Shown here: positions 1 through 64,000 of the stretch, piece after piece
How the letters are laid out: each line of letters begins with the position of its first letter
Position numbering within the stretch: the first letter of the stretch is position 1
NCBI GenBank assembly: GCA_900469625.1
Contig: UBXV01000019.1
Location: forward strand, 1 to 64,000
Length of the DNA stretch: 64,000 nucleotides
Direction of reading: 5' to 3'
Source of the DNA: Hyphomicrobiales bacterium
GTDB lineage: Bacteria; Pseudomonadota; Alphaproteobacteria; Rhizobiales; Rhizobiaceae
Translations under genes and position numbers: made by a program
The notes under the pieces: model-generated
What the model was told of the DNA's origin: nothing
The model's input: the letters and a program-made list of their open reading frames with translations, nothing else
Database searches by the model: none

Positions 1-9605
<9,605 letters not shown>

Positions 9606-11090
9606 ATGGGTTCAAGCAACGACACGGATACGGCCAAGCGGACCATCCGGCTGAACGTCAGCCGACCTGCCGCCATGAGAAACCTGCTGTCGACGTTCAA
9701 GCGGCTGCGCCTGGAAGTCCAGTTCATCATCATCGCATCCTTCGTCGTCGTCGCTCTGATGATCGCGCTGGCGATCTGGACAACGAACCGCCTGGAGAAG
9801 ACCGTCTTCAACAGCGTCGGCTCGCTCGGCGCCGCCTATCTCCAGACATTCGTCGCGCCGCTGATCTCGGAAGAGGACATCAGGCGCGGCGTGTTGCCGC
9901 CTGTTGTCGAGGACAAGCTCAAACAATTGCTCGGCACCAGTGCACTTGGCCAGCATGTCCACGAACTGAAGATTTGGGCGCCGGATGGCAGCCTGATGTA
10001 TTCGACCTCGGGCAAGACGATCGACGAGAAGGTCGTCTTCGACGAACTGCAGCACGCCCTCAAGGGCGAGATCATGGTTTCGCGCACGCTGATCGAGAAA
10101 CACGAATATACCGGCGAAGAACAGCGCGGCATGTATATCGAAGTCTACGCCCCGCTGGTACGGGACGAGGCGGGCAAGGTTCTGCTGGTCGGCGAATTCT
10201 ACGAGCGCCCCGACTTTCTGCTGGGCGAGCTTTCGACCGCCTGGCGCGAGACGATCAGCATCGTCCTGTTCCTATCGGTCCCGATGCTGGCGCTCCTTTT
10301 CCTGATCGTGCGCAGCGGCAGCCTGCTGATCGACCGTCAACATGCCGCCATCAGACACAGCCTGAAGCGGGCGCTGGAGCTGTCCAACCAGAACCGACGG
10401 CTACGGGGAGCCGCAGAAACGGCCCGGCTCGAGGCCGGCAAGCTGAACGAGATGATCCTCGATCAGATCGGCACCGATCTGCACGACGGCCCGGTACAGC
10501 TGCTGACATTGCTCAAGCTGAAGCTGAGCGACATGGCCGCGCAGCCGAGCGGGGGCGAGCCCCAGGTCAGCCGTCAGGATGTCGGCAAGCTGGTCAATAC
10601 CGTCACGACGGTGCTCGAGGAACTGAGGAACATTTCGAGCGATCTGGTGCTGCCGGAGCTCGACGATATGTCGCTCAACGACACCATCCAGCTTGCAGTC
10701 AGGCGGCACGTGGATCTGATCGGCCGCGAGGTCGATGTCGTCGGGCTGATCGCAGCGCAGACGGCCGACGCGCACCTCAACATCTGCGTCTATCGCTTCA
10801 TCCAGGAAGCCTTGATGAACAGCGAGCGGCATGCGCCTGCCAACCGCCAGCATCTGCGCTACGGCATGCGCCACAATCGGCTGTTCATCACGGTGGCGGA
10901 CGTGGGCACGGCGGCGTCGGTTTCTACGACGCCGCGCAGCAATGGCCGCAGCGGACTGGGCACGATCACCCAGAAGCGGCGCATCCGTGCCTTTGGCGGC
11001 CGCATGCGCACCATCCGCCGGCCGAACGGGACCGTGGTGACGGCGGTTCTACCGCTCGATCACAGCGGCAGCCTGTCGGAGCACCGATAG
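9606..11090 (+). CDS. NarL/DegS-type membrane sensor histidine kinase
   Basis: This is a 494-residue sensor kinase of the HisKA_3 class. An N-terminal membrane segment (about 40-58) and a second one (about 215-236) enclose a periplasmic sensing region of about 155 residues. The dimerisation box contains DLHDGPVQ with phospho-acceptor His293. An N-box-like stretch (FIQEALMNSERHA) and a G-box-like GLGTITQKRRIRAFGG follow, as in NarX/DegS kinases. The likely partner is the response regulator encoded convergently just downstream. The ATG at 9606 has a weak ribosome site; a start at the Met near 9675 is possible. The signal sensed is unknown. The only obvious large structural gene next to the pair is the divergent RTX peroxidase, so control of that gene is a reasonable but untested idea. 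Confidence 0.85.
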   Translation: MGSSNDTDTAKRTIRLNVSRPAAMRNLLSTFKRLRLEVQFIIIASFVVVALMIALAIWTTNRLEKTVFNSVGSLGAAYLQTFVAPLISEEDIRRGVLPPVVEDKLKQLLGTSALGQHVHELKIWAPDGSLMYSTSGKTIDEKVVFDELQHALKGEIMVSRTLIEKHEYTGEEQRGMYIEVYAPLVRDEAGKVLLVGEFYERPDFLLGELSTAWRETISIVLFLSVPMLALLFLIVRSGSLLIDRQHAAIRHSLKRALELSNQNRRLRGAAETARLEAGKLNEMILDQIGTDLHDGPVQLLTLLKLKLSDMAAQPSGGEPQVSRQDVGKLVNTVTTVLEELRNISSDLVLPELDDMSLNDTIQLAVRRHVDLIGREVDVVGLIAAQTADAHLNICVYRFIQEALMNSERHAPANRQHLRYGMRHNRLFITVADVGTAASVSTTPRSNGRSGLGTITQKRRIRAFGGRMRTIRRPNGTVVTAVLPLDHSGSLSEHR

Positions 11091-11135
11091 ACGCGAGTAT
11101 ACCGGCGCATGGAAGACGCAGGCATGCATGGCTAA

Positions 11136-11163
11136 AACGCCGCATCCAAGAGAATGCGGCGTT
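11136..11163. terminator. Hairpin between convergent kinase and regulator genes
   Basis: A perfect 10-base inverted repeat (AACGCCGCAT / ATGCGGCGTT, 8-base loop) sits between the two convergent stop codons. Read leftwards it is followed by TTTTAG. It probably ends transcription in one or both directions. Confidence 0.6.
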
Positions 11164-11174
11164 CAAGCCCTGGC

Positions 11175-11855
11175 CTAGTTGACGCGCCGGGGCGCGCTGC
11201 GCTCGCTCGATCCGTCCGGCAACACGTCCAGACGCTGCGCTGCCAGCACCACTTCCACGCGGTTCCTGACGTCGAGTTTCTGCATCAACACCGTCATGTA
11301 GTGCTTGACGGTCTTTTCGCTGATATCAAGACAGGCCGCTATTTCGCGGTTGGTGCTGCCACGCATGAGATGGCGGACGATCTGTTCCTCGCGCAGGCTC
11401 AGGCGCCGTTGTGCCTGGGACCGCCGACGGATTTCCGCTGTTTTCATGGCCATGATGACCTTGGTCGCGAACCCCGCCGTGATGAATGTTTCGCCGTCAT
11501 AGACCGTGCGTATGGCCTCGTGCAGGTCGCTGGCACTGCTGCCTTTCAGCACATAGCCAGAGACGCCGTAGTTCAGAACTTGAATCGCGGTTTCAATGCT
11601 TGAATTTGCGGTGAAGACGATGATCCGCGTGTCCTTGTATTTTTGTGCAACCAGCTCGATCGCCGCAATGGCGTCGCCGGGCATGCTCAAATCGAGCACG
11701 AGAACTTCAGGTGAAAATTCTTCAACTATTTTCAAAGCATCAACCGCGTTTTCGCCCTTAGCGACGATCTCGAGGTCACTTTTTCCAGAATATAAACTGA
11801 CCAGCCCTTCCAGAAGGATCGGATGGTCGTCAACAAATGCAACTGATATCGACAT
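11175..11855 (-). CDS. LuxR/NarL-family response regulator
   Basis: This 226-residue protein has an N-terminal receiver domain with the acidic pair D9-D10, phospho-acceptor D55 (LVLDLSMPG) and the conserved Lys in GYVLKG. A C-terminal LuxR/GerE helix-turn-helix follows (LSLREEQIVRHLMRGSTNRE to about 205). All residues needed for phosphorylation are present. It is convergent with the HisKA_3 kinase at 9606-11090 and is very probably its partner, although being on opposite strands is less usual for such pairs. The roughly 450 bases upstream contain several dyads and may include an autoregulatory site. Confidence 0.88.
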   Translation of the reverse strand: MSISVAFVDDHPILLEGLVSLYSGKSDLEIVAKGENAVDALKIVEEFSPEVLVLDLSMPGDAIAAIELVAQKYKDTRIIVFTANSSIETAIQVLNYGVSGYVLKGSSASDLHEAIRTVYDGETFITAGFATKVIMAMKTAEIRRRSQAQRRLSLREEQIVRHLMRGSTNREIAACLDISEKTVKHYMTVLMQKLDVRNRVEVVLAAQRLDVLPDGSSERSAPRRVN

Positions 11856-12306
11856 GGTCGTTGCTCTCCCTCCGCAACAAACATGCTAGTTCATCGGTTC
11901 GGTGTTTTAAAGAAGACACTTAACTTCTAGTTAATTTAGAAAGCCGCAAAACATCGGTCCTGAGCGCCCGCAAATGCGGGCGTGGCACCGGCTGCCAGGT
12001 AAAAATACTCCCCTCACAATTTAGGGGAAATGACAGGTACAACCTGGGAAAAATCCACCAGAACCGGAAATATTCAATGTTTCCAATAGGCTGCCGATCC
12101 GAAGCCAGATCTGGATGGCGGCGATGGTCCGGGAGCGCCATCGACATGGCCTTTCCGTAACCCTTCTGGATGGATTAGAAGTAAAGCCGAAATATTAGCC
12201 CAAAAATGTTCAAGAAAGCGTCAGCGAATAGCCCGAAAGTACTACCGAATTTTAACCTTTTGCAGCTCATTCGCAGCAACCGAGGGTCGATTGACGGCAA
12301 ACAATT
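11856..12306. promoter_or_regulatory. Dyad-rich intergenic region upstream of the response regulator
   Basis: I see no supportable gene in these 451 bases; a 75-codon open frame on the minus strand has no recognisable features. Three inverted repeats stand out: CGCCCGCA/TGCGGGCG (11965-11982), TCCCCT/AGGGGA (12009-12028) and GGAAA/TTTCC (12066-12084). The region carries the promoter of the leftward response regulator and the end of the leftward GTPase transcript, so the dyads may be operators or termination structures. Confidence 0.5.
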
Positions 12307-13467
12307 CTAGAATTTCATCCCGGGTACAACCAGCGGGTTGTCGGCAAGCGCCTGAGCATCAGGACGATCGATGCGTGGTTTGCCCGTGAACGCGTCGAAA
12401 AGGTCGCGCACGAATGCTTCGCCGAGCCCCTTGGTGATCAGCACCATGCGCGTGCGGCGATCGGTTGGATCCGGCCAGGCAGGGAGCCGCTCCGGCGTGT
12501 GAAAGACATTCTGGACCCCATGCAGGACCAGCGGCCGTTCCGGGTTGTCGGAGACCGCGACGATCGCCTTCATCCGCAACAGCTTCTCGCCGTGGGCCGA
12601 GCGCAGGAGATCGATGAACATGTCGAGCGCCATCGGCTCGATCGGCCTGTCATGCATGATGCTGAACGAGCGAATGTCCGCCCCGTGACGGGTCACGTCG
12701 TGGTGGTGGTGGCCGTGGTGGTGGTGATCGCCATCATGATGATGGTGTTCGTGACCATGATGGTCATGGTCGTGATGACCGTGCTCATGATCCGCCTCGT
12801 CCTGTAGCCAGCGGCCGACGTCGGCGATCTTCGATGCCGGGTCGTAGAGGCCGCACGCGAAGAGTTCGCCCTTCCCCGCCTGCGGACTGTCGCCATCGAT
12901 GAATGGCGCACGCGGATTGAGCGCCCGCAGGTGCGCGCGCAATTCGTCCAGTTGCGTCCGGTCGGCAAGGCCGGACTTGCTGATGACGATGCGATCGGCG
13001 ACCGCGACCTGCTTTACTGCTTCGCCGTGATTGGCAAGCGTCTGCAGGCCGTTGACCGCATCGACCACGGTCACGACGCCATCGAGACGAAAGCTCTGCG
13101 CAATCACCGGATTGCCGATGACCGACTGCAGCACCGGCGCCGGATCGGCAAGTCCGGTGGTTTCGATGACGACGCGCTTCAGCGGCTTGATCCGCCCCGT
13201 CTGCATCCGGTCCATGAGGTCGGCGAGCGTATCCACCAGCTCACCGCGCACCGTGCAGCAAAGGCAGCCGTCGGACAGCTCGATGACGCCGTCGCTCGAG
13301 GCTTCCACCAGCAGGTGGTCGATCGAGACATCGCCGAATTCGTTGATGATGACGGCCGTGTCCGAGAGATCGGGATCCTTCAGCAGCCGGTTCAAAAGCG
13401 TCGTTTTGCCCGCACCGAGAAAGCCGGTGAGGATCGAAACCGGCACCGCCGGCAATGGGCTAACCAT
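12307..13467 (-). CDS. COG0523 (CobW-like) metal-chaperone GTPase with His-rich loop
   Basis: This 386-residue G3E GTPase has a Walker A motif GFLGAGKTT (15-23), the family signature CLCC (68-71), an ETTGLADP switch region and a C-terminal CobW_C domain. A striking His/Asp-rich loop lies at about residues 225-265. That layout is typical of zinc-handling COG0523 proteins (ZNG1/YeiR/ZigA type) that deliver metal to clients, rather than of cobalamin-cluster CobW. The stop codon of the upstream carboxypeptidase gene is 12 bases before this start, so the two are probably co-transcribed. No cobalt or zinc genes are adjacent. The exact metal and client cannot be told from sequence. Confidence 0.88.
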   Translation of the reverse strand: MVSPLPAVPVSILTGFLGAGKTTLLNRLLKDPDLSDTAVIINEFGDVSIDHLLVEASSDGVIELSDGCLCCTVRGELVDTLADLMDRMQTGRIKPLKRVVIETTGLADPAPVLQSVIGNPVIAQSFRLDGVVTVVDAVNGLQTLANHGEAVKQVAVADRIVISKSGLADRTQLDELRAHLRALNPRAPFIDGDSPQAGKGELFACGLYDPASKIADVGRWLQDEADHEHGHHDHDHHGHEHHHHDGDHHHHGHHHHDVTRHGADIRSFSIMHDRPIEPMALDMFIDLLRSAHGEKLLRMKAIVAVSDNPERPLVLHGVQNVFHTPERLPAWPDPTDRRTRMVLITKGLGEAFVRDLFDAFTGKPRIDRPDAQALADNPLVVPGMKF

Positions 13468-13479
13468 GGAAAACTCCGA

Positions 13480-14577
13480 TCAGAGGCTCGGCCGAGGCAC
13501 CGGGATCGGCACATTGGCGACGTCGCCCTGGCCAACCGGATCGGCGCCGGCCTTGGCCAACTTGTCGCCGCTACCGGGGATGAGGCCGGCAAAGGCCAGC
13601 TTCAGCGGGCGGTTGATCTCGTGAATGTAAGGCGAGAGCAGCTTCTGCCGCCCGGCTTCGTCGCGGCCTTCGCTGCGCACCTTGGCGGCGGCTTGCGAGC
13701 AGATCTGCTTGCTGACGTCGGCAACCAGGTCGCGGGTTTCGCCATAGGGGGCGATCTGCACCAGCGAGGGCTTGGCGGTTCCCGACGTGGTCAGCGCCGT
13801 CTGCAGCAGGCGGGCGGATTCGTCGGCCCGGGCGCCCAGGCTATCTTCGCCGAGCACGACCGAAACGACACTGCGGCCATCACGCGTCGCAGAGGAGACC
13901 TGGTTGAAGCCGGAGGCACAGATGAAGCCGGTCTTCATGCCGTCGGCACCTTCGAAACGGCCGATCAGCATGTTGTAGTTGGGATAGTCCTTCTTGCCGG
14001 TGGTAAACCCTTCCAGCGAGAAATAGGAGGCGTATTCCGGGAATTCGCGCTTCAGTGTGATCGCGAGCACCGCGAGGTCGCGCGCCGTGGTGTACTGGCC
14101 GGGGCCCGGCAGGCCGTTGGCATTGACGAAATGCGACGAGGTCATGCCGATGCGCCGCGCCTCGGCGTTCATCCGATCGATGAAGGCGGGCTCGGAGCCA
14201 CCGACGGTTTCGGCGATGGCGACGGCCACATCGTTGGCCGACTTCACCAGCATCATCTTCAGCGCGCTGTCGAGCGTCATTGCCTGGCCGGGCTTGTAGA
14301 ACATCTTGCTCGGCGGCTCGGAGGCGGCGTTCTTGGTCATCACGACAGGGCTCGTCAGCGCCAGCTGCCCCGATTTGATCGCCCTGAATGTGGTATAGGC
14401 CGTCATCAGCTTGGTCAGCGACGCCGGATACCATTTCTGGAAGATGTCCTGGTGCTCGTAGACCTTCAACGTATTGACGTCGACGACGAGCCGCGGATTG
14501 GCAGCCGCAGGCAATGCCATGAGAAGGCTCGCACAGGCTGAAGCGGCAATACCCGCTGCTCTTGCCTTGCCACGCAT
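13480..14577 (-). CDS. dacA: Serine-type D-alanyl-D-alanine carboxypeptidase (penicillin-binding protein 5/6 type)
   Basis: This periplasmic enzyme of peptidoglycan trimming (S11 family) removes the terminal D-Ala from pentapeptide stems. The chosen ATG (14577) gives a clear signal peptide ending around PAAANP and is preceded by AGGA; the frame extends upstream without peptide-like features. The three S11 active-site motifs are visible: SLTK (Ser53/Lys56), SAN (113-115) and KTG (215-217). The length of 365 residues is normal for a short DacA/DacF form without a long C-terminal anchor. The gene is followed after 12 bases by the COG0523 GTPase. Confidence 0.9.
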   Translation of the reverse strand: MRGKARAAGIAASACASLLMALPAAANPRLVVDVNTLKVYEHQDIFQKWYPASLTKLMTAYTTFRAIKSGQLALTSPVVMTKNAASEPPSKMFYKPGQAMTLDSALKMMLVKSANDVAVAIAETVGGSEPAFIDRMNAEARRIGMTSSHFVNANGLPGPGQYTTARDLAVLAITLKREFPEYASYFSLEGFTTGKKDYPNYNMLIGRFEGADGMKTGFICASGFNQVSSATRDGRSVVSVVLGEDSLGARADESARLLQTALTTSGTAKPSLVQIAPYGETRDLVADVSKQICSQAAAKVRSEGRDEAGRQKLLSPYIHEINRPLKLAFAGLIPGSGDKLAKAGADPVGQGDVANVPIPVPRPSL

Positions 14578-14740
14578 GAAAAATCCTGCTGTCACCACCG
14601 TCGTCCTCGAAATTCCGCTGTTGCCTCGTCTCGTTCGGCTATTTAGCCTATATGGCGAGGAGATGGCAAAGCCCATTCGTTGGCGGCTTGGCCAATCCAC
14701 CGCAGATAGATGTGATCGAACAGACCGACAGGACGCACAA

Positions 14741-15904
14741 ATGCCGATTCTCAACCGTGCCGCCGAACTCCAAAACGAAGTCACCGAATGGCGGCGTCAT
14801 CTGCACAAGAACCCCGAGCTCCTGTTCGCGGTGGAAAATACGGCAGCTTTCGTCGAAAATAAACTGAAGGAATTCGGCGTTGACGAAATCGTGACAGGTC
14901 TCGGACAGACCGGCGTCGTCGGCCTGATCAAGGGCAATCTCGGCCCCGGCCGCACCATCGGCCTGCGCGCCGACATGGACGCGCTGCCGATCACCGAAAC
15001 AACCGGCAAGCCCTGGGCATCGGAAACATCGGGCAAGATGCACGCCTGCGGCCATGACGGCCACACGGCCATGTTGCTCGGCGCGGCCAAGTATCTCGCC
15101 GAGACCCGCAACTTCGCCGGCAGCGTCGCCGTCATCTTCCAGCCGGCCGAAGAGGGCGGCGGCGGCGGCAACGAGATGGTCAAGGACGGCATGATGGAGC
15201 GCTTCGACATCGCCGAAGTCTATGGCATGCACAACATGCCGGGCATGCCGGTCGGCCATTTCGGCAGCCGCGTCGGCGCGATCATGGCCTCGACCGACGA
15301 GTTCACCATCACCATCAAGGGCCGCGGCGGCCACGCGGCCCAGCCGCACAAGACGATAGACCCGATCGTCATCGGCACCCAGATCGTCACCGCACTGCAG
15401 ACGATCGCATCGAGAACGGTTGATCCGCTCGCATCCGTCGTCGTCTCGGTGACCAAGTTCAACGCCGGCTTCGCCCACAACGTCATTCCGGAAGAAGCCG
15501 TGCTCGGCGGTACGGTGCGCACGCTGAAACCGGAAGTGCGCGATATCGGCGAGACCCGGATCCGCCTGATCGCCGAAGGCATCGCCGATGTCTATGGCGC
15601 CACCGTCGATGTCTGGTACAGCCGCAACTATCCGGTCACCGTCAACCATGAGGACGAGACGGCTTACGCATTGAAGGCGGCAGCCGACATTGCCGGCGAA
15701 GGCAATGTCCGGCCGTCGCTCGACCCGATGATGGGCGGCGAGGACTTCTCATACATGCTGCTCGCCCGCCCGGGCGCCTTCATCTTCATGGGCAACGGCG
15801 ACACCGCGGGGCTGCACCATCCCGGCTACGACTTCAACGACGAAGCGATCCCGCACGGGATTTCCTATTGGGTTAAACTCGCGGAAACGCGACTTGCCGC
15901 CTGA
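14741..15904 (+). CDS. M20D-family amidohydrolase (hippurate hydrolase / N-acyl-amino-acid amidohydrolase type)
   Basis: This 387-residue metal-dependent amidase belongs to the M20D group, which cleaves N-acyl amino acids or amino-acid conjugates. Seen in the sequence are HACGHDGHTAMLLGA (metal-binding Cys/His), PAEEGGGGG (catalytic Glu pair), YGMHNMPGMPVG, and an insert dimerisation domain with KGRGGHAAQPHK. The ATG at 14741 starts the conserved N-terminus; the open frame extends upstream into the dacA promoter but without homology features. An Lrp/AsnC regulator follows immediately and may be in the same transcript. The substrate cannot be assigned; annotated relatives include hippurate, IAA-amino-acid and N-acetyl-diaminopimelate hydrolases. 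Confidence 0.88.
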   Translation: MPILNRAAELQNEVTEWRRHLHKNPELLFAVENTAAFVENKLKEFGVDEIVTGLGQTGVVGLIKGNLGPGRTIGLRADMDALPITETTGKPWASETSGKMHACGHDGHTAMLLGAAKYLAETRNFAGSVAVIFQPAEEGGGGGNEMVKDGMMERFDIAEVYGMHNMPGMPVGHFGSRVGAIMASTDEFTITIKGRGGHAAQPHKTIDPIVIGTQIVTALQTIASRTVDPLASVVVSVTKFNAGFAHNVIPEEAVLGGTVRTLKPEVRDIGETRIRLIAEGIADVYGATVDVWYSRNYPVTVNHEDETAYALKAAADIAGEGNVRPSLDPMMGGEDFSYMLLARPGAFIFMGNGDTAGLHHPGYDFNDEAIPHGISYWVKLAETRLAA

Positions 15905-15923
15905 GGCGCGGGCGGGAGGCGGC

Positions 15924-16391
15924 ATGATGCATCAGATCGACAAGATAGACCGTAGAATTCTCAACATCCTGCAGGCGGACGGCCGGATCACCAACCTGGA
16001 GCTTGCCGATCGCATCGGCCTGTCGCCGACGGCGACCAGCGAAAGGCTGCGGCGGCTTTTGAAGGAGGGGTATGTTTCCGGATTCGGCGCCCGTCTCGAT
16101 CCGCAGAAGCTCGGCTTCGGTCTGCTGGTCTTCATCGAGGTCATGCTCGACAAGACGACACCCGATGTCTTCGACCAGTTCGCAACCGCCATCAAGCAGG
16201 CGCCGGCCGTGCTCGAGTGTCACATGGTTGCCGGCGGCTTCGACTATCTCGTCAAGACCCGCTTCGAGGATATGGCGGCCTACCGCAACTTCCTCGGACA
16301 GGTGCTGTGGACGCTGCCGGGGGTCAAGGAGACCCGCACCTACGCTGTTATGGAAGAGATCAAGAACGACGGGCCACTGCCGCTCGTCTGA
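15924..16391 (+). CDS. Lrp/AsnC-family transcriptional regulator
   Basis: This is a 155-residue feast/famine regulator. An N-terminal helix-turn-helix (IDKIDRRILNILQADGR, then LADRIGLSPTATSERLRRL) is followed by an AsnC/RAM effector-binding domain with GGFDYLVKTRF. The start is placed at 15924 or the adjacent ATG at 15927, both behind GGGAGG. It lies 19 bases after the amidohydrolase stop and is followed by a strong terminator. It probably responds to an amino acid and may control the amidohydrolase. Confidence 0.88.
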   Translation: MMHQIDKIDRRILNILQADGRITNLELADRIGLSPTATSERLRRLLKEGYVSGFGARLDPQKLGFGLLVFIEVMLDKTTPDVFDQFATAIKQAPAVLECHMVAGGFDYLVKTRFEDMAAYRNFLGQVLWTLPGVKETRTYAVMEEIKNDGPLPLV

Positions 16392-16404
16392 GAGAAAACA
16401 GGAT

Positions 16405-16441
16405 GGCCCCGGGTGCCGATGGCATCCCGGGGCCGTTTTTG
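16405..16441. terminator. Strong rho-independent terminator
   Basis: A GC-rich stem (GGCCCCGGG with CCCGGGGCC, extended by TGCC/GGCA with one bulge) is followed by GTTTTTG. It separates the Lrp gene from the convergent alcohol dehydrogenase gene. Confidence 0.85.
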
Positions 16442-16447
16442 TCAGGC

Positions 16448-17497
16448 TTACGCCGCGTCGAGCGAAGCCATGTCGATGACGAAGCGGTAGCGCACGTCGC
16501 TCTTGACGACCCGCTCATAGGCTTCATTGATCTGCTGGATCCTGATCGTCTCGATCTCCGAGACGATGTCGTGCTCGCCGCAGAAGTCGAGCATTTCCTG
16601 GGTTTCCTTGATCGAGCCGATCATCGAGCCGGAAATGCTGCGACGCGCGGGAACCAGCGCGAAGGCATGCACCGGCACGGCATTTTCCGGGATGCCTACA
16701 AGCACGAAATTGCCGTCGACCTTCAACAGATTGACGTAGGCGTTCCAGTCGATCTCGGCCGCAACCGTGCAGATGATCAGGTCGAACTGGCCCTGAAGCG
16801 CCTTGAAGGTTTCCGGGTCGTTGGTGGCGTAGTAGTGATCGGCACCGAGCTTCAGCCCGTCTTCCTTCTTCGAAAGCGTCTGGCTGAGAACCGTGACATC
16901 GGCGCCCATGGCGTGGGCAAGCTTGACGCCCATGTGGCCGAGACCACCCATGCCGACGATCGCGACCTTCTTGCCGGGACCGGCCTTCCAGTGGCGAAGC
17001 GGCGAATAGAGTGTGATACCGGCGCACAAGAGCGGCGCGGCAGCATCCAGCGGCAGGTTTTCCGGGATCGACAGCACGTAGCCTTCCTTGACGACGATGC
17101 TGTCGGAATAACCGCCCTGGGTCGCGGTCTTGCCGTCCGCTTCGACGCCGTTGTAGGTCACGACCAGGCCCGGCATGTAATGCTCGAGGTCAAGATCGCG
17201 CGTCGCACAGGTGGTGCAGGAATCGACGAAGCAGCCGACGCCCGCGCGGTCGCCCACCTTGAACTTGGTGACCTTGGAGCCGACGGCGGTGACGATACCG
17301 ACGATTTCGTGGCCTGGAACCATCGGGAAGGCCGAGTTGCCCCATTCGTTGCGTGCCTGGTGAATGTCGGAGTGGCAGACGCCGCAATATTTGATGTCGA
17401 TCACCACGTCGTCGTCGCGCGGCTCGCGACGTTCGAAGGTGAAGGGCGTAAGCGGTTTCGACGCGTCGGTCGCCGCATATCCTCTTGCAATGGCCAT
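16448..17497 (-). CDS. NAD(P)-dependent zinc alcohol/aldehyde dehydrogenase (YahK/CAD type)
   Basis: This 349-residue medium-chain dehydrogenase is of the cinnamyl-alcohol-dehydrogenase/YahK group, which reduces aldehydes in the cytoplasm. The catalytic zinc motif CGVCHSD, the GHE motif and the nucleotide-binding [18 protein letters not shown] are clear. The start is taken at ATG 17497 (MAIARGY), with AGGA upstream, rather than 15 bases earlier. The structural zinc loop is unusual: it reads [16 protein letters not shown], so only two of the four usual Cys remain. The gene is divergent from an AraC-type regulator, a pairing also seen with yqhC/yqhD in E. coli, which suggests a role in aldehyde detoxification (inference). 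Confidence 0.9.
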
Positions 17498-17596
17498 CAG
17501 TCTGTCCTTCAATTTTGGGAGATGCGATACGGCCGGAGCGTTACCGGCAGACCGCAGGCAGGGACTATGCGTTTGCCAAAGCCGAAAGCGTTATCG

Positions 17597-17628
17597 CGAT
17601 CCTGCAAAGTTTTTGCCCGATCCTGCAA
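17597..17628. promoter_or_regulatory. Pair of 11-base direct repeats, probable AraC-type operator
   Basis: CGATCCTGCAA occurs at 17597-17607 and again at 17618-17628, exactly 21 bases apart, which is two helical turns. It lies between the divergent dehydrogenase and AraC-regulator genes, as expected for the direct-repeat half-sites bound by AraC-family monomers. Confidence 0.65.
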
Positions 17629-17718
17629 GAATGGGAAATGCATAATGGCAATAGCGCTTCGAAGCTCTATCTGAGCATTGCCTCCGAAAAAGCTAAGCCA
17701 CTGGAAAGACCACGGAAT

Positions 17719-18675
17719 ATGACAGACATGCGACAGACTGCCAGACAGGACATGATCGACGTCATTGCCCGGATCACCGGGAAGGACGGAGATCACCGGA
17801 CGGCAATCCCGGGCTTGAGCATCCATCGCCACTCCGGCGATGCGCAGGCCAACTGCGCCGCCTACAAGCCGAGCCTCGCGGTCATCGTCCAGGGCGCCAA
17901 GCGCGTGGTGCTTGGCGACGAGACGCTGATCTACGGTGCATCCGACTATCTCCTGACCTCCATCGACCTTCCGGTCCTGTCGCAGGTCTGCAAAGCGTCG
18001 GTCGAAGAACCCTATCTCAGTTTCGCCTACCAGATCGATACGGCCAAGATCCCGGCCCTGCTCGACTTTTTGGCGCAAGGCCCCCTGTCCGCCGCGGCAT
18101 TGTCCGCACCGGCCTCGCCGCGCGGCATGACCGTCAGCAAGATCACGCCCGACCTCGAGGATGCAGCCCTCCGGCTGCTGCGCCTGCTCGACCGGCCCGA
18201 CGATATCCCGGCACTGCTGCCGCTGGTCGAACAGGAGATCCTCTATCGCCTGGTCACCGGCCCGCATGGCCATCGGCTTCGCCAGATGGCGACCGCCGAG
18301 AGCCAGCCGCATCAGGTCGGCCGCGCGGTCGCCTGGCTGAAGGAGCACTATTCCCGTCCATTGCGCATCGATGATCTGGCAAGCCGCGTCTCCATGAGCG
18401 TCTCTTCCTTGCACCACCATTTCAAGGCGATCACCGCCATGAGCCCGTTGCAATACCAGAAGCAACTCCGGCTGCAGGAGGCGCGACGGCTGATGCTGGA
18501 AGAAAGCCTCGATGCCGGAGATGCCGGCCATCAGGTGGGCTACGAAAGCCAATCACATTTCAGCCGGGAATATGCCCGCCACTTCGGCGAGCCACCGATG
18601 CGCGACATCGGCCGCGTCCGCCGCACCCTGGTCGAGCGCTTCGCCGGCGAGCCGGAGATGCTGAGCGAGGGCTGA
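17719..18675 (+). CDS. AraC-family transcriptional regulator (AraC_N type, YqhC-like)
   Basis: This 318-residue regulator has an N-terminal AraC_binding-type domain (conserved GLSIHRH, PSLAVIVQGAK, Y..SDYLLTS, PVLSQV) and a C-terminal double helix-turn-helix (about 210-305, including ASRVSMSVSSLHHHFKAIT). The N-terminal type is the one found in YqhC-like regulators that respond to aldehydes and activate the adjacent dehydrogenase. The gene is divergent from such a dehydrogenase, and a 21-base-spaced direct repeat lies between them. The start is the ATG at 17719; in-frame starts further upstream would overlap the repeat and are less likely. Confidence 0.87.
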   Translation: MTDMRQTARQDMIDVIARITGKDGDHRTAIPGLSIHRHSGDAQANCAAYKPSLAVIVQGAKRVVLGDETLIYGASDYLLTSIDLPVLSQVCKASVEEPYLSFAYQIDTAKIPALLDFLAQGPLSAAALSAPASPRGMTVSKITPDLEDAALRLLRLLDRPDDIPALLPLVEQEILYRLVTGPHGHRLRQMATAESQPHQVGRAVAWLKEHYSRPLRIDDLASRVSMSVSSLHHHFKAITAMSPLQYQKQLRLQEARRLMLEESLDAGDAGHQVGYESQSHFSREYARHFGEPPMRDIGRVRRTLVERFAGEPEMLSEG

Positions 18676-18687
18676 AGCGAAAGGGTA

Positions 18688-19122
18688 TCAGCTCCGCTCG
18701 ATATCACGCCGGAGCACGATCGACGTCGTCAGGTCCTCGACATTGTCCATGGTCGCGACCTCGTTGCGCAACTCGTTCAGCGCATTGATGGAGCCGACTT
18801 CTACTTCGACCACCAGGTCGAGCTGGCCGCTGACCGACGATACCTTTCGCACGGACGAAAAGCCGGCAAGCCGGTCGAGCACGCCGATCGACGGCGTGCG
18901 CTGCAGCGTGACGAGCAGAAACGCCTGGATCTGCCCCTCCTCCAGCTGGCCGATGTCGGCACGATAGCCGCGGATGATGCCCGCCCTTTCGAGGCGGGTG
19001 ACACGTTCCGTCGTCGCACTTCTGGAAAGCCCGATCCGGCCCGCCAGCGACTTCATCGGGATGCGCGCCTCCCGCGACAGGATGCTCAGGATCGTCCGGT
19101 CGATCGCGTCTGTGTCCTGCAT
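18688..19122 (-). CDS. Lrp/AsnC-family transcriptional regulator
   Basis: This 144-residue protein has an N-terminal helix-turn-helix (DRTILSILSREARIPMKSLA, then IGLSRSATTERVTRLE) and a RAM domain (VSGQLDLVVEVEV). The start is ATG 19122, with GGAGG eight bases before it; the longer open frame upstream runs into the promoter. The gene is divergent from the kinase-M23-aminotransferase fusion gene at 19251, and the short region between contains a perfect dyad. This arrangement predicts that it controls the fusion gene in response to an amino acid or amine. Confidence 0.88.
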   Translation of the reverse strand: MQDTDAIDRTILSILSREARIPMKSLAGRIGLSRSATTERVTRLERAGIIRGYRADIGQLEEGQIQAFLLVTLQRTPSIGVLDRLAGFSSVRKVSSVSGQLDLVVEVEVGSINALNELRNEVATMDNVEDLTTSIVLRRDIERS

Positions 19123-19171
19123 GATTTCCGCCTCCGAGCGCGCCGACAAGATGACGGTTATTATAAACATA

Positions 19172-19190
19172 ATGCCGGTGCAACCGGCAT
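19172..19190. promoter_or_regulatory. Perfect dyad between divergent Lrp and fusion genes
   Basis: ATGCCGGT/ACCGGCAT with a 3-base spacer lies directly next to an AT-rich TTATTATAAACATAA stretch that could be a promoter. Its position between the two divergent starts makes it a candidate operator for the Lrp-type regulator. Confidence 0.5.
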
Positions 19191-19250
19191 ATTGCCGGAT
19201 GCATGCCCGGGCCACCCGTGCAACTCTGCCCACAAGACAAAGGGCTCCCG

Positions 19251-22200
19251 ATGAACGACATGCTGAAGACCACCCCAGACCTTTCCATCGACCAGGCGGC
19301 CGCACTGCTGAAGCAGCATTACAGCCTATCCGGCACGCTCTCGCTGCTTGCGAGCGAACGCGACCAGAACTTCAAGGTCGAGACGACAGATGGCGCCACC
19401 TTCATCCTGAAGATCGTCAACGGTGCCGAACCGGAGATCGAAAGCGATTTCCAGACGGCGCTGCTTGGCCACGTCGCAGCCTTTGCCGGCGATTTGCCGG
19501 TGCCGCACATCGTTCCGACCGCGGCGGGGACCAGCCTTGCCGAAACCACCAGCCCGCATGGCGTGCGCCACCGGCTGCGTCTCGTCAGCTGGGTGTCGGG
19601 CCTGCCGCTTGCCGAAACCGGCCGCAGCGCCGCAGCCCTCCAGTCTCTCGGCCAGATGCTCGGCCGCTTCGACGCCTCGCTGAAGGGCTTCATGCATCCG
19701 GGCGCGCTGCGCGACCTCGACTGGGACATCCGCAAGGCCGGCCGCTCTGCTGACAGGCTGGGCCACATCGCGGATCGCGAAGATCGGGCACTGCTGGAGC
19801 GCTTCCTTGCCCGCTTTACAGAAACAGTCGAGCCGAAGCTGGCAACACTGCGCTCGGCCGTCATCCACAACGATGCCAATGACTGGAACGTGCTGGTCGA
19901 CAAGTCGGACCATGACCGCATCTCCGGCCTGATCGATTTCGGCGACGCGCTCTACGCGCCCGTCATCGCCGAAGTCGCGATCGCCGCCGCCTATGCCGGT
20001 CTCGATCATGCCGATCCGATCGGCGCCACCGCCGCCATCGCCCGTGGCTTTCACGCCGAATATCCGCTGCTGGAAGAAGAGGTCGACCTGCTCTTCGACC
20101 TCATCGCCATGCGGCTGGTCACTTCGGTCACCATCTCTGCCTCGCGCCGGGCGCACACGGCCGACAACCCCTATCTCGCCATCAGCGAAAAGCCGGCCTG
20201 GACGCTTCTGCGCAAGCTCGACCGGATGAACCGGCGGTTTGCGACCGCGATCCTGCGCAAGGCATGTGGCTTCGAGGCTGCACCCGGCACGCGTGGCGTT
20301 ACCAACTGGATCACCGATAACCGCAAGGCGCTAGCCCCGTTGCTGGAACGACCGGCCGCCACCTATCCGGCGGCACTCGTCCCCTATGGCGATCCCGATC
20401 ATCCGATGACGGTGAAATCCTCCGCCGAGCAGCCGGACGAAGCTCAGGCAATCTGGGAAGACTATTGCCGCGAGCATGGCGTCGACCTCGGCGTCGGCCC
20501 CTGGGGCGAGGCCCGCACGGTCTATGCCGGCGACATGTTCGTCTCGCGGCTGATCGAGAACACCCGCCGCACCCACCATCTCGGCCTAGACCTGTTCATG
20601 GCCGCCGGCACGAAGGTCTTCACCCCGATCGCCGCCACCGTCGTCAGCGTCGAGATCGAACAGGACCCACTCGGATACGGCTGCCTGATCGCCCTTCGCC
20701 ACGAGCCCGAGGGCTGCCCGCCTTTCGTGTCGCTCTGGGGCCATATGGCACATGAGGCGATGGGCCGGATCGCGGCCGGCGACCGTCTCGAAGCCGGCGC
20801 GCTCGTCGGCGAAATGGGTGCACCGAAGGAAAACGGCGGCTGGGCGCCACATCTGCATCTCCAGCTCTCCGTCGACACCAGCCTTTCGGCCACCGAGATC
20901 CTCGGCGTCGGCGAACCGCAGTATCTCGACGTCTGGGCCGAACTTTTCCCAGACGCGCGCACCTTCGCCGGCATTGCCGATGAGTTCTATCAAAAGAGCG
21001 GCCGCGCCCATGACGAGATCGTCAAGCTGCGCCGGGAATTGCTGCTGCCGAACCTGTCGATCTCCTATGAAAAGCCGATCAAGTTCGTGCGCGGCGAAGG
21101 CGTCTGGCTGATCGACGACAGCGGTCGGGCCTATCTCGATTGCTTCAACAATGTCTGCCACATCGGACACGCCCACCCGGCCGTGGTCGAGGCCATGGCA
21201 AAGCAGGCAGCGACCCTCAACACCAACACCCGTTACCTGCACGACAACATCGTCGCCTATGCCGAGCGGCTGACGGCGACGTTGCCGAAGGAATTGACCG
21301 TTGCGGGCTTCGTTAACAGCGGCTCGGAGGCAAACAGCCTGGCGCTGCGCCTGATGCGCGCCCATACCGGCCGCGAAAACGCCGTCACGCTCGACTGGTC
21401 CTATCACGGCACGACCCAGGAGCTGATCGACATCAGCCCCTACAAGTTCCGTCGCAAGGGCGGCAAGGGCGCGAAGCCGCATGTGCATGTGGCCGCGGTT
21501 CCCGACAGCTATCGCGCGCCCGCCGACTGGCCGGCCGAAGAACACGGCAAGCGCTTTGCCGAAAGCGTCGCCGAACAGATCGCCGCCATGCAGGCCAAGG
21601 GCGAAGGCCCCGGCTTCTTCATCGCCGAATCGATCCCGAGCGTCGCCGGCCAGGTATTCCTGCCGGACGGCTACCTGAAGGAAGTTTATCGCCTCGTGCG
21701 CGAAGCCGGTGGTGTATGCATCGCCGATGAAGTCCAGGTCGGCTTCGGCCGCGTCGGCAGCCATTGGTGGGCGTTCGAGACGCAAGGGGTCGTTCCCGAC
21801 ATCGTCACCATGGGCAAGCCGATCGGCGATGGCCATCCGCTGGCCGCCGTCGTCACCACCCGCGAGGTCACCGACAGCTTCAACAACGGCATGGAATACT
21901 TCAACACCTTCGGCGGAAACCCGGTTTCCTGCGCCGTTGGCCTTGCCGTTCTTGACGTCATCGAGGGCCAGGACCTGCGCGGCAACGCGCTGGCCATCGG
22001 CAACTATCTCATCGCCTCCTTCAAGGCGATGCAGGCGCGCTACGAGGTGATCGGCGACGTGCGCGGCATGGGCCTGTTCCTCGGCATCGAACTGGTGACC
22101 GACCGCAAGACCAAGGCCCCCGCCACCGAATTTGCCCGGGCCGTCTCAAACGGCGCCCGCCAGCGCGGCGTGCTGATGGGCACCGAAGGACCGCATGACA

Positions 22201-22307
22201 ACGTCTTGAAGATGCGTCCGCCGATGATCTTCTCGAAACGCGACGCCGATCACCTGCTCGCCGTGCTCGAAGAGACGTTTGCGGATGTGAGCAAAAGGCT
22301 CGGCTAA
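19251..22307 (+). CDS. Three-domain fusion: APH-type small-molecule kinase, M23-like domain, class III PLP enzyme (copy 1)
   Basis: This 1,018-residue protein has three parts. Residues about 1-330 form an APH/hydroxylysine-kinase-like domain, with ERDQNFKV, catalytic HNDANDWN (H206, D208, N213) and IDFGD (D229). Residues about 400-570 form an M23 (LytM-type) metallopeptidase-like domain with HLGLD (H443, D447), WGH and HLH (H534, H536), so its zinc ligands look intact. Residues about 590-1018 form a class III PLP enzyme with [16 protein letters not shown] and Schiff-base K856. The last domain resembles the ammoniophospholyases ETNPPL/PHYKPL; from the literature, their bacterial homologues can be fused to the hydroxylysine-kinase homologue. 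The likely chemistry (inference) is phosphorylation of an amino-alcohol or hydroxy-amino acid, then phosphate and ammonia elimination. The M23 part is unexplained, as the protein has no signal peptide. The start at 19251 was chosen because it begins the family N-terminus. Confidence 0.85.
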
Positions 22308-22417
22308 AGGCCGAGCTCGATACCGCCGAAAAAACAGCCAGTTGGCCGGGACGCACGCGCGCCCCGGCAGCGGAGACGCATGCCTTCAAAACTGCATAAC
22401 AAGAGGAGAACAGGACC

Positions 22418-23428
22418 ATGAAATCGGCAATTCTAGCGCTTGCAGGCGCAGCACTTCTCGCCGGCACGGCGGCAAACGCCGCCACGCTCGACGTCGTCAA
22501 GGAACGCGGCGAACTTCGCTGCGGCGTCAGCCAGGGCGTGCTCGGCTTTTCCGCGCCGAACGACAAGGGCGAATGGAGCGGTTTCGACATCGACTTCTGC
22601 CGCGCTGTCGCGGCGGCCACCCTCGGCAACCCGGACAAGGTGAAATACGTGCCGCTTTCGACCAAGGAGCGCTTCACCGCGCTGCAGTCGGGCGAAGTCG
22701 ACCTTCTGTCGCGCCAGACCACCTGGACGCTGTCACGCGACACCGACCTCGGCATGAGCTTCGTTGGCGTCAACTACTATGACGGCCAGGCCTTCATGGT
22801 GCGCAACGATCTCGGGGTAAAGAGCGTCAAGGAACTCTCGGGCGCCTCCGTCTGCACGGAAACCGGCACGACCACCGAGCAGAACATGGCCGACTACTTC
22901 AGCGCCAACAACATCCAGTATCAGGTCATCGCCTTTGAAAAGCCGGACCAGACGGTCCAGGCTTTCAACACCGCGCGCTGCGACGTCTACTCGACCGACG
23001 CTTCCGCGCTTTATGCCCAGCGTCTGACGCTGAACGATCCGGACCGCTTCGTCGTGCTTCCCGAAGTCATCTCCAAGGAGCCGCTCGGCCCGGCCGTACG
23101 CCAGGGCGACGAGCAATGGTTCAAGGTCGTGCGCTGGACCCTGTTCGCGATGATCGAAGCCGAAGAGCTGGGGATCACCAAGGACACCGCAGCCAAGCTG
23201 CAGGAAAGCGGCAACGTCGGCCAGAAGCGCTTCCTCGGCATCGACAACGAAGCGGGCAAGGCGCTGGGCCTCGGCCCGACCTGGGCCTTCCAGGCGATCT
23301 CCGCCGTCGGCAACTACGGCGAAGTCTTCGAAAAGCACCTGGGCAAGGACAGCGCGCTCAAGATCGACCGCGGCCTCAACAAGCTCTGGAGCCAGGGCGG
23401 CCTGATGTACGCGCCGCCGGCGCGCTGA
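22418..23428 (+). CDS. Periplasmic amino-acid ABC transporter substrate-binding protein (AapJ-like)
   Basis: This 336-residue protein has a signal peptide (about 1-22, ending ANAA) and an SBP_bac_3 domain. The ERGELRCGVSQGVLGFS start, the SGFDIDFCRAVAAA motif and a TGTTTEQNMADYF stretch are hallmarks of the general L-amino-acid binding proteins AapJ/BztA. AGAGGAG precedes the ATG. No permease or ATPase follows; a terminator ends the transcript. It may therefore feed an Aap-type transporter encoded elsewhere. It sits 110 bases after the fusion gene in the same direction, which suggests that uptake and breakdown of one compound are coupled. Confidence 0.9.
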   Translation: MKSAILALAGAALLAGTAANAATLDVVKERGELRCGVSQGVLGFSAPNDKGEWSGFDIDFCRAVAAATLGNPDKVKYVPLSTKERFTALQSGEVDLLSRQTTWTLSRDTDLGMSFVGVNYYDGQAFMVRNDLGVKSVKELSGASVCTETGTTTEQNMADYFSANNIQYQVIAFEKPDQTVQAFNTARCDVYSTDASALYAQRLTLNDPDRFVVLPEVISKEPLGPAVRQGDEQWFKVVRWTLFAMIEAEELGITKDTAAKLQESGNVGQKRFLGIDNEAGKALGLGPTWAFQAISAVGNYGEVFEKHLGKDSALKIDRGLNKLWSQGGLMYAPPAR

Positions 23429-23495
23429 TCGCATTCAAATCCGGAGACGGTCTCTCATCCGGACGTGCACCAACCACAAGACCAGCCAACCAACT

Positions 23496-23522
23496 CGCCG
23501 CGGCCCTCACCGCGGCGTTTTT
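23496..23522 (+). terminator. Rho-independent terminator after the binding-protein gene
   Basis: A perfect stem CGCCGCGG/CCGCGGCG with a 6-base loop is followed by TTTTTC. Confidence 0.85.
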
Positions 23523-23931
23523 CTTTCGTTTTTGGCGGTTGGTGGAAGTCGGTCGCCGTCCGTCGAACCAGAGCAGACCTTCCGCCACGGCCAGCGGCAG
23601 CTTTCTAAGGTGACTGGAAGTTGCAGACAAACGCGCGGCGATGTTGGACACGTCGGACAGTCGCCGAGTACCCTTGATCACGTCAGGACCGGATGGGCGG
23701 CACGCAGACCACGAGATCCCTCATTTCTGTGCTTGTCACAGAAATCCAGCTAGCCCAAGTCCTTGGGCTGGAAGCTCCCTCAGGCCGACCGACGTCGGGC
23801 CGCTGGATTCCGGCGCATGGCTGGAACGCGGGCGCCAGGGATGCGCCTCCCGTCAAAAGGCAGGACCCGTCACCGGCTGAAATGTCCAACAGGGCGTTTT
23901 TCCGGGCAACCCACAAATCGGCCGCAACCCT
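23523..23931. repeat. Intergenic region with a rhizobial-type palindromic repeat element
   Basis: No gene is supportable here. Two adjacent perfect hairpins stand out: ATTTCTGTG/CACAGAAAT (23723-23745, 5-base loop) and AGCCCAAG/CTTGGGCT (23752-23769, 2-base loop). From memory, very similar paired palindromes are scattered between genes of Sinorhizobium and related genomes; this should be confirmed by a genome search. Only one copy was noticed in this window. Confidence 0.6.
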
Positions 23932-24819
23932 TTAAAGCTTGACGATCGTCTTGCGCGCCAGCAGGCCCTGCGGCGCGAAGAGCAGCACGCCGATGACAAG
24001 CAGGATGGTGAAGGCATCGCGGTAGCTGAGCAGGCTTTCCGGCAGGTAGGCCTGCAGGAACACCTCGATGAAGCCGAGCAGGAAGCCACCGGCAACGGCG
24101 CCCGACAAGCTGCCGAGCCCGCCGATGATCGCGGCGATGAACGCCTTCAGGACCGGGAGGAAGCCCATCAGCGGATCGACGCTGCCGCGCTGCGCCACCC
24201 AGAGAATGCCGGCAACACCGGCAAGCAGCCCGGAAATGGCAAAGGCTGTCGCCACAACAGCGTTGGCGCGAATGCCCATCAGCCGGACGATGGCGAAGTC
24301 CTCGGACGCCGCCCGCATGGCGCGGCCGAGAACGGTGGTGCGCAGGAAGAGATTAAGACCGACGAGCATGATGACGGTGACGAGAATCGACGTGCCCTGG
24401 ATCAGGCCGAGATGAAGCCCACCGATCTCGATCGTGCCGGAAAAGCTCTCCGGCATCGGCACGGGCTTCGGCCGCGCCGAGATGAAATTCTGGAAAATGA
24501 CGCGCAGGATGGCGCTGACGGCAAAGCTGGTCAGAAGCAGCGTCGTACCGCTGGCGCCGCGCACGGGCCGGAAGGCGACGCGCTCCATCAGCATGGCAAG
24601 GACGACCGCGATCATCAGCGCGCCGAAGACGGCGAGCGGGAACGGCAGGCCGAGCAAAAGCGCAAAGCACAGGCCATAGCCGGCCGCCGTCATCAGCTCG
24701 CCATGGGCGAAGTTGATCAGCCCCATGATCGAGAAGACGACCGCAAGCCCGAGCGCGAGAAGCGCGTAGGTGCCACCGAGGCTGAGCGCGTTGACCAGCT
24801 GCTGCAGGAACATGTCCAT
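23932..24819 (-). CDS. livH: Branched-chain-amino-acid-type ABC transporter permease (LivH family)
   Basis: This 295-residue integral membrane protein has about eight hydrophobic segments and the LivH-type features NALSLGGTYALLALGLAVVF, NFAHGELM and a late GGLGSLSGAVAGG loop. It is the last gene of a leftward set: fused LivMG, substrate-binding protein, LivF, LivH. AGAGGT precedes the ATG. With LivM it would form the membrane channel of a HAAT-family importer. The substrate need not be Leu/Ile/Val; the neighbouring catabolic operon points to an amide or amino compound. Confidence 0.88.
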   Translation of the reverse strand: MDMFLQQLVNALSLGGTYALLALGLAVVFSIMGLINFAHGELMTAAGYGLCFALLLGLPFPLAVFGALMIAVVLAMLMERVAFRPVRGASGTTLLLTSFAVSAILRVIFQNFISARPKPVPMPESFSGTIEIGGLHLGLIQGTSILVTVIMLVGLNLFLRTTVLGRAMRAASEDFAIVRLMGIRANAVVATAFAISGLLAGVAGILWVAQRGSVDPLMGFLPVLKAFIAAIIGGLGSLSGAVAGGFLLGFIEVFLQAYLPESLLSYRDAFTILLVIGVLLFAPQGLLARKTIVKL

Positions 24820-24845
24820 TGTCGTGACCTCTTGCCCGCGGGCCC

Positions 24846-25583
24846 TCAGGCGCCGAGATAGGCGCCCTGGATTTCGGTTGAATTGCGAAGCTCGGCGGCG
24901 GTGCCGGAAAGCACGATCCGGCCATTCGCCATGACATAGCCGGCGTCGGCGATTTCGAGCGACAGCGCGACGTTCTGCTCGACCAAGAGGATCGTCAGGC
25001 CCTTCTGGCGCAGGCCGGCGATCAGGTCGAAGATCAGGTCGACCACCTGCGGCGCGAGCCCGAGCGACGGTTCATCCAGCAGAAGAAGGTCGGGCGACGA
25101 CATCATCGAACGGGCAATCGCCAGCATCTGCTGTTCGCCGCCCGAGAGCGATCCGGCCTTCTGGCCGAGACGTTCCCTCAGGATCGGGAAGCGCGACAGC
25201 ATGTCTTCGCGAACTTCGGAGATGACGCCGCGCGCCTTGTGCATGGCGCCACCGAGCAGCAGGTGTTCGTCGACCGTCAGGCTTGGGAAGATGCGCCGCC
25301 CCTCCGGCGTTAGCGTCATGCCGAGGCGGACGATCTGTTCGGGTGGCAGACCGGAAATGTCGCGGCCGTTGAAGGAAACCTGACCCGCCTTCTTGGCGGC
25401 CAGCCCCACCAGGGCGTTCAGCGTCGAACTCTTGCCGGCGCCGTTTGCCCCGAGCAACGTGACGATCTGCCCCTTGCCGACGGTGAGATCGACGCCCTTC
25501 AGCGCCTCGACGGCACCATAGGCGACCTTGAGGCCGCTGACCTCGAGCAAGGGCTTCTGCGCTGGAATTTCACTCATCATCAT
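24846..25583 (-). CDS. livF: ABC transporter ATP-binding protein (LivF family)
   Basis: This 245-residue ATPase has Walker A GANGAGKSS, signature LSGGEQQMLAIAR and Walker B LLLLDEPS, with the LivF-type QNVALSLEIADAGYVMANGRI near the end. Three consecutive ATG codons (25583, 25580, 25577) are possible starts; AAGGA lies upstream. It is the second ATPase of the importer, the first being fused to the LivM permease. Confidence 0.9.
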   Translation of the reverse strand: MMMSEIPAQKPLLEVSGLKVAYGAVEALKGVDLTVGKGQIVTLLGANGAGKSSTLNALVGLAAKKAGQVSFNGRDISGLPPEQIVRLGMTLTPEGRRIFPSLTVDEHLLLGGAMHKARGVISEVREDMLSRFPILRERLGQKAGSLSGGEQQMLAIARSMMSSPDLLLLDEPSLGLAPQVVDLIFDLIAGLRQKGLTILLVEQNVALSLEIADAGYVMANGRIVLSGTAAELRNSTEIQGAYLGA

Positions 25584-25676
25584 CGGGGCAAAGTCCTTGC
25601 CATGGATTGCGAGGCGGCCTTGCAAGCGGCCGGCACGACCCCCGGCACATCGCCGGAGATCGCAAGGGGCGAGGGA

Positions 25677-26840
25677 TCAGGGAGCCGGAATGTCGGCTGC
25701 CGCCGGAACGCCCTGGCTGATCAGTTCGCGGTTGCCGCCGCCGATGCGCACCAGCGACACCGAGCGCAGCGGCATGCCCTGCGTGCCGGCGTAGCTGATC
25801 GGGCCGGTCACGCCCTGGACGTTTTCAAGCCCGGCGATGGCGTTGCGGATGGCGACGGGGTCGATGCTGTTGGCTTCGGTCACGGCTGCGTCGATCACCT
25901 TGCCGAGGTCGTAGCCGTTGGCGATGTAGACCGTGTCCGGATCCTGGCCGAACTTCTCCTTGTACTTGACGTTGAAGTCGGCAAGCGGGCTGCCTTCGCT
26001 GGCAAAGCCGGCGGTGGTGAACACCACGCCGTCGACGGTCGCGCCAAGGCCGAAGGTCGTCGGTGAATCGATGCCGTCGCTGCCGAGGATCGGGATGGTG
26101 ACGCCGGCGCCGCGCAGCTGGCGGATGAATGCCGGGAAATCGGGCTCATAGGCGGCGGTCATGATGACGTCGGGCGCCGGGTTCATCGCCTTGATCTTGG
26201 TGACCTCGGCGCCAAAATCCTGCTGGCCCATGCTGAAAGTGCCCTCGCCCAGAAGCTCGCCGCCCTTGGCCTTGAAGGCAACACCGAAGTACTCCGGAAG
26301 CTTCAGCGTATAGGCGCTGTCGGGAGACTTCAGGATATAGGCCTTCTTGTAGCCCTTCTCGACCGCGTAGGTCGCAAGCACCGAAGCCTGGACGTTGTCG
26401 GCCGGATAGTTTCCGAACATGTAGTCGCCGACGGCAAGCGGCATGGTCGGGGTCGTCGCGCAGAACGAGAAGGCCGGGATCTGGGCGGCCTGCGTCACCT
26501 GGCCGGCGGCGATCGACGGATCGGCATCGCAGGGCGTGATCATGATCTTGACGCCCTGGTCGACCAGCTCCTGCGCCACCAGCGCCGTCTGGGCCGCGTC
26601 CGAGCGGGTGTCCTTGGCCACGAGCTTGATCGGGAACTTGCCGGCGGCTCCCCCGGCCGCGTTGATTTCCTCGACCGCCATTTCCAGACCCTTCAGAGAC
26701 GGCTGGTCATAGGGAGCAAGGCCGCCGGTCTGTGCGGTGGCAAGACCGATGACCAGGTCTTCGGCAAGCGCTGGCAGCGGCGACAGCGCGAAGCCGCCTA
26801 GGATGGTGGTGAGGCACAGTGTCCTGAGATTGGATTTCAT
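25677..26840 (-). CDS. ABC transporter substrate-binding protein (LivJ/Peripla_BP_6 type)
   Basis: This 387-residue periplasmic binding protein has a signal peptide (MKSNLRTLC...ALSPLPALAE) and a type I periplasmic fold (DLVIGLATAQTGGLAPYDQP, GLEMAVEEINAAGG, DTRSDAAQTALVAQELV). ATG 26840 is preceded by GGGAG; the frame extends upstream but that part is not peptide-like. It lies 34 bases after the fused LivMG gene and serves the same importer. The ligand is not predictable from sequence alone. Confidence 0.9.
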   Translation of the reverse strand: MKSNLRTLCLTTILGGFALSPLPALAEDLVIGLATAQTGGLAPYDQPSLKGLEMAVEEINAAGGAAGKFPIKLVAKDTRSDAAQTALVAQELVDQGVKIMITPCDADPSIAAGQVTQAAQIPAFSFCATTPTMPLAVGDYMFGNYPADNVQASVLATYAVEKGYKKAYILKSPDSAYTLKLPEYFGVAFKAKGGELLGEGTFSMGQQDFGAEVTKIKAMNPAPDVIMTAAYEPDFPAFIRQLRGAGVTIPILGSDGIDSPTTFGLGATVDGVVFTTAGFASEGSPLADFNVKYKEKFGQDPDTVYIANGYDLGKVIDAAVTEANSIDPVAIRNAIAGLENVQGVTGPISYAGTQGMPLRSVSLVRIGGGNRELISQGVPAAADIPAP

Positions 26841-26874
26841 CGGTAAGCTCCCTCTTTCTGATTTCGTTGGCTGA

Positions 26875-28749
26875 TCAAGCTGGGTTGGTAAGCCCGCTCG
26901 CACCCGGCTGGAGGCCTCCTGCCTCGACAGCTTCGCGCTTTGCATGCCCCGCCGACCGGCGACGGCCGATATAGGCTTCGATGACATCCGGATTGGCCTG
27001 GATCTCCGCTGGCGTGCCGATGGCAATCTGCTGGCCCTTGTTGAGGACGACCACGATATCGCAGAGCCGCATGATCAGCTTCAGGTCATGCTCGACAACG
27101 AGCAGGCCGAGCCGGTACTTCGTGCGGATGCGGTCGAGCACATGCATCAGCTCCTGCGTTTCGGCCGGGTTCATGCCAGCCGCCGGCTCATCGAGCAGCA
27201 GGTAACGCGGCTTCAGGGCGAGCGCCCGGGCAATTTCCAGGCGACGCTGGGCGCCGTAGGACAGCGTGCCGGCGAGCTGGTCGGAAAAGCCGTCGAGACC
27301 GACCTCGGCCAGCACCAGCCTGGCGCTTTCCATCGGGTCCTCGCCGTTGCCCTTCAGCGCGCTCGCCGCCACCGTGACGTTTTCAAGCACGGTCAGGTTC
27401 TTGAACAGGCGGATGTTCTGGAAGGTGCGCGCAAGGCCCGCGACCGGGACGGCGTGCACCGGCAGCGATGCGATATCGCGGCCGTCGATCAGGACCCGGC
27501 CGCTCGATGGCGGCACGACGCCGGACACGCTGTTGATCAGTGTCGACTTGCCTGCGCCGTTCGGGCCGATCAGGCCGGTGACGAGCCCCGGCTTGATCTC
27601 GAAGCTGGCGTTTTCCAGCGCCACGAGTCCGGCGAACTTCTTGCCGAGATTCTCGACCTTGAGCGTGCCGCCGGCCGGTACAGGCGTAATCTTCGGCGCA
27701 TTGTCCGAGGATACCGAAGGTTTGGAAGCGCGCTTCAACCAGCCGAAACGCTCATCCAGCTCGCGCACGCCGAAAAGCCCGTCCTGCAAGCGATACATCA
27801 CCACCAGGATCGCGACGCCGATACCGATATCGGTCAGACCGAACACGGTGGGCAGCGTGCCGAAGCCGAGGTCCACGCCACCTTCGAGTTTACGCAGAAG
27901 CTCGACGATCAGCATGATCACCGCCGTGCCGCCGACCGCACCCGAGACGGTGGTAACGCCGCCGAGAATGAGCATCGCCAGCAGAACGAAGGTCAGGTTG
28001 AAGTAGAAATCCTTGGGCGAGAAGGCGCCGAGGAAATGCGCCAGCAGCGCACCCGCCGCACCCGCGAGGATCGCGCCGAGCACCCAGCCGATGAAGCGAT
28101 GCAGCTTGACGTTGACCCCGACGGCGGTCGAGGCGATCTCGTCCTCGCGTGAGGCCCTTAGTTTCAGGCCCGCGCTCGAATCCCGGTAGAGGCGGGCAAT
28201 GGCAATGGCGGCGACCGCGAAGGGCAGCGCCACCCACAGATTGACCGCGCGCGGGATGCCGAAGAAGGTCTGGCTGCCGCGGGTGATATCCGTCGAGGCG
28301 ACCAGCACCACATGGACGATCACGAGAAAACCGAGCGTCGCGATCGACGCCGATGATCCGGCAAGGCGCGCGACGGGAATGCCGATCAGAACGGCGACCA
28401 GCGCCACGACCACCAGCGCCACGGCAAGCGCCGGCAGGAACGGCAGGTCAATGCTGGCCAGCCACGCCGGCAAATGCGGCAACGCCGTCTTCTGGACGAT
28501 CGGATTGATGGTGAGGAGACCCGACGCATAGGCGCCGATCGCCATGAACCCGACGTGACCGAAGGAAACGATGCCCGAATTGCCGGCATAAATGCCGATG
28601 CCGAGAACCGCGATCACGTTGATCATGAACAGCGTCACCAGGCGTTCGCCGCTGCCCGGAAAGAACAGGGAGGCGGCGGCAGCGGCCGCCAGCAGCGGCA
28701 ACGACGTTAAAAGGATACCGACGACGGTTTCTCGCCTGACGCGAACCAT
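26875..28749 (-). CDS. Fused LivM permease - LivG ATPase
   Basis: This single protein of about 624 residues joins a LivM-type permease (hydrophobic residues about 1-340, with GNSGIVSFGHVGFMAIGAYAS) to a LivG-type ATPase (about 360-600, Walker A GPNGAGKST, LSYGAQRRLEIARAL, LLLDEPAAGMNPAE). The start is probably the ATG at 28749, six bases after GGGGGA; an ATG two codons upstream is also possible. Such LivM-LivG fusions occur in HAAT importers of proteobacteria. The gene is first in the leftward transporter operon and divergent from the RpiR regulator. Confidence 0.9.
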   Translation of the reverse strand: MVRVRRETVVGILLTSLPLLAAAAAASLFFPGSGERLVTLFMINVIAVLGIGIYAGNSGIVSFGHVGFMAIGAYASGLLTINPIVQKTALPHLPAWLASIDLPFLPALAVALVVVALVAVLIGIPVARLAGSSASIATLGFLVIVHVVLVASTDITRGSQTFFGIPRAVNLWVALPFAVAAIAIARLYRDSSAGLKLRASREDEIASTAVGVNVKLHRFIGWVLGAILAGAAGALLAHFLGAFSPKDFYFNLTFVLLAMLILGGVTTVSGAVGGTAVIMLIVELLRKLEGGVDLGFGTLPTVFGLTDIGIGVAILVVMYRLQDGLFGVRELDERFGWLKRASKPSVSSDNAPKITPVPAGGTLKVENLGKKFAGLVALENASFEIKPGLVTGLIGPNGAGKSTLINSVSGVVPPSSGRVLIDGRDIASLPVHAVPVAGLARTFQNIRLFKNLTVLENVTVAASALKGNGEDPMESARLVLAEVGLDGFSDQLAGTLSYGAQRRLEIARALALKPRYLLLDEPAAGMNPAETQELMHVLDRIRTKYRLGLLVVEHDLKLIMRLCDIVVVLNKGQQIAIGTPAEIQANPDVIEAYIGRRRSAGHAKREAVEAGGLQPGASGLTNPA

Positions 28750-28842
28750 CTGCATTCCCCCGAATTGTCGACCCGCCGTCTATTTTTGGCTCGGGCCTGT
28801 TCCCGAAATGAAAGTTATCCCATCTCGATCAAATGTCAATCT

Positions 28843-28856
28843 TGTTTCAAAAAACA
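28843..28856. promoter_or_regulatory. Small dyad in the transporter/RpiR divergent promoter region
   Basis: TGTTT/AAACA with a 4-base spacer lies in the AT-rich 180 bases between livMG and rpiR. RpiR-family proteins bind short AT-rich dyads, so this is a weak operator candidate. Confidence 0.3.
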
Positions 28857-28928
28857 TTCTCTGCTAGCAATTATGTAACAAAAATTAGAAATCGGGATGC
28901 AAGCCATCATTTTTGGGAGGCGGAAATC

Positions 28929-29810
28929 GTGGCAATCCGGGATCGACTGACAGACGGGACCATCACCTTCACGCGATCGGAACTGAAGATCGTGCGGCAG
29001 TTGCTGGCAAACTATCCGGCCGCGGGATTGAATACCGTTGCCCATCTGGCCTCCTCGGCCGGGGTGAGCAATCCGACCGTGGTGCGCTTCGCCAACACGC
29101 TCGGCTTCGAAGGTTATCCGGAGTTTCAAAAGGCGCTGCTCGGCGAAGTGCAGGAGCGCATGAGCTCGCCGCTGTCGATGCTCGACGAGCGGCGGCCGTC
29201 GCTGGAGCAGGAGAATTTCTACCAGTATTTCCTGCGGGCCAGCATCCATGCGCTCGAATCCTCGATGCAGATGCTGCCGTCGGAGGATTTCGAGGCGGCC
29301 GTCGATGCGGCGGCAGACATGAGTGCCCGCGCGCACTGCCTCGGCGGCCGTTTCAGCGGCTTTCTCGCCGGCCTGCTCTGGTCGCACATGAAGCAGCTGA
29401 GGGGCGATACCCGCTGGATCAACGGCAGCCAGGCCGATCAGGTCGACCAGCTCGTCGATCTCGGCAAGCGCGACGTGCTGTTCGTCTACGACTATCGCCG
29501 CTACCAGAACGACACCATCCGCTTCGCCAGGGAGGCCGCCGCCCAGGGCGCGCGCATCGTGCTGTTCACCGACCGCTGGCTGTCGCCGATCGCCGATTTT
29601 GCCACCGTCACGCTGACAGCACCCGTCGACACGGTCTCGCCCTATGACACGATGGTGCCGGCGATCGCCCAGACGGAAGCCCTGATCGCGGCGCTGACCG
29701 CCCGCCTCGCCACCCAATCGCGCGCCCGCATCGAGAAGATGGAGGAGCTGCGCCGTGGCTACGCCATCACCGAAGACGCCCTCAACCCGAACGTCGACGA
29801 CGGCCGCTGA
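28929..29810 (+). CDS. RpiR/MurR-family transcriptional regulator
   Basis: This 293-residue regulator has an N-terminal RpiR helix-turn-helix (TFTRSELKIVRQLLANYP...VAHLASSAGVSNPTVVRFANTLGFEGYPEFQKAL) and a C-terminal SIS-type ligand-binding domain (about 125-265). The start is placed at GTG 28929 because GGGAGG lies eight bases upstream; the frame itself is open from 28833. It is divergent from the LivMG-type transporter and heads the hydrolase, ligase, amidohydrolase, aminotransferase operon, so it most likely controls both. SIS domains usually bind phosphosugars, but several RpiR proteins near amino-compound pathways bind other ligands. Confidence 0.88.
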   Translation: MAIRDRLTDGTITFTRSELKIVRQLLANYPAAGLNTVAHLASSAGVSNPTVVRFANTLGFEGYPEFQKALLGEVQERMSSPLSMLDERRPSLEQENFYQYFLRASIHALESSMQMLPSEDFEAAVDAAADMSARAHCLGGRFSGFLAGLLWSHMKQLRGDTRWINGSQADQVDQLVDLGKRDVLFVYDYRRYQNDTIRFAREAAAQGARIVLFTDRWLSPIADFATVTLTAPVDTVSPYDTMVPAIAQTEALIAALTARLATQSRARIEKMEELRRGYAITEDALNPNVDDGR

Positions 29811-29852
29811 GACCTTGCCGCAAGGCGAAAACCGACAACCGAGGAGAACCCA

Positions 29853-30515
29853 ATGAGTGCCGTTACAGTGAAGGTCGGGGACGACATGCTGAGACGCGAC
29901 AGCGACTATGAGCGCGGCCGCACGTCCGTCTTGTTCGTCGACATGCAGCGCATCTGGTGCGAACCCAATCTCGACCCGACCCACCCGCAGGACGCCGACA
30001 GCTATTATCACAAACGGCTGCGCCAGACGGTGATCCCCAACCAGGTCCGCATCCTGGAGGCCGCCCGCAACTCCGGCTGCGAGGTACTGCACACCATCAT
30101 CGAGAGCCTGACGCTCGACGGCCGTGACCGCTCGCTCGACCACAAGCTGTCCGACATGCATGTGCCCAAGGGCTCGCCCGAAGGCCAGGTCATTCCGGAA
30201 CTCGCGCCGATCGACAATGAGATCGTGCTGCCGAAGACCTCGTCCGGCGTCTTCAACTCGACCAACATCGACTACATCCTGCGCAACCTCAACACCCGCT
30301 ACCTCATCATCGCCGGCGTCATCACCGACCAGTGCGTCGACATGGCCGTGCGCGATGCCGCCGACCGCGGTTACCTCGTCACCGTCGTCAACGACGCCTG
30401 CGCGACCTACAGCCCCGAGCGTCACGAAGGCGCCCTTCGCGCCTATTCCGGCTACTGCTGGACCACCGACACCGACACCGTCGTCAGCCGCATCAGGGGC
30501 CTGCGTCAGGCCTGA
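29853..30515 (+). CDS. Isochorismatase-fold cysteine hydrolase
   Basis: This 220-residue hydrolase has the family catalytic triad: Asp30 (VLFVDMQ), Lys128 (LPKTSSGVF) and Cys161 (GVITDQCVD). Members include N-carbamoylsarcosine amidase, nicotinamidase, ureidoacrylate amidase RutB and biuret hydrolase; they cleave amides or ureides. GAGGAG precedes the ATG. It is the first structural gene after rpiR, with 42 bases between, and so probably acts on an amide substrate or intermediate of this operon. The exact substrate is unknown. Confidence 0.88.
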   Translation: MSAVTVKVGDDMLRRDSDYERGRTSVLFVDMQRIWCEPNLDPTHPQDADSYYHKRLRQTVIPNQVRILEAARNSGCEVLHTIIESLTLDGRDRSLDHKLSDMHVPKGSPEGQVIPELAPIDNEIVLPKTSSGVFNSTNIDYILRNLNTRYLIIAGVITDQCVDMAVRDAADRGYLVTVVNDACATYSPERHEGALRAYSGYCWTTDTDTVVSRIRGLRQA

Positions 30516-30551
30516 ACCATTGCCGAAGATCTTGAGACAAGAGGGGAATTC

Positions 30552-31898
30552 ATGACCGAGACCAGCAACGGCAAGGCTCACTCCGCACTGACGGAGCTCG
30601 CGACCTTCGTCACCACCGACATCGCCGGCATCACCCGCGGCCGCAGCTTCGCCGCCTCGCAGATCGACGATTACCTGCGCAAGGGCGTCGGCTGGGTGCC
30701 GGCCAACCTGGCGCTGACGCCCTTTGACCAGATCGCAGAGAACAACCCCTGGGGGTCATCCGGCGACCTCCGGCTGATGGCCGATCCGGCAAGCAAGGCG
30801 CGGGTCACCTGCCTGCCCGACGTCACGCCGCTGCATTTCTATCATTCCGATATCACCGACCTCAAAGGCGATCCCTGGGAGTGCTGCGTGCGCAGTTTCC
30901 TCAAGCGCACGCTTGAGGACTTCGAGCGCGAGGCGGGGCTAAAGGTCATCTCCGCCGTCGAGCAGGAATTCCAGCTGCTCGGCGTCGACTGGCCGGACGC
31001 GCCGTCCTTCGGCCTGCGTGCCGAGCGCCGTGCCGACCCCTTCGGCCCGCTGTTGATGACGGCGCTGCAGGAGGCGGGCGCCGAGCCGGAAATGTTCCTG
31101 CCGGAATATGGCAAAGACCAGTTCGAGATCACTTGCCGACCCGCCGATGCGCTGACGGCTGCCGACCGAGGCGCGACGATCCGCGCCATCACCAAGGAAG
31201 TGGCAGCCCTCTTCGGCTGGAATGCCAGCTTCGCGCCGAAGACCAGCGCGAACGGCGTCGGCAACGGCGTGCACCTGCATGTCAGCTTCACCGACCTTGA
31301 CGGCAACCCCGTAACCTTCGACGCCTCGCGCCCCGGCCGCCTGTCCAAGGTCGCCGGTTCGTTTGCCGCCGGCGTCATCCGCCACCTGCCGGCGCTCACC
31401 GCCTTCACCGCGCCGTCGGTGCTGTCCTACATGCGGCTGGTTCCGCATCACTGGAGCGCCGCCTACACCTGCCTCGGCGAGAAGAACCGCGAGGCCACAC
31501 TTCGGATCTGCCCGACGCTCGATCTTCCCGGCAGCAACCCGGCCAAGCAGTTCAACATGGAGTATCGCGCCGCCGACGCCTGCGCCAGCCCGCATCTGTC
31601 GCTGGCCGTGCTCTTGAAAGCCGGCCTCGAAGGCATCCGCGCCGGGCTGGAACAGCCGCCGCTGATCAACTCTGACCCGTCGGATTTTTCCGAGGCGGAC
31701 CAGAAGAAGCTCGGCATCCGCCGCCTGCCCGCAAGCCTGCCGGAAGCGCTGGAAACGCTTGCCGCGGACGAGGTCGTCACGGGCTGGTTCGCCAAGGATT
31801 TCCTCGATTGCTACGTCGCGATGAAGCGCAAGGAAATCGACCTCGTCGACGGCCTTTCACCCGACGAACTCTGCGCCCGCTACGCGGCCGTCTACTGA
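30552..31898 (+). CDS. Glutamine-synthetase-family ligase (gamma-glutamyl-amine ligase-like)
   Basis: This 448-residue member of the glutamine synthetase superfamily has the catalytic EQEFQL stretch, NGVHLHVSF (ammonia/ATP-site His), and NREATLRICP (phosphate/glutamate Arg). Its N-terminal beta-grasp (FVTTDIAGITRGRS) is of the PuuA/GlnA3 type rather than classical GlnA, so it more likely couples glutamate (or a related acid) to an amine at the cost of ATP. AGAGGGG precedes the start. It lies between an amide hydrolase and an N-formylglutamate-amidohydrolase-like gene, which supports a ligation, transformation, hydrolysis route (inference, by analogy with the Puu putrescine pathway). Confidence 0.86.
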   Translation: MTETSNGKAHSALTELATFVTTDIAGITRGRSFAASQIDDYLRKGVGWVPANLALTPFDQIAENNPWGSSGDLRLMADPASKARVTCLPDVTPLHFYHSDITDLKGDPWECCVRSFLKRTLEDFEREAGLKVISAVEQEFQLLGVDWPDAPSFGLRAERRADPFGPLLMTALQEAGAEPEMFLPEYGKDQFEITCRPADALTAADRGATIRAITKEVAALFGWNASFAPKTSANGVGNGVHLHVSFTDLDGNPVTFDASRPGRLSKVAGSFAAGVIRHLPALTAFTAPSVLSYMRLVPHHWSAAYTCLGEKNREATLRICPTLDLPGSNPAKQFNMEYRAADACASPHLSLAVLLKAGLEGIRAGLEQPPLINSDPSDFSEADQKKLGIRRLPASLPEALETLAADEVVTGWFAKDFLDCYVAMKRKEIDLVDGLSPDELCARYAAVY

Positions 31899-31913
31899 TA
31901 CGGATAGGCTCCC

Positions 31914-32738
31914 ATGACTTCGACAATGGCCACCAAGAGCCCCGACGACCGACGCGGCCGACATGACGCCCGCCAGCCGCTGCTGGCGATCGACGAGCCG
32001 CCGCCCTATGCGGTGTTCAACCCGGACGGCACTTCGCCGTTCCTGCTCCTGTGCGAACATGCGTCCAACCGCATGCCGCGCGCACTCGGCGACATGGGCC
32101 TGCCCGAACACGAGCGCCAGCGCCACATCGCCTGGGACATCGGTGCGCTGGCGCTCGCCCAGCACTTGAGCCTCAGCCTCGACGCGCCGCTGTTCTTCAC
32201 CAACTATTCCAGGCTGGTGATCGACTGCAACCGTCCGCTTTCGGCGCCGTCCTTCATCCCGGAAGTCAGCGAAACAACCGAGATCCCGGCCAACCGGGAT
32301 CTCCCGGACGCAGAGCGCCAGCAGCGCGTCGACACGCTGTTCAAGCCCTTTGCCGATGCCGTAACCCGGCGCCTCAACCTGCTCGAAGCGAATGGCCAAA
32401 AGCCGTTCGTGGTCGGTGTACACAGTTTCACGCCCGTCTATTTCGGCAAGCCGCGGCCATGGCAGGCGGGCATTCTCTACCGCGACGCCGGGGCCTTCGC
32501 GCAGTCGCTGATCCGCGGTTTGAGCCAGGAAAACGAGCTGACGATCGGCGACAACGAGCCTTACAACATCCATCCGGACGAGGACTACACAGTCCCGGTC
32601 CATGCCGACGCCCGCAAACTGCCGGGTGTGTTGATCGAGGTCAGGCATGACCTGATCGACACCGATGTCGGCGTTGCCGCCTGGGGCGAGCGGCTCACCC
32701 GTTGTCTGAACACGAGCCTTGAGGAGTGCCGTCGTTGA
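31914..32738 (+). CDS. N-formylglutamate amidohydrolase-family protein
   Basis: This 274-residue FGase-domain protein has LLLCEHASNRMP, HIAWDIGA, LVIDCNRP, VVGVHSFTPVY and IEVRHDLI, matching the HutG-like zinc amidohydrolases that release glutamate from N-formylglutamate. Although a hut operon lies nearby, this gene belongs to the RpiR operon, 15 bases after the ligase and overlapping the aminotransferase start. It therefore probably hydrolyses an N-acyl- or gamma-glutamyl-type intermediate of that pathway. A role in histidine breakdown is an alternative: with HutF in place, histidine breakdown goes through formylglutamate and needs such an enzyme. Confidence 0.85.
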   Translation: MTSTMATKSPDDRRGRHDARQPLLAIDEPPPYAVFNPDGTSPFLLLCEHASNRMPRALGDMGLPEHERQRHIAWDIGALALAQHLSLSLDAPLFFTNYSRLVIDCNRPLSAPSFIPEVSETTEIPANRDLPDAERQQRVDTLFKPFADAVTRRLNLLEANGQKPFVVGVHSFTPVYFGKPRPWQAGILYRDAGAFAQSLIRGLSQENELTIGDNEPYNIHPDEDYTVPVHADARKLPGVLIEVRHDLIDTDVGVAAWGERLTRCLNTSLEECRR

Positions 32739-34054
32739 GCGAAAGCCTCTACGAAAGGGACGGAGAGGCCATTGCCGGCCTGCAGAAGCTGCGCTTCTTT
32801 CCGCTCGCCATCGCCGGCGGCCATGGCCCGCGCCTCGTGGAGGAGAGCGGCCGCGAACTGATCGACCTCTCCGGCGCCTGGGGTGCCGCAAGCCTCGGCT
32901 ATGGCCACCCTGCCCTCGTCGAGGCGGTGTCGCGCGCCGTCGCCAATCCGGCGGGCGCCAGCGTCCTGTCGGCCGCCAATGCGCCGGCAACCGCCCTTGC
33001 CGAAAAACTGCTCGGCCTTTTTCCCGGCAACGGGCGAAACAAGGTGTGGTTCGGCCATTCCGGCTCCGATGCCAACGAGGCCGTCTTCCGGGCGATCGCC
33101 AAGGCGACCGGCCGCACCGGCGTCATCTCCTTCGTCGGCGCCTATCACGGCTGCACCACCGGTTCCATGGCATTCTCCGGCCATAGCGTCCAGGCGGGCG
33201 CGGCCAAGGCCGACGGCCTGGTCCTGTTGCCCTACCCCGACCCCTTCAGGCCCTATGAGGGCGACGCCAGCGGCGACGCGATCCTCGACCTCCTGAAACA
33301 GCAGTTCGCAACGACGGCGCCACCCGAAAAGATCGGCTGCGCCTTCATCGAGCCGATCCAGTCGGACGGCGGGTTGATCGTGCCGCCGAAGGGGTTCTTC
33401 CAGAAGTTCGCCGATCTCTGCAGGCAACACGGCATCCTCGTCGTCTGCGACGAGGTGAAGGTCGGACTTGGCCGCAGCGGCAAGATGCACTGCTTCGAGC
33501 ACGAGGATTTCGTTCCAGATATCCTGACGATCGGCAAGGGTCTCGGCGGCGGCCTGCCGCTGTCGGCGGCGATCGGACCGGCCGAGATCATGGACTGCGC
33601 CACCGCCTTTGCGATGCAGACGCTGCACGGCAACCCGGTCTCGGCATCGGCTGGACTGGCCGTGCTCGAAACCATCGACCGGGAGGGCCTGGCCGAGGCC
33701 GCACGCCGCAAGGGCGAACGCCTGCGCGAAGGTCTGCGGCAGATGGCCGAACGCCACGACCTGATCGGCGATGTGCGCGGACGCGGTCTTGCCACGGGCG
33801 TGGAACTGATCGCCGATCACAGTGACCGGACACCGGCGTCACGAGAAACCGCCAAGCTGATCTACCGCGCCTATGAGCTTGGCCTCGTCGTCTACTATGT
33901 CGGCATGAACTCCAACGTTTTGGAGATGACCCCACCGCTAACGATCTCGGATGCGGAGATCGACCAGGCGCTCGCCATTCTCGACCGCGCCCTTGGCGAT
34001 GTGGCAGCCGGCCGGGTCTCCGACGCTGTGCTTGCCAACTTCGCCGGCTGGTAA
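32735..34054 (+). CDS. Class III PLP-dependent aminotransferase
   Basis: This enzyme of about 439 residues has the class III fold features GSDANEAVFRAIAKATGR, CDEVKVGLGRSGK and the PLP lysine in ILTIGKGLGGGLPLSA. Such enzymes transaminate omega-amino groups (GABA, beta-alanine, ornithine-like) or act as glutamate-1-semialdehyde-type mutases. The start is probably TTG 32735, eight bases after GAGGAG and overlapping the previous stop (TTGA); a GTG at 32726 is the alternative. It is the last gene of the RpiR operon. Its stop lies 20 bases from the convergent stop of fusion copy 2. Confidence 0.87.
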   Translation: MSESLYERDGEAIAGLQKLRFFPLAIAGGHGPRLVEESGRELIDLSGAWGAASLGYGHPALVEAVSRAVANPAGASVLSAANAPATALAEKLLGLFPGNGRNKVWFGHSGSDANEAVFRAIAKATGRTGVISFVGAYHGCTTGSMAFSGHSVQAGAAKADGLVLLPYPDPFRPYEGDASGDAILDLLKQQFATTAPPEKIGCAFIEPIQSDGGLIVPPKGFFQKFADLCRQHGILVVCDEVKVGLGRSGKMHCFEHEDFVPDILTIGKGLGGGLPLSAAIGPAEIMDCATAFAMQTLHGNPVSASAGLAVLETIDREGLAEAARRKGERLREGLRQMAERHDLIGDVRGRGLATGVELIADHSDRTPASRETAKLIYRAYELGLVVYYVGMNSNVLEMTPPLTISDAEIDQALAILDRALGDVAAGRVSDAVLANFAGW

Positions 34055-34083
34055 GATCGGCACGGGGGCGTTGCCTACCAGCC
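34046..34083. terminator. Inverted repeat over two convergent stop codons
   Basis: GGCTGGTA (34046-34053) and TACCAGCC (34076-34083) pair across a 22-base loop. They arise from the 'Gly-Trp-stop' ends of both convergent genes. There is no U-run, so a termination role is only possible. Confidence 0.3.
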
Positions 34084-37002
34084 CTCGTCCAGCACCCGCG
34101 TCAGCATGTCGGCGAAGAAGTCGGCGCTCTCGCGGCTAAGGCAGAGCGGCGGCTTGATCTTCAAGACGTTGAGGTGATCGCCGGTCGGCTGCATGATGAC
34201 CCCGAGCTCCAGCAGGCGGTCGCAGATGGCGGCCGTCTCCTCGCTCGCCGGCTCCAGCGTGTCGCGATCGCGCACGAATTCGACACCGAGATAAAGCCCC
34301 ATGCCGTGCACCGCGCCGACGATCGGAAACCGTTGCACAAGCGCTTCGAGCCTTGTCTTGAGATAGCCGCCGACGACACGGGCATTGTCCTGCAGCTTCT
34401 CTTCTTCGATGAGATCGAGCACAGTCTGGCCGACGACGGAGCTGACCGGGCTGCCGCCGGAGGACGAGAAGAAATAGCCTTCCTTCTCCAGCGCATCGGC
34501 AATCTCGCGCCTGGCGATGACGGCACCGAGCGGGTGGCCGTTGCCCATGCCCTTGGCGATGGTGATGATATCCGGCACCACGCCCTGTTCCTCGAAACCC
34601 CAGAAATAGTCACCGAGCCTGCCATAGCCGACCTGCACCTCGTCGGCGATGCATACGCCGCCGCGCTGCCGGACCATGGCATAGACCGCATCGAGATAGC
34701 CCTTCGGCAATGGGATGCCGCCGGCATTGCCATAGACCGGTTCGCAGATGAAGCCGGCAAGGCCTTGGCTCCCCTCTTCCAGCGCGCGCAGCTTAGTCGC
34801 CACCGACCGCACATAGTTGTCGGTGGTGTCGGCGCCGCGGAATTGTCCCCGATAGGTGTTGGGCGCGACCACCGCATGCACCCAGTCGGGCCGCGTTTCG
34901 AGCGCCTGCGGGTTGTCGGCGATCGAGGTCGAGACGGCGTCGCTCGCCACCGTCCAGCCGTGATAGGCCTCTAGCAGGCTGACGACATTGCGCTCGCCGG
35001 AAAAGGCCCAGGCCAGCCGCAAGGCGAGGTCGTTCGCCTCCGAGCCGCTGTTGACCAGGAAGACCGTGTCGAGACCGTCGGGCGCAAGCGCTGCCAGCCG
35101 CTCTGAAAATTCCGCGACCGAGGCGTAGTGAAATCGCGAATTGGTGTTGAGCAGCGACCATTGCCGACCGACCGCCGCCGCCAGCCGCGGATGGCCATGG
35201 CCGAGGATGGTGACGTTGTTGACCATGTCGAGATAGGCCCTGCCCTCGACGTCGAACAGATGTTCCTTCCAGCCGCGCTCGATCTGCGGCGGCGCGCGGT
35301 AGTAGTTCTTCTGCGGTCTGGCGAAATGCTGCTGGCGGCGATCGAGCAGGTCGGCCGAATGCGGCGCCGGCGCATCGCAGTTAAAGCCGAGAATGCCGGC
35401 CGGCGACGGGCAGAGCTCCTGCCAGGCGTCTGCCTGATGCGCGGGAGCAAACAGCGGCGGGATCAGCCCCGGTTCGCGGCAGAGCTGCACCCGCATGAGG
35501 CCGAGCCCGTGCCCAGCCTCGCTCACGAGACCGATGGGCGTACCGGCGGCAACCGTCTCATCCGCGCCCTCCGGCGGTTCGAGACCGGTAAGATGCAGGA
35601 CCGCCGCTGGACCGCTCAGCACCATCCGCCCGTCGTGCCATTCGGTCCGGCCGGCAAAGGGCGCCCGGACGACGGCACCCACGGGCAGGCAGAGATCCAC
35701 ATGCAGCGCAAAAGTTGATCTCGGTCGCGGCGACCGAAGCGCGCTCTCGGTCAGCCTGTACTCGCCATACCGCGTCGAGGCCATGCCGATTGCATGGGCC
35801 GCCGTCTGCAGCAGCGAGGCCGGAAGGCCTTCGTGCTGCCAGCGTTCCTCCGGAAGCAGCGGGCTCAGAATGGAAAGATCGATCTGGCGCACGCCGGCCG
35901 GCTCGATGTCGACGAGTTGCCCCTCGCCCAGCACCGGTGCCGCCTTTTCAGGCACGGCGTCGACGGCGCGCAGGATCGCCCGCTGCATCAGCGCCGGCGG
36001 CACGGAAACGGCAACGTCGAAGATCTCACGCTCATGGGCGGCGTTGCCGCTGACATAGGCATTGTCCGGATCGATGGCGAGCTGCTGCTGCGAACTGGCG
36101 ACGAGGATGGCCGCGCGCGCGACGATCAGCGGCCACAGCGCCTTCAGCTCGCTCTCCTCGAGGGGACACACCGCATGGAAGGCGCGCACGGCCGGCAGGA
36201 TGAAAAGAGCGTCACCATCGGCATGGTGCAACAGCGAGGCGCAGGTGACGGCCAGTTCGGCAACGAGCCAGCCTTTGAGGATATCGCCGAAATCGATGAC
36301 GCTGTCCGGCATCGGTCGGCCTGCGGCATCCGGTTGCCCGACGACATTGTCATCGGTGACGTCGTGATGAATCGCCTGCACGCGCAGCTCGGCCGTCAGG
36401 GGCTGAAGCCGGCGCATGGCCGAGACCATCGCTTCGGCGATGCGCTTCTTCAGGCCCTCGTCGTTCATCGCCGCCAGCAGATGCAGGGCGACCGGGGCTG
36501 CGTGCCTCAGATCCCATTGCAGCTCGCGGTCGAGCCCCGGATGGTCGAAATCGCGCAGCGCCACCGCCAGCCGTCCGGCGATATCGCCGAGGGCCGCGAC
36601 CGTGTCCGCCGTCAGGTGTTTGCGCTGCGTCAACGGCACGCCATCGAGATAGGTCAGAAGACGAACGCGATAGTCCTGACCACGCACCTTCACATCGATG
36701 ATATCGCGGCCGTCGAGATTGCGCACCACTTGAGGCGCCCTGACGGCGCCGGACTGCCGGGCGAGGTGAAGCAAGGCTGCGTTCTGTGCCTCCAGCTCCT
36801 GCAGGTCATAGGCGGCCCGGCAGATCTTCAGCACGAAGCGCGCCTCGCCGGTGTCGATCCGGAAATTTCGGTCCTGCTGGCTGCCCAGCTCGCTCAACGC
36901 GCCCGACAGGCCGAAGTGCTCCAAGAGAATGCGCGCGGCGTCCTCGGGCGTGACATCTGGCCTTGGCAATTCCGTGCGAAGCTTCAGCGCGTCTTCAACC
37001 AT
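34075..37002 (-). CDS. Three-domain fusion: APH-type kinase, degenerate M23-like domain, class III PLP enzyme (copy 2)
   Basis: This 975-residue paralogue has the same layout as the gene at 19251. The kinase domain keeps HHDVTDDN (H213, D214, N219) and IDFGD (D237). The PLP domain (about 570-975) keeps SGSEAND, ADEVQVGYGR and K817 in IAKGMGNGHPLG. The middle domain (about 425-530) keeps the beta-sheet pattern but has lost the metal site: the first His/Asp pair reads HVD rather than HxxxD, and the HLH of copy 1 is replaced by MRV (503-505). GGAGG lies seven bases before the ATG. It is 63 bases downstream of hutC on the same strand, so it is probably under HutC control. The substrate is probably a phosphorylatable amino-alcohol or hydroxy-amino acid (inference). 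Confidence 0.85.
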   Translation of the reverse strand: MVEDALKLRTELPRPDVTPEDAARILLEHFGLSGALSELGSQQDRNFRIDTGEARFVLKICRAAYDLQELEAQNAALLHLARQSGAVRAPQVVRNLDGRDIIDVKVRGQDYRVRLLTYLDGVPLTQRKHLTADTVAALGDIAGRLAVALRDFDHPGLDRELQWDLRHAAPVALHLLAAMNDEGLKKRIAEAMVSAMRRLQPLTAELRVQAIHHDVTDDNVVGQPDAAGRPMPDSVIDFGDILKGWLVAELAVTCASLLHHADGDALFILPAVRAFHAVCPLEESELKALWPLIVARAAILVASSQQQLAIDPDNAYVSGNAAHEREIFDVAVSVPPALMQRAILRAVDAVPEKAAPVLGEGQLVDIEPAGVRQIDLSILSPLLPEERWQHEGLPASLLQTAAHAIGMASTRYGEYRLTESALRSPRPRSTFALHVDLCLPVGAVVRAPFAGRTEWHDGRMVLSGPAAVLHLTGLEPPEGADETVAAGTPIGLVSEAGHGLGLMRVQLCREPGLIPPLFAPAHQADAWQELCPSPAGILGFNCDAPAPHSADLLDRRQQHFARPQKNYYRAPPQIERGWKEHLFDVEGRAYLDMVNNVTILGHGHPRLAAAVGRQWSLLNTNSRFHYASVAEFSERLAALAPDGLDTVFLVNSGSEANDLALRLAWAFSGERNVVSLLEAYHGWTVASDAVSTSIADNPQALETRPDWVHAVVAPNTYRGQFRGADTTDNYVRSVATKLRALEEGSQGLAGFICEPVYGNAGGIPLPKGYLDAVYAMVRQRGGVCIADEVQVGYGRLGDYFWGFEEQGVVPDIITIAKGMGNGHPLGAVIARREIADALEKEGYFFSSSGGSPVSSVVGQTVLDLIEEEKLQDNARVVGGYLKTRLEALVQRFPIVGAVHGMGLYLGVEFVRDRDTLEPASEETAAICDRLLELGVIMQPTGDHLNVLKIKPPLCLSRESADFFADMLTRVLDEGW

Positions 37003-37065
37003 AGTGTCGCCTCCATCACATCCGGCACCATGCCGACTTCCGTTACGACCGAACGGGTCTCCCGA

Positions 37066-37815
37066 TCATTGCGACATACCTTCAAGGCGATAACGAGTCC
37101 CGGGATAGAGCAGGCGCGCCGTCGTCACATTGGCGCTATCCGACCAGGTGCGGCGCCGGATCATCAGGCAGGGCTCGTTTCGGTCGATGCCGAGCAGCTT
37201 GCACTCCCATGGCTGCGGCGACACCGCCTCGACGATCTGCTCGGTGCGGGTGATTGGCGCCACCGCCGTCAGATAGGCGTTGGGCGTCATGTCACGAAAA
37301 TCCTGCTCCATGTATTTCGGGCAGATGGACGGATTGACGAAGCGGTCCTCGATCTGGATCGGCAGGCCGTTTTCCGAATGCACCATGATCGAGTGGAAAA
37401 CGCGCGCGCCGGTCACAAGCCCGAGCGCATAACCGATCTCCGACGGCGCGACTTCTTCCTGCATCAGGGTCATGCGCGAGGTGTGGGCATGGCCGCGCTC
37501 GCGGATCTCGTCGGCGATGTTGCGCACTTCCAGAAGGGCCGTGCTGCCCTTGTGGGCGGCGACGAACGACCCCACGCCCTGGACGCGGGTGATCGCGCCC
37601 TCGGTCGCAAGCTCACGCAGCGCCCGGTTGGCGGTCATGCGGCTGACGCCGAGATCGGCGACGATCTCGTTTTCGGAAGGGATGCGGTGATGTGCCGGCC
37701 ACTCGCCGCTGTCGATGCGCGTGCGGATGAACTGCTTTACCGCCTCGTAGCGTGGCACCGGTCCGTCCTCGAATGCCGCCATGTCGATCCTTCGCCTGAG
37801 TGCCGTTATCGGCAT
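37066..37815 (-). CDS. hutC: HutC-type GntR-family repressor
   Basis: This 249-residue regulator has an N-terminal GntR winged helix (PRYEAVKQFIRTRIDSGEW, IPSENEIVADLGVSRMTANRAL) and a C-terminal UTRA effector domain (HSIMVHSENGLPIQIEDRFVNP, EAVSPQPWE, CLMIRRRTW). The UTRA pattern and position next to hutF identify it as the histidine-utilisation repressor that senses urocanate. Both the ATG at 37815 (behind GGACGGGG) and the one at 37782 (behind AAGGA) are plausible starts. It is divergent from the hut operon and transcribed with the kinase-PLP fusion. Confidence 0.88.
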   Translation of the reverse strand: MPITALRRRIDMAAFEDGPVPRYEAVKQFIRTRIDSGEWPAHHRIPSENEIVADLGVSRMTANRALRELATEGAITRVQGVGSFVAAHKGSTALLEVRNIADEIRERGHAHTSRMTLMQEEVAPSEIGYALGLVTGARVFHSIMVHSENGLPIQIEDRFVNPSICPKYMEQDFRDMTPNAYLTAVAPITRTEQIVEAVSPQPWECKLLGIDRNEPCLMIRRRTWSDSANVTTARLLYPGTRYRLEGMSQ

Positions 37816-37947
37816 TTTCCCCGTCCCTTCCGGATCGCGAACAAATCATGCGTATCCGGCCATGATTCTTTTCGTTCATTTCGCGCTTGCGCGCCACAGC
37901 AAAATATCTATAGTTCCATATACAACTACGTACAGGAAAATCGCAAC
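37816..37947. promoter_or_regulatory. hutC-hutF divergent promoter region
   Basis: This 132-base region should hold the HutC operator. An AT-rich stretch near 37905-37935 with GTTGTATATGG and CTGTACGTAG on the minus strand resembles the TGTATA-type sequences bound by HutC, but the match is loose. Confidence 0.4.
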
Positions 37948-39321
37948 ATGGCAACTTTTCCCGTCAACCGGCTCTTCGCCGATCATGCGCTTCTGCCGAC
38001 CGGCTGGGCGCAGAACGTGGCGATTGCGCTCGATGCGTCGGGCAGCATCGTTTCGATCACATCAGGTCAACAGGCTGAAAACGGCGACGAACGTGTCGCC
38101 GGACCGCTGATCCCCGCGATGGCCAATCTGCATTCCCACGCCTTCCAGCGCGCCATGGCGGGCCTTGCCGAAGTCGCCGGCAGCGGCAACGACAGCTTCT
38201 GGACCTGGCGGGAAGAAATGTACCGCACCGTCGGCCTCGTGAACCCCGACGATGTCGAGGCGATCGCCGCCAAGCTCTACATGGAAATGCTGAAGGGCGG
38301 CTTCGGTCATGTCGCCGAATTCCACTACCTGCACCACACCGCCGATGGCACGCCCCATGCGGACCCGGCCGAGATGTCCCTGCGCATTCTCAATGCGGCA
38401 AAATCGACCGGCATCGGCCTGACCCACCTGCCGGTGTTCTACGCCCACGCCAATTTCGGCGGCATCGCTCCGAATGCCGGCCAGCGACCCTTCCTGCACA
38501 ATCCCGAGCAATTCCTGGCGCTGCTGGAGCGGCTGGCGCCGCTCTGCCGCGACAACGGACAGACGCTCGGCTATGCCATCCACTCGCTGCGCGCCGCCAC
38601 GCCGGAAGAGATGCGCACGATCCTCGAGCACGCGCCGGTCGCAGGCCCGATCCACATTCATGTCGCCGAGCAGACCAAGGAAGTGGAAGACAGCCTTGCC
38701 TGGAGCGGCCGCCGCCCGGTTCAGTGGCTGCTCGATGAAATGCCGGTCGACGAGCGCTGGTGCGCAATCCATGCTACCCACCTGACCGACGACGAACGGC
38801 AGCGCCTCGCCAGATCCGGAGCGGTCGCCGGTCTCTGCCCGGCAACGGAAGCCAATCTCGGCGACGGTATCTTTCCGGCCGTCGACTACATGGCCGAAGG
38901 CGGCCGGCTCGGCATCGGCACCGATAGCCATGTGGCGACCAGCGTCGCCGAAGAGCTGCGGCTGCTCGAATATGGCCAGCGCCTGCGCGACCGCCGCCGC
39001 AACAGGCTTGCCGGCCCCGGCGCCTCAGTCGGCCGCACCATATTCGATGCTGCCCTCAAGGGCGGCGCCCAGGCCGTCGGCCAGAAGACATCGGGCATCG
39101 CCGTTGGCGCGCGTGCCGATTTCGTCGTGCTCGACGGCGCCAATCCGTACATCGCCGCTGCAAGCGGCAATCAGATCCTCGACCGCTGGCTGTTTGCGCT
39201 TGGCGGCGAGACCGTCCGCGACGTCATGGTCGCCGGACAGTGGAAGATCCGCAATGGACGCCACGAACGGGAGGAAGACATCGACCGCGCCTTCGCGCGC
39301 GTGCTCATGAAATTGAAGTAG
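37948..39321 (+). CDS. hutF: Formimidoylglutamate deiminase
   Basis: This 457-residue amidohydrolase converts N-formimino-L-glutamate to N-formylglutamate and ammonia in the five-step histidine pathway. Seen in the sequence are the N-terminal metal motif NLHSHAFQRAM (H62, H64), HIHVAEQTKEVEDS, IHATHLT and GTDSHV, all typical of HutF. The start is ATG 37948 with AGGA upstream. The frame stays open far upstream only because it runs antisense to hutC and the fusion gene. It is the first gene of hutFXWVHD. Formylglutamate needs HutG-type hydrolysis; an FGase-family gene lies at 31914. Confidence 0.92.
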   Translation: MATFPVNRLFADHALLPTGWAQNVAIALDASGSIVSITSGQQAENGDERVAGPLIPAMANLHSHAFQRAMAGLAEVAGSGNDSFWTWREEMYRTVGLVNPDDVEAIAAKLYMEMLKGGFGHVAEFHYLHHTADGTPHADPAEMSLRILNAAKSTGIGLTHLPVFYAHANFGGIAPNAGQRPFLHNPEQFLALLERLAPLCRDNGQTLGYAIHSLRAATPEEMRTILEHAPVAGPIHIHVAEQTKEVEDSLAWSGRRPVQWLLDEMPVDERWCAIHATHLTDDERQRLARSGAVAGLCPATEANLGDGIFPAVDYMAEGGRLGIGTDSHVATSVAEELRLLEYGQRLRDRRRNRLAGPGASVGRTIFDAALKGGAQAVGQKTSGIAVGARADFVVLDGANPYIAAASGNQILDRWLFALGGETVRDVMVAGQWKIRNGRHEREEDIDRAFARVLMKLK

Positions 39322-39357
39322 CAATCGAAGCGACCATCACAAAAAAGGGGAATGCGC

Positions 39358-40392
39358 ATGTCGATCAGCAAACTGAAACTCACCCTCGCCGCCACGGGCC
39401 TGGTGCTTGCCGCTTCCGCCGGCAATGCCAGCGCCTCCTATTGCGGCGACGGCAAGACCGTCACCTTCGCCGGCATCGACTGGGAAAGCGGTGCCTTCAT
39501 CACCGAAGTGATGAAAACCATTCTTGCCAAGGGCTACGACTGCCAGGTGGATTCGATCCCCGGCAACTCGGTGACGCTCGAACAGGCAACCGCCAACAAC
39601 GACGTGCAGATCTTTGCCGAGGAATGGCTCGGCCGCTCCGACATCTGGAACAAGGCCGTCGAGGAAAAGAAGGTCGTCGCCGTCGGCAAGACCTTCGTCG
39701 GCGCCAGCGAAGGCTGGTTCGTTCCGGAATACGTCATCAAGGGCGACGCCAGCCGCAACATCGAGGCGAAAGCGCCTGATCTGAAGAGCGTGTCGCAGCT
39801 GTCCGATGCCAAGATCGTCGAGCTGTTCGCCGATCCGGAGGAACCGTCCAAGGGCCGTTTCCTCAATTGCCCGTCGGGCTGGACCTGCGAAGGCGTCAGC
39901 ACCGCCAAGCTCGATGCCTACAAGCTCGGCGAAACCTATGTGAATTTCCGCCCCGGCACCGGCACCGCGCTCGATAGCGCCATCACCTCGGCCTATCTGC
40001 AGGGCGAACCGATCCTGTTCTACTACTGGTCGCCGACCGCGATCATGGGCAAGTTCAAGCTCGTGCAGCTGGAAGAGCCGGCCTATAACGAAGCCTGCTG
40101 GAAGGAGCTTTCGAGCGCCACCGGCAAGCGCGACGAAGGCTGCGCCTTCCCGTCCGTCGACGTCTCCTATGGCGTCAACAGCACCTTTGCGCAGGAGGCC
40201 CCCGAGATCATCGCGATCCTCGAAAAGGCGACCTTCCCGCTTGAAGACGTCAACGGCAGCCTGGCCTACATGACCGACAAGAAGGTCGATGCGGCGGCAG
40301 CGGCGGCCGAGTTCCTGAAGACCAAGGGCGACGTCTGGGGCAAGTGGGTCTCCGACGAGGCCCGCGGCAAGATCGAAGCCAGCCTGAAGTAA
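39358..40392 (+). CDS. hutX: Histidine/betaine-type ABC transporter substrate-binding protein
   Basis: This 344-residue periplasmic protein has a signal peptide (about 1-24, ending NASA) and an OpuAC/ProX-type domain (VTFAGIDWESGAFITEVMK, GTALDSAITSAYLQGEPI, YYWSPTAIMGKF). In rhizobial hut clusters this protein is HutX, which binds histidine and also proline or betaines. The ATG at 39358 is seven bases after GGGG; an earlier ATG at 39352 is too close to that site. A hairpin downstream may favour its expression over the membrane parts. Confidence 0.9.
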   Translation: MSISKLKLTLAATGLVLAASAGNASASYCGDGKTVTFAGIDWESGAFITEVMKTILAKGYDCQVDSIPGNSVTLEQATANNDVQIFAEEWLGRSDIWNKAVEEKKVVAVGKTFVGASEGWFVPEYVIKGDASRNIEAKAPDLKSVSQLSDAKIVELFADPEEPSKGRFLNCPSGWTCEGVSTAKLDAYKLGETYVNFRPGTGTALDSAITSAYLQGEPILFYYWSPTAIMGKFKLVQLEEPAYNEACWKELSSATGKRDEGCAFPSVDVSYGVNSTFAQEAPEIIAILEKATFPLEDVNGSLAYMTDKKVDAAAAAAEFLKTKGDVWGKWVSDEARGKIEASLK

Positions 40393-40426
40393 GTCCGTTC
40401 GATCAGCCGATGCGGGTCTGGCGCGC

Positions 40427-40443
40427 CCCTGTCTCGGACAGGG
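40427..40443 (+). promoter_or_regulatory. Intercistronic hairpin between hutX and hutW
   Basis: CCCTGTC/GACAGGG with a 3-base loop lies 34 bases after the hutX stop and has no T-run. Such hairpins often protect the binding-protein message or partly attenuate downstream genes. Confidence 0.5.
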
Positions 40444-40543
40444 CGTCCAGATCCGCGTCGGCGGTGACCTTCGACACCCCGAGGCAAGCGCCATCGGCCG
40501 CAGCGTTGCGCCCGCCCATGGCCCGAGCAAGGAACGACGTCCG

Positions 40544-41401
40544 ATGTTTCCGGATACCCTCAATCTCTCCATCCGCGCGCCGGTGAACGAGTTCATCCAG
40601 ACGCTGGTCAGCAGCTATGGCTGGGTCTTCAAGGCGATCAGCGCGGTGATCCTGAAAGCCGTGCTCTTCATCGAATGGATCCTGCGCGGCCTGCCCTGGT
40701 GGGTCGTCATCCTCGCCTTCATGGCGCTCGCCTGGCAAAGCTCCAAGCGCTGGACGCTGACGGTGGCCGTCGGGGCGCTTCTGTTCTTCGTCGGCGTGCT
40801 CGGCCTCTGGGACCTCACCATGCAGACGCTGGCGCTGATGCTGATGGCAACCCTGGTGTCGGTGGCAATCGGCGTGCCCATGGGCATCCTCGTCGCCAAG
40901 AGCCGGCTGGTGCGCAACATCACGCTTCCTGTGCTCGACGTGATGCAGACCATGCCGAGCTTCGTCTACCTCATCCCGGCGCTGATGCTCTTCGGCCTCG
41001 GCAAGGTGCCGGCGATCCTCGCGACGATCATCTATGCGGTGCCGCCGCTCATTCGCCTCACTGATCTCGGCATCCGCCAGGTCGACCATGAGGTGGTCGA
41101 GGCGGCGACCGCCTTCGGCGGCAGCCCCAACCAGATCCTCTTCGGCGTCGAACTGCCGCTCGCCACCCCGACGATCATGGCTGGCCTCAACCAGACGATC
41201 ATGATGGCGCTGTCGATGGTGGTCGTCGCCTCGATGATCGGTGCGCGTGGCCTCGGCGAACAGGTGCTGAACGGCATCCAGACACTCGACGTCGGCAAGG
41301 GCCTGGAGGCCGGCATCGGCATCGTCATCCTGGCCATCGTACTCGACCGCATCACGCAAGGTTTCGGCAAGAGCCGGACGGAGGATCCCCGCAATGGCTG
41401 A
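40544..41401 (+). CDS. hutW: Histidine/betaine-type ABC transporter permease
   Basis: This 285-residue membrane protein is of the ProW/OpuAB type with about six membrane spans and the permease loop (EVVEAATAFGGSPNQILFGVELP). It lies between hutX and hutV in a conserved order. Its last codons overlap the hutV start by eight bases, which indicates translational coupling. Confidence 0.9.
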   Translation: MFPDTLNLSIRAPVNEFIQTLVSSYGWVFKAISAVILKAVLFIEWILRGLPWWVVILAFMALAWQSSKRWTLTVAVGALLFFVGVLGLWDLTMQTLALMLMATLVSVAIGVPMGILVAKSRLVRNITLPVLDVMQTMPSFVYLIPALMLFGLGKVPAILATIIYAVPPLIRLTDLGIRQVDHEVVEAATAFGGSPNQILFGVELPLATPTIMAGLNQTIMMALSMVVVASMIGARGLGEQVLNGIQTLDVGKGLEAGIGIVILAIVLDRITQGFGKSRTEDPRNG

Positions 41402-42221
41402 TATCGAGATCCGCAACGTCTACAAGATCTTCGGCCATGACGCGAAGGCTGCGCTTGCCATGGCCCGCGACGGCCTCGACAAGGCGCAGATCCTCGCCCG
41501 CTCCGGCTGCAGCGTCGGTCTCAACGACGTCAGCCTGACGATCGGCGCCGGCAAGATCTTCGTCATCATGGGCCTGTCGGGGTCCGGCAAGTCGACGCTG
41601 GTGCGCCACATCAACCGGTTGATCGAACCGACCAGCGGAGAGGTCGCCTTCGACGGCAGCAACATCCTCGATCTCGACGCCAAGGCGCTGCGTACCTTCC
41701 GCATGCACCGCGTCAGCATGGTGTTCCAGAGTTTCGCTTTGATGCCGCACCGCACCGTCTTGCAGAATGTCGTTTACGGCCAGCGGGTGCGCGGCCTCTC
41801 CAAGGCGGACGCCCGCGACATCGGCATGAAATGGATCGAGACGGTCGGCCTTTCCGGCTACGACGCCAAATTCCCGCACCAGCTCTCGGGCGGCATGAAG
41901 CAGCGCGTCGGCCTTGCCCGGGCGCTCGCCGCCGATACCGACGTGATCCTGATGGACGAGGCCTTCTCGGCACTCGACCCACTGATCCGCGCCGACATGC
42001 AGGACCAGTTGCTGCAGCTGCAGCAGAACCTGTCGAAGACCATCGTCTTCATCACCCACGATCTCGACGAGGCTTTGCGCATCGGCTCGGAAATCGCCAT
42101 CCTGAAGGACGGCCAGGTGGTGCAGGTGGGAACGCCGGACGATATTCTCGACAACCCCGCCAACGACTATGTCGCCCGTTTCGTCCAACGTCGCCAGGGA
42201 AGGCCGGAAGCGCATGACTGA
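41394..42221 (+). CDS. hutV: Histidine/betaine-type ABC transporter ATPase
   Basis: This 275-residue ATPase is of the ProV type, with Walker A GLSGSGKST (60-68), signature LSGGMKQRVGLARAL and Walker B VILMDEAFSALD. It lacks the C-terminal CBS domains found in ProV/OpuAA, as expected for HutV. The start overlaps hutW and the end overlaps hutH by eight bases. Confidence 0.92.
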   Translation: MADIEIRNVYKIFGHDAKAALAMARDGLDKAQILARSGCSVGLNDVSLTIGAGKIFVIMGLSGSGKSTLVRHINRLIEPTSGEVAFDGSNILDLDAKALRTFRMHRVSMVFQSFALMPHRTVLQNVVYGQRVRGLSKADARDIGMKWIETVGLSGYDAKFPHQLSGGMKQRVGLARALAADTDVILMDEAFSALDPLIRADMQDQLLQLQQNLSKTIVFITHDLDEALRIGSEIAILKDGQVVQVGTPDDILDNPANDYVARFVQRRQGRPEAHD

Positions 42222-43701
42222 AAACATCACGCTTGATGGACCGGCAGACTGGGCGGAAATCGCCGCGGTCGCGAACGGCGCCCCGCTTGCGCTTTCCCAC
42301 GCGGCGCGCAGCCGCATCGTCAAGGCGCGCGCCGTGGTCGAGGCGCTGGTCGACCGCGGCATCCGCGGCTACGGCATCAACACCGGCGTCGGCGCGCTCT
42401 GCGATGTCATCATCGACAGGGAAAACCAGCAGGCGCTGTCGCGCAACATCATCCTCAGCCACGCTTGCGGCGTCGGCGAACCGCTGGGGCGAGCGGAAGC
42501 ACGCGCGGTAATGGCGGCCCAGATCGCCAATTTTGCCCACGGCTATTCCGGCGTGCGCATCGAAACGGTCGAGGCGCTCCTGGCGCTGCTCAATGCCGGT
42601 CTCATCCCCAACATTCCCTCGCGCGGCTCGGTCGGCTATCTCACCCATGCCGCATCGATCGGTCTCGTGCTGATCGGCCATGGCACGGTGAACGACGGCA
42701 AGGATATCTTGGGCGGTGCCGAAGCGCTGCGCCGGATCGGGCTCCAGCCGCTGCAGCTGCAAGCAAAGGAGGGCCTGAGCCTCGTCAACGGCACGCCCTG
42801 CGCCACGGGTCTCGCAGCCCTGGCGCTGTCGCGAACGAATGCGCTCTTTGCCTGGGCGGATGCGGCAGCGGCACTCACCTATGAAAACCTCGGCAGCCAG
42901 GCCAACGCCTTTGCTGAGGGACCTTTGGCGCTGCGCCATTCGCCGGGGCTGCAGGCGGTGGGCAAAACACTGCGCGCGTTCCTGGCCGATAGCCCGATGC
43001 TGGCGGCCAGCGCCGGCACGCGCACACAGGATCCCTTGAGCCTGCGCGCCGTTCCGCATGTGCATGGCGCGGCCCGCGACGCCTTCGTTCACGTGGCTGA
43101 AGCGGTCGACCGGGAGCTCGCAAGCCTCACCGACAATCCCGCCGTCGCCGGGACGCCGGAAGCACCCGAGGTGCACTCCCAGGCGCATGCGGTCGGAGCC
43201 GCCCTCGGCCTTGCCATGGACAGCCTCGCGGTTGCCGTCGCCGAAGTCGCGGCCATTTCCGAGCGCCGCATCGACCGGCTCGTCAACCCGCTCGTCAGCG
43301 GCCTGCCCGCCTTTCTCGCCGGCGACAGCGGCGTGTCCTCGGGCTACATGATCGCCCAGTACACGGCGGCGGCCCTTGGCGCGGAAAACCGGCGGCTGGC
43401 GGTGCCCGCCAGCCTCGACGGCGGCATCACTTCGGCGCTGCAGGAGGATATCCTGACGCATGCCACGCCCGCCGCCTTCAAGGCGCTGGCGATCGTCGAC
43501 AACCTGGAGCGCATTCTTGCCATCGAGCTTCTCGCCGCCGCCCAGGCCTATGACCTGCAGCCGCGCCCGACGGCCAAGGCAAAGCGAACCGACGCCCTCC
43601 ACCAGCGCATCCGCGCCGCCGTTCCCCACTATGCCGACGACAGGCCGATGAACGAGGATTTCGACCGCATGCGCCACATCATTCAGGATGAGACGCCATG
43701 A
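42214..43701 (+). CDS. hutH2: Histidine ammonia-lyase-family protein lacking the MIO triad
   Basis: This 495-residue aromatic-amino-acid-lyase-family protein retains YGINTGVG, LVNGTPCATG and ISERRIDRL. The segment that normally reads GSVGASGDL, whose Ala-Ser-Gly cyclises to the MIO electrophile, reads GSVG-YLTHAAS here (G138-S148), with Tyr142 where Ala is expected. In addition, the usual QDxYSLRC reads QDPLSLRA, so the catalytic Tyr is Leu, and GGNFHG is altered. The nucleotide sequence is unambiguous and there is no frameshift. The position in the hut operon matches the 'hutH2' of rhizobia (recalled). It may be inactive as a histidine lyase or have another role. The start at 42214 overlaps hutV. 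Confidence 0.88.
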   Translation: MTENITLDGPADWAEIAAVANGAPLALSHAARSRIVKARAVVEALVDRGIRGYGINTGVGALCDVIIDRENQQALSRNIILSHACGVGEPLGRAEARAVMAAQIANFAHGYSGVRIETVEALLALLNAGLIPNIPSRGSVGYLTHAASIGLVLIGHGTVNDGKDILGGAEALRRIGLQPLQLQAKEGLSLVNGTPCATGLAALALSRTNALFAWADAAAALTYENLGSQANAFAEGPLALRHSPGLQAVGKTLRAFLADSPMLAASAGTRTQDPLSLRAVPHVHGAARDAFVHVAEAVDRELASLTDNPAVAGTPEAPEVHSQAHAVGAALGLAMDSLAVAVAEVAAISERRIDRLVNPLVSGLPAFLAGDSGVSSGYMIAQYTAAALGAENRRLAVPASLDGGITSALQEDILTHATPAAFKALAIVDNLERILAIELLAAAQAYDLQPRPTAKAKRTDALHQRIRAAVPHYADDRPMNEDFDRMRHIIQDETP

Positions 43702-44282
43702 AACTGCTGCCTGCCTCCGGCCACAAGCGCATGCCCTGGAAAAACGGCGGCGGCGAAACCATCGAGATCGCGGTGTTTCCGGAGGGGGCGTCGCTCTCGG
43801 AATTCGACTGGCGCGTCAGCATGGCGACGGTCGCCAGCGATGGCCCCTTCTCGGCCTTCCCTGGCATCGACCGAACCCTGTCGATCCTCGAAGGCAACGG
43901 CATGACGCTTCTGATCGAAGGTCGCGAACCTGCGCCGCTGACGCAGGCGGCAGCGCCGCTCGCCTTCCCTGCCGATGTCGCGACGTCGGCAAACCTGATC
44001 GACGGCACCATCGTCGACCTCAACGTCATGACCCGCCGGGGCAGGCTCACGCATCACGTGCGCAGGCTGGACGTCCAGGGCGAAAATTCGGTCGAAAGCG
44101 AGGCGGCAACGATCCTCGTCTTCTGTCATCGCGGCACGGTTGAACTTGAGAGCGACGGCCAGACGCGCGCGCTTTCAGCCGGCGACGCCGTGATCGTTTC
44201 CGGGCCACTTGCGGCAAGATCGAAGGCGCCAGCAAGGTGCGAGCTGTTTCTGATCGAGATCGATACGGTCAAGCAGCTCTGA
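43698..44282 (+). CDS. hutD: HutD/Ves-family cupin protein
   Basis: This 194-residue protein has the HutD signature MPWKNGGGETIEI and a double-stranded beta-helix (DWRVSMATVASDGPFSAFPGIDR, LNVMTRRG). HutD is associated with histidine utilisation; in Pseudomonas it is proposed to limit hut expression by binding pathway intermediates such as formylglutamate. The ATG overlaps the hutH stop (ATGA). It is the last gene of the operon. Confidence 0.88.
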   Translation: MKLLPASGHKRMPWKNGGGETIEIAVFPEGASLSEFDWRVSMATVASDGPFSAFPGIDRTLSILEGNGMTLLIEGREPAPLTQAAAPLAFPADVATSANLIDGTIVDLNVMTRRGRLTHHVRRLDVQGENSVESEAATILVFCHRGTVELESDGQTRALSAGDAVIVSGPLAARSKAPARCELFLIEIDTVKQL

Positions 44283-44419
44283 GAACGGCTGAGCTGCAGG
44301 CAACGGCCGTCGAGACCAAATGCCGCCACGATGCTGGAGCGATAGGTCTACTGTCGTCATCGACGGACGAACGACCGCGCCGCGATCGCCGGGCTAACAG
44401 GCGACGGCAATTGCGGGCG

Positions 44420-44875
44420 CTAGTCTTCGTTGCCGGCGTCGATCTGGTTTTGCTGTGTGACGATCGCCTCCGTCTGGACCTTGGTGTTCTGGCCGACGGC
44501 GATCATCCAGCGCTCGCCCTCCTTCACCAGGATGTAAAGCGGGCTGCCCTCCGCCTCGCCCGGGATCGGTGATCCGTCGGCGAGCACCGGGCGCTGGCGC
44601 ACGTTGACGGCGGCCACGTCGGGCCGCAGGAAGGAGATGTGCACCGCCTCGTAGCGGGCGTACTGGTTGCCGAGCGCCGGCGTCAGCACCTTGCGGGTAA
44701 AGGCCGCGATCTCGTCGCGGCCGGTCAGCCGTCGCCCGAAGGCGGTCACCCATACCGCGTCACGCGTGAAATGCCGCAGGAAATCCTCCGGCGACCGCTC
44801 GTTCTGCGCCCGCTCGACGTCGGCGATCAATTGGCCGATCCGCTCGACTTCGTTCTCATGCGCTGTCTTCGTCAT
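44420..44875 (-). CDS. NTF2-like SgcJ/EcaC-family protein
   Basis: This 151-residue protein is of the SnoaL/DUF4440 (SgcJ/EcaC) type, a cone-shaped NTF2 fold (DFLRHFTRDAVWVTAFGRRLTGRDEIAAFTRKVL). No catalytic residues are certain and the family's functions vary widely. GGGGAG precedes the ATG. It is monocistronic, convergent with hutD and divergent from the TonB-like gene. Confidence 0.8.
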   Translation of the reverse strand: MTKTAHENEVERIGQLIADVERAQNERSPEDFLRHFTRDAVWVTAFGRRLTGRDEIAAFTRKVLTPALGNQYARYEAVHISFLRPDVAAVNVRQRPVLADGSPIPGEAEGSPLYILVKEGERWMIAVGQNTKVQTEAIVTQQNQIDAGNED

Positions 44876-45068
44876 GGTCTCGCTCCCCGTCAGATGCGAT
44901 CATTGCATAGCAACTTTCGGCTCTAACGCAAAACGCGATCAGGCTGACGCCAGCCACACGGAAAAAGTGTTTTCGTGCGGGGGAGATTTCGACATCCGCC
45001 CTCGCGCCAGGCATCGAAAACTGCTTTAGCAGCAGACACATGCATCATCAGATCCGCCAGGCCGTCCC

Positions 45069-45407
45069 ATGAAAGCACTCCTCCCTATTCTCTGCGCCAT
45101 CTCGATCGTCGCCGGCGTGCCCGCCCACGCCACATCGACGAAGGCTGACCAGCATCAGGCACAGGAAAAGCAAGGACAGCGCAAACCCTTGACGACGGAA
45201 GTGCGCTTTTTCATCGGCAGGAACGGCGATCTGCTGTCGGCGTCAGTCTACCGGTCGTCCGGCAACCGCAAGGTCGATGCCGAGGCGATCGCCGCAGTCA
45301 GGCGGGCGGCGCCGTTTCCGAAGCGGCCGGCCGGCACTCCTGCCAGAATGGAAATGCGGATCAAGCTGCAGATGGATCCCGATGCCGCTGCCCGGCTCGG
45401 CAAGTAG
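45069..45407 (+). CDS. Small exported TonB-C-terminal-like protein
   Basis: This 112-residue protein has a signal peptide (about 1-22, PAHAT) followed by a short charged linker and a TonB C-terminal-like domain (VRFFIGRNGDLLSASVYRSSGNRKVDAEAIAAVRRAAPFPKRP). There is no N-terminal membrane anchor plus proline spacer, so it cannot act as a normal energy transducer. No ExbB/ExbD or receptor genes are near. The function is unknown; it may bind envelope components. Confidence 0.75.
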   Translation: MKALLPILCAISIVAGVPAHATSTKADQHQAQEKQGQRKPLTTEVRFFIGRNGDLLSASVYRSSGNRKVDAEAIAAVRRAAPFPKRPAGTPARMEMRIKLQMDPDAAARLGK

Positions 45408-45551
45408 CGCCCGCTGCTGCAAGGCGGCCTGAGGTTTCGCCAGGCGGACCGCGCCTGAACTGTCTCCCGAAGATGCCGTCGCGGCCGGGTGGCGTGCCCG
45501 CCGTTGCCGCATTTGGCGCCGGCCGGCACCGCATTTCCTGTTCATATTTCG

Positions 45552-45559
45552 TTAACCAT
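45552..45559 (+). promoter_or_regulatory. TTAACCAT motif, possible CtrA site
   Basis: TTAACCAT is a known CtrA-associated 8-mer in alphaproteobacteria. It lies about 105 bases upstream of the small membrane protein gene. One such motif can occur by chance. Confidence 0.35.
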
Positions 45560-45664
45560 ACCGCGTGTTACCCGGGGAACAGCACATTCGACGCCACACG
45601 ATAGTCTCCGTGTCACGGTTTGACAGTCTCTCAGCAACGAACACAAGGCTTGGAGGATACGGAC

Positions 45665-45823
45665 ATGATCAAGACCGGCTTCGGCGTTTCCATCACCGTA
45701 CTGGCCTTTTCGGTCGCAGTGATCGCCTTCATGCACGTTGCCCTGTCCCAATATCGCGCAGCCGAACTGGCCGAGATCACCCTGCCGGACTACAGCACCA
45801 TCACCTCGTCGATCCACCGCTGA
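45665..45823 (+). CDS. Small single-span membrane protein (52 residues)
   Basis: The frame starts at ATG 45665 behind GGAGG (seven bases) and encodes one hydrophobic helix (about residues 5-25, GFGVSITVLAFSVAVIAFMHVAL) followed by a short polar tail. No family is recognised. The good ribosome site, the membrane helix and the following hairpins support a real gene. The role is unknown. Confidence 0.6.
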   Translation: MIKTGFGVSITVLAFSVAVIAFMHVALSQYRAAELAEITLPDYSTITSSIHR

Positions 45824-46270
45824 AATGCCAGCGTCTCCGTTTCCGGCGAGCAGGAAACGGGTGGCTTGGCCGACACCAAGGCGCGAGGATGCTCCATCAA
45901 GCGATGGAGCCAAAGATGATGCGCCTGCTCACCCTCCACACAATCGCAGCGGCACGCGGCGACGGCCTTCGCCCTGAACTCCTCGCCGCCATCGCTGAAG
46001 GCCACCAGATGCCGGCGGCTGGCAGCGACGACGTTTCACCGCGCACAGGCATTCAGGGCCTTGAGGGCCTCACTGGCCCCGGCAAGAGCAATCACCCTCC
46101 TTTGCACTGCGTCCGCCGCTCGAAGCGTCCGCTCAGCGCTCAGCGATAGAGCAGGTTGCAAGGAGAGATCACCATTTCCGTTGCGGCGCGGGGCAGCTGT
46201 CGTGGATCAGCAAAGGCGAGCGAATGCAGAAGACCCGCGCCAAACCAGATTAATTTATCAAGTGAAGAAA
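45824..46270. other. Gene-free stretch with two hairpins
   Basis: No supportable gene is seen. Right after the small membrane protein there are two perfect 8-base hairpins: CCGTTTCC/GGAAACGG (45837-45860) and GCTCCATC/GATGGAGC (45891-45910). Neither has a T-run. They may end or protect the transcript, or belong to a small RNA. Confidence 0.45.
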
Positions 46271-46347
46271 TGGTAGCGGAGGAGGGATTCGAACCCCCGA
46301 CACAAGGATTATGATTCCTCTGCTCTAACCTACTGAGCTACTCCGCC
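46271..46347 (-). tRNA. tRNA-Met (anticodon CAT)
   Basis: The 77 bases fold as a cloverleaf: acceptor stem beginning GGCGGAG, D-arm GCTCAGTAGGTTAGAGC, anticodon loop with CAT (complement of 46311-46313), T-arm GGGGGTTCGAATCCC and an encoded CCA end. The sequence resembles elongator tRNA-Met rather than the initiator; a tRNA-Ile2 read (lysidine-modified CAT) cannot be wholly excluded by eye. Confidence 0.93.
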
Positions 46348-46481
46348 GGGTACCGCGTCAGCGCTTCGAAGAAGAAGCCGTCTTGACTGGACGGGCGGCT
46401 TATAAGGCCCGGTTCCGCCTAGTGTCAACCCAAGTCACGGGGAAAATGTGAAGTTTTCCCGCGCGATCGGAAATGATCGGC

Positions 46482-47678
46482 TCAGGCGGCCGCAGGCGCT
46501 GCCAGAAGCACCTTCAATGCGGCCTCCGCACCGGCCTCGCGCTCGGATTTGCGGATGAAGCCGCCGCCATAGACGCGGGCGTCTTCGCCGATGCCGGAAT
46601 AGAGTGCGCAGGCCTGGCCGGGTGCAATGCCCGCTTCGCCCTCGGCAAGCTCGACATAGAGACCTTCCGCATCGCGCTTCAGGATCGCCGGCGCCGGCTG
46701 GCGGGTGGAGCGGACCTTGGCGAAACAATCGAAGCCTTCCGCCGCCACGGTTTCCAGATCCTCGTCGCCCAGCCAGTTGACGTCGCGCAGATAGACGCGG
46801 CGCGTTTCCAGCGCTTCCCTGGGGCCGACGATGACGCGGCGCGAGCGGGCGTCGAGATAGACGACATAGAGCGGCTCGCCGGTGGCGATGCCGATGCCGC
46901 GGCGCTGGCCGATCGTATAGTGCAGGATGCCGTCATGGGTGCCGAGCACGCGGCCGTCGAGATGCACGATCTCGCCGGCAAGCGCCGCGTTCGGCTTCAG
47001 CTTCGTGACGATGTCGCTGTATTTGCCCTGCGGCACGAAACAGATGTCCTGGCTGTCGGCCTTCTGGGCGACGACGAGACCCATCTCGTCGGCGAGCACG
47101 CGGGTTTCGGCCTTCGAGAGATGGCCGAGCGGGAAGCGCAGATAGTCGATCTGTTCCTGGGTGGTGGCAAAAAGGAAGTAGCTCTGGTCGCGATCGGCAT
47201 CCGTCGGGCGATAGAGCGCCCGCTGGCCGGCATGGCGCGGGTTGGGGCTCGGGCGCGAGCGAATATAGTGGCCGGTCGCCAGCGCATCGGCACCGAGCTC
47301 CCTGGCGGTCGCCAGGAGATCGGCGAACTTGACTGTCTGGTTGCAGGCAACACAGGGGATCGGCGTTTCGCCGGCGACATAGCTTTCGGCAAACGGGTTG
47401 ATCACCGTTTCGCGGAAGCGCGCTTCGTAATCGAGCACGTAATGCGGAATGCCGAGTGTTTCGCAGACGCGGCGCGCATCGTCGATGTCCTGGCCGGCGC
47501 AGCAGGAGCCGGCGCGGTGCACGGCAGCGCCATGATCGTAGAGCTGCAGCGTGATGCCGAGAACGTCGTAGCCCTCGCGTTTGAGCAGGCCGGCGACGAC
47601 GGAGGAATCGACGCCGCCGGACATGGCGACGACGACACGCGTATCTTCGGGCTTGCGATCAAAATCGAGACTGTTCAC
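46482..47678 (-). CDS. mnmA: tRNA-specific 2-thiouridylase
   Basis: MnmA (TrmU) makes s2U34 in tRNAs for Glu, Gln and Lys, using sulfur relayed as a persulfide. Visible are the PP-loop SGGVDSSV (about 20-27), the catalytic Cys motif [20 protein letters not shown] and the second Cys in SQDICFVP. The start is taken at GTG 47678 (Met-Asn-Ser-Leu-Asp-Phe-Asp), the usual N-terminus in Rhizobiales; upstream residues are not conserved in type. The length of 398 residues is normal. Confidence 0.93.
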
Positions 47679-48053
47679 GGCATCCAATCCGGCCTTTGGG
47701 CGGCGACAACAGCGCCCGCCCTGTTTCACGCGTCATGCGATGCAATGCCGGCATGATGGCGCGCGGCATGCTGTCGGCTTCTGCAGCGCTGCGCGCGCCC
47801 CGTCGCGCACACAAAAATCGCTGCAGCATTGCAAGTTCCGGAGCATAGCTGCCGCCCTTTGCGGCTTCGCTCCGAAGCGCGCCGCCCATGAGGGTTCACC
47901 TGCAGCGCTTCTCAATTGTTGTTTTCGAGCAGGCCGACATCGCAAAACCGCTGCGCAGTTCTGCGCGACGTGCTCCAGTCGCCGACATATAGAAACTTGT
48001 CCGCCCGGCGGCAAGGGTGCGCGATGGCGCAAGTCCGGTCGAAGCGATCCTGT
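47679..48053. other. Gene-free stretch between mnmA and the LuxR gene
   Basis: No gene or clear RNA structure is seen. The stretch carries the mnmA promoter and the end of the leftward LuxR transcript. Confidence 0.4.
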
Positions 48054-48803
48054 TCAGATCAGCTTCAGCCGCATGGCGCGGGCGATCGCCTGCATGCGGT
48101 TGACCGCATCGAGCTTGCGGGTGGCGCTCTTGAAATAGCTGCTCACCGTATAGGTGGAGATGCCGAGGATGATGGCGATCTCGTCGCTGCTCTTGCCGGC
48201 GGCTGCCCAGCGCAGACATTCGATCTCCCGGCTCGACAGCTTTTCGCGCGCGGCACTGCCGGTATCGAACGTGCGCTCGAGGCATTCGAACAATTGCACG
48301 AGCGAGAGATAGAGCGTCGCCTGCTCGACGCCGACGGGCGGCTCGCGCCGGCCCGACAGCATGGCGACGAAGGGATCGCCGCTGGAGGTGTGCAACTGCA
48401 CGGCGAAATGGCGGGCCATATCAGGATGAGCCAATAGCCGGTGCACCATCGCCGCATCGGCCGGCTTTCCGGCCGCATCGAGCAGTTCTGCGCCGCCGTT
48501 GACCGGCAGCTTCGTGGCGCGCAGGCGTTCGACCAGCACGCTCGACTGGAAGGTCTCGCAGGCGTCGTACTGGCGCACCAGCTCCGAGGGCCAGTTGCTC
48601 AGCACCAGCCGCTCGGAAAAGCGCTGCTGCTCGGCCAGCGGCAGCCGCGCGATCATGAAATGGCCGAAGCCGTAACGCGCGATCAGCCGCCGCATCAGGT
48701 GCAGCAGTTCATATTCCGTGCGGACGGCAGCCGTATCGATTTCGGAAATCATGTCCGCCGTCTCAGCCTCGCGCAGCAAGGCTGGTTCATTCGATTCCTT
48801 CAT
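48054..48803 (-). CDS. LuxR-family transcriptional regulator (solo)
   Basis: This 249-residue protein has an N-terminal region of the autoinducer-binding-domain size (LLHLMRRLIARYGFGHFMIARLP, SNWPSELVRQYDA) and a C-terminal LuxR helix-turn-helix (LSSREIECLRWAAAGKSSDEIAIILGISTYTVSSYFKSATRKL). No LuxI-type synthase is in the window, so it is either a solo receptor or a VisN/VisR/ExpR-like regulator. Its gene neighbours sciP, fliJ and ctrA link it loosely to motility and cell cycle. The ribosome site for ATG 48803 is weak. Confidence 0.83.
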   Translation of the reverse strand: MKESNEPALLREAETADMISEIDTAAVRTEYELLHLMRRLIARYGFGHFMIARLPLAEQQRFSERLVLSNWPSELVRQYDACETFQSSVLVERLRATKLPVNGGAELLDAAGKPADAAMVHRLLAHPDMARHFAVQLHTSSGDPFVAMLSGRREPPVGVEQATLYLSLVQLFECLERTFDTGSAAREKLSSREIECLRWAAAGKSSDEIAIILGISTYTVSSYFKSATRKLDAVNRMQAIARAMRLKLI

Positions 48804-49291
48804 CTCTGATCACCACATCACCGGTGCCAACGCACCTGGTCGAGAGAATACAAACCGCCCCGAAAATCACCCGGCGCATGAACTTCACCCGGCAGCCAAA
48901 ATACAGCCACCCTCTCCGGCATGCCCGCGAAAGCAACGCGACCGGTTGTGAAAAATACGACAATGCACCAAGAATGAATCGGGAGCGCGCAAACGTCGCT
49001 CATCCTTTATTTCGGCGCCTCGTTACCAAGAATTTTAGTTAAAGTGAAATGTGGTAATTGCATGGCTCCCATGACAAATCCGCGTTAATCCAAAGCTTTC
49101 CGGGCAATTGGGCGCCGATTGTGGGGATTTGCAGACGTCGCGGTCGCCGCCGCGACGTTGCGGAAACGATCGAGGGACGGTGCGGAAGTCTTTAAAATTA
49201 TGAGTAAATTGTTACCGACCGCTTAGGCAAATGTTAAATGTGGCGGGCTAAGGTCAGCGTCATATGGTCTTGAGTTTGTGTAGAGAGTCCC
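48804..49291. promoter_or_regulatory. LuxR-sciP divergent intergenic region
   Basis: No gene is supportable in these 488 bases. The right half is AT-rich with several TTAA elements, as expected for CtrA-linked promoters. A perfect dyad ACGTCGCGG/CCGCGACGT lies at 49135-49158. GANTC sites occur at 48976-48980 and at 49285-49289, just before the sciP start. Confidence 0.5.
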
Positions 49292-49567
49292 ATGACCGAA
49301 ATGATGCGACCACGCGTAAAATATGTCATCGGCCCCGATGGCAGTCCTCTGACGATTGCGGATCTGCCGCCGGCGAATACCCGGCGCTGGGTCATCCGCA
49401 GGAAGGCTGAGGTGGTTGCCGCTGTACGCGGTGGCCTTTTGAGCCTTGAGGAAGCGTGCGAACGCTATACCCTCACTGTCGAGGAATTCCTGTCCTGGCA
49501 GTCCTCCATCAACGATCACGGCCTGGCCGGACTGCGCACGACACGCATCCAGCAGTATCGCCACTAG
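49292..49567 (+). CDS. sciP: CtrA inhibitory protein SciP (DUF1153)
   Basis: This 91-residue helix-turn-helix protein matches Caulobacter SciP almost along its length (PRVKYVIGPDGSPLTIADLP, RRWVIRRKAEVVAAVRGGL, YTLTVEEFLSWQ). SciP binds CtrA at promoters and blocks transcription of CtrA-dependent genes early in the cell cycle. Here it lies about 1.7 kb from ctrA. The ribosome site is weak and a GANTC methylation site lies three bases before the start codon. Confidence 0.92.
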   Translation: MTEMMRPRVKYVIGPDGSPLTIADLPPANTRRWVIRRKAEVVAAVRGGLLSLEEACERYTLTVEEFLSWQSSINDHGLAGLRTTRIQQYRH

Positions 49568-49797
49568 AAGAGCCCTCGACAGGGCCATAGGTTGCGCGGC
49601 GGCTCCGGGTTTCCCGGTGGCCGCCGCCTTCGTTCTTGTCGCCGAGGCATTCCCACGCAACGCAGCCGGCGCGCCGGAACGCTTCATTTCGGCGACAGTG
49701 CGTTTCCCGTTCCGGCCCATCGGGGCGGTTTCGAACGACGCCATCCTGCTGTAGCATCCCCGACAACACGCAAACGTTGAACGGGAAGGACGCCAGG

Positions 49798-50079
49798 ATG
49801 GATATCGTACACGAAGAAACCGGGTCGCATGGCCGCTATTCCACCACCGTCGAGGGCCACACCGGCGAGATGACCTATTCCCGGTCGTCGCCAAAGCTCG
49901 TTATCGTCGACCATACGCTGGTGCCCGACGAACTGCGCGGCAAGGGCGTCGGCCAGGCGCTGGCGAAACATGCAATCGACGAAGCGCGCAAGGGTGGCTG
50001 GAAGATCATTCCGCTCTGCCCCTTCATGCGCGCGCAGGCGCTGCGCCATCCCGACTGGCAGGACGTCATCCAGGCCTGA
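49798..50079 (+). CDS. Small GNAT-like N-acetyltransferase (YjdJ/DUF4442-type acyl-CoA binding)
   Basis: This 93-residue protein contains the acetyl-CoA binding pattern VPDELRGKGVGQALAKHAIDEARKGG and LCPFMRAQALRHPDW, as in the small GNAT_Acetyltran_2/YjdJ group. Its partner or substrate is unknown. AAGGA precedes the ATG. It is followed by a strong terminator. Confidence 0.83.
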   Translation: MDIVHEETGSHGRYSTTVEGHTGEMTYSRSSPKLVIVDHTLVPDELRGKGVGQALAKHAIDEARKGGWKIIPLCPFMRAQALRHPDWQDVIQA

Positions 50080-50106
50080 GGCAAGCCCGGGCTATCCCGA
50101 AATGAG

Positions 50107-50146
50107 AAAACCCGCCCGACAGCAAGCTGTCGCGCGGGTTTTTCAT
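50107..50146. terminator. Strong rho-independent terminator
   Basis: AAACCCGC(CC)GACAGC pairs with GCTGTCGCGCGGGTTT across a 2-base loop and is followed by TTTTC. It serves the GNAT gene and, read leftwards, possibly fliJ. Confidence 0.85.
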
Positions 50147-50225
50147 TTTTGTGACAATCGTGCCGGATCGGGCCATGCCATCGGCATCGCCCGACAAAGA
50201 ATGAAAATCATCTGCCTCGAAACGA

Positions 50226-50576
50226 TTACGCCCGAAGACGCGTCGTCGTGTCCCGTTCCTCGAGTGCCGCCGCCTTCGCATGTTCGGCCTGCACTTCTTC
50301 GAGCGCGAGTTCGGCAGCATCCTGCTGCATCTTCAGTTCCCGGATGGAGACCTGAAGATTGTCGGCTCTTTGACGAGCGGCCTTGGCGAAAGTGGGATAG
50401 GCAAAATGCGAGGGATCGGAAATACCCGACTTCTTTTCCTCGAAAACAATCTGATTTTCCAGATCCTTGGTCATCCGTTCGAACTCAGCCATCATCATCT
50501 GAAGCTGGCTCAGCTGACGCTGCTTCTCCCTGACCTGAAATTCCTTCAGGCGGACAAGGCTCTCACGTGCTTTCAT
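50226..50576 (-). CDS. fliJ: Flagellar export chaperone FliJ
   Basis: This 116-residue, almost fully coiled-coil protein (MKARESLVRLKEFQVREKQ, LSQLQMMMAEFERMTKDLE) has the length and heptad character of FliJ, the soluble component that couples the FliI ATPase to the flagellar export gate. The start is ATG 50576; the upstream extension is promoter DNA. It is divergent from ctrA, and CtrA controls flagellar genes in this group. Confidence 0.8.
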   Translation of the reverse strand: MKARESLVRLKEFQVREKQRQLSQLQMMMAEFERMTKDLENQIVFEEKKSGISDPSHFAYPTFAKAARQRADNLQVSIRELKMQQDAAELALEEVQAEHAKAAALEERDTTTRLRA

Positions 50577-51017
50577 ACGCAATACTCCCGTGGATAACGA
50601 GACCCCGGTTACTGATTTGGCCCATCGAGCCTGCCCAACAGGCAGAAAACGAAAAATCTTCAGCGATATTAACAAAAGCCTACCGCTGGTAACCTTTCGT
50701 TTACGGGCATCGTTAATCATAGGGTCGATGATTTAAGGCTCCGTAAATACTGAGGCACGAAATATGACGGCCCCGGCATTAACGAGTCAGAAGAGTCAGA
50801 TAGCGGCATTTCCTCATGTTTCGCATGAAAAGTGCCATTTTGGATTCACGTTTGAAATCAGGAGACTGCTAAAAATATTTAACAATCTCGATACACCTTG
50901 CCAGAGTGAATCAGAATTTGTTAACCATTTGATGGCAGCCTCCAAATCAGGCAACGACTGGATCCGTATCGCGTAAGGGGGCCACGATGACCTTGGGCGG
51001 CGGAAAAGGGGAAGAAT
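50577..51017. promoter_or_regulatory. fliJ-ctrA control region with GANTC and CtrA-like sites
   Basis: This 441-base AT-rich region has four GANTC (CcrM methylation) sites at 50784, 50793, 50843 and 50908. It has a near-perfect CtrA box TTAA-N7-TAAA at 50733-50747 and a TTAACCAT at 50921-50928. This matches the known design in Caulobacter, where CcrM methylation state and CtrA itself control ctrA promoters. A 70-codon frame at 50764-50976 overlaps these sites and is not believed to be a gene. Confidence 0.7.
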
Positions 51018-51719
51018 ATGCGGGTTCTACTAATTGAAGACGACAGCGCAACGGCTCAGAGCATTGAGCTGATGCTCAAGTCCGAGAGTTTCAACGTTTA
51101 CACCACCGATCTCGGTGAGGAAGGCGTCGATCTCGGCAAACTCTACGACTACGACATCATCCTTCTCGACCTCAACCTGCCTGACATGTCCGGCTACGAG
51201 GTCTTGAGAACCCTGCGTCTTTCCAAGGTGAAGACGCCGATCCTCATCCTCTCCGGCATGGCAGGCATTGAAGACAAGGTTCGCGGTCTCGGCTTCGGCG
51301 CCGACGACTACATGACCAAGCCGTTCCACAAGGACGAGCTGGTGGCACGCATCCATGCGATCGTCCGCCGTTCCAAGGGTCATGCCCAGTCGGTCATCTC
51401 GACCGGCGAACTGATCGTCAATCTCGACGCCAAGACGGTGGAAGTCGGCGGACAGCGCGTCCACCTCACCGGCAAGGAATACCAGATGCTCGAGCTGCTT
51501 TCGCTGCGCAAGGGCACGACGCTGACCAAGGAAATGTTCCTCAACCACCTCTATGGTGGCATGGACGAGCCGGAACTGAAGATCATCGACGTCTTCATCT
51601 GCAAGCTGCGCAAGAAACTTGCCAACGCTGCAGGCGGCGCCAACTACATCGAAACCGTCTGGGGCCGCGGCTACGTCCTGCGCGAGCCGGATGGCGCGGA
51701 ATACGCCGAAACCGCCTGA
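51018..51719 (+). CDS. ctrA: Cell-cycle master response regulator CtrA
   Basis: This 233-residue OmpR-type regulator has receiver residues D8-D9, phospho-acceptor D51 ([16 protein letters not shown]) and Lys in DDYMTKPF, and a C-terminal winged helix ([31 protein letters not shown]). It is highly conserved in alphaproteobacteria. It controls DNA replication start, division, flagella and pili and is phosphorylated through CckA-ChpT. The C-terminus ends in AETA, close to the Ala-Ala type end used for ClpXP turnover. It is surrounded by sciP, fliJ and chpT. Confidence 0.96.
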
Positions 51720-51791
51720 TTTCAGGCTTAGTTTCGGGCGCGGCATGGACCCGCATATCCAGGCATGACGCCAACGGAATTCCTTTGAACG

Positions 51792-51818
51792 AACCCGCCC
51801 TTGCCGGCGGGTTTTTTC
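51792..51818 (+). terminator. ctrA terminator
   Basis: AACCCGCC/GGCGGGTT with a 6-base loop is followed by TTTT. Confidence 0.88.
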
Positions 51819-51994
51819 GTCTTCGCAGCGCTGTCAGGCGCGCTGATGACAGCGTCCGGCGTCGCATTGGCGCCGCGAAACAGGCTTCCGGTCCGTTGTT
51901 GTCAACTGCCGCATGGCAACGGACGCGCAAGGCGCGAAGAGAGCCGCGCCCTGCCCTTCGCTTTCAACGCGCGCTTCAAAGGAAGGCAGACAGC

Positions 51995-52020
51995 AAAAAG
52001 CCGCAGCAGTTGCCGCGGCT
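51995..52020 (-). terminator. Terminator of the receiver-domain gene
   Basis: On the minus strand AGCCGC pairs with GCGGCT and is followed by TTTTT. Confidence 0.7.
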
Positions 52021-52058
52021 CGTTCGGTCCAGAATGTGGTGTGCCTCGCCTCGGCGCC

Positions 52059-52421
52059 TCAGGCGGCCATGGACTGGCTGGCAAAGACGCTTGTCAAAAT
52101 CTTGCGGTCGAAGGGCTTCAACAGGAAGTCGTCGGCACCGGCGCGCTTGCCCGCCATCATCTTTTTCAGATCCGCCTCGACGACGCAGTAGTAGATGCGC
52201 ACCGATGCGCCGTTCGGCAACCGCCTGATATTGGCGATGAGATCGAGTGCGCCTTCCAGGCCGGCATCGACCACGAGGATATTCGGCAGCTCGGCTTCGC
52301 AGCGCACCAGCGCCTCGAGCCCGCTCGGGGCTTCATAAACAAGGAAGCCCATGCCGGACAGAATACGTTTCCCAACTTTCCTGACGACATCCGAGCCGTC
52401 GGCAATCATCAAGCGCCGCAT
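52059..52421 (-). CDS. Degenerate single-domain response regulator
   Basis: This 120-residue receiver-only protein (MRRLMIADGSDVVRK start, ATG 52421 behind AGGGAG) keeps the phospho-acceptor Asp (ILVVDAGLEGA) and the Lys in FLLKPFD. It has lost one of the two acidic metal ligands (ADG instead of DD) and the Thr/Ser switch (YCVVEAD). It lies between ctrA and chpT on the chpT strand. It could take phosphate poorly or act as a constitutive adaptor in the CckA-ChpT-CtrA pathway (inference). CpdR and DivK are different, more canonical receivers. Confidence 0.8.
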   Translation of the reverse strand: MRRLMIADGSDVVRKVGKRILSGMGFLVYEAPSGLEALVRCEAELPNILVVDAGLEGALDLIANIRRLPNGASVRIYYCVVEADLKKMMAGKRAGADDFLLKPFDRKILTSVFASQSMAA

Positions 52422-52685
52422 GTCCAACTCCCTTCATGCCTTACCTATACGCGCATTCGCGCGCCTGAAACAACCCTATACAAATTTGGCAAAGATTTCG
52501 TTACGGAGCGTGCTTAACGCCTGCTTTCCGGCCGGTTTCAACGCTCTGAAAACATTAATTTTTCTGCGAACCCGAGCGAAGGCCCGGCGCACAAGGCACC
52601 CGCGTTGCGGCCATGCCGAAATCCGGCGCGGTGTCAGTCACCTGACCGCGCCGGAGTTGTCTCAAAATGAAAAATGCTGACCGGC

Positions 52686-53339
52686 TCAGGCGTCGACCTG
52701 CGCCATGCGCGCGGTGAAGATGATCGCTTCGCCGGTCGAAACCACATCGATCGTCATGCCGGCCTCTTCGCCGAGCAGCACCGTGTAATATGGCTGGATC
52801 GAATGGGCATCGACAGCCTCCTCCGGCGTGCCGGAGAGAAGCTCGACCAGGCGCGGCGGAACGCGCATCATCCGGCCCTTGCAGTTCAGCGTGAACACCG
52901 CATCGAGTTCGGGATTTTCGAGCGTGATGTCGATGACGCCGCCGCGCGGGATCGCGCCATAGGCGATGAGGAAGAGGTTCAACAGCAGCTTGACCCGGTT
53001 CTTGGCGATGATGGCGCGCGGCCCGTGCCAGTTAACCTCGGTCTTCTTCTCTGCAGCGGCAAAATCCTTGGCGGCTTTTTCGGCTTCGCCGGTGTCGATC
53101 GATGCGCCGACCGAGCCGGATGCACCAAAGGCGAGACGGGCGAACTTCAGCCTGACCGAAGCGTTGAGGGCGCTGGTGCGGATGAGGTCCATGGCGTCGG
53201 CGTCGGCGCCGCCTTCATCGAGCAATTCCAGGCCGTTGTTGATGGCCCCGACCGGCGAGATGACGTCGTGGCAAACCCGGCTGCACAGCAGCGCGGCCAG
53301 ATCGGGTCCCGTCAGTGTCAGGTTCGGATTCTTCGCCAT
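52686..53339 (-). CDS. chpT: Histidine phosphotransferase ChpT
   Basis: This 217-residue protein is of the ChpT/HPTransfase family, with the helical dimerisation region SRVCHDVISPVGAINNGLELL containing phospho-His24 and a degenerate ATPase-like domain after it. ChpT relays phosphate from CckA to CtrA and CpdR. The start at ATG 53339 (MAKNPNLTL) was chosen because earlier codons are not conserved in type. It is divergent from eipA; the shared promoter has a CtrA-like box. Confidence 0.92.
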   Translation of the reverse strand: MAKNPNLTLTGPDLAALLCSRVCHDVISPVGAINNGLELLDEGGADADAMDLIRTSALNASVRLKFARLAFGASGSVGASIDTGEAEKAAKDFAAAEKKTEVNWHGPRAIIAKNRVKLLLNLFLIAYGAIPRGGVIDITLENPELDAVFTLNCKGRMMRVPPRLVELLSGTPEEAVDAHSIQPYYTVLLGEEAGMTIDVVSTGEAIIFTARMAQVDA

Positions 53340-53483
53340 CGTCGTTCCTTGTTCGGTTCCATCGGCGTGCGGATATGAGGCACGCGCTCGGGCAAAGCCG
53401 GTAAAGCCTCCCGCGCGCAGACGCAAGCCACGGGCTGCCCGGCACAGCCGTTCATCAGTGGATCATAATGACACCACATTTGG

Positions 53484-53498
53484 TAAACCGATTGTTAA
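53484..53498. promoter_or_regulatory. CtrA-like box in the chpT-eipA divergent promoter
   Basis: TAAA-N7-TTAA differs in one base from the CtrA consensus TTAA-N7-TTAA. A 7-base dyad AACCGAT/ATCGGTT (53486-53509) overlaps it. Confidence 0.5.
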
Positions 53499-53615
53499 GA
53501 CCATCGGTTCAAATTGCAGGGAAATGGTCCAGAACCCGCTGGCCGAGTCATCATTGCCGATGCCGGCCCCAGCAAACCCGCAAGCGAGTGATTTTCGCGC
53601 CTGACGGAGGAAACG

Positions 53616-54206
53616 ATGCAGCAGATCATGAAGGCGGCCAAGACGGCCAGCCGCGCAATCCTGGCGACGATTGTCCTGATGGCGGGCGCCATATCCGCCG
53701 CCCAGGCCCAGCAGGCGAACAACAGCCAGTATTCGATGCAGGAGATCGTCGATGCCGGCCACGGCTTCTTCGGCGAAACCTCAGGCGGCCTTGCCAAGGT
53801 GGTGGAGCGTGCCTTCGAACGCTACGGCCTGCCCAACGGCTACATTCTCGGCCAGGAAGGCTCCGGCGCCTTCATCGCCGGCCTGACCTACGGCGAAGGC
53901 GAACTCAACACCAAGAATGCCGGCCAGCACAATGTCTTCTGGCAGGGCCCGTCGCTCGGCATCGACTGGGGTGGCCAGGGCAGCCGCGCGATGATGCTGG
54001 TCTACAACCTGCCGAGCGTGCCGGCGCTCTACAAACGGTTTGGCGGCGTCTCCGGCTCCGCCTACGTGGTGGCCGGCGTCGGCATGACGGTCCTGACCGA
54101 CGAGCAGATCGTCGTCGTCCCGATCCGCACCGGTATCGGCGCCCGGCTCGGGATCAATGTCGGCTATCTCAAGATGACGCAGAACCCCACCTGGAACCCC
54201 TTCTGA
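53616..54206 (+). CDS. eipA: Envelope integrity protein EipA (DUF1134)
   Basis: This 196-residue exported protein has a signal peptide (to about residue 32, AAQAQQ) and the DUF1134 beta-barrel-like domain (ETSGGLAKVVERAFERYGLPNGYILGQEGSGAF, GQHNVFWQGPSLGIDWGGQGSR). In Brucella, EipA is a periplasmic protein needed for envelope-stress resistance and its gene neighbours chpT, as here. GGAGG lies five bases before the ATG. Confidence 0.9.
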   Translation: MQQIMKAAKTASRAILATIVLMAGAISAAQAQQANNSQYSMQEIVDAGHGFFGETSGGLAKVVERAFERYGLPNGYILGQEGSGAFIAGLTYGEGELNTKNAGQHNVFWQGPSLGIDWGGQGSRAMMLVYNLPSVPALYKRFGGVSGSAYVVAGVGMTVLTDEQIVVVPIRTGIGARLGINVGYLKMTQNPTWNPF

Positions 54207-54465
54207 GCTGCACCATGTTTCCTCGGACCCATTCGATATGAGGAAATGACGTGCAGCAAACCAGAATGCTACAGCGACCGTTGCGCGTTTCTTTAGACGC
54301 GCAGCGCCGTCGATGGCAGGCGCCCCTCGGCAAAATCCCGCCGCCAATACTTGCAGCGCACGGAACGTCATGTTTAGTGCACAGATATGACATGAAGCGC
54401 CTTGCTTTGACCCTTGCGGTCAGGCGGGGCGTTTGCTTCCGGTCCAGCTTTGAAACGGCCAGCTC

Positions 54466-55644
54466 GTGATTGAATTCTCGCTCCTCTTTGCCCTGGGCTT
54501 CCTGACGGCGATCATCATCGGCCTTCTCGTCGCGCCGGCTATTCACCGCCGCATCGTGCGCTTTGCCGAGGATCGGCTGAAGGCGACCATGCCGCTGAGC
54601 CCGCAGGAAGTGCGCGCGCAGAAGGATGCCGCGCGCGCCACCTATGCGGCCGAGAACGCCCGCACGCTTCAGTCGCTGAAGCGGGAGCGCGACAAGGGCG
54701 TGTCGCTGATGTTGACCAACGAAAAGACCTTGAAGGAAGCGCGGCGCCTCAGCGGCGAGAATGCGGACCTGCATGCCCAGCTTGCCGACATGAACGTGGA
54801 AGCAGCCGACATGCGCTCGGCGATCCGCCAGTTCGAGCAGCGGCTGGAGCGCATGAAGGCGTCGCTTGAAACGGTCGAGCGTGACAACGCCGACAAGGCA
54901 CAGACGATCCAGACCCAGACGAACCAGCTGACGCAGCATACCGCCGATAGCGACAATCTGCGCATTGACCTCGCCGCCCGCGACACCGAAACGGAAAACC
55001 TGAAGAGCCGGATTGCAACGCTGCGCGACGAGCGCGAAGCCCTGCGTGCCGATCTGAAAACGGAGAGCGCCCGCGCCAAGGAGCTGGAATTGCGCCTTGC
55101 GCGCGACGAAAGCCGCCTCCAGCGGCTCGAAGACAAGCTCGCCCGGGAACTGGCGGCGGGTGCTGACCGCGAAAGCGCGCTTGAACGCCGCGCCGATGAG
55201 ATCGAACGGCTGAAGACGAAGGTGAAGGACGTGAACCAGGATATGCGGGATGCGGCCAAGGCGCTGCGCACGGCAGGCGTCGCCTTCCCGGCGCGCAAGG
55301 ACCGCCGCGCAGGAGCCGATGCGCCGTCGGAGATTGTTGCGAGCCGTTTGGGCAAGATTGCAGCGCAGCCGGCAGCGCCGGTCGAGACTGCGGCGCTGTC
55401 CGACGAGCTCAAGAACAGGGCAACCGCCCTGTCCGAGCGCCTGGCCAATTCGAAGACCGCCGCCCATGACGACGCGCTTCGCGAGGAAGTCGCAGAAATC
55501 GCCGCCGGCATGGTGGCACTGACGGCGACACGCGAGGGGGCTGCCTCGCCGATCCCCGGCCTGCTTGCGGGCGAGGAGACGAGCGAAACGACAGGCCGCA
55601 AGAGCCTGGCCCGTCGGGCAAAGGAAATCCTGCCCAAGGAATGA
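54466..55644 (+). CDS. Membrane-anchored coiled-coil protein, function unknown
   Basis: This 392-residue protein has one N-terminal membrane helix (about 4-26, LLFALGFLTAIIIGLLVAP). Long heptad-rich coiled coils (about 60-270; many Arg/Glu/Ala/Leu) and a disordered C-terminal tail with Lys/Arg (ARRAKEILPKE) follow. The start is GTG 54466. No enzyme motif is present. This layout suggests a cytoplasmic-facing scaffold tethered to the inner membrane; its place beside eipA and chpT hints at envelope or division work, but that is only context. Confidence 0.75.
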   Translation: MIEFSLLFALGFLTAIIIGLLVAPAIHRRIVRFAEDRLKATMPLSPQEVRAQKDAARATYAAENARTLQSLKRERDKGVSLMLTNEKTLKEARRLSGENADLHAQLADMNVEAADMRSAIRQFEQRLERMKASLETVERDNADKAQTIQTQTNQLTQHTADSDNLRIDLAARDTETENLKSRIATLRDEREALRADLKTESARAKELELRLARDESRLQRLEDKLARELAAGADRESALERRADEIERLKTKVKDVNQDMRDAAKALRTAGVAFPARKDRRAGADAPSEIVASRLGKIAAQPAAPVETAALSDELKNRATALSERLANSKTAAHDDALREEVAEIAAGMVALTATREGAASPIPGLLAGEETSETTGRKSLARRAKEILPKE

Positions 55645-55766
55645 GCCGCGCCGCGCGGGCGTGGCGCCATGTCCATGCGATCCGCGTCGATCCGGGATCC
55701 GTGGCTTCTAGCGCATCCGCCGCGCCCTGGTGATCGCGACGTGACTGGGCACGCCCTGTTCGGCCT

Positions 55767-56603
55767 TCAGATCCGGCCGTTGATGAGGGCGACCTGATGC
55801 AGTGCGATGCCGGCCGCCATCGAAACATTGAGGCTGTCGAGCCCGGGCCGCTGGCGAATGCGCGCCGTGCGCACGGCATTGAGGATGGAGGCCGGGAGGC
55901 CCTCGCCTTCCGTACCGACGAGCAGGGCGGTGCGTGCAGCCGGCGGTATGCCGCCGATATCGGTCTCGCCGGCCGGCGACAGGCCCCAGATTGCAAAGCC
56001 TTCGTCCCGCAGCCGCTCGATCAGCGTTGACGCCGAGCCCTCGCGTGCGAACGGCACCGTCAGCACCGAGCCGACGGACACCCGGATCGCCTTGCGATAC
56101 ATCGGGTCGCAGCTCGTCTCGTCCATCAGTACCGCATCGACGCCGAACGCCGCCGCATTGCGAAACAGCGAGCCCATATTGTCATGATTGGAGATGCCGC
56201 AGGCGGCGAGCACAAGGCTTGACGCCGGAAGCGCGGCGATCACCGCGTCTCGCCGGGCCACACCGTCCCGTCGTCCGAGCGCCAGCACGCCGCGGTGCAT
56301 ATTGAAACCGGCAATGGCGTCGAACACCGGCGCCGCCGCGACATAAACCGGCACATCGGCCGGAAAATCGGCAAGGATTGCCTCGACACCGGCCACGCGG
56401 CTTTCGAGAAGCAGGATGGCCTCGGCGGCCAGCCCACGGCCGGCGTGATGCGCCGCCGCGAGCATGCGCAAGACCACCGTGCCTTCGGCGATGAAGCGCC
56501 CCTCGCGCCCCGTCAGGTCGCGCTCCTTGATCGACACCAGCCCGGCGATGCGCGGATCTGCCGGATCGTCGATGCGGATCGGAGGCGATAACGACGGGGC
56601 CAT
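55767..56603 (-). CDS. TrmH/SpoU-family RNA 2'-O-methyltransferase
   Basis: This 278-residue SPOUT methyltransferase has a substrate-binding N-terminus (DPRIAGLVSIKERDLTGREGRFIAEG) and the knotted domain with NHDNMGSLFRNAAAFGVDAVLMDE, VGTEGEGLP and LNVSMAAGIALHQ, the SAM-binding loops. The RNA target (tRNA or rRNA) cannot be told. It starts four bases after the stop of the preceding small membrane protein gene, so the two form an operon. Confidence 0.9.
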   Translation of the reverse strand: MAPSLSPPIRIDDPADPRIAGLVSIKERDLTGREGRFIAEGTVVLRMLAAAHHAGRGLAAEAILLLESRVAGVEAILADFPADVPVYVAAAPVFDAIAGFNMHRGVLALGRRDGVARRDAVIAALPASSLVLAACGISNHDNMGSLFRNAAAFGVDAVLMDETSCDPMYRKAIRVSVGSVLTVPFAREGSASTLIERLRDEGFAIWGLSPAGETDIGGIPPAARTALLVGTEGEGLPASILNAVRTARIRQRPGLDSLNVSMAAGIALHQVALINGRI

Positions 56604-56607
56604 GCCG

Positions 56608-56991
56608 TCAGTTGGTCCGAACGGTGATGTCGGCGACGATGCGACCGGCGGTGATGTCGAAGACGATGGCTCGCGGCTCGGCGCCCGGCAGATTGCCGTA
56701 GAACAGCACCTGCGAGCCGGACAGCGCGACATTGGTCACCGTGAAGCCGGCCGGGAGGGCCGCAACCGCATTGACCGGCGCTTCGCTCGGAACGGCGATG
56801 GCCGCCGCTTGCGCCGGCACCTTGTCGTCCGTGCGGGTCAGCTTGTAGACAATCGTTCCGAGGACGGCCATAAGCATCACCAGCATCACACCGGCCGAGA
56901 CGAGCTGCAGCTTCACCATCTTGCGGCGGACATTTTCCATCGCCGGGTCTAGCGGCTTGTCTTCCTGGTCATCGGGCGCGGTCGCGGTCAT
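56608..56991 (-). CDS. Small conserved membrane protein (DUF6476-like)
   Basis: This 127-residue protein has a short cytoplasmic start, one membrane helix (about 30-50, LVSAGVMLVMLMAVLGTIVYKL) and a periplasmic domain of about 75 residues (FTVTNVALSGSQVLFYGNLPG). It resembles a family found in Rhizobiales next to TrmH and RluD genes. The function is unknown. It is divergent from the pseudouridine synthase with only 30 bases between. Confidence 0.72.
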   Translation of the reverse strand: MTATAPDDQEDKPLDPAMENVRRKMVKLQLVSAGVMLVMLMAVLGTIVYKLTRTDDKVPAQAAAIAVPSEAPVNAVAALPAGFTVTNVALSGSQVLFYGNLPGAEPRAIVFDITAGRIVADITVRTN

Positions 56992-57021
56992 GATTGGCCT
57001 TTAATCGGATTTGAAAACGGA

Positions 57022-58050
57022 ATGAACGACCCCTTTAAACAAGCAGCAGCCAATAGGAAAGTCCTGACGGCCGGCGAGGATGCCGCAGGCAGGCTCGATT
57101 CCTTCCTGACCGAGGCGCTTTCCGGCGAGTTTTCGCGCAACCGGATCAAGAGCCTGATCGAGCAGGGCGCTGTCACCATCAACGGCAAGCCGGTCACGGA
57201 ACCGAAGAAGAAGGTGCAGCCGGGCGACCATTTCGAGATCGATTTGCCCGAGCCGGAAGACCCGGAGCCCAAGGGCGAAGACATCCCGCTCGAGGTGCTC
57301 TACGAGGATGACCATCTTATCGTTCTCGTCAAGCCGGCCGGCCTGGTGGTTCATCCCGGCGCCGGCAACTGGACGGGCACGCTGGTCAACGCGCTGATCC
57401 ATCATTGCGGCAGCAGCCTGTCCGGCATCGGCGGCGTCAAGCGGCCGGGCATCGTGCACCGGCTCGACAAGGAGACGAGCGGGGTCATGGTCGTGGCCAA
57501 GAACGACGCTGCCCATCGCCACCTGTCGGACCAGTTTGCCGACCACGGTCGCACCGGCCCGCTGGAACGCGCCTACAGGGCCGTCGTCTGGGGACGGCCC
57601 CGCCAATTGAAGGGCACCATCGACGCCCCGCTCGGACGCGCCGGCGACCGCACCAAGCGCGCCGTCAAGCGCGAGGACAGCGACGATGCGCGCGAGGCAA
57701 TCACCCATTACGAGGTGGTGGAGCGCTATCTGGAAAAGCCCGACGGCACCTGCCTTGCCTCGACGGTCGAATGCCATCTCGAAACCGGTCGCACCCACCA
57801 GATCCGCGTGCACATGGCCCATATCGGCCACCCGCTGATCGGCGATCCGGAATATGGCGCCGCCTTCCGCACCAAGGCCAACCTTTTGCCCGAAGCGGCC
57901 AAGTCGGTTGTCAGCCGGTTCCATCGTCAGGCGCTGCACGCCTTCATGCTGCAGTTCGAGCATCCGGCCACCGGCGAGACCATGCACTTCGAAGCGCCGA
58001 TGCCCGACGACATGGAAGCCCTGGTCGTGGCCCTGCAAGCCGCGACCTGA
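57022..58050 (+). CDS. rluD: RluA/RluD-family 23S rRNA pseudouridine synthase
   Basis: This 342-residue protein has an N-terminal S4 RNA-binding domain (GRLDSFLTEALSGEFSRNRIKSLIEQG) and the RluA catalytic domain with KPAGLVVHPG, the catalytic Asp in HRLDKETSG and the GRTHQIRVHM motif. This layout fits RluD, which modifies helix 69 of 23S rRNA. It lies just upstream of rpoH, an order common in Rhizobiales. Confidence 0.92.
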   Translation: MNDPFKQAAANRKVLTAGEDAAGRLDSFLTEALSGEFSRNRIKSLIEQGAVTINGKPVTEPKKKVQPGDHFEIDLPEPEDPEPKGEDIPLEVLYEDDHLIVLVKPAGLVVHPGAGNWTGTLVNALIHHCGSSLSGIGGVKRPGIVHRLDKETSGVMVVAKNDAAHRHLSDQFADHGRTGPLERAYRAVVWGRPRQLKGTIDAPLGRAGDRTKRAVKREDSDDAREAITHYEVVERYLEKPDGTCLASTVECHLETGRTHQIRVHMAHIGHPLIGDPEYGAAFRTKANLLPEAAKSVVSRFHRQALHAFMLQFEHPATGETMHFEAPMPDDMEALVVALQAAT

Positions 58051-58151
58051 CGCAACCTCTTGAAAACGGGGCGCGGAATTCCGATGTTGACTGCGCCTCT
58101 ATTCGTGATCTTCCTTGCCTCCGGCGTCACATGTTAGTGAAACCGGACTCC

Positions 58152-58180
58152 TTGAATCATGCTTTCGCCGTACTTATTTC
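58152..58180 (+). promoter_or_regulatory. Putative rpoH promoter
   Basis: TTGAAT, a 17-base spacer and TATTTC form a plausible sigma-70-type promoter 80 bases before rpoH. The CTTGAA core also fits the -35 of heat-shock promoters. AGGGGGG precedes the start codon. Confidence 0.4.
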
Positions 58181-58260
58181 ATAGCCTCGTGGGGTCTTGA
58201 CGAAGACCCACATGCCCGGCCTGCCGCCCGGAGGCCGGAGACTATAAAGGGGGGTGCTTC

Positions 58261-59166
58261 ATGGCCCGAAACAATTTACCGTCCATTGCCGCTGGTGAAG
58301 GCGGCCTCAATCGTTATCTCGACGAAATCCGCAAATTCCCGATGCTCGAGCCGCAGGAAGAGTACATGCTCGCCAAGCGGTATCAGGAGCATGACGACCG
58401 CAAAGCCGCTCACAAGCTCGTCACCAGCCACCTGCGCCTCGTCGCCAAGATCGCGATGGGTTATCGCGGCTATGGCCTGCCGATCGGCGAAGTCGTGTCC
58501 GAAGGCAATGTCGGCCTGATGCAGGCCGTCAAGAAGTTCGAGCCCGATCGTGGCTTCCGTCTCGCGACCTACGCGATGTGGTGGATCAAGGCTGCCATCC
58601 AGGAATACATCCTGCGCTCATGGTCGCTGGTCAAGATGGGCACAACCGCCAATCAGAAGCGGCTGTTCTTCAACCTGCGTCGCCTCAAGGGCAAGATCCA
58701 GGCGCTCGACGAAGGCGACCTGAAGCCCGAGCACGTCAAGGAAATCGCCACCACGCTGAAAGTGAGCGAGGACGAAGTCATCTCGATGAACCGTCGCCTG
58801 TCCGGCGATGCGTCGCTCAACGCGCCGATCAAGGCGAGTGAGGGCGAGTCCGGACAATGGCAGGATTGGCTCGTCGACGATCACGACAACCAGGAACAGA
58901 TCCTGATCGAGCAGGACGAGCTCGACAGCCGCAAGGCCTTGCTCGCCAATGCGATGAAGGTTCTCAACGACCGTGAACGCCGTATCTTCGAGGCGCGTCG
59001 CCTGACCGAAGATCCGCTCACGCTCGAAGACCTCTCGGCCGAGTTCGATATCAGCCGCGAGCGCGTGCGCCAGATCGAAGTCAGAGCCTTCGAAAAGGTT
59101 CAGGACGCCGTCCGCAAGGCAGCCCTTGAGCGCGCGCAATCGCTGCGCGTCGTCGAAGGCGCATAA
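58261..59166 (+). CDS. rpoH: RNA polymerase heat-shock sigma factor RpoH
   Basis: This 301-residue sigma-32 has regions 1.2 to 4.2 in order: LNRYLDEIRKFPMLEPQEEYMLA, region 2 with the RLATYAMWWIKAAIQEYILRS type helix, the RpoH box QKRLFFNLR, and the region 4 helix-turn-helix (LTLEDLSAEFDISRERVRQIEVRAFEKV). It directs transcription of chaperone and protease genes. A terminator follows. Confidence 0.95.
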   Translation: MARNNLPSIAAGEGGLNRYLDEIRKFPMLEPQEEYMLAKRYQEHDDRKAAHKLVTSHLRLVAKIAMGYRGYGLPIGEVVSEGNVGLMQAVKKFEPDRGFRLATYAMWWIKAAIQEYILRSWSLVKMGTTANQKRLFFNLRRLKGKIQALDEGDLKPEHVKEIATTLKVSEDEVISMNRRLSGDASLNAPIKASEGESGQWQDWLVDDHDNQEQILIEQDELDSRKALLANAMKVLNDRERRIFEARRLTEDPLTLEDLSAEFDISRERVRQIEVRAFEKVQDAVRKAALERAQSLRVVEGA

Positions 59167-59190
59167 CGGCGATCTGATTGGGATGAAACG

Positions 59191-59224
59191 AAAAAACCCG
59201 GCGAAATTCTCGCCGGGTTTTTTG
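59191..59224. terminator. rpoH terminator (bidirectional)
   Basis: AACCCGGCGA/TCGCCGGGTT with a 5-base loop is flanked by A- and T-runs, so it can end transcripts from both convergent genes. Confidence 0.9.
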
Positions 59225-59252
59225 TTGTCTTTTCGCATTGACCTGCCAGCGA

Positions 59253-61586
59253 CTATTGCCCAGTCGCGGCCGTGTTGCCGGACGATCCCCAGGCACGCAT
59301 GGCCTGGCTGAACGCCTCGTTGCCGCTCTGGCCCTTTTCGAGCGTCAGCAGGGCACGGCGGCCGTTGCGGTAGGTGAGCGGGATATCGATCCAGCCACGG
59401 CTGCGCAGCAGCTCGGTGTTGCTGCCAACGGCTTCGGCGAAGTCGTTGAGCGCGATCATATGGAAGTCGTCGGTGATCTTGGCGGGCACCGCGATCAGCG
59501 CGTCGCCACGATCCTGCTCCGTCCGCTTCATCGAGACGCGCTGCACGCCGTCGATGGCGCCGCCCTCGAAGTTCTGCGGCAGCGAGAACACGAACTCGAT
59601 CACGTGGCTTGCCGGCAACGACGGGTCGGCATTGCGCTTGATCGTCATGAGGGCGGTCAGACCGCGATCCGGCACGGTGATCTGCGCCTGGATTGCCGGC
59701 TCGGGCTTGGCGTCTCCACCGGGGGACTCTTCCTTGACCGACCATGCGACCGTTCCCGGAATGGCCGTTGGCGAAGACTGGCCGAGCCGCTCCTCATAGA
59801 GGAACATCTTTTCACCATTGGCAACGGCGACATCCGGCTGAACGCTCGGCTGCTGGCCGGCGGCGGCCCCGGCTTCGGCACCGGGCGTACCGGCAACGTC
59901 TTCCGGCGGCTTACCGGCTTCCGTCTGCTGGGCGACGGACTTGCCTTCCTGGCCGGCGTTCTCGCCGTTGACGACGGCCGGGCCGGCGTCGGTCTCCGAG
60001 CCGTCGGCAAGCAGACGCTGGGTAAATTTCGTCGATGTGTTGTCCTGGACAGCCGTGTCGTCGTGGGCAGCGGGCTGCTGGGCCGGCGTCGTCTCGCCGG
60101 TCTGCGTCCCGGTCTGCGCTGGGGGCGTCGTCTGTTCGACAGGCGCCTCACCGGTACCGGAAACAGCCGAGGTGATCGATGCGACCATGCCGGAGATCCA
60201 GGCATTGCCGGCTTCCCGGTTCTGCCAGTAGGCAAAGCCGCCACCGCCGAGCACGAGCAGCAGGCCGGCAGCAATCGCCAGGCGCTTGGCGCTGAAGCGC
60301 GGCGGCTTCGGCGTCGCGCGATAGGATGTCGGACGCGACGGAGCCGCTGTCGGCATGTCGATGCCGCGATCGGCGTCCCTGGCAGAGGCGGCCCCCGCGG
60401 CAGCGCCTGCCGCAGTGGTCGCACCACCTTCGAGACCGAGCAGATCGTCTATATGATCCCATGCCGTGCCGGCGCGCTCCTGCTGGCTTGTGGCATCGGC
60501 CGAGGTTGCCGCCGGTGCCGGCGTCGTCTTTTCGACCGGCCAAGACCAGTCGGAAACATCGTCGTCGCTGGCCTTTTGCGCAGGTCGTTCCGTAATCGAG
60601 GCAAAGGGATCATCGTCGTCGAACGACCAGGATTTGCTGGCGTCGGCCTTGGGCGACGCTGGCACAACCTCCACGGGCTTTTCCGCAAGCGGCTCTTCCG
60701 CGACCGGGTGCATGCCGAGCAGCTCGGGCGCGCCGCCATCATCGACCACATCGTCCAGCCTTGCATCCGGTCCGACCGGTGCGGGCGCGGGCGTCGTGTC
60801 TTCCCAGTCCGGCAGTTCCCATTCCGAACGTGCAGGCGTTTGATCGGCCGGCTCGACGGCGGGTGCATCCCAGGTCGCTTCGTGAACCGGCTCGGGTTCA
60901 GGCTCTATTGCCGGCGCAACCGGAGCGTATTCGTGGGTTTCGTCGGCGATAGGCTCGGCAGGCGCCGCAACGTCGGCGTCATGCGCCTGCGCCGCCGGCA
61001 GTTCCACGTCGGCCGGCGGCTGCCAGCTCGGCTCGGCCTGCTCTTCAACGGATTCAGCCGCCTCGGCCACTGCCTCGACGGGCTCGGCGGGGGCTTCCAC
61101 ATACTCGACCGGACCCTCGGCCGGCAGAGGCTCGACATAGGTTTCCGGCTGCCCATAGGGCTCGGCAGGCGCGTCGGCATAGACCGGCGCGGCATCGGCA
61201 ACGACTTCGGCTACCGGTTCCTCGGAAGCCGCGACCGGCTGCTCTTCGGGCTCGGGCGCGCTCGCTTCGGCAGGTGCCTCTACGACCTCGACAGGCTCCG
61301 GCTCCGCGGCGACGGGCACGACCGCCTCGACGACGTCGGCCTCCGGCTCGACCTCGTCGTCGACCGCGGGAAGCGCCTCGGCATACTCGCTGTCGACCTC
61401 GCCGATCGCGTTTTCGAGTTTCGCCAGCTGGCGATTGATCATGTCGTCCGACGGACGGGGATTCATGTTCTCGAGTTGGCGGCGCACGGCAGCGCGCGCC
61501 TTCTCGTAGACCTTATCCCGCATTTCAGGTGTGTTTTCCGACAGGCCGTCAACGGTCCTGCGAATAACTGCAACAAAATCCGCCAT
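59253..61586 (-). CDS. Acidic, low-complexity single-span membrane protein, function unknown
   Basis: This 777-residue protein has three parts. The first is a conserved-looking helical N-terminus of about 70 residues (VIRRTVDGLSENTPEMRDKVYEKARAAVRRQL in outline). The second is about 340 residues of Glu/Pro/Ala-rich low complexity. The third is one membrane helix near residue 430-450 (LAIAAGLLLVLGGGGFAYW) with a periplasmic C-terminal domain that includes regular beta motifs (VAWSVKEESPGG, LTALMTIKRNADPSLPASHVIEFVF). It resembles conserved hypothetical proteins between rpoH and purA in Rhizobiales. A scaffold or envelope-sensing role is possible but unproven. Confidence 0.8.
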   Translation of the reverse strand: MADFVAVIRRTVDGLSENTPEMRDKVYEKARAAVRRQLENMNPRPSDDMINRQLAKLENAIGEVDSEYAEALPAVDDEVEPEADVVEAVVPVAAEPEPVEVVEAPAEASAPEPEEQPVAASEEPVAEVVADAAPVYADAPAEPYGQPETYVEPLPAEGPVEYVEAPAEPVEAVAEAAESVEEQAEPSWQPPADVELPAAQAHDADVAAPAEPIADETHEYAPVAPAIEPEPEPVHEATWDAPAVEPADQTPARSEWELPDWEDTTPAPAPVGPDARLDDVVDDGGAPELLGMHPVAEEPLAEKPVEVVPASPKADASKSWSFDDDDPFASITERPAQKASDDDVSDWSWPVEKTTPAPAATSADATSQQERAGTAWDHIDDLLGLEGGATTAAGAAAGAASARDADRGIDMPTAAPSRPTSYRATPKPPRFSAKRLAIAAGLLLVLGGGGFAYWQNREAGNAWISGMVASITSAVSGTGEAPVEQTTPPAQTGTQTGETTPAQQPAAHDDTAVQDNTSTKFTQRLLADGSETDAGPAVVNGENAGQEGKSVAQQTEAGKPPEDVAGTPGAEAGAAAGQQPSVQPDVAVANGEKMFLYEERLGQSSPTAIPGTVAWSVKEESPGGDAKPEPAIQAQITVPDRGLTALMTIKRNADPSLPASHVIEFVFSLPQNFEGGAIDGVQRVSMKRTEQDRGDALIAVPAKITDDFHMIALNDFAEAVGSNTELLRSRGWIDIPLTYRNGRRALLTLEKGQSGNEAFSQAMRAWGSSGNTAATGQ

Positions 61587-61649
61587 CAGAACTTTCTCAT
61601 ACGCTCAGGCATGTGTTTGCGATCACGACGCAATGTCAGTCCGCCGACA

Positions 61650-62948
<1,299 letters not shown>

Positions 62949-63155
62949 AATTCTCTTCCTGTTGACGCGCGCAGAGCGGGCTGCGCAGTTCTCAAAACCC
63001 GCGCATCTATACTGTGTTGTCTGCGGGAAAGCGACCCCGTTATGACGGGCGTTCCGGCCTTTTTGCATGACAAACGCTGGATTTAGCGCCTATATCTGGC
63101 ATCTCTCCCGCCCTTGCGGCAATCGATCCCCGTCATCTGAGCAGGTTGCAGCATC

Positions 63156-64000
63156 GTGAATTCCAGGGCCTATTTCTATCTTTGCATCACCGCGCTCTTC
63201 TGGGGTGGAAACTCCGTTGCCGGAAAAATGGCCGTCGGGCATGTCAGCCCGATGATGCTGACGACGCTTCGCTGGGTGTTTGCGCTTGCCATCATCCTGG
63301 CGCTGATGACGCCGCAGATCCGGCGCGACTGGGACAAGATCAAGCAGCATTGGCTGCAACTCCTGGCCTATGGCGCGATCGGCTTCACCACCTTCAACGC
63401 CCTGCTCTACTCCGCGCTGAAGTATACGAGCGCGATCAACGCCGTCATCCTGCAGGCCGGCATCCCGATGCTGATCTTCCTGTTCAATTTCATGCTGTTT
63501 CGAACCCGCGCGTCGATCGCCCAGGTGATCGGCTTTACCGTGACGCTGATCGGCGTGCTGATCACGGCCGCGCATGGCGATATCGCCAGCCTGCTGCAGT
63601 TGGAATTCAACTTCGGCGACGCCCTGATGATCGCCGCCTGCGTCGTCTATGCCGCCTATACCGTGGCGTTGCGCTTCAAGCCGGCGATGCATTGGCAAAG
63701 CTTCATTGCCGCTCCGGCCTTCGGCGCGCTGTTGAGCGCCATTCCGCTGCTCTTCTGGGAAATCGGCAGCGGCACGGCGATCGTCCCCGACATGACCGGC
63801 TGGATCATCGTCCTTTACGCCGCCATCTTCCCGTCACTGATGTCGCAGGTGCTCTATGTGCGCGGCGTCGAGATGATCGGCGCCAACCGGGCCGGGCTCT
63901 TCATCAATGCCATTCCGGTCTTCGGCACGCTGCTGTCGGTGATGCTGGTCGGCGAGACCTTCCACACCTTCCATTTCATCGCGCTGCTGCTTGTTCTCGG
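63156..64000 (+). CDS. EamA/DMT-family transporter (3' end outside the window)
   Basis: The frame starts at GTG 63156 and runs off the right edge after 281 codons. It encodes about nine hydrophobic helices in the two-repeat EamA pattern (YFYLCITALFWGGNSVAGK, ... LNAIPVFGTLLSVMLVGE-like second repeat). Members export or import amino acids, metabolites or drugs; the substrate is unknown. The gene is divergent from purA. Confidence 0.87.
   Translation, partial: MNSRAYFYLCITALFWGGNSVAGKMAVGHVSPMMLTTLRWVFALAIILALMTPQIRRDWDKIKQHWLQLLAYGAIGFTTFNALLYSALKYTSAINAVILQAGIPMLIFLFNFMLFRTRASIAQVIGFTVTLIGVLITAAHGDIASLLQLEFNFGDALMIAACVVYAAYTVALRFKPAMHWQSFIAAPAFGALLSAIPLLFWEIGSGTAIVPDMTGWIIVLYAAIFPSLMSQVLYVRGVEMIGANRAGLFINAIPVFGTLLSVMLVGETFHTFHFIALLLVL

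What the first reader, a model, noticed from the sequence alone, without database searches (positions are those of the whole stretch)
19251..37002. Two paralogous kinase-M23-PLP enzyme fusions within 18 kb
The proteins at 19251-22307 and 34075-37002 share the order APH/hydroxylysine-kinase-like, M23-like, class III PLP (ETNPPL/PHYKPL-like). Kinase plus phospholyase in one chain suggests a channelled route: phosphorylate a hydroxy-amino compound, then remove phosphate and ammonia. The M23-like module in the middle of cytosolic catabolic enzymes has no accepted role. The copies have different regulators (Lrp and HutC), so they probably serve different substrates.
Basis: partly seen in the sequence, partly recalled or inferred. 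Interest (0 to 1): 0.75.

Follow-up and report, generated by a model that had tools for sequence, protein, structure and literature searches.

The report
Kinase–M23–phospholyase fusion enzyme paralogues
A soil bacterium carries giant single-chain enzymes that most likely attach a phosphate to an amino-alcohol-type nutrient and then strip off phosphate and ammonia; the puzzling protease-like middle part has an intact, strictly conserved metal site in one copy and a dead one in the other.

Summary
P0001 (19251-22307, +) is APH kinase–M23–class III PLP; P0002 (34075-37002, minus strand) has the same order, but its M23-fold middle has lost metal ligands and is invisible to Pfam. Both belong to catalogued, functionally unassigned NCBIfam families (PRK06148, PRK06149).

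By tree and residues P0001's PLP part is a phospholyase: it groups with solved human ETNPPL and 5g4i, away from other class III enzymes. P0002 is sister to that clade and keeps 12 of 22 lyase-specific residues. Kinase catalytic residues are intact in both. Split, directly fused and kinase-less forms exist, supporting kinase-then-lyase.

Unusual: five M23 metal-site residues are complete in 93 of 93 P0001-type proteins and in 0 of 22 P0002-type. A third copy elsewhere in the genome sits in an operon with amino-acid and sugar importers, an SDR and glycosidases. A divergent Lrp gene accompanies P0001 in 77 of 80 loci; close HutC linkage of P0002 was seen only in Ensifer/Sinorhizobium. The DNA between the copies is a catabolic module that recurs beside such fusions in some other genera, but mostly stands alone.

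Substrate guess: a basic hydroxy-amino acid such as 5-hydroxylysine. Unproven.

The parts
18688..19305 (-). Lrp/AsnC-family regulator, divergent from P0001 (true start probably inside: the cluster's median length is 152 aa)
   Evidence: Pfam HTH_24, HTH_AsnC-type and AsnC_trans_reg; divergent Lrp in 77 of 80 loci
19251..22307 (+). P0001, kinase–M23–phospholyase fusion, 1018 aa
19344..20066 (+). P0001 APH-fold kinase domain (residues 32-272), catalytic H206, D208, N213, D229
   Evidence: Pfam APH; residues invariant in 93 of 93 rows with a kinase part and in 26 of 26 kinases
20574..20876 (+). P0001 M23/LytM domain (residues 442-542), metal-site residues H443, D447, H498, H534, H536
   Evidence: Pfam, invariance, model pLDDT 92 and Foldseek
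21075..22274 (+). P0001 PLP domain (residues 609-1008), phospholyase type, PLP lysine K856
   Evidence: best solved relatives 6tor 466 bits and 5g4i 351 bits, next 197; tree; signature columns
22418..23428 (+). substrate-binding protein, nearest to the lysine/arginine/ornithine type
   Evidence: SBP_bac_3; best NCBIfam model TIGR01096, 201 bits, below its 256-bit cut-off; downstream of the fusion in 50 of 80 loci
23932..28755 (-). Liv-type ABC importer (LivH, LivF, LivK, LivM-LivG fused)
   Evidence: recurs beside fusions in some other genera
28833..34054 (+). RpiR, isochorismatase-family hydrolase, glutamine-synthetase-like ligase, N-formylglutamate-amidohydrolase-like, class III PLP enzyme close to 5m46
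   Evidence: recurs beside fusions and on its own
34075..37002 (-). P0002, kinase–degenerate M23–PLP fusion, 975 aa
34090..35286 (-). P0002 PLP domain (residues 573-971), sister to the phospholyase clade
35341..35946 (-). P0002 middle region (residues 353-554): M23 fold without a complete metal site
36208..36888 (-). P0002 APH-fold kinase domain (residues 39-265)
37066..37815 (-). HutC-type GntR/UTRA regulator upstream of P0002
   Evidence: TIGR02018 above cut-off

Best explanation
Both proteins are cytosolic catabolic enzymes for a hydroxy-amine. The N-terminal APH-fold domain phosphorylates the hydroxyl next to the amino carbon with ATP or GTP. The C-terminal PLP domain then binds the amine and eliminates phosphate, and the enamine hydrolyses to aldehyde plus ammonia, as in human hydroxylysine kinase + PHYKPL or in ETNPPL. 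In P0001 the middle M23 domain keeps its whole metal site and is most likely a working amide/peptide hydrolase acting next to the kinase–lyase couple, for instance freeing the hydroxy-amine from a conjugate. In P0002 the same domain is a dead scaffold. For P0001 and for the third copy a basic hydroxy-amino acid (5-hydroxylysine or a near relative) is the most likely substrate; for the third copy probably after removal of sugars. Shown: domain order, catalytic and metal residues, lyase phylogeny, gene partners. Inferred: cytosolic place, reaction order, channelling, M23 activity, substrates.
For: Solved phospholyases are by far the nearest structures. A tree of 44 PLP domains separates 37 rows (fusions, split lyases, ETNPPL, 5g4i) from 7 other class III rows at 100/100, and the P0001-type rows sit in one clade (95/98) with both solved phospholyases. 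Twenty-two lyase-specific columns: all 22 in P0001 (itself one of the 30 rows that define them), 12 in P0002, including N595, N596, N619, R623, W801, K948. Kinase catalytic residues invariant in both groups. Related kinase and lyase also occur as adjacent genes, as a direct fusion without M23 (L092) and as M23–PLP without kinase (L090). The five metal-site residues are complete in 93 of 93 P0001-group rows that have the domain (80 of the 95 rows are close relatives) and are all among the 25 invariant columns in a 30-row alignment whose members fall to 23% identity. A binding protein nearest to the lysine/arginine/ornithine type accompanies P0001 and, independently, the third copy. The third copy's operon adds an SDR, a UgpC-type ABC ATPase with sugar-type binding protein and permeases, an MGH1-like glycosidase and a beta-galactosidase, or in L188 a GH1. 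An aldehyde dehydrogenase lies about 6 kb from the split pair.
Against: No activity was measured and the substrate is a guess from neighbours; the TIGR01096 matches are below that model's cut-off, and the SBP gene follows the P0001-type fusion in only 50 of 80 loci. The third copy's operon is shared by its orthologues (59-99% in seven loci) but by none of the ten more distant relatives of it in the same call. P0002 falls outside the ETNPPL+5g4i clade and has AKG, not GKP, at the PLP lysine, so it may do another reaction. The module beside P0001 has no obvious place in a hydroxylysine route and mostly occurs without the fusion. I found no precedent for an M23 domain between cytosolic enzymes. 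The kinase-less M23–PLP protein shows that the M23 and lyase parts can go without this kinase. The tree tool warned of long branches, 5g4i among them.
Confidence: 0.65

Rival explanations
1. The PLP domains are ordinary class III aminotransferases (as the automatic annotation suggests) and the kinase phosphorylates something unrelated.
For: Where the listed plasmid records carry an annotation it reads 'aminotransferase class III-fold pyridoxal phosphate-dependent enzyme' and PRK06149 is named 'aminotransferase'; P0002 has an AKG motif at the PLP lysine and its third-best solved match is dialkylglycine decarboxylase.
Against: Tree split of 100/100 from 7 other class III rows (two solved, five untested genome rows) with ETNPPL and 5g4i on the fusion side; lyase-specific columns; kinase repeatedly paired with this lyase.
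Confidence: 0.12
2. P0001 is a lyase couple but P0002 has drifted to another reaction (for instance transamination, decarboxylation or a lyase of another substrate class), with its M23 domain only a spacer.
For: P0002-type PLP domains form their own 100/100 branch outside the ETNPPL/5g4i clade; P0002 lacks 10 of 22 lyase-specific residues; no complete metal site in 22 of 22; neighbours differ from those of P0001.
Against: N595, N596, N619, R623, W801 and K948 are kept; the kinase is intact and groups with the other triple-fusion kinases at 96/89; one origin of all triple fusions is not rejected, p-AU 0.065.
Confidence: 0.3
3. The substrate is ethanolamine or a simple amino-alcohol, not a basic hydroxy-amino acid.
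For: The closest solved relative of both PLP domains is human ethanolamine-phosphate phospho-lyase.
Against: Lrp regulator and lysine/arginine/ornithine-like binding protein beside P0001; amino-acid ABC importer and glycosidases with the third copy. Human PHYKPL was not in my comparison, so nearness to ETNPPL does not separate the two.
Confidence: 0.25
4. The M23 domain is a purely structural linker in all copies.
For: It is absent or dead in several forms (P0002-type; direct fusion L092), and some LytM domains are non-catalytic regulators (EnvC, an activator of amidases, is among the fold hits).
Against: The five metal-site residues are complete in 93 of 93 P0001-group rows with the domain, although most of the domain varies.
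Confidence: 0.2

Closest known systems
Human hydroxylysine kinase (HYKK) with 5-phosphohydroxylysine phospho-lyase (PHYKPL)
   Same: APH-type kinase followed by a class III PLP phospholyase on a hydroxy-amino acid (recalled; the paper, Veiga-da-Cunha 2012, was seen only as a reference and in passing mention in PMC8154272, and is not held)
   Different: Separate proteins, no M23 domain. I recall, unverified, that bacterial kinase–aminotransferase fusions were noted in that work.
Ethanolamine-phosphate phospho-lyase ETNPPL (6tor) and Arthrobacter phospholyase (5g4i/5g4j; organism recalled)
   Same: PLP domain of P0001: 466 and 351 bits, all 22 lyase-specific columns
   Different: Single-domain enzymes; substrate of the window proteins unknown
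NCBIfam PRK06148 (NF004799, 'hypothetical protein') and PRK06149 (NF004800, 'aminotransferase')
   Same: P0001 and P0002 score far above the curated cut-offs over full length
   Different: These models give no pathway or substrate and their names do not tell live from dead M23 sites
M23/LytM metallopeptidases (lysostaphin, EnpA, ShyA, Csd1/Csd2)
   Same: Fold of both middle domains; metal-site residues in P0001
   Different: Those are mostly exported and act on peptidoglycan (recalled); here the domain lies between enzyme domains of cytosolic type, and in P0002 it is dead

Membership tests
PRK06148 (NF004799) | full-length score above the curated cut-off of 1128 bits | tested here: met
   P0001 1656 bits over residues 1-1015
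PRK06149 (NF004800) | full-length score above the curated cut-off of 973 bits | tested here: met
   P0002 1559 bits over residues 3-975
class III PLP phospholyase (ETNPPL/PHYKPL/5g4i type), for P0001 | groups with solved phospholyases, apart from other class III enzymes | tested here: met
   fork 95/98 with 6tor and 5g4i; 37 v 7 rows split at 100/100
class III PLP phospholyase (ETNPPL/PHYKPL/5g4i type), for P0002 | groups inside the clade of solved phospholyases | tested here: inconclusive
   P0002-type is sister to that clade on a long branch; one clade of all triple fusions not rejected, p-AU 0.065; 12 of 22 signature residues
class III PLP phospholyase (ETNPPL/PHYKPL/5g4i type) | releases phosphate and ammonia from a phosphorylated hydroxy-amine | not testable with these tools
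   needs an assay
hydroxylysine kinase (APH fold) | APH family with catalytic HxDxxxxN and DxGD motifs | tested here: met
   Pfam APH in both; residues invariant in 93 of 93 and 22 of 22 rows; human HYKK itself was not compared
hydroxylysine kinase (APH fold) | phosphorylates 5-hydroxylysine | not testable with these tools
   only neighbour evidence
M23 metallopeptidase, for P0001 | Pfam score above cut-off and metal site HxxxD...HxH | tested here: met
   44.2 v 28.7 bits; H443, D447, H534, H536 and H498 complete in 93 of 93
M23 metallopeptidase, for P0002 | metal site HxxxD...HxH | tested here: not met
   first H is A/P/T in 22 of 22 and the second H of HxH is never H; D and the H498 position are kept in 15 of 22 each
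M23 metallopeptidase | peptide or amide bond hydrolysis | not testable with these tools
   needs an assay
ordinary class III aminotransferase | groups with the other class III enzymes rather than with phospholyases | tested here: not met
   all 7 such rows (dialkylglycine decarboxylase, 5m46, five genome rows) lie on the other side of a 100/100 branch

The most novel reading that the evidence does not exclude
P0001 and the third copy are three-step single-chain machines for bacterial hydroxylysine salvage: the cytosolic M23 domain cuts a short (for instance glycine-containing) peptide or amide of hydroxylysine, the kinase phosphorylates it and the PLP domain turns it into 2-aminoadipate semialdehyde; in the third copy's operon an alpha-glucosidase-like enzyme and a beta-galactosidase first strip the Glc-Gal unit that hydroxylysine carries in collagen. 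It would be a peptidoglycan-type protease fold recruited into cytosolic nutrient catabolism.
Probability: 0.16. Interest if true: 0.78.

Novelty: new variant of a known kind. Interest (0 to 1): 0.5.

Why it matters
Two NCBI families called 'hypothetical protein' and 'aminotransferase' would become kinase–phospholyases, and genomes now predicted to make an aminotransferase would be re-read. A metal site kept without exception in an M23 domain set between cytosolic-type enzymes, and lost in a paralogue, makes the role of that domain directly testable by mutation. The third copy's operon gives a concrete and cheap growth test for use of glycosylated hydroxylysine by rhizobia.

Tried and rejected
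Ordinary aminotransferase: rejected on tree and residues for P0001, less firmly for P0002. HutC as a general clue to P0002's substrate: set aside, since of 15 P0002-type loci fetched from other genomes only two (L156, L157) carry a close HutC beside it and one more (L162) a 33% match; some of the 15 end at contig ends. Hydroxylysine as a reading of the Liv/glutamine-synthetase/isochorismatase module: left open, because the module mostly stands without the fusion.

I saw titles and starts of abstracts of the listed papers, passages of PMC8154272 and PMC12542648, and one table line of PMC8249566, where a Mycoplasma lipoprotein is tagged PRK06148. Nothing that I saw describes these fusions; most listed papers were not opened and the library lacks most subscription papers, so absence in print is not claimed. 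The S. meliloti locus tags searched were recalled, not derived from a call. pSymB of strain 1021 has no usable gene table here.

Structural second look (VIA) was not available. The substrate of P0002, and the role of the module between the genes, stay unexplained. Rows dropped: 139 fusion ORFs were reduced to 117 (95 P0001-group, 22 P0002-group) by identical C-terminal 400 residues; two of the 95 have no M23 part (the direct fusion L092, and L142, which I judge a frame artefact) and two no kinase part (L090 and L142); alignments A1 and A2 hold 30 of 40 and 20 of 21 chosen rows.

Full report
What is there. The window is from a rhizobial genome of 6.5 Mb whose nearest named relatives are Ensifer/Sinorhizobium (94% for P0001). 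P0001 (19251-22307, plus) has an APH kinase domain, an M23 domain and a class III PLP domain; P0002 (34075-37002) has the same order but lies on the minus strand, and Pfam sees no M23 in it. Both belong to curated but functionally unassigned families, PRK06148 and PRK06149, with scores far above the cut-offs. The same genome holds a third fusion at C35 (42% identical to P0001) and a split pair at C42: an APH-type kinase gene next to a lyase gene; that kinase is only distantly related (29 bits; very long branch). All 16 genomes of the genus that were searched hold a P0001-type and a third-copy-type protein; in one of them the P0001 orthologue lies in two frames. Further out the families are patchy: PRK06149 over its cut-off in 12 of 121 genomes of the family, PRK06148 in 8 of 299 of the phylum; neither rang in the 14 control genomes.

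The PLP domain. For P0001 the nearest solved structures are human ETNPPL (466 bits) and the phospholyase 5g4i (351 bits), the next is 197 bits. For P0002 they are the same two (337 and 262 bits), but dialkylglycine decarboxylase follows at 212. In a tree of 44 PLP domains all 37 fusion, split-lyase and solved phospholyase rows are split at 100/100 from 7 other class III rows (two solved, five untested genome rows); P0001-type, third-copy and split rows share a clade with ETNPPL and 5g4i at 95/98, and P0002-type rows form a separate 100/100 group beside it; the tool warned of long branches. Of 22 columns conserved in at least 90% of 30 lyase-side rows and shared by at most one of the 7 others, P0001 has all 22 (it is one of the 30) and P0002 has 12, among them N595, N596, N619, R623, W801 and K948; P0002 differs on both sides of the PLP lysine. 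So P0001 is a phospholyase by descent; P0002 probably is, with less certainty.

The kinase. The catalytic residues H206, D208, N213 and D229 are invariant in 93 of 93 P0001-group rows with a kinase part and in 22 of 22 P0002-group rows. In the kinase tree the triple fusions group together at 96/89, apart from split kinases; a single origin of triple fusions is not rejected by the PLP data (p-AU 0.065). Kinase and lyase occur as neighbouring genes, as a direct fusion without M23 (L092, 788 aa), with M23 (about 1000 aa), and one protein has M23–PLP without kinase (L090, 692 aa). This series is the strongest evidence that kinase and lyase act in one pathway.

The middle domain. P0001's is M23 by Pfam and by fold (model pLDDT 92; 52 PDB matches at E up to 0.001, the 50 listed being largely M23/LytM proteins). 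H443, D447, H498, H534 and H536 are all present in 93 of the 93 P0001-group rows that have the domain. Eighty of the 95 rows of that group are close relatives from one scan, so the better measure is the 30-row alignment whose members fall to 23% identity: all five are among its 25 invariant columns. P0002's domain is homologous (98.1%, E 7.8e-14) and M23-like in fold (model pLDDT 85.6; five matches at E up to 0.001), but no P0002-type row has the full set: the first H is replaced in 22 of 22 and the last H in 22 of 22 (16 times by R), while D and the H498 position survive in 15 of 22 each. A live metal site in one paralogue and a dead one in the other is the most unusual fact here. That it hydrolyses an amide or peptide is inference.

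Gene partners. A divergent Lrp gene is next to the fusion in 77 of 80 loci; the three exceptions are Nitratireductor, where the fusion instead follows Liv-transporter, FGase-like and isochorismatase-like genes on the same strand. The lysine/arginine/ornithine-like binding protein follows in 50 of 80, is not found within 1.5 kb in 29, and one locus is cut there. In seven of the 80 the P0002 orthologue is directly next door, as in S. meliloti Ak57: Lrp, fusion, binding protein, P0002 orthologue, HutC, hutF, transporter, histidine ammonia-lyase. In the window a 10-kb module (Liv importer, RpiR, isochorismatase, glutamine-synthetase-like, FGase-like, class III racemase-like) lies between them. At least three of its five non-transport genes also stand beside P0001-type or third-copy-type fusions in eight loci outside the genus: L064, L072, L076 (Nitratireductor), L175, L177, L217, L218 and L224; five Ensifer/Sinorhizobium loci (L009-L013) show RpiR and isochorismatase where the held DNA ends. 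That is a minority of the roughly one hundred fusion loci looked at (80 and 26, which overlap in part). The reverse search shows that the module also stands alone: of 14 of 249 genomes with the class III gene, four (the window's own, G663, G727, G760) have the fusion on the same contig within about 11 kb; of 16 loci fetched around the class III or isochorismatase gene of genomes without such linkage, 12 have several module genes and none has a fusion, two of them showing only a 30-31% match of a class III PLP enzyme to P0002.

The third copy. Its operon runs LacI, amino-acid binding protein (best NCBIfam model TIGR01096, 139 bits, below cut-off), permease, SDR, fusion, UgpC-type ATPase, sugar-type binding protein, two permeases, MGH1-like glycosidase, LacI, beta-galactosidase. 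Seven loci carry a close third copy: six (L170, L187, L193, L229, L230, L231) have the full set up to the MGH1-like gene, and five of these also the beta-galactosidase (L187 ends before it); in L188 the sugar importer is missing and a GH1 enzyme lies between permease and SDR. None of the ten more distant relatives (37-53% identical) in that call has this set. An amino-acid importer, sugar importer and glycosidases around a kinase–phospholyase point to a glycosylated hydroxy-amino compound. The known biological case is glucosyl-galactosyl-hydroxylysine (recalled). This is the boldest reading and is marked as such.

Judgement. The architecture itself is catalogued, and the kinase/phospholyase couple is known from animals (recalled; Veiga-da-Cunha 2012, not held). 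What I add is the distinction of live and dead M23 domains, the architecture series, and the operon clues to the substrate; I cannot say that none of this is in print.

Noticed in passing
window 23932-34054: A conserved catabolic module (Liv importer, RpiR, isochorismatase-family hydrolase, glutamine-synthetase-like ligase, FGase-like, class III PLP enzyme) that recurs in the order, mostly without the fusion; its pathway is unknown to me.
   Followed up: partly
window 32726-34054 (+): Class III PLP enzyme very close in the tree to solved 5m46, which I recall as an amino-caprolactam racemase; it is not a lyase-type domain.
   Followed up: partly
L090 (G037:C10:256228-258273): A 692-aa M23–PLP protein of the same family without a kinase domain, in the neighbourhood of ABC importer genes.
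   Followed up: partly
L170 (own genome C35:265501-285500): Third fusion in an operon with amino-acid and sugar importers, SDR, glycosidase and beta-galactosidase.
   Followed up: partly
L171 (own genome C42:33501-53500): Split kinase and lyase genes with a UPF0261 protein, IclR regulator, amino-acid permease and aldehyde dehydrogenase nearby.
   Followed up: partly
G765:C16:96557-99611: The P0001 orthologue of one genome of the genus lies in two frames, broken near residue 624.
   Followed up: no
window 35794-39321 (+): A 1175-aa open frame antisense to part of P0002; its 3' part is at the place of hutF in S. meliloti Ak57, the rest is probably not coding.
   Followed up: no
L158, L166, L167: A gene with formyltransferase and ACT domains (scanned in L158 only, the others by similarity; probably formyltetrahydrofolate deformylase) beside P0002-type fusions; may hint at a methylated substrate.
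   Followed up: no
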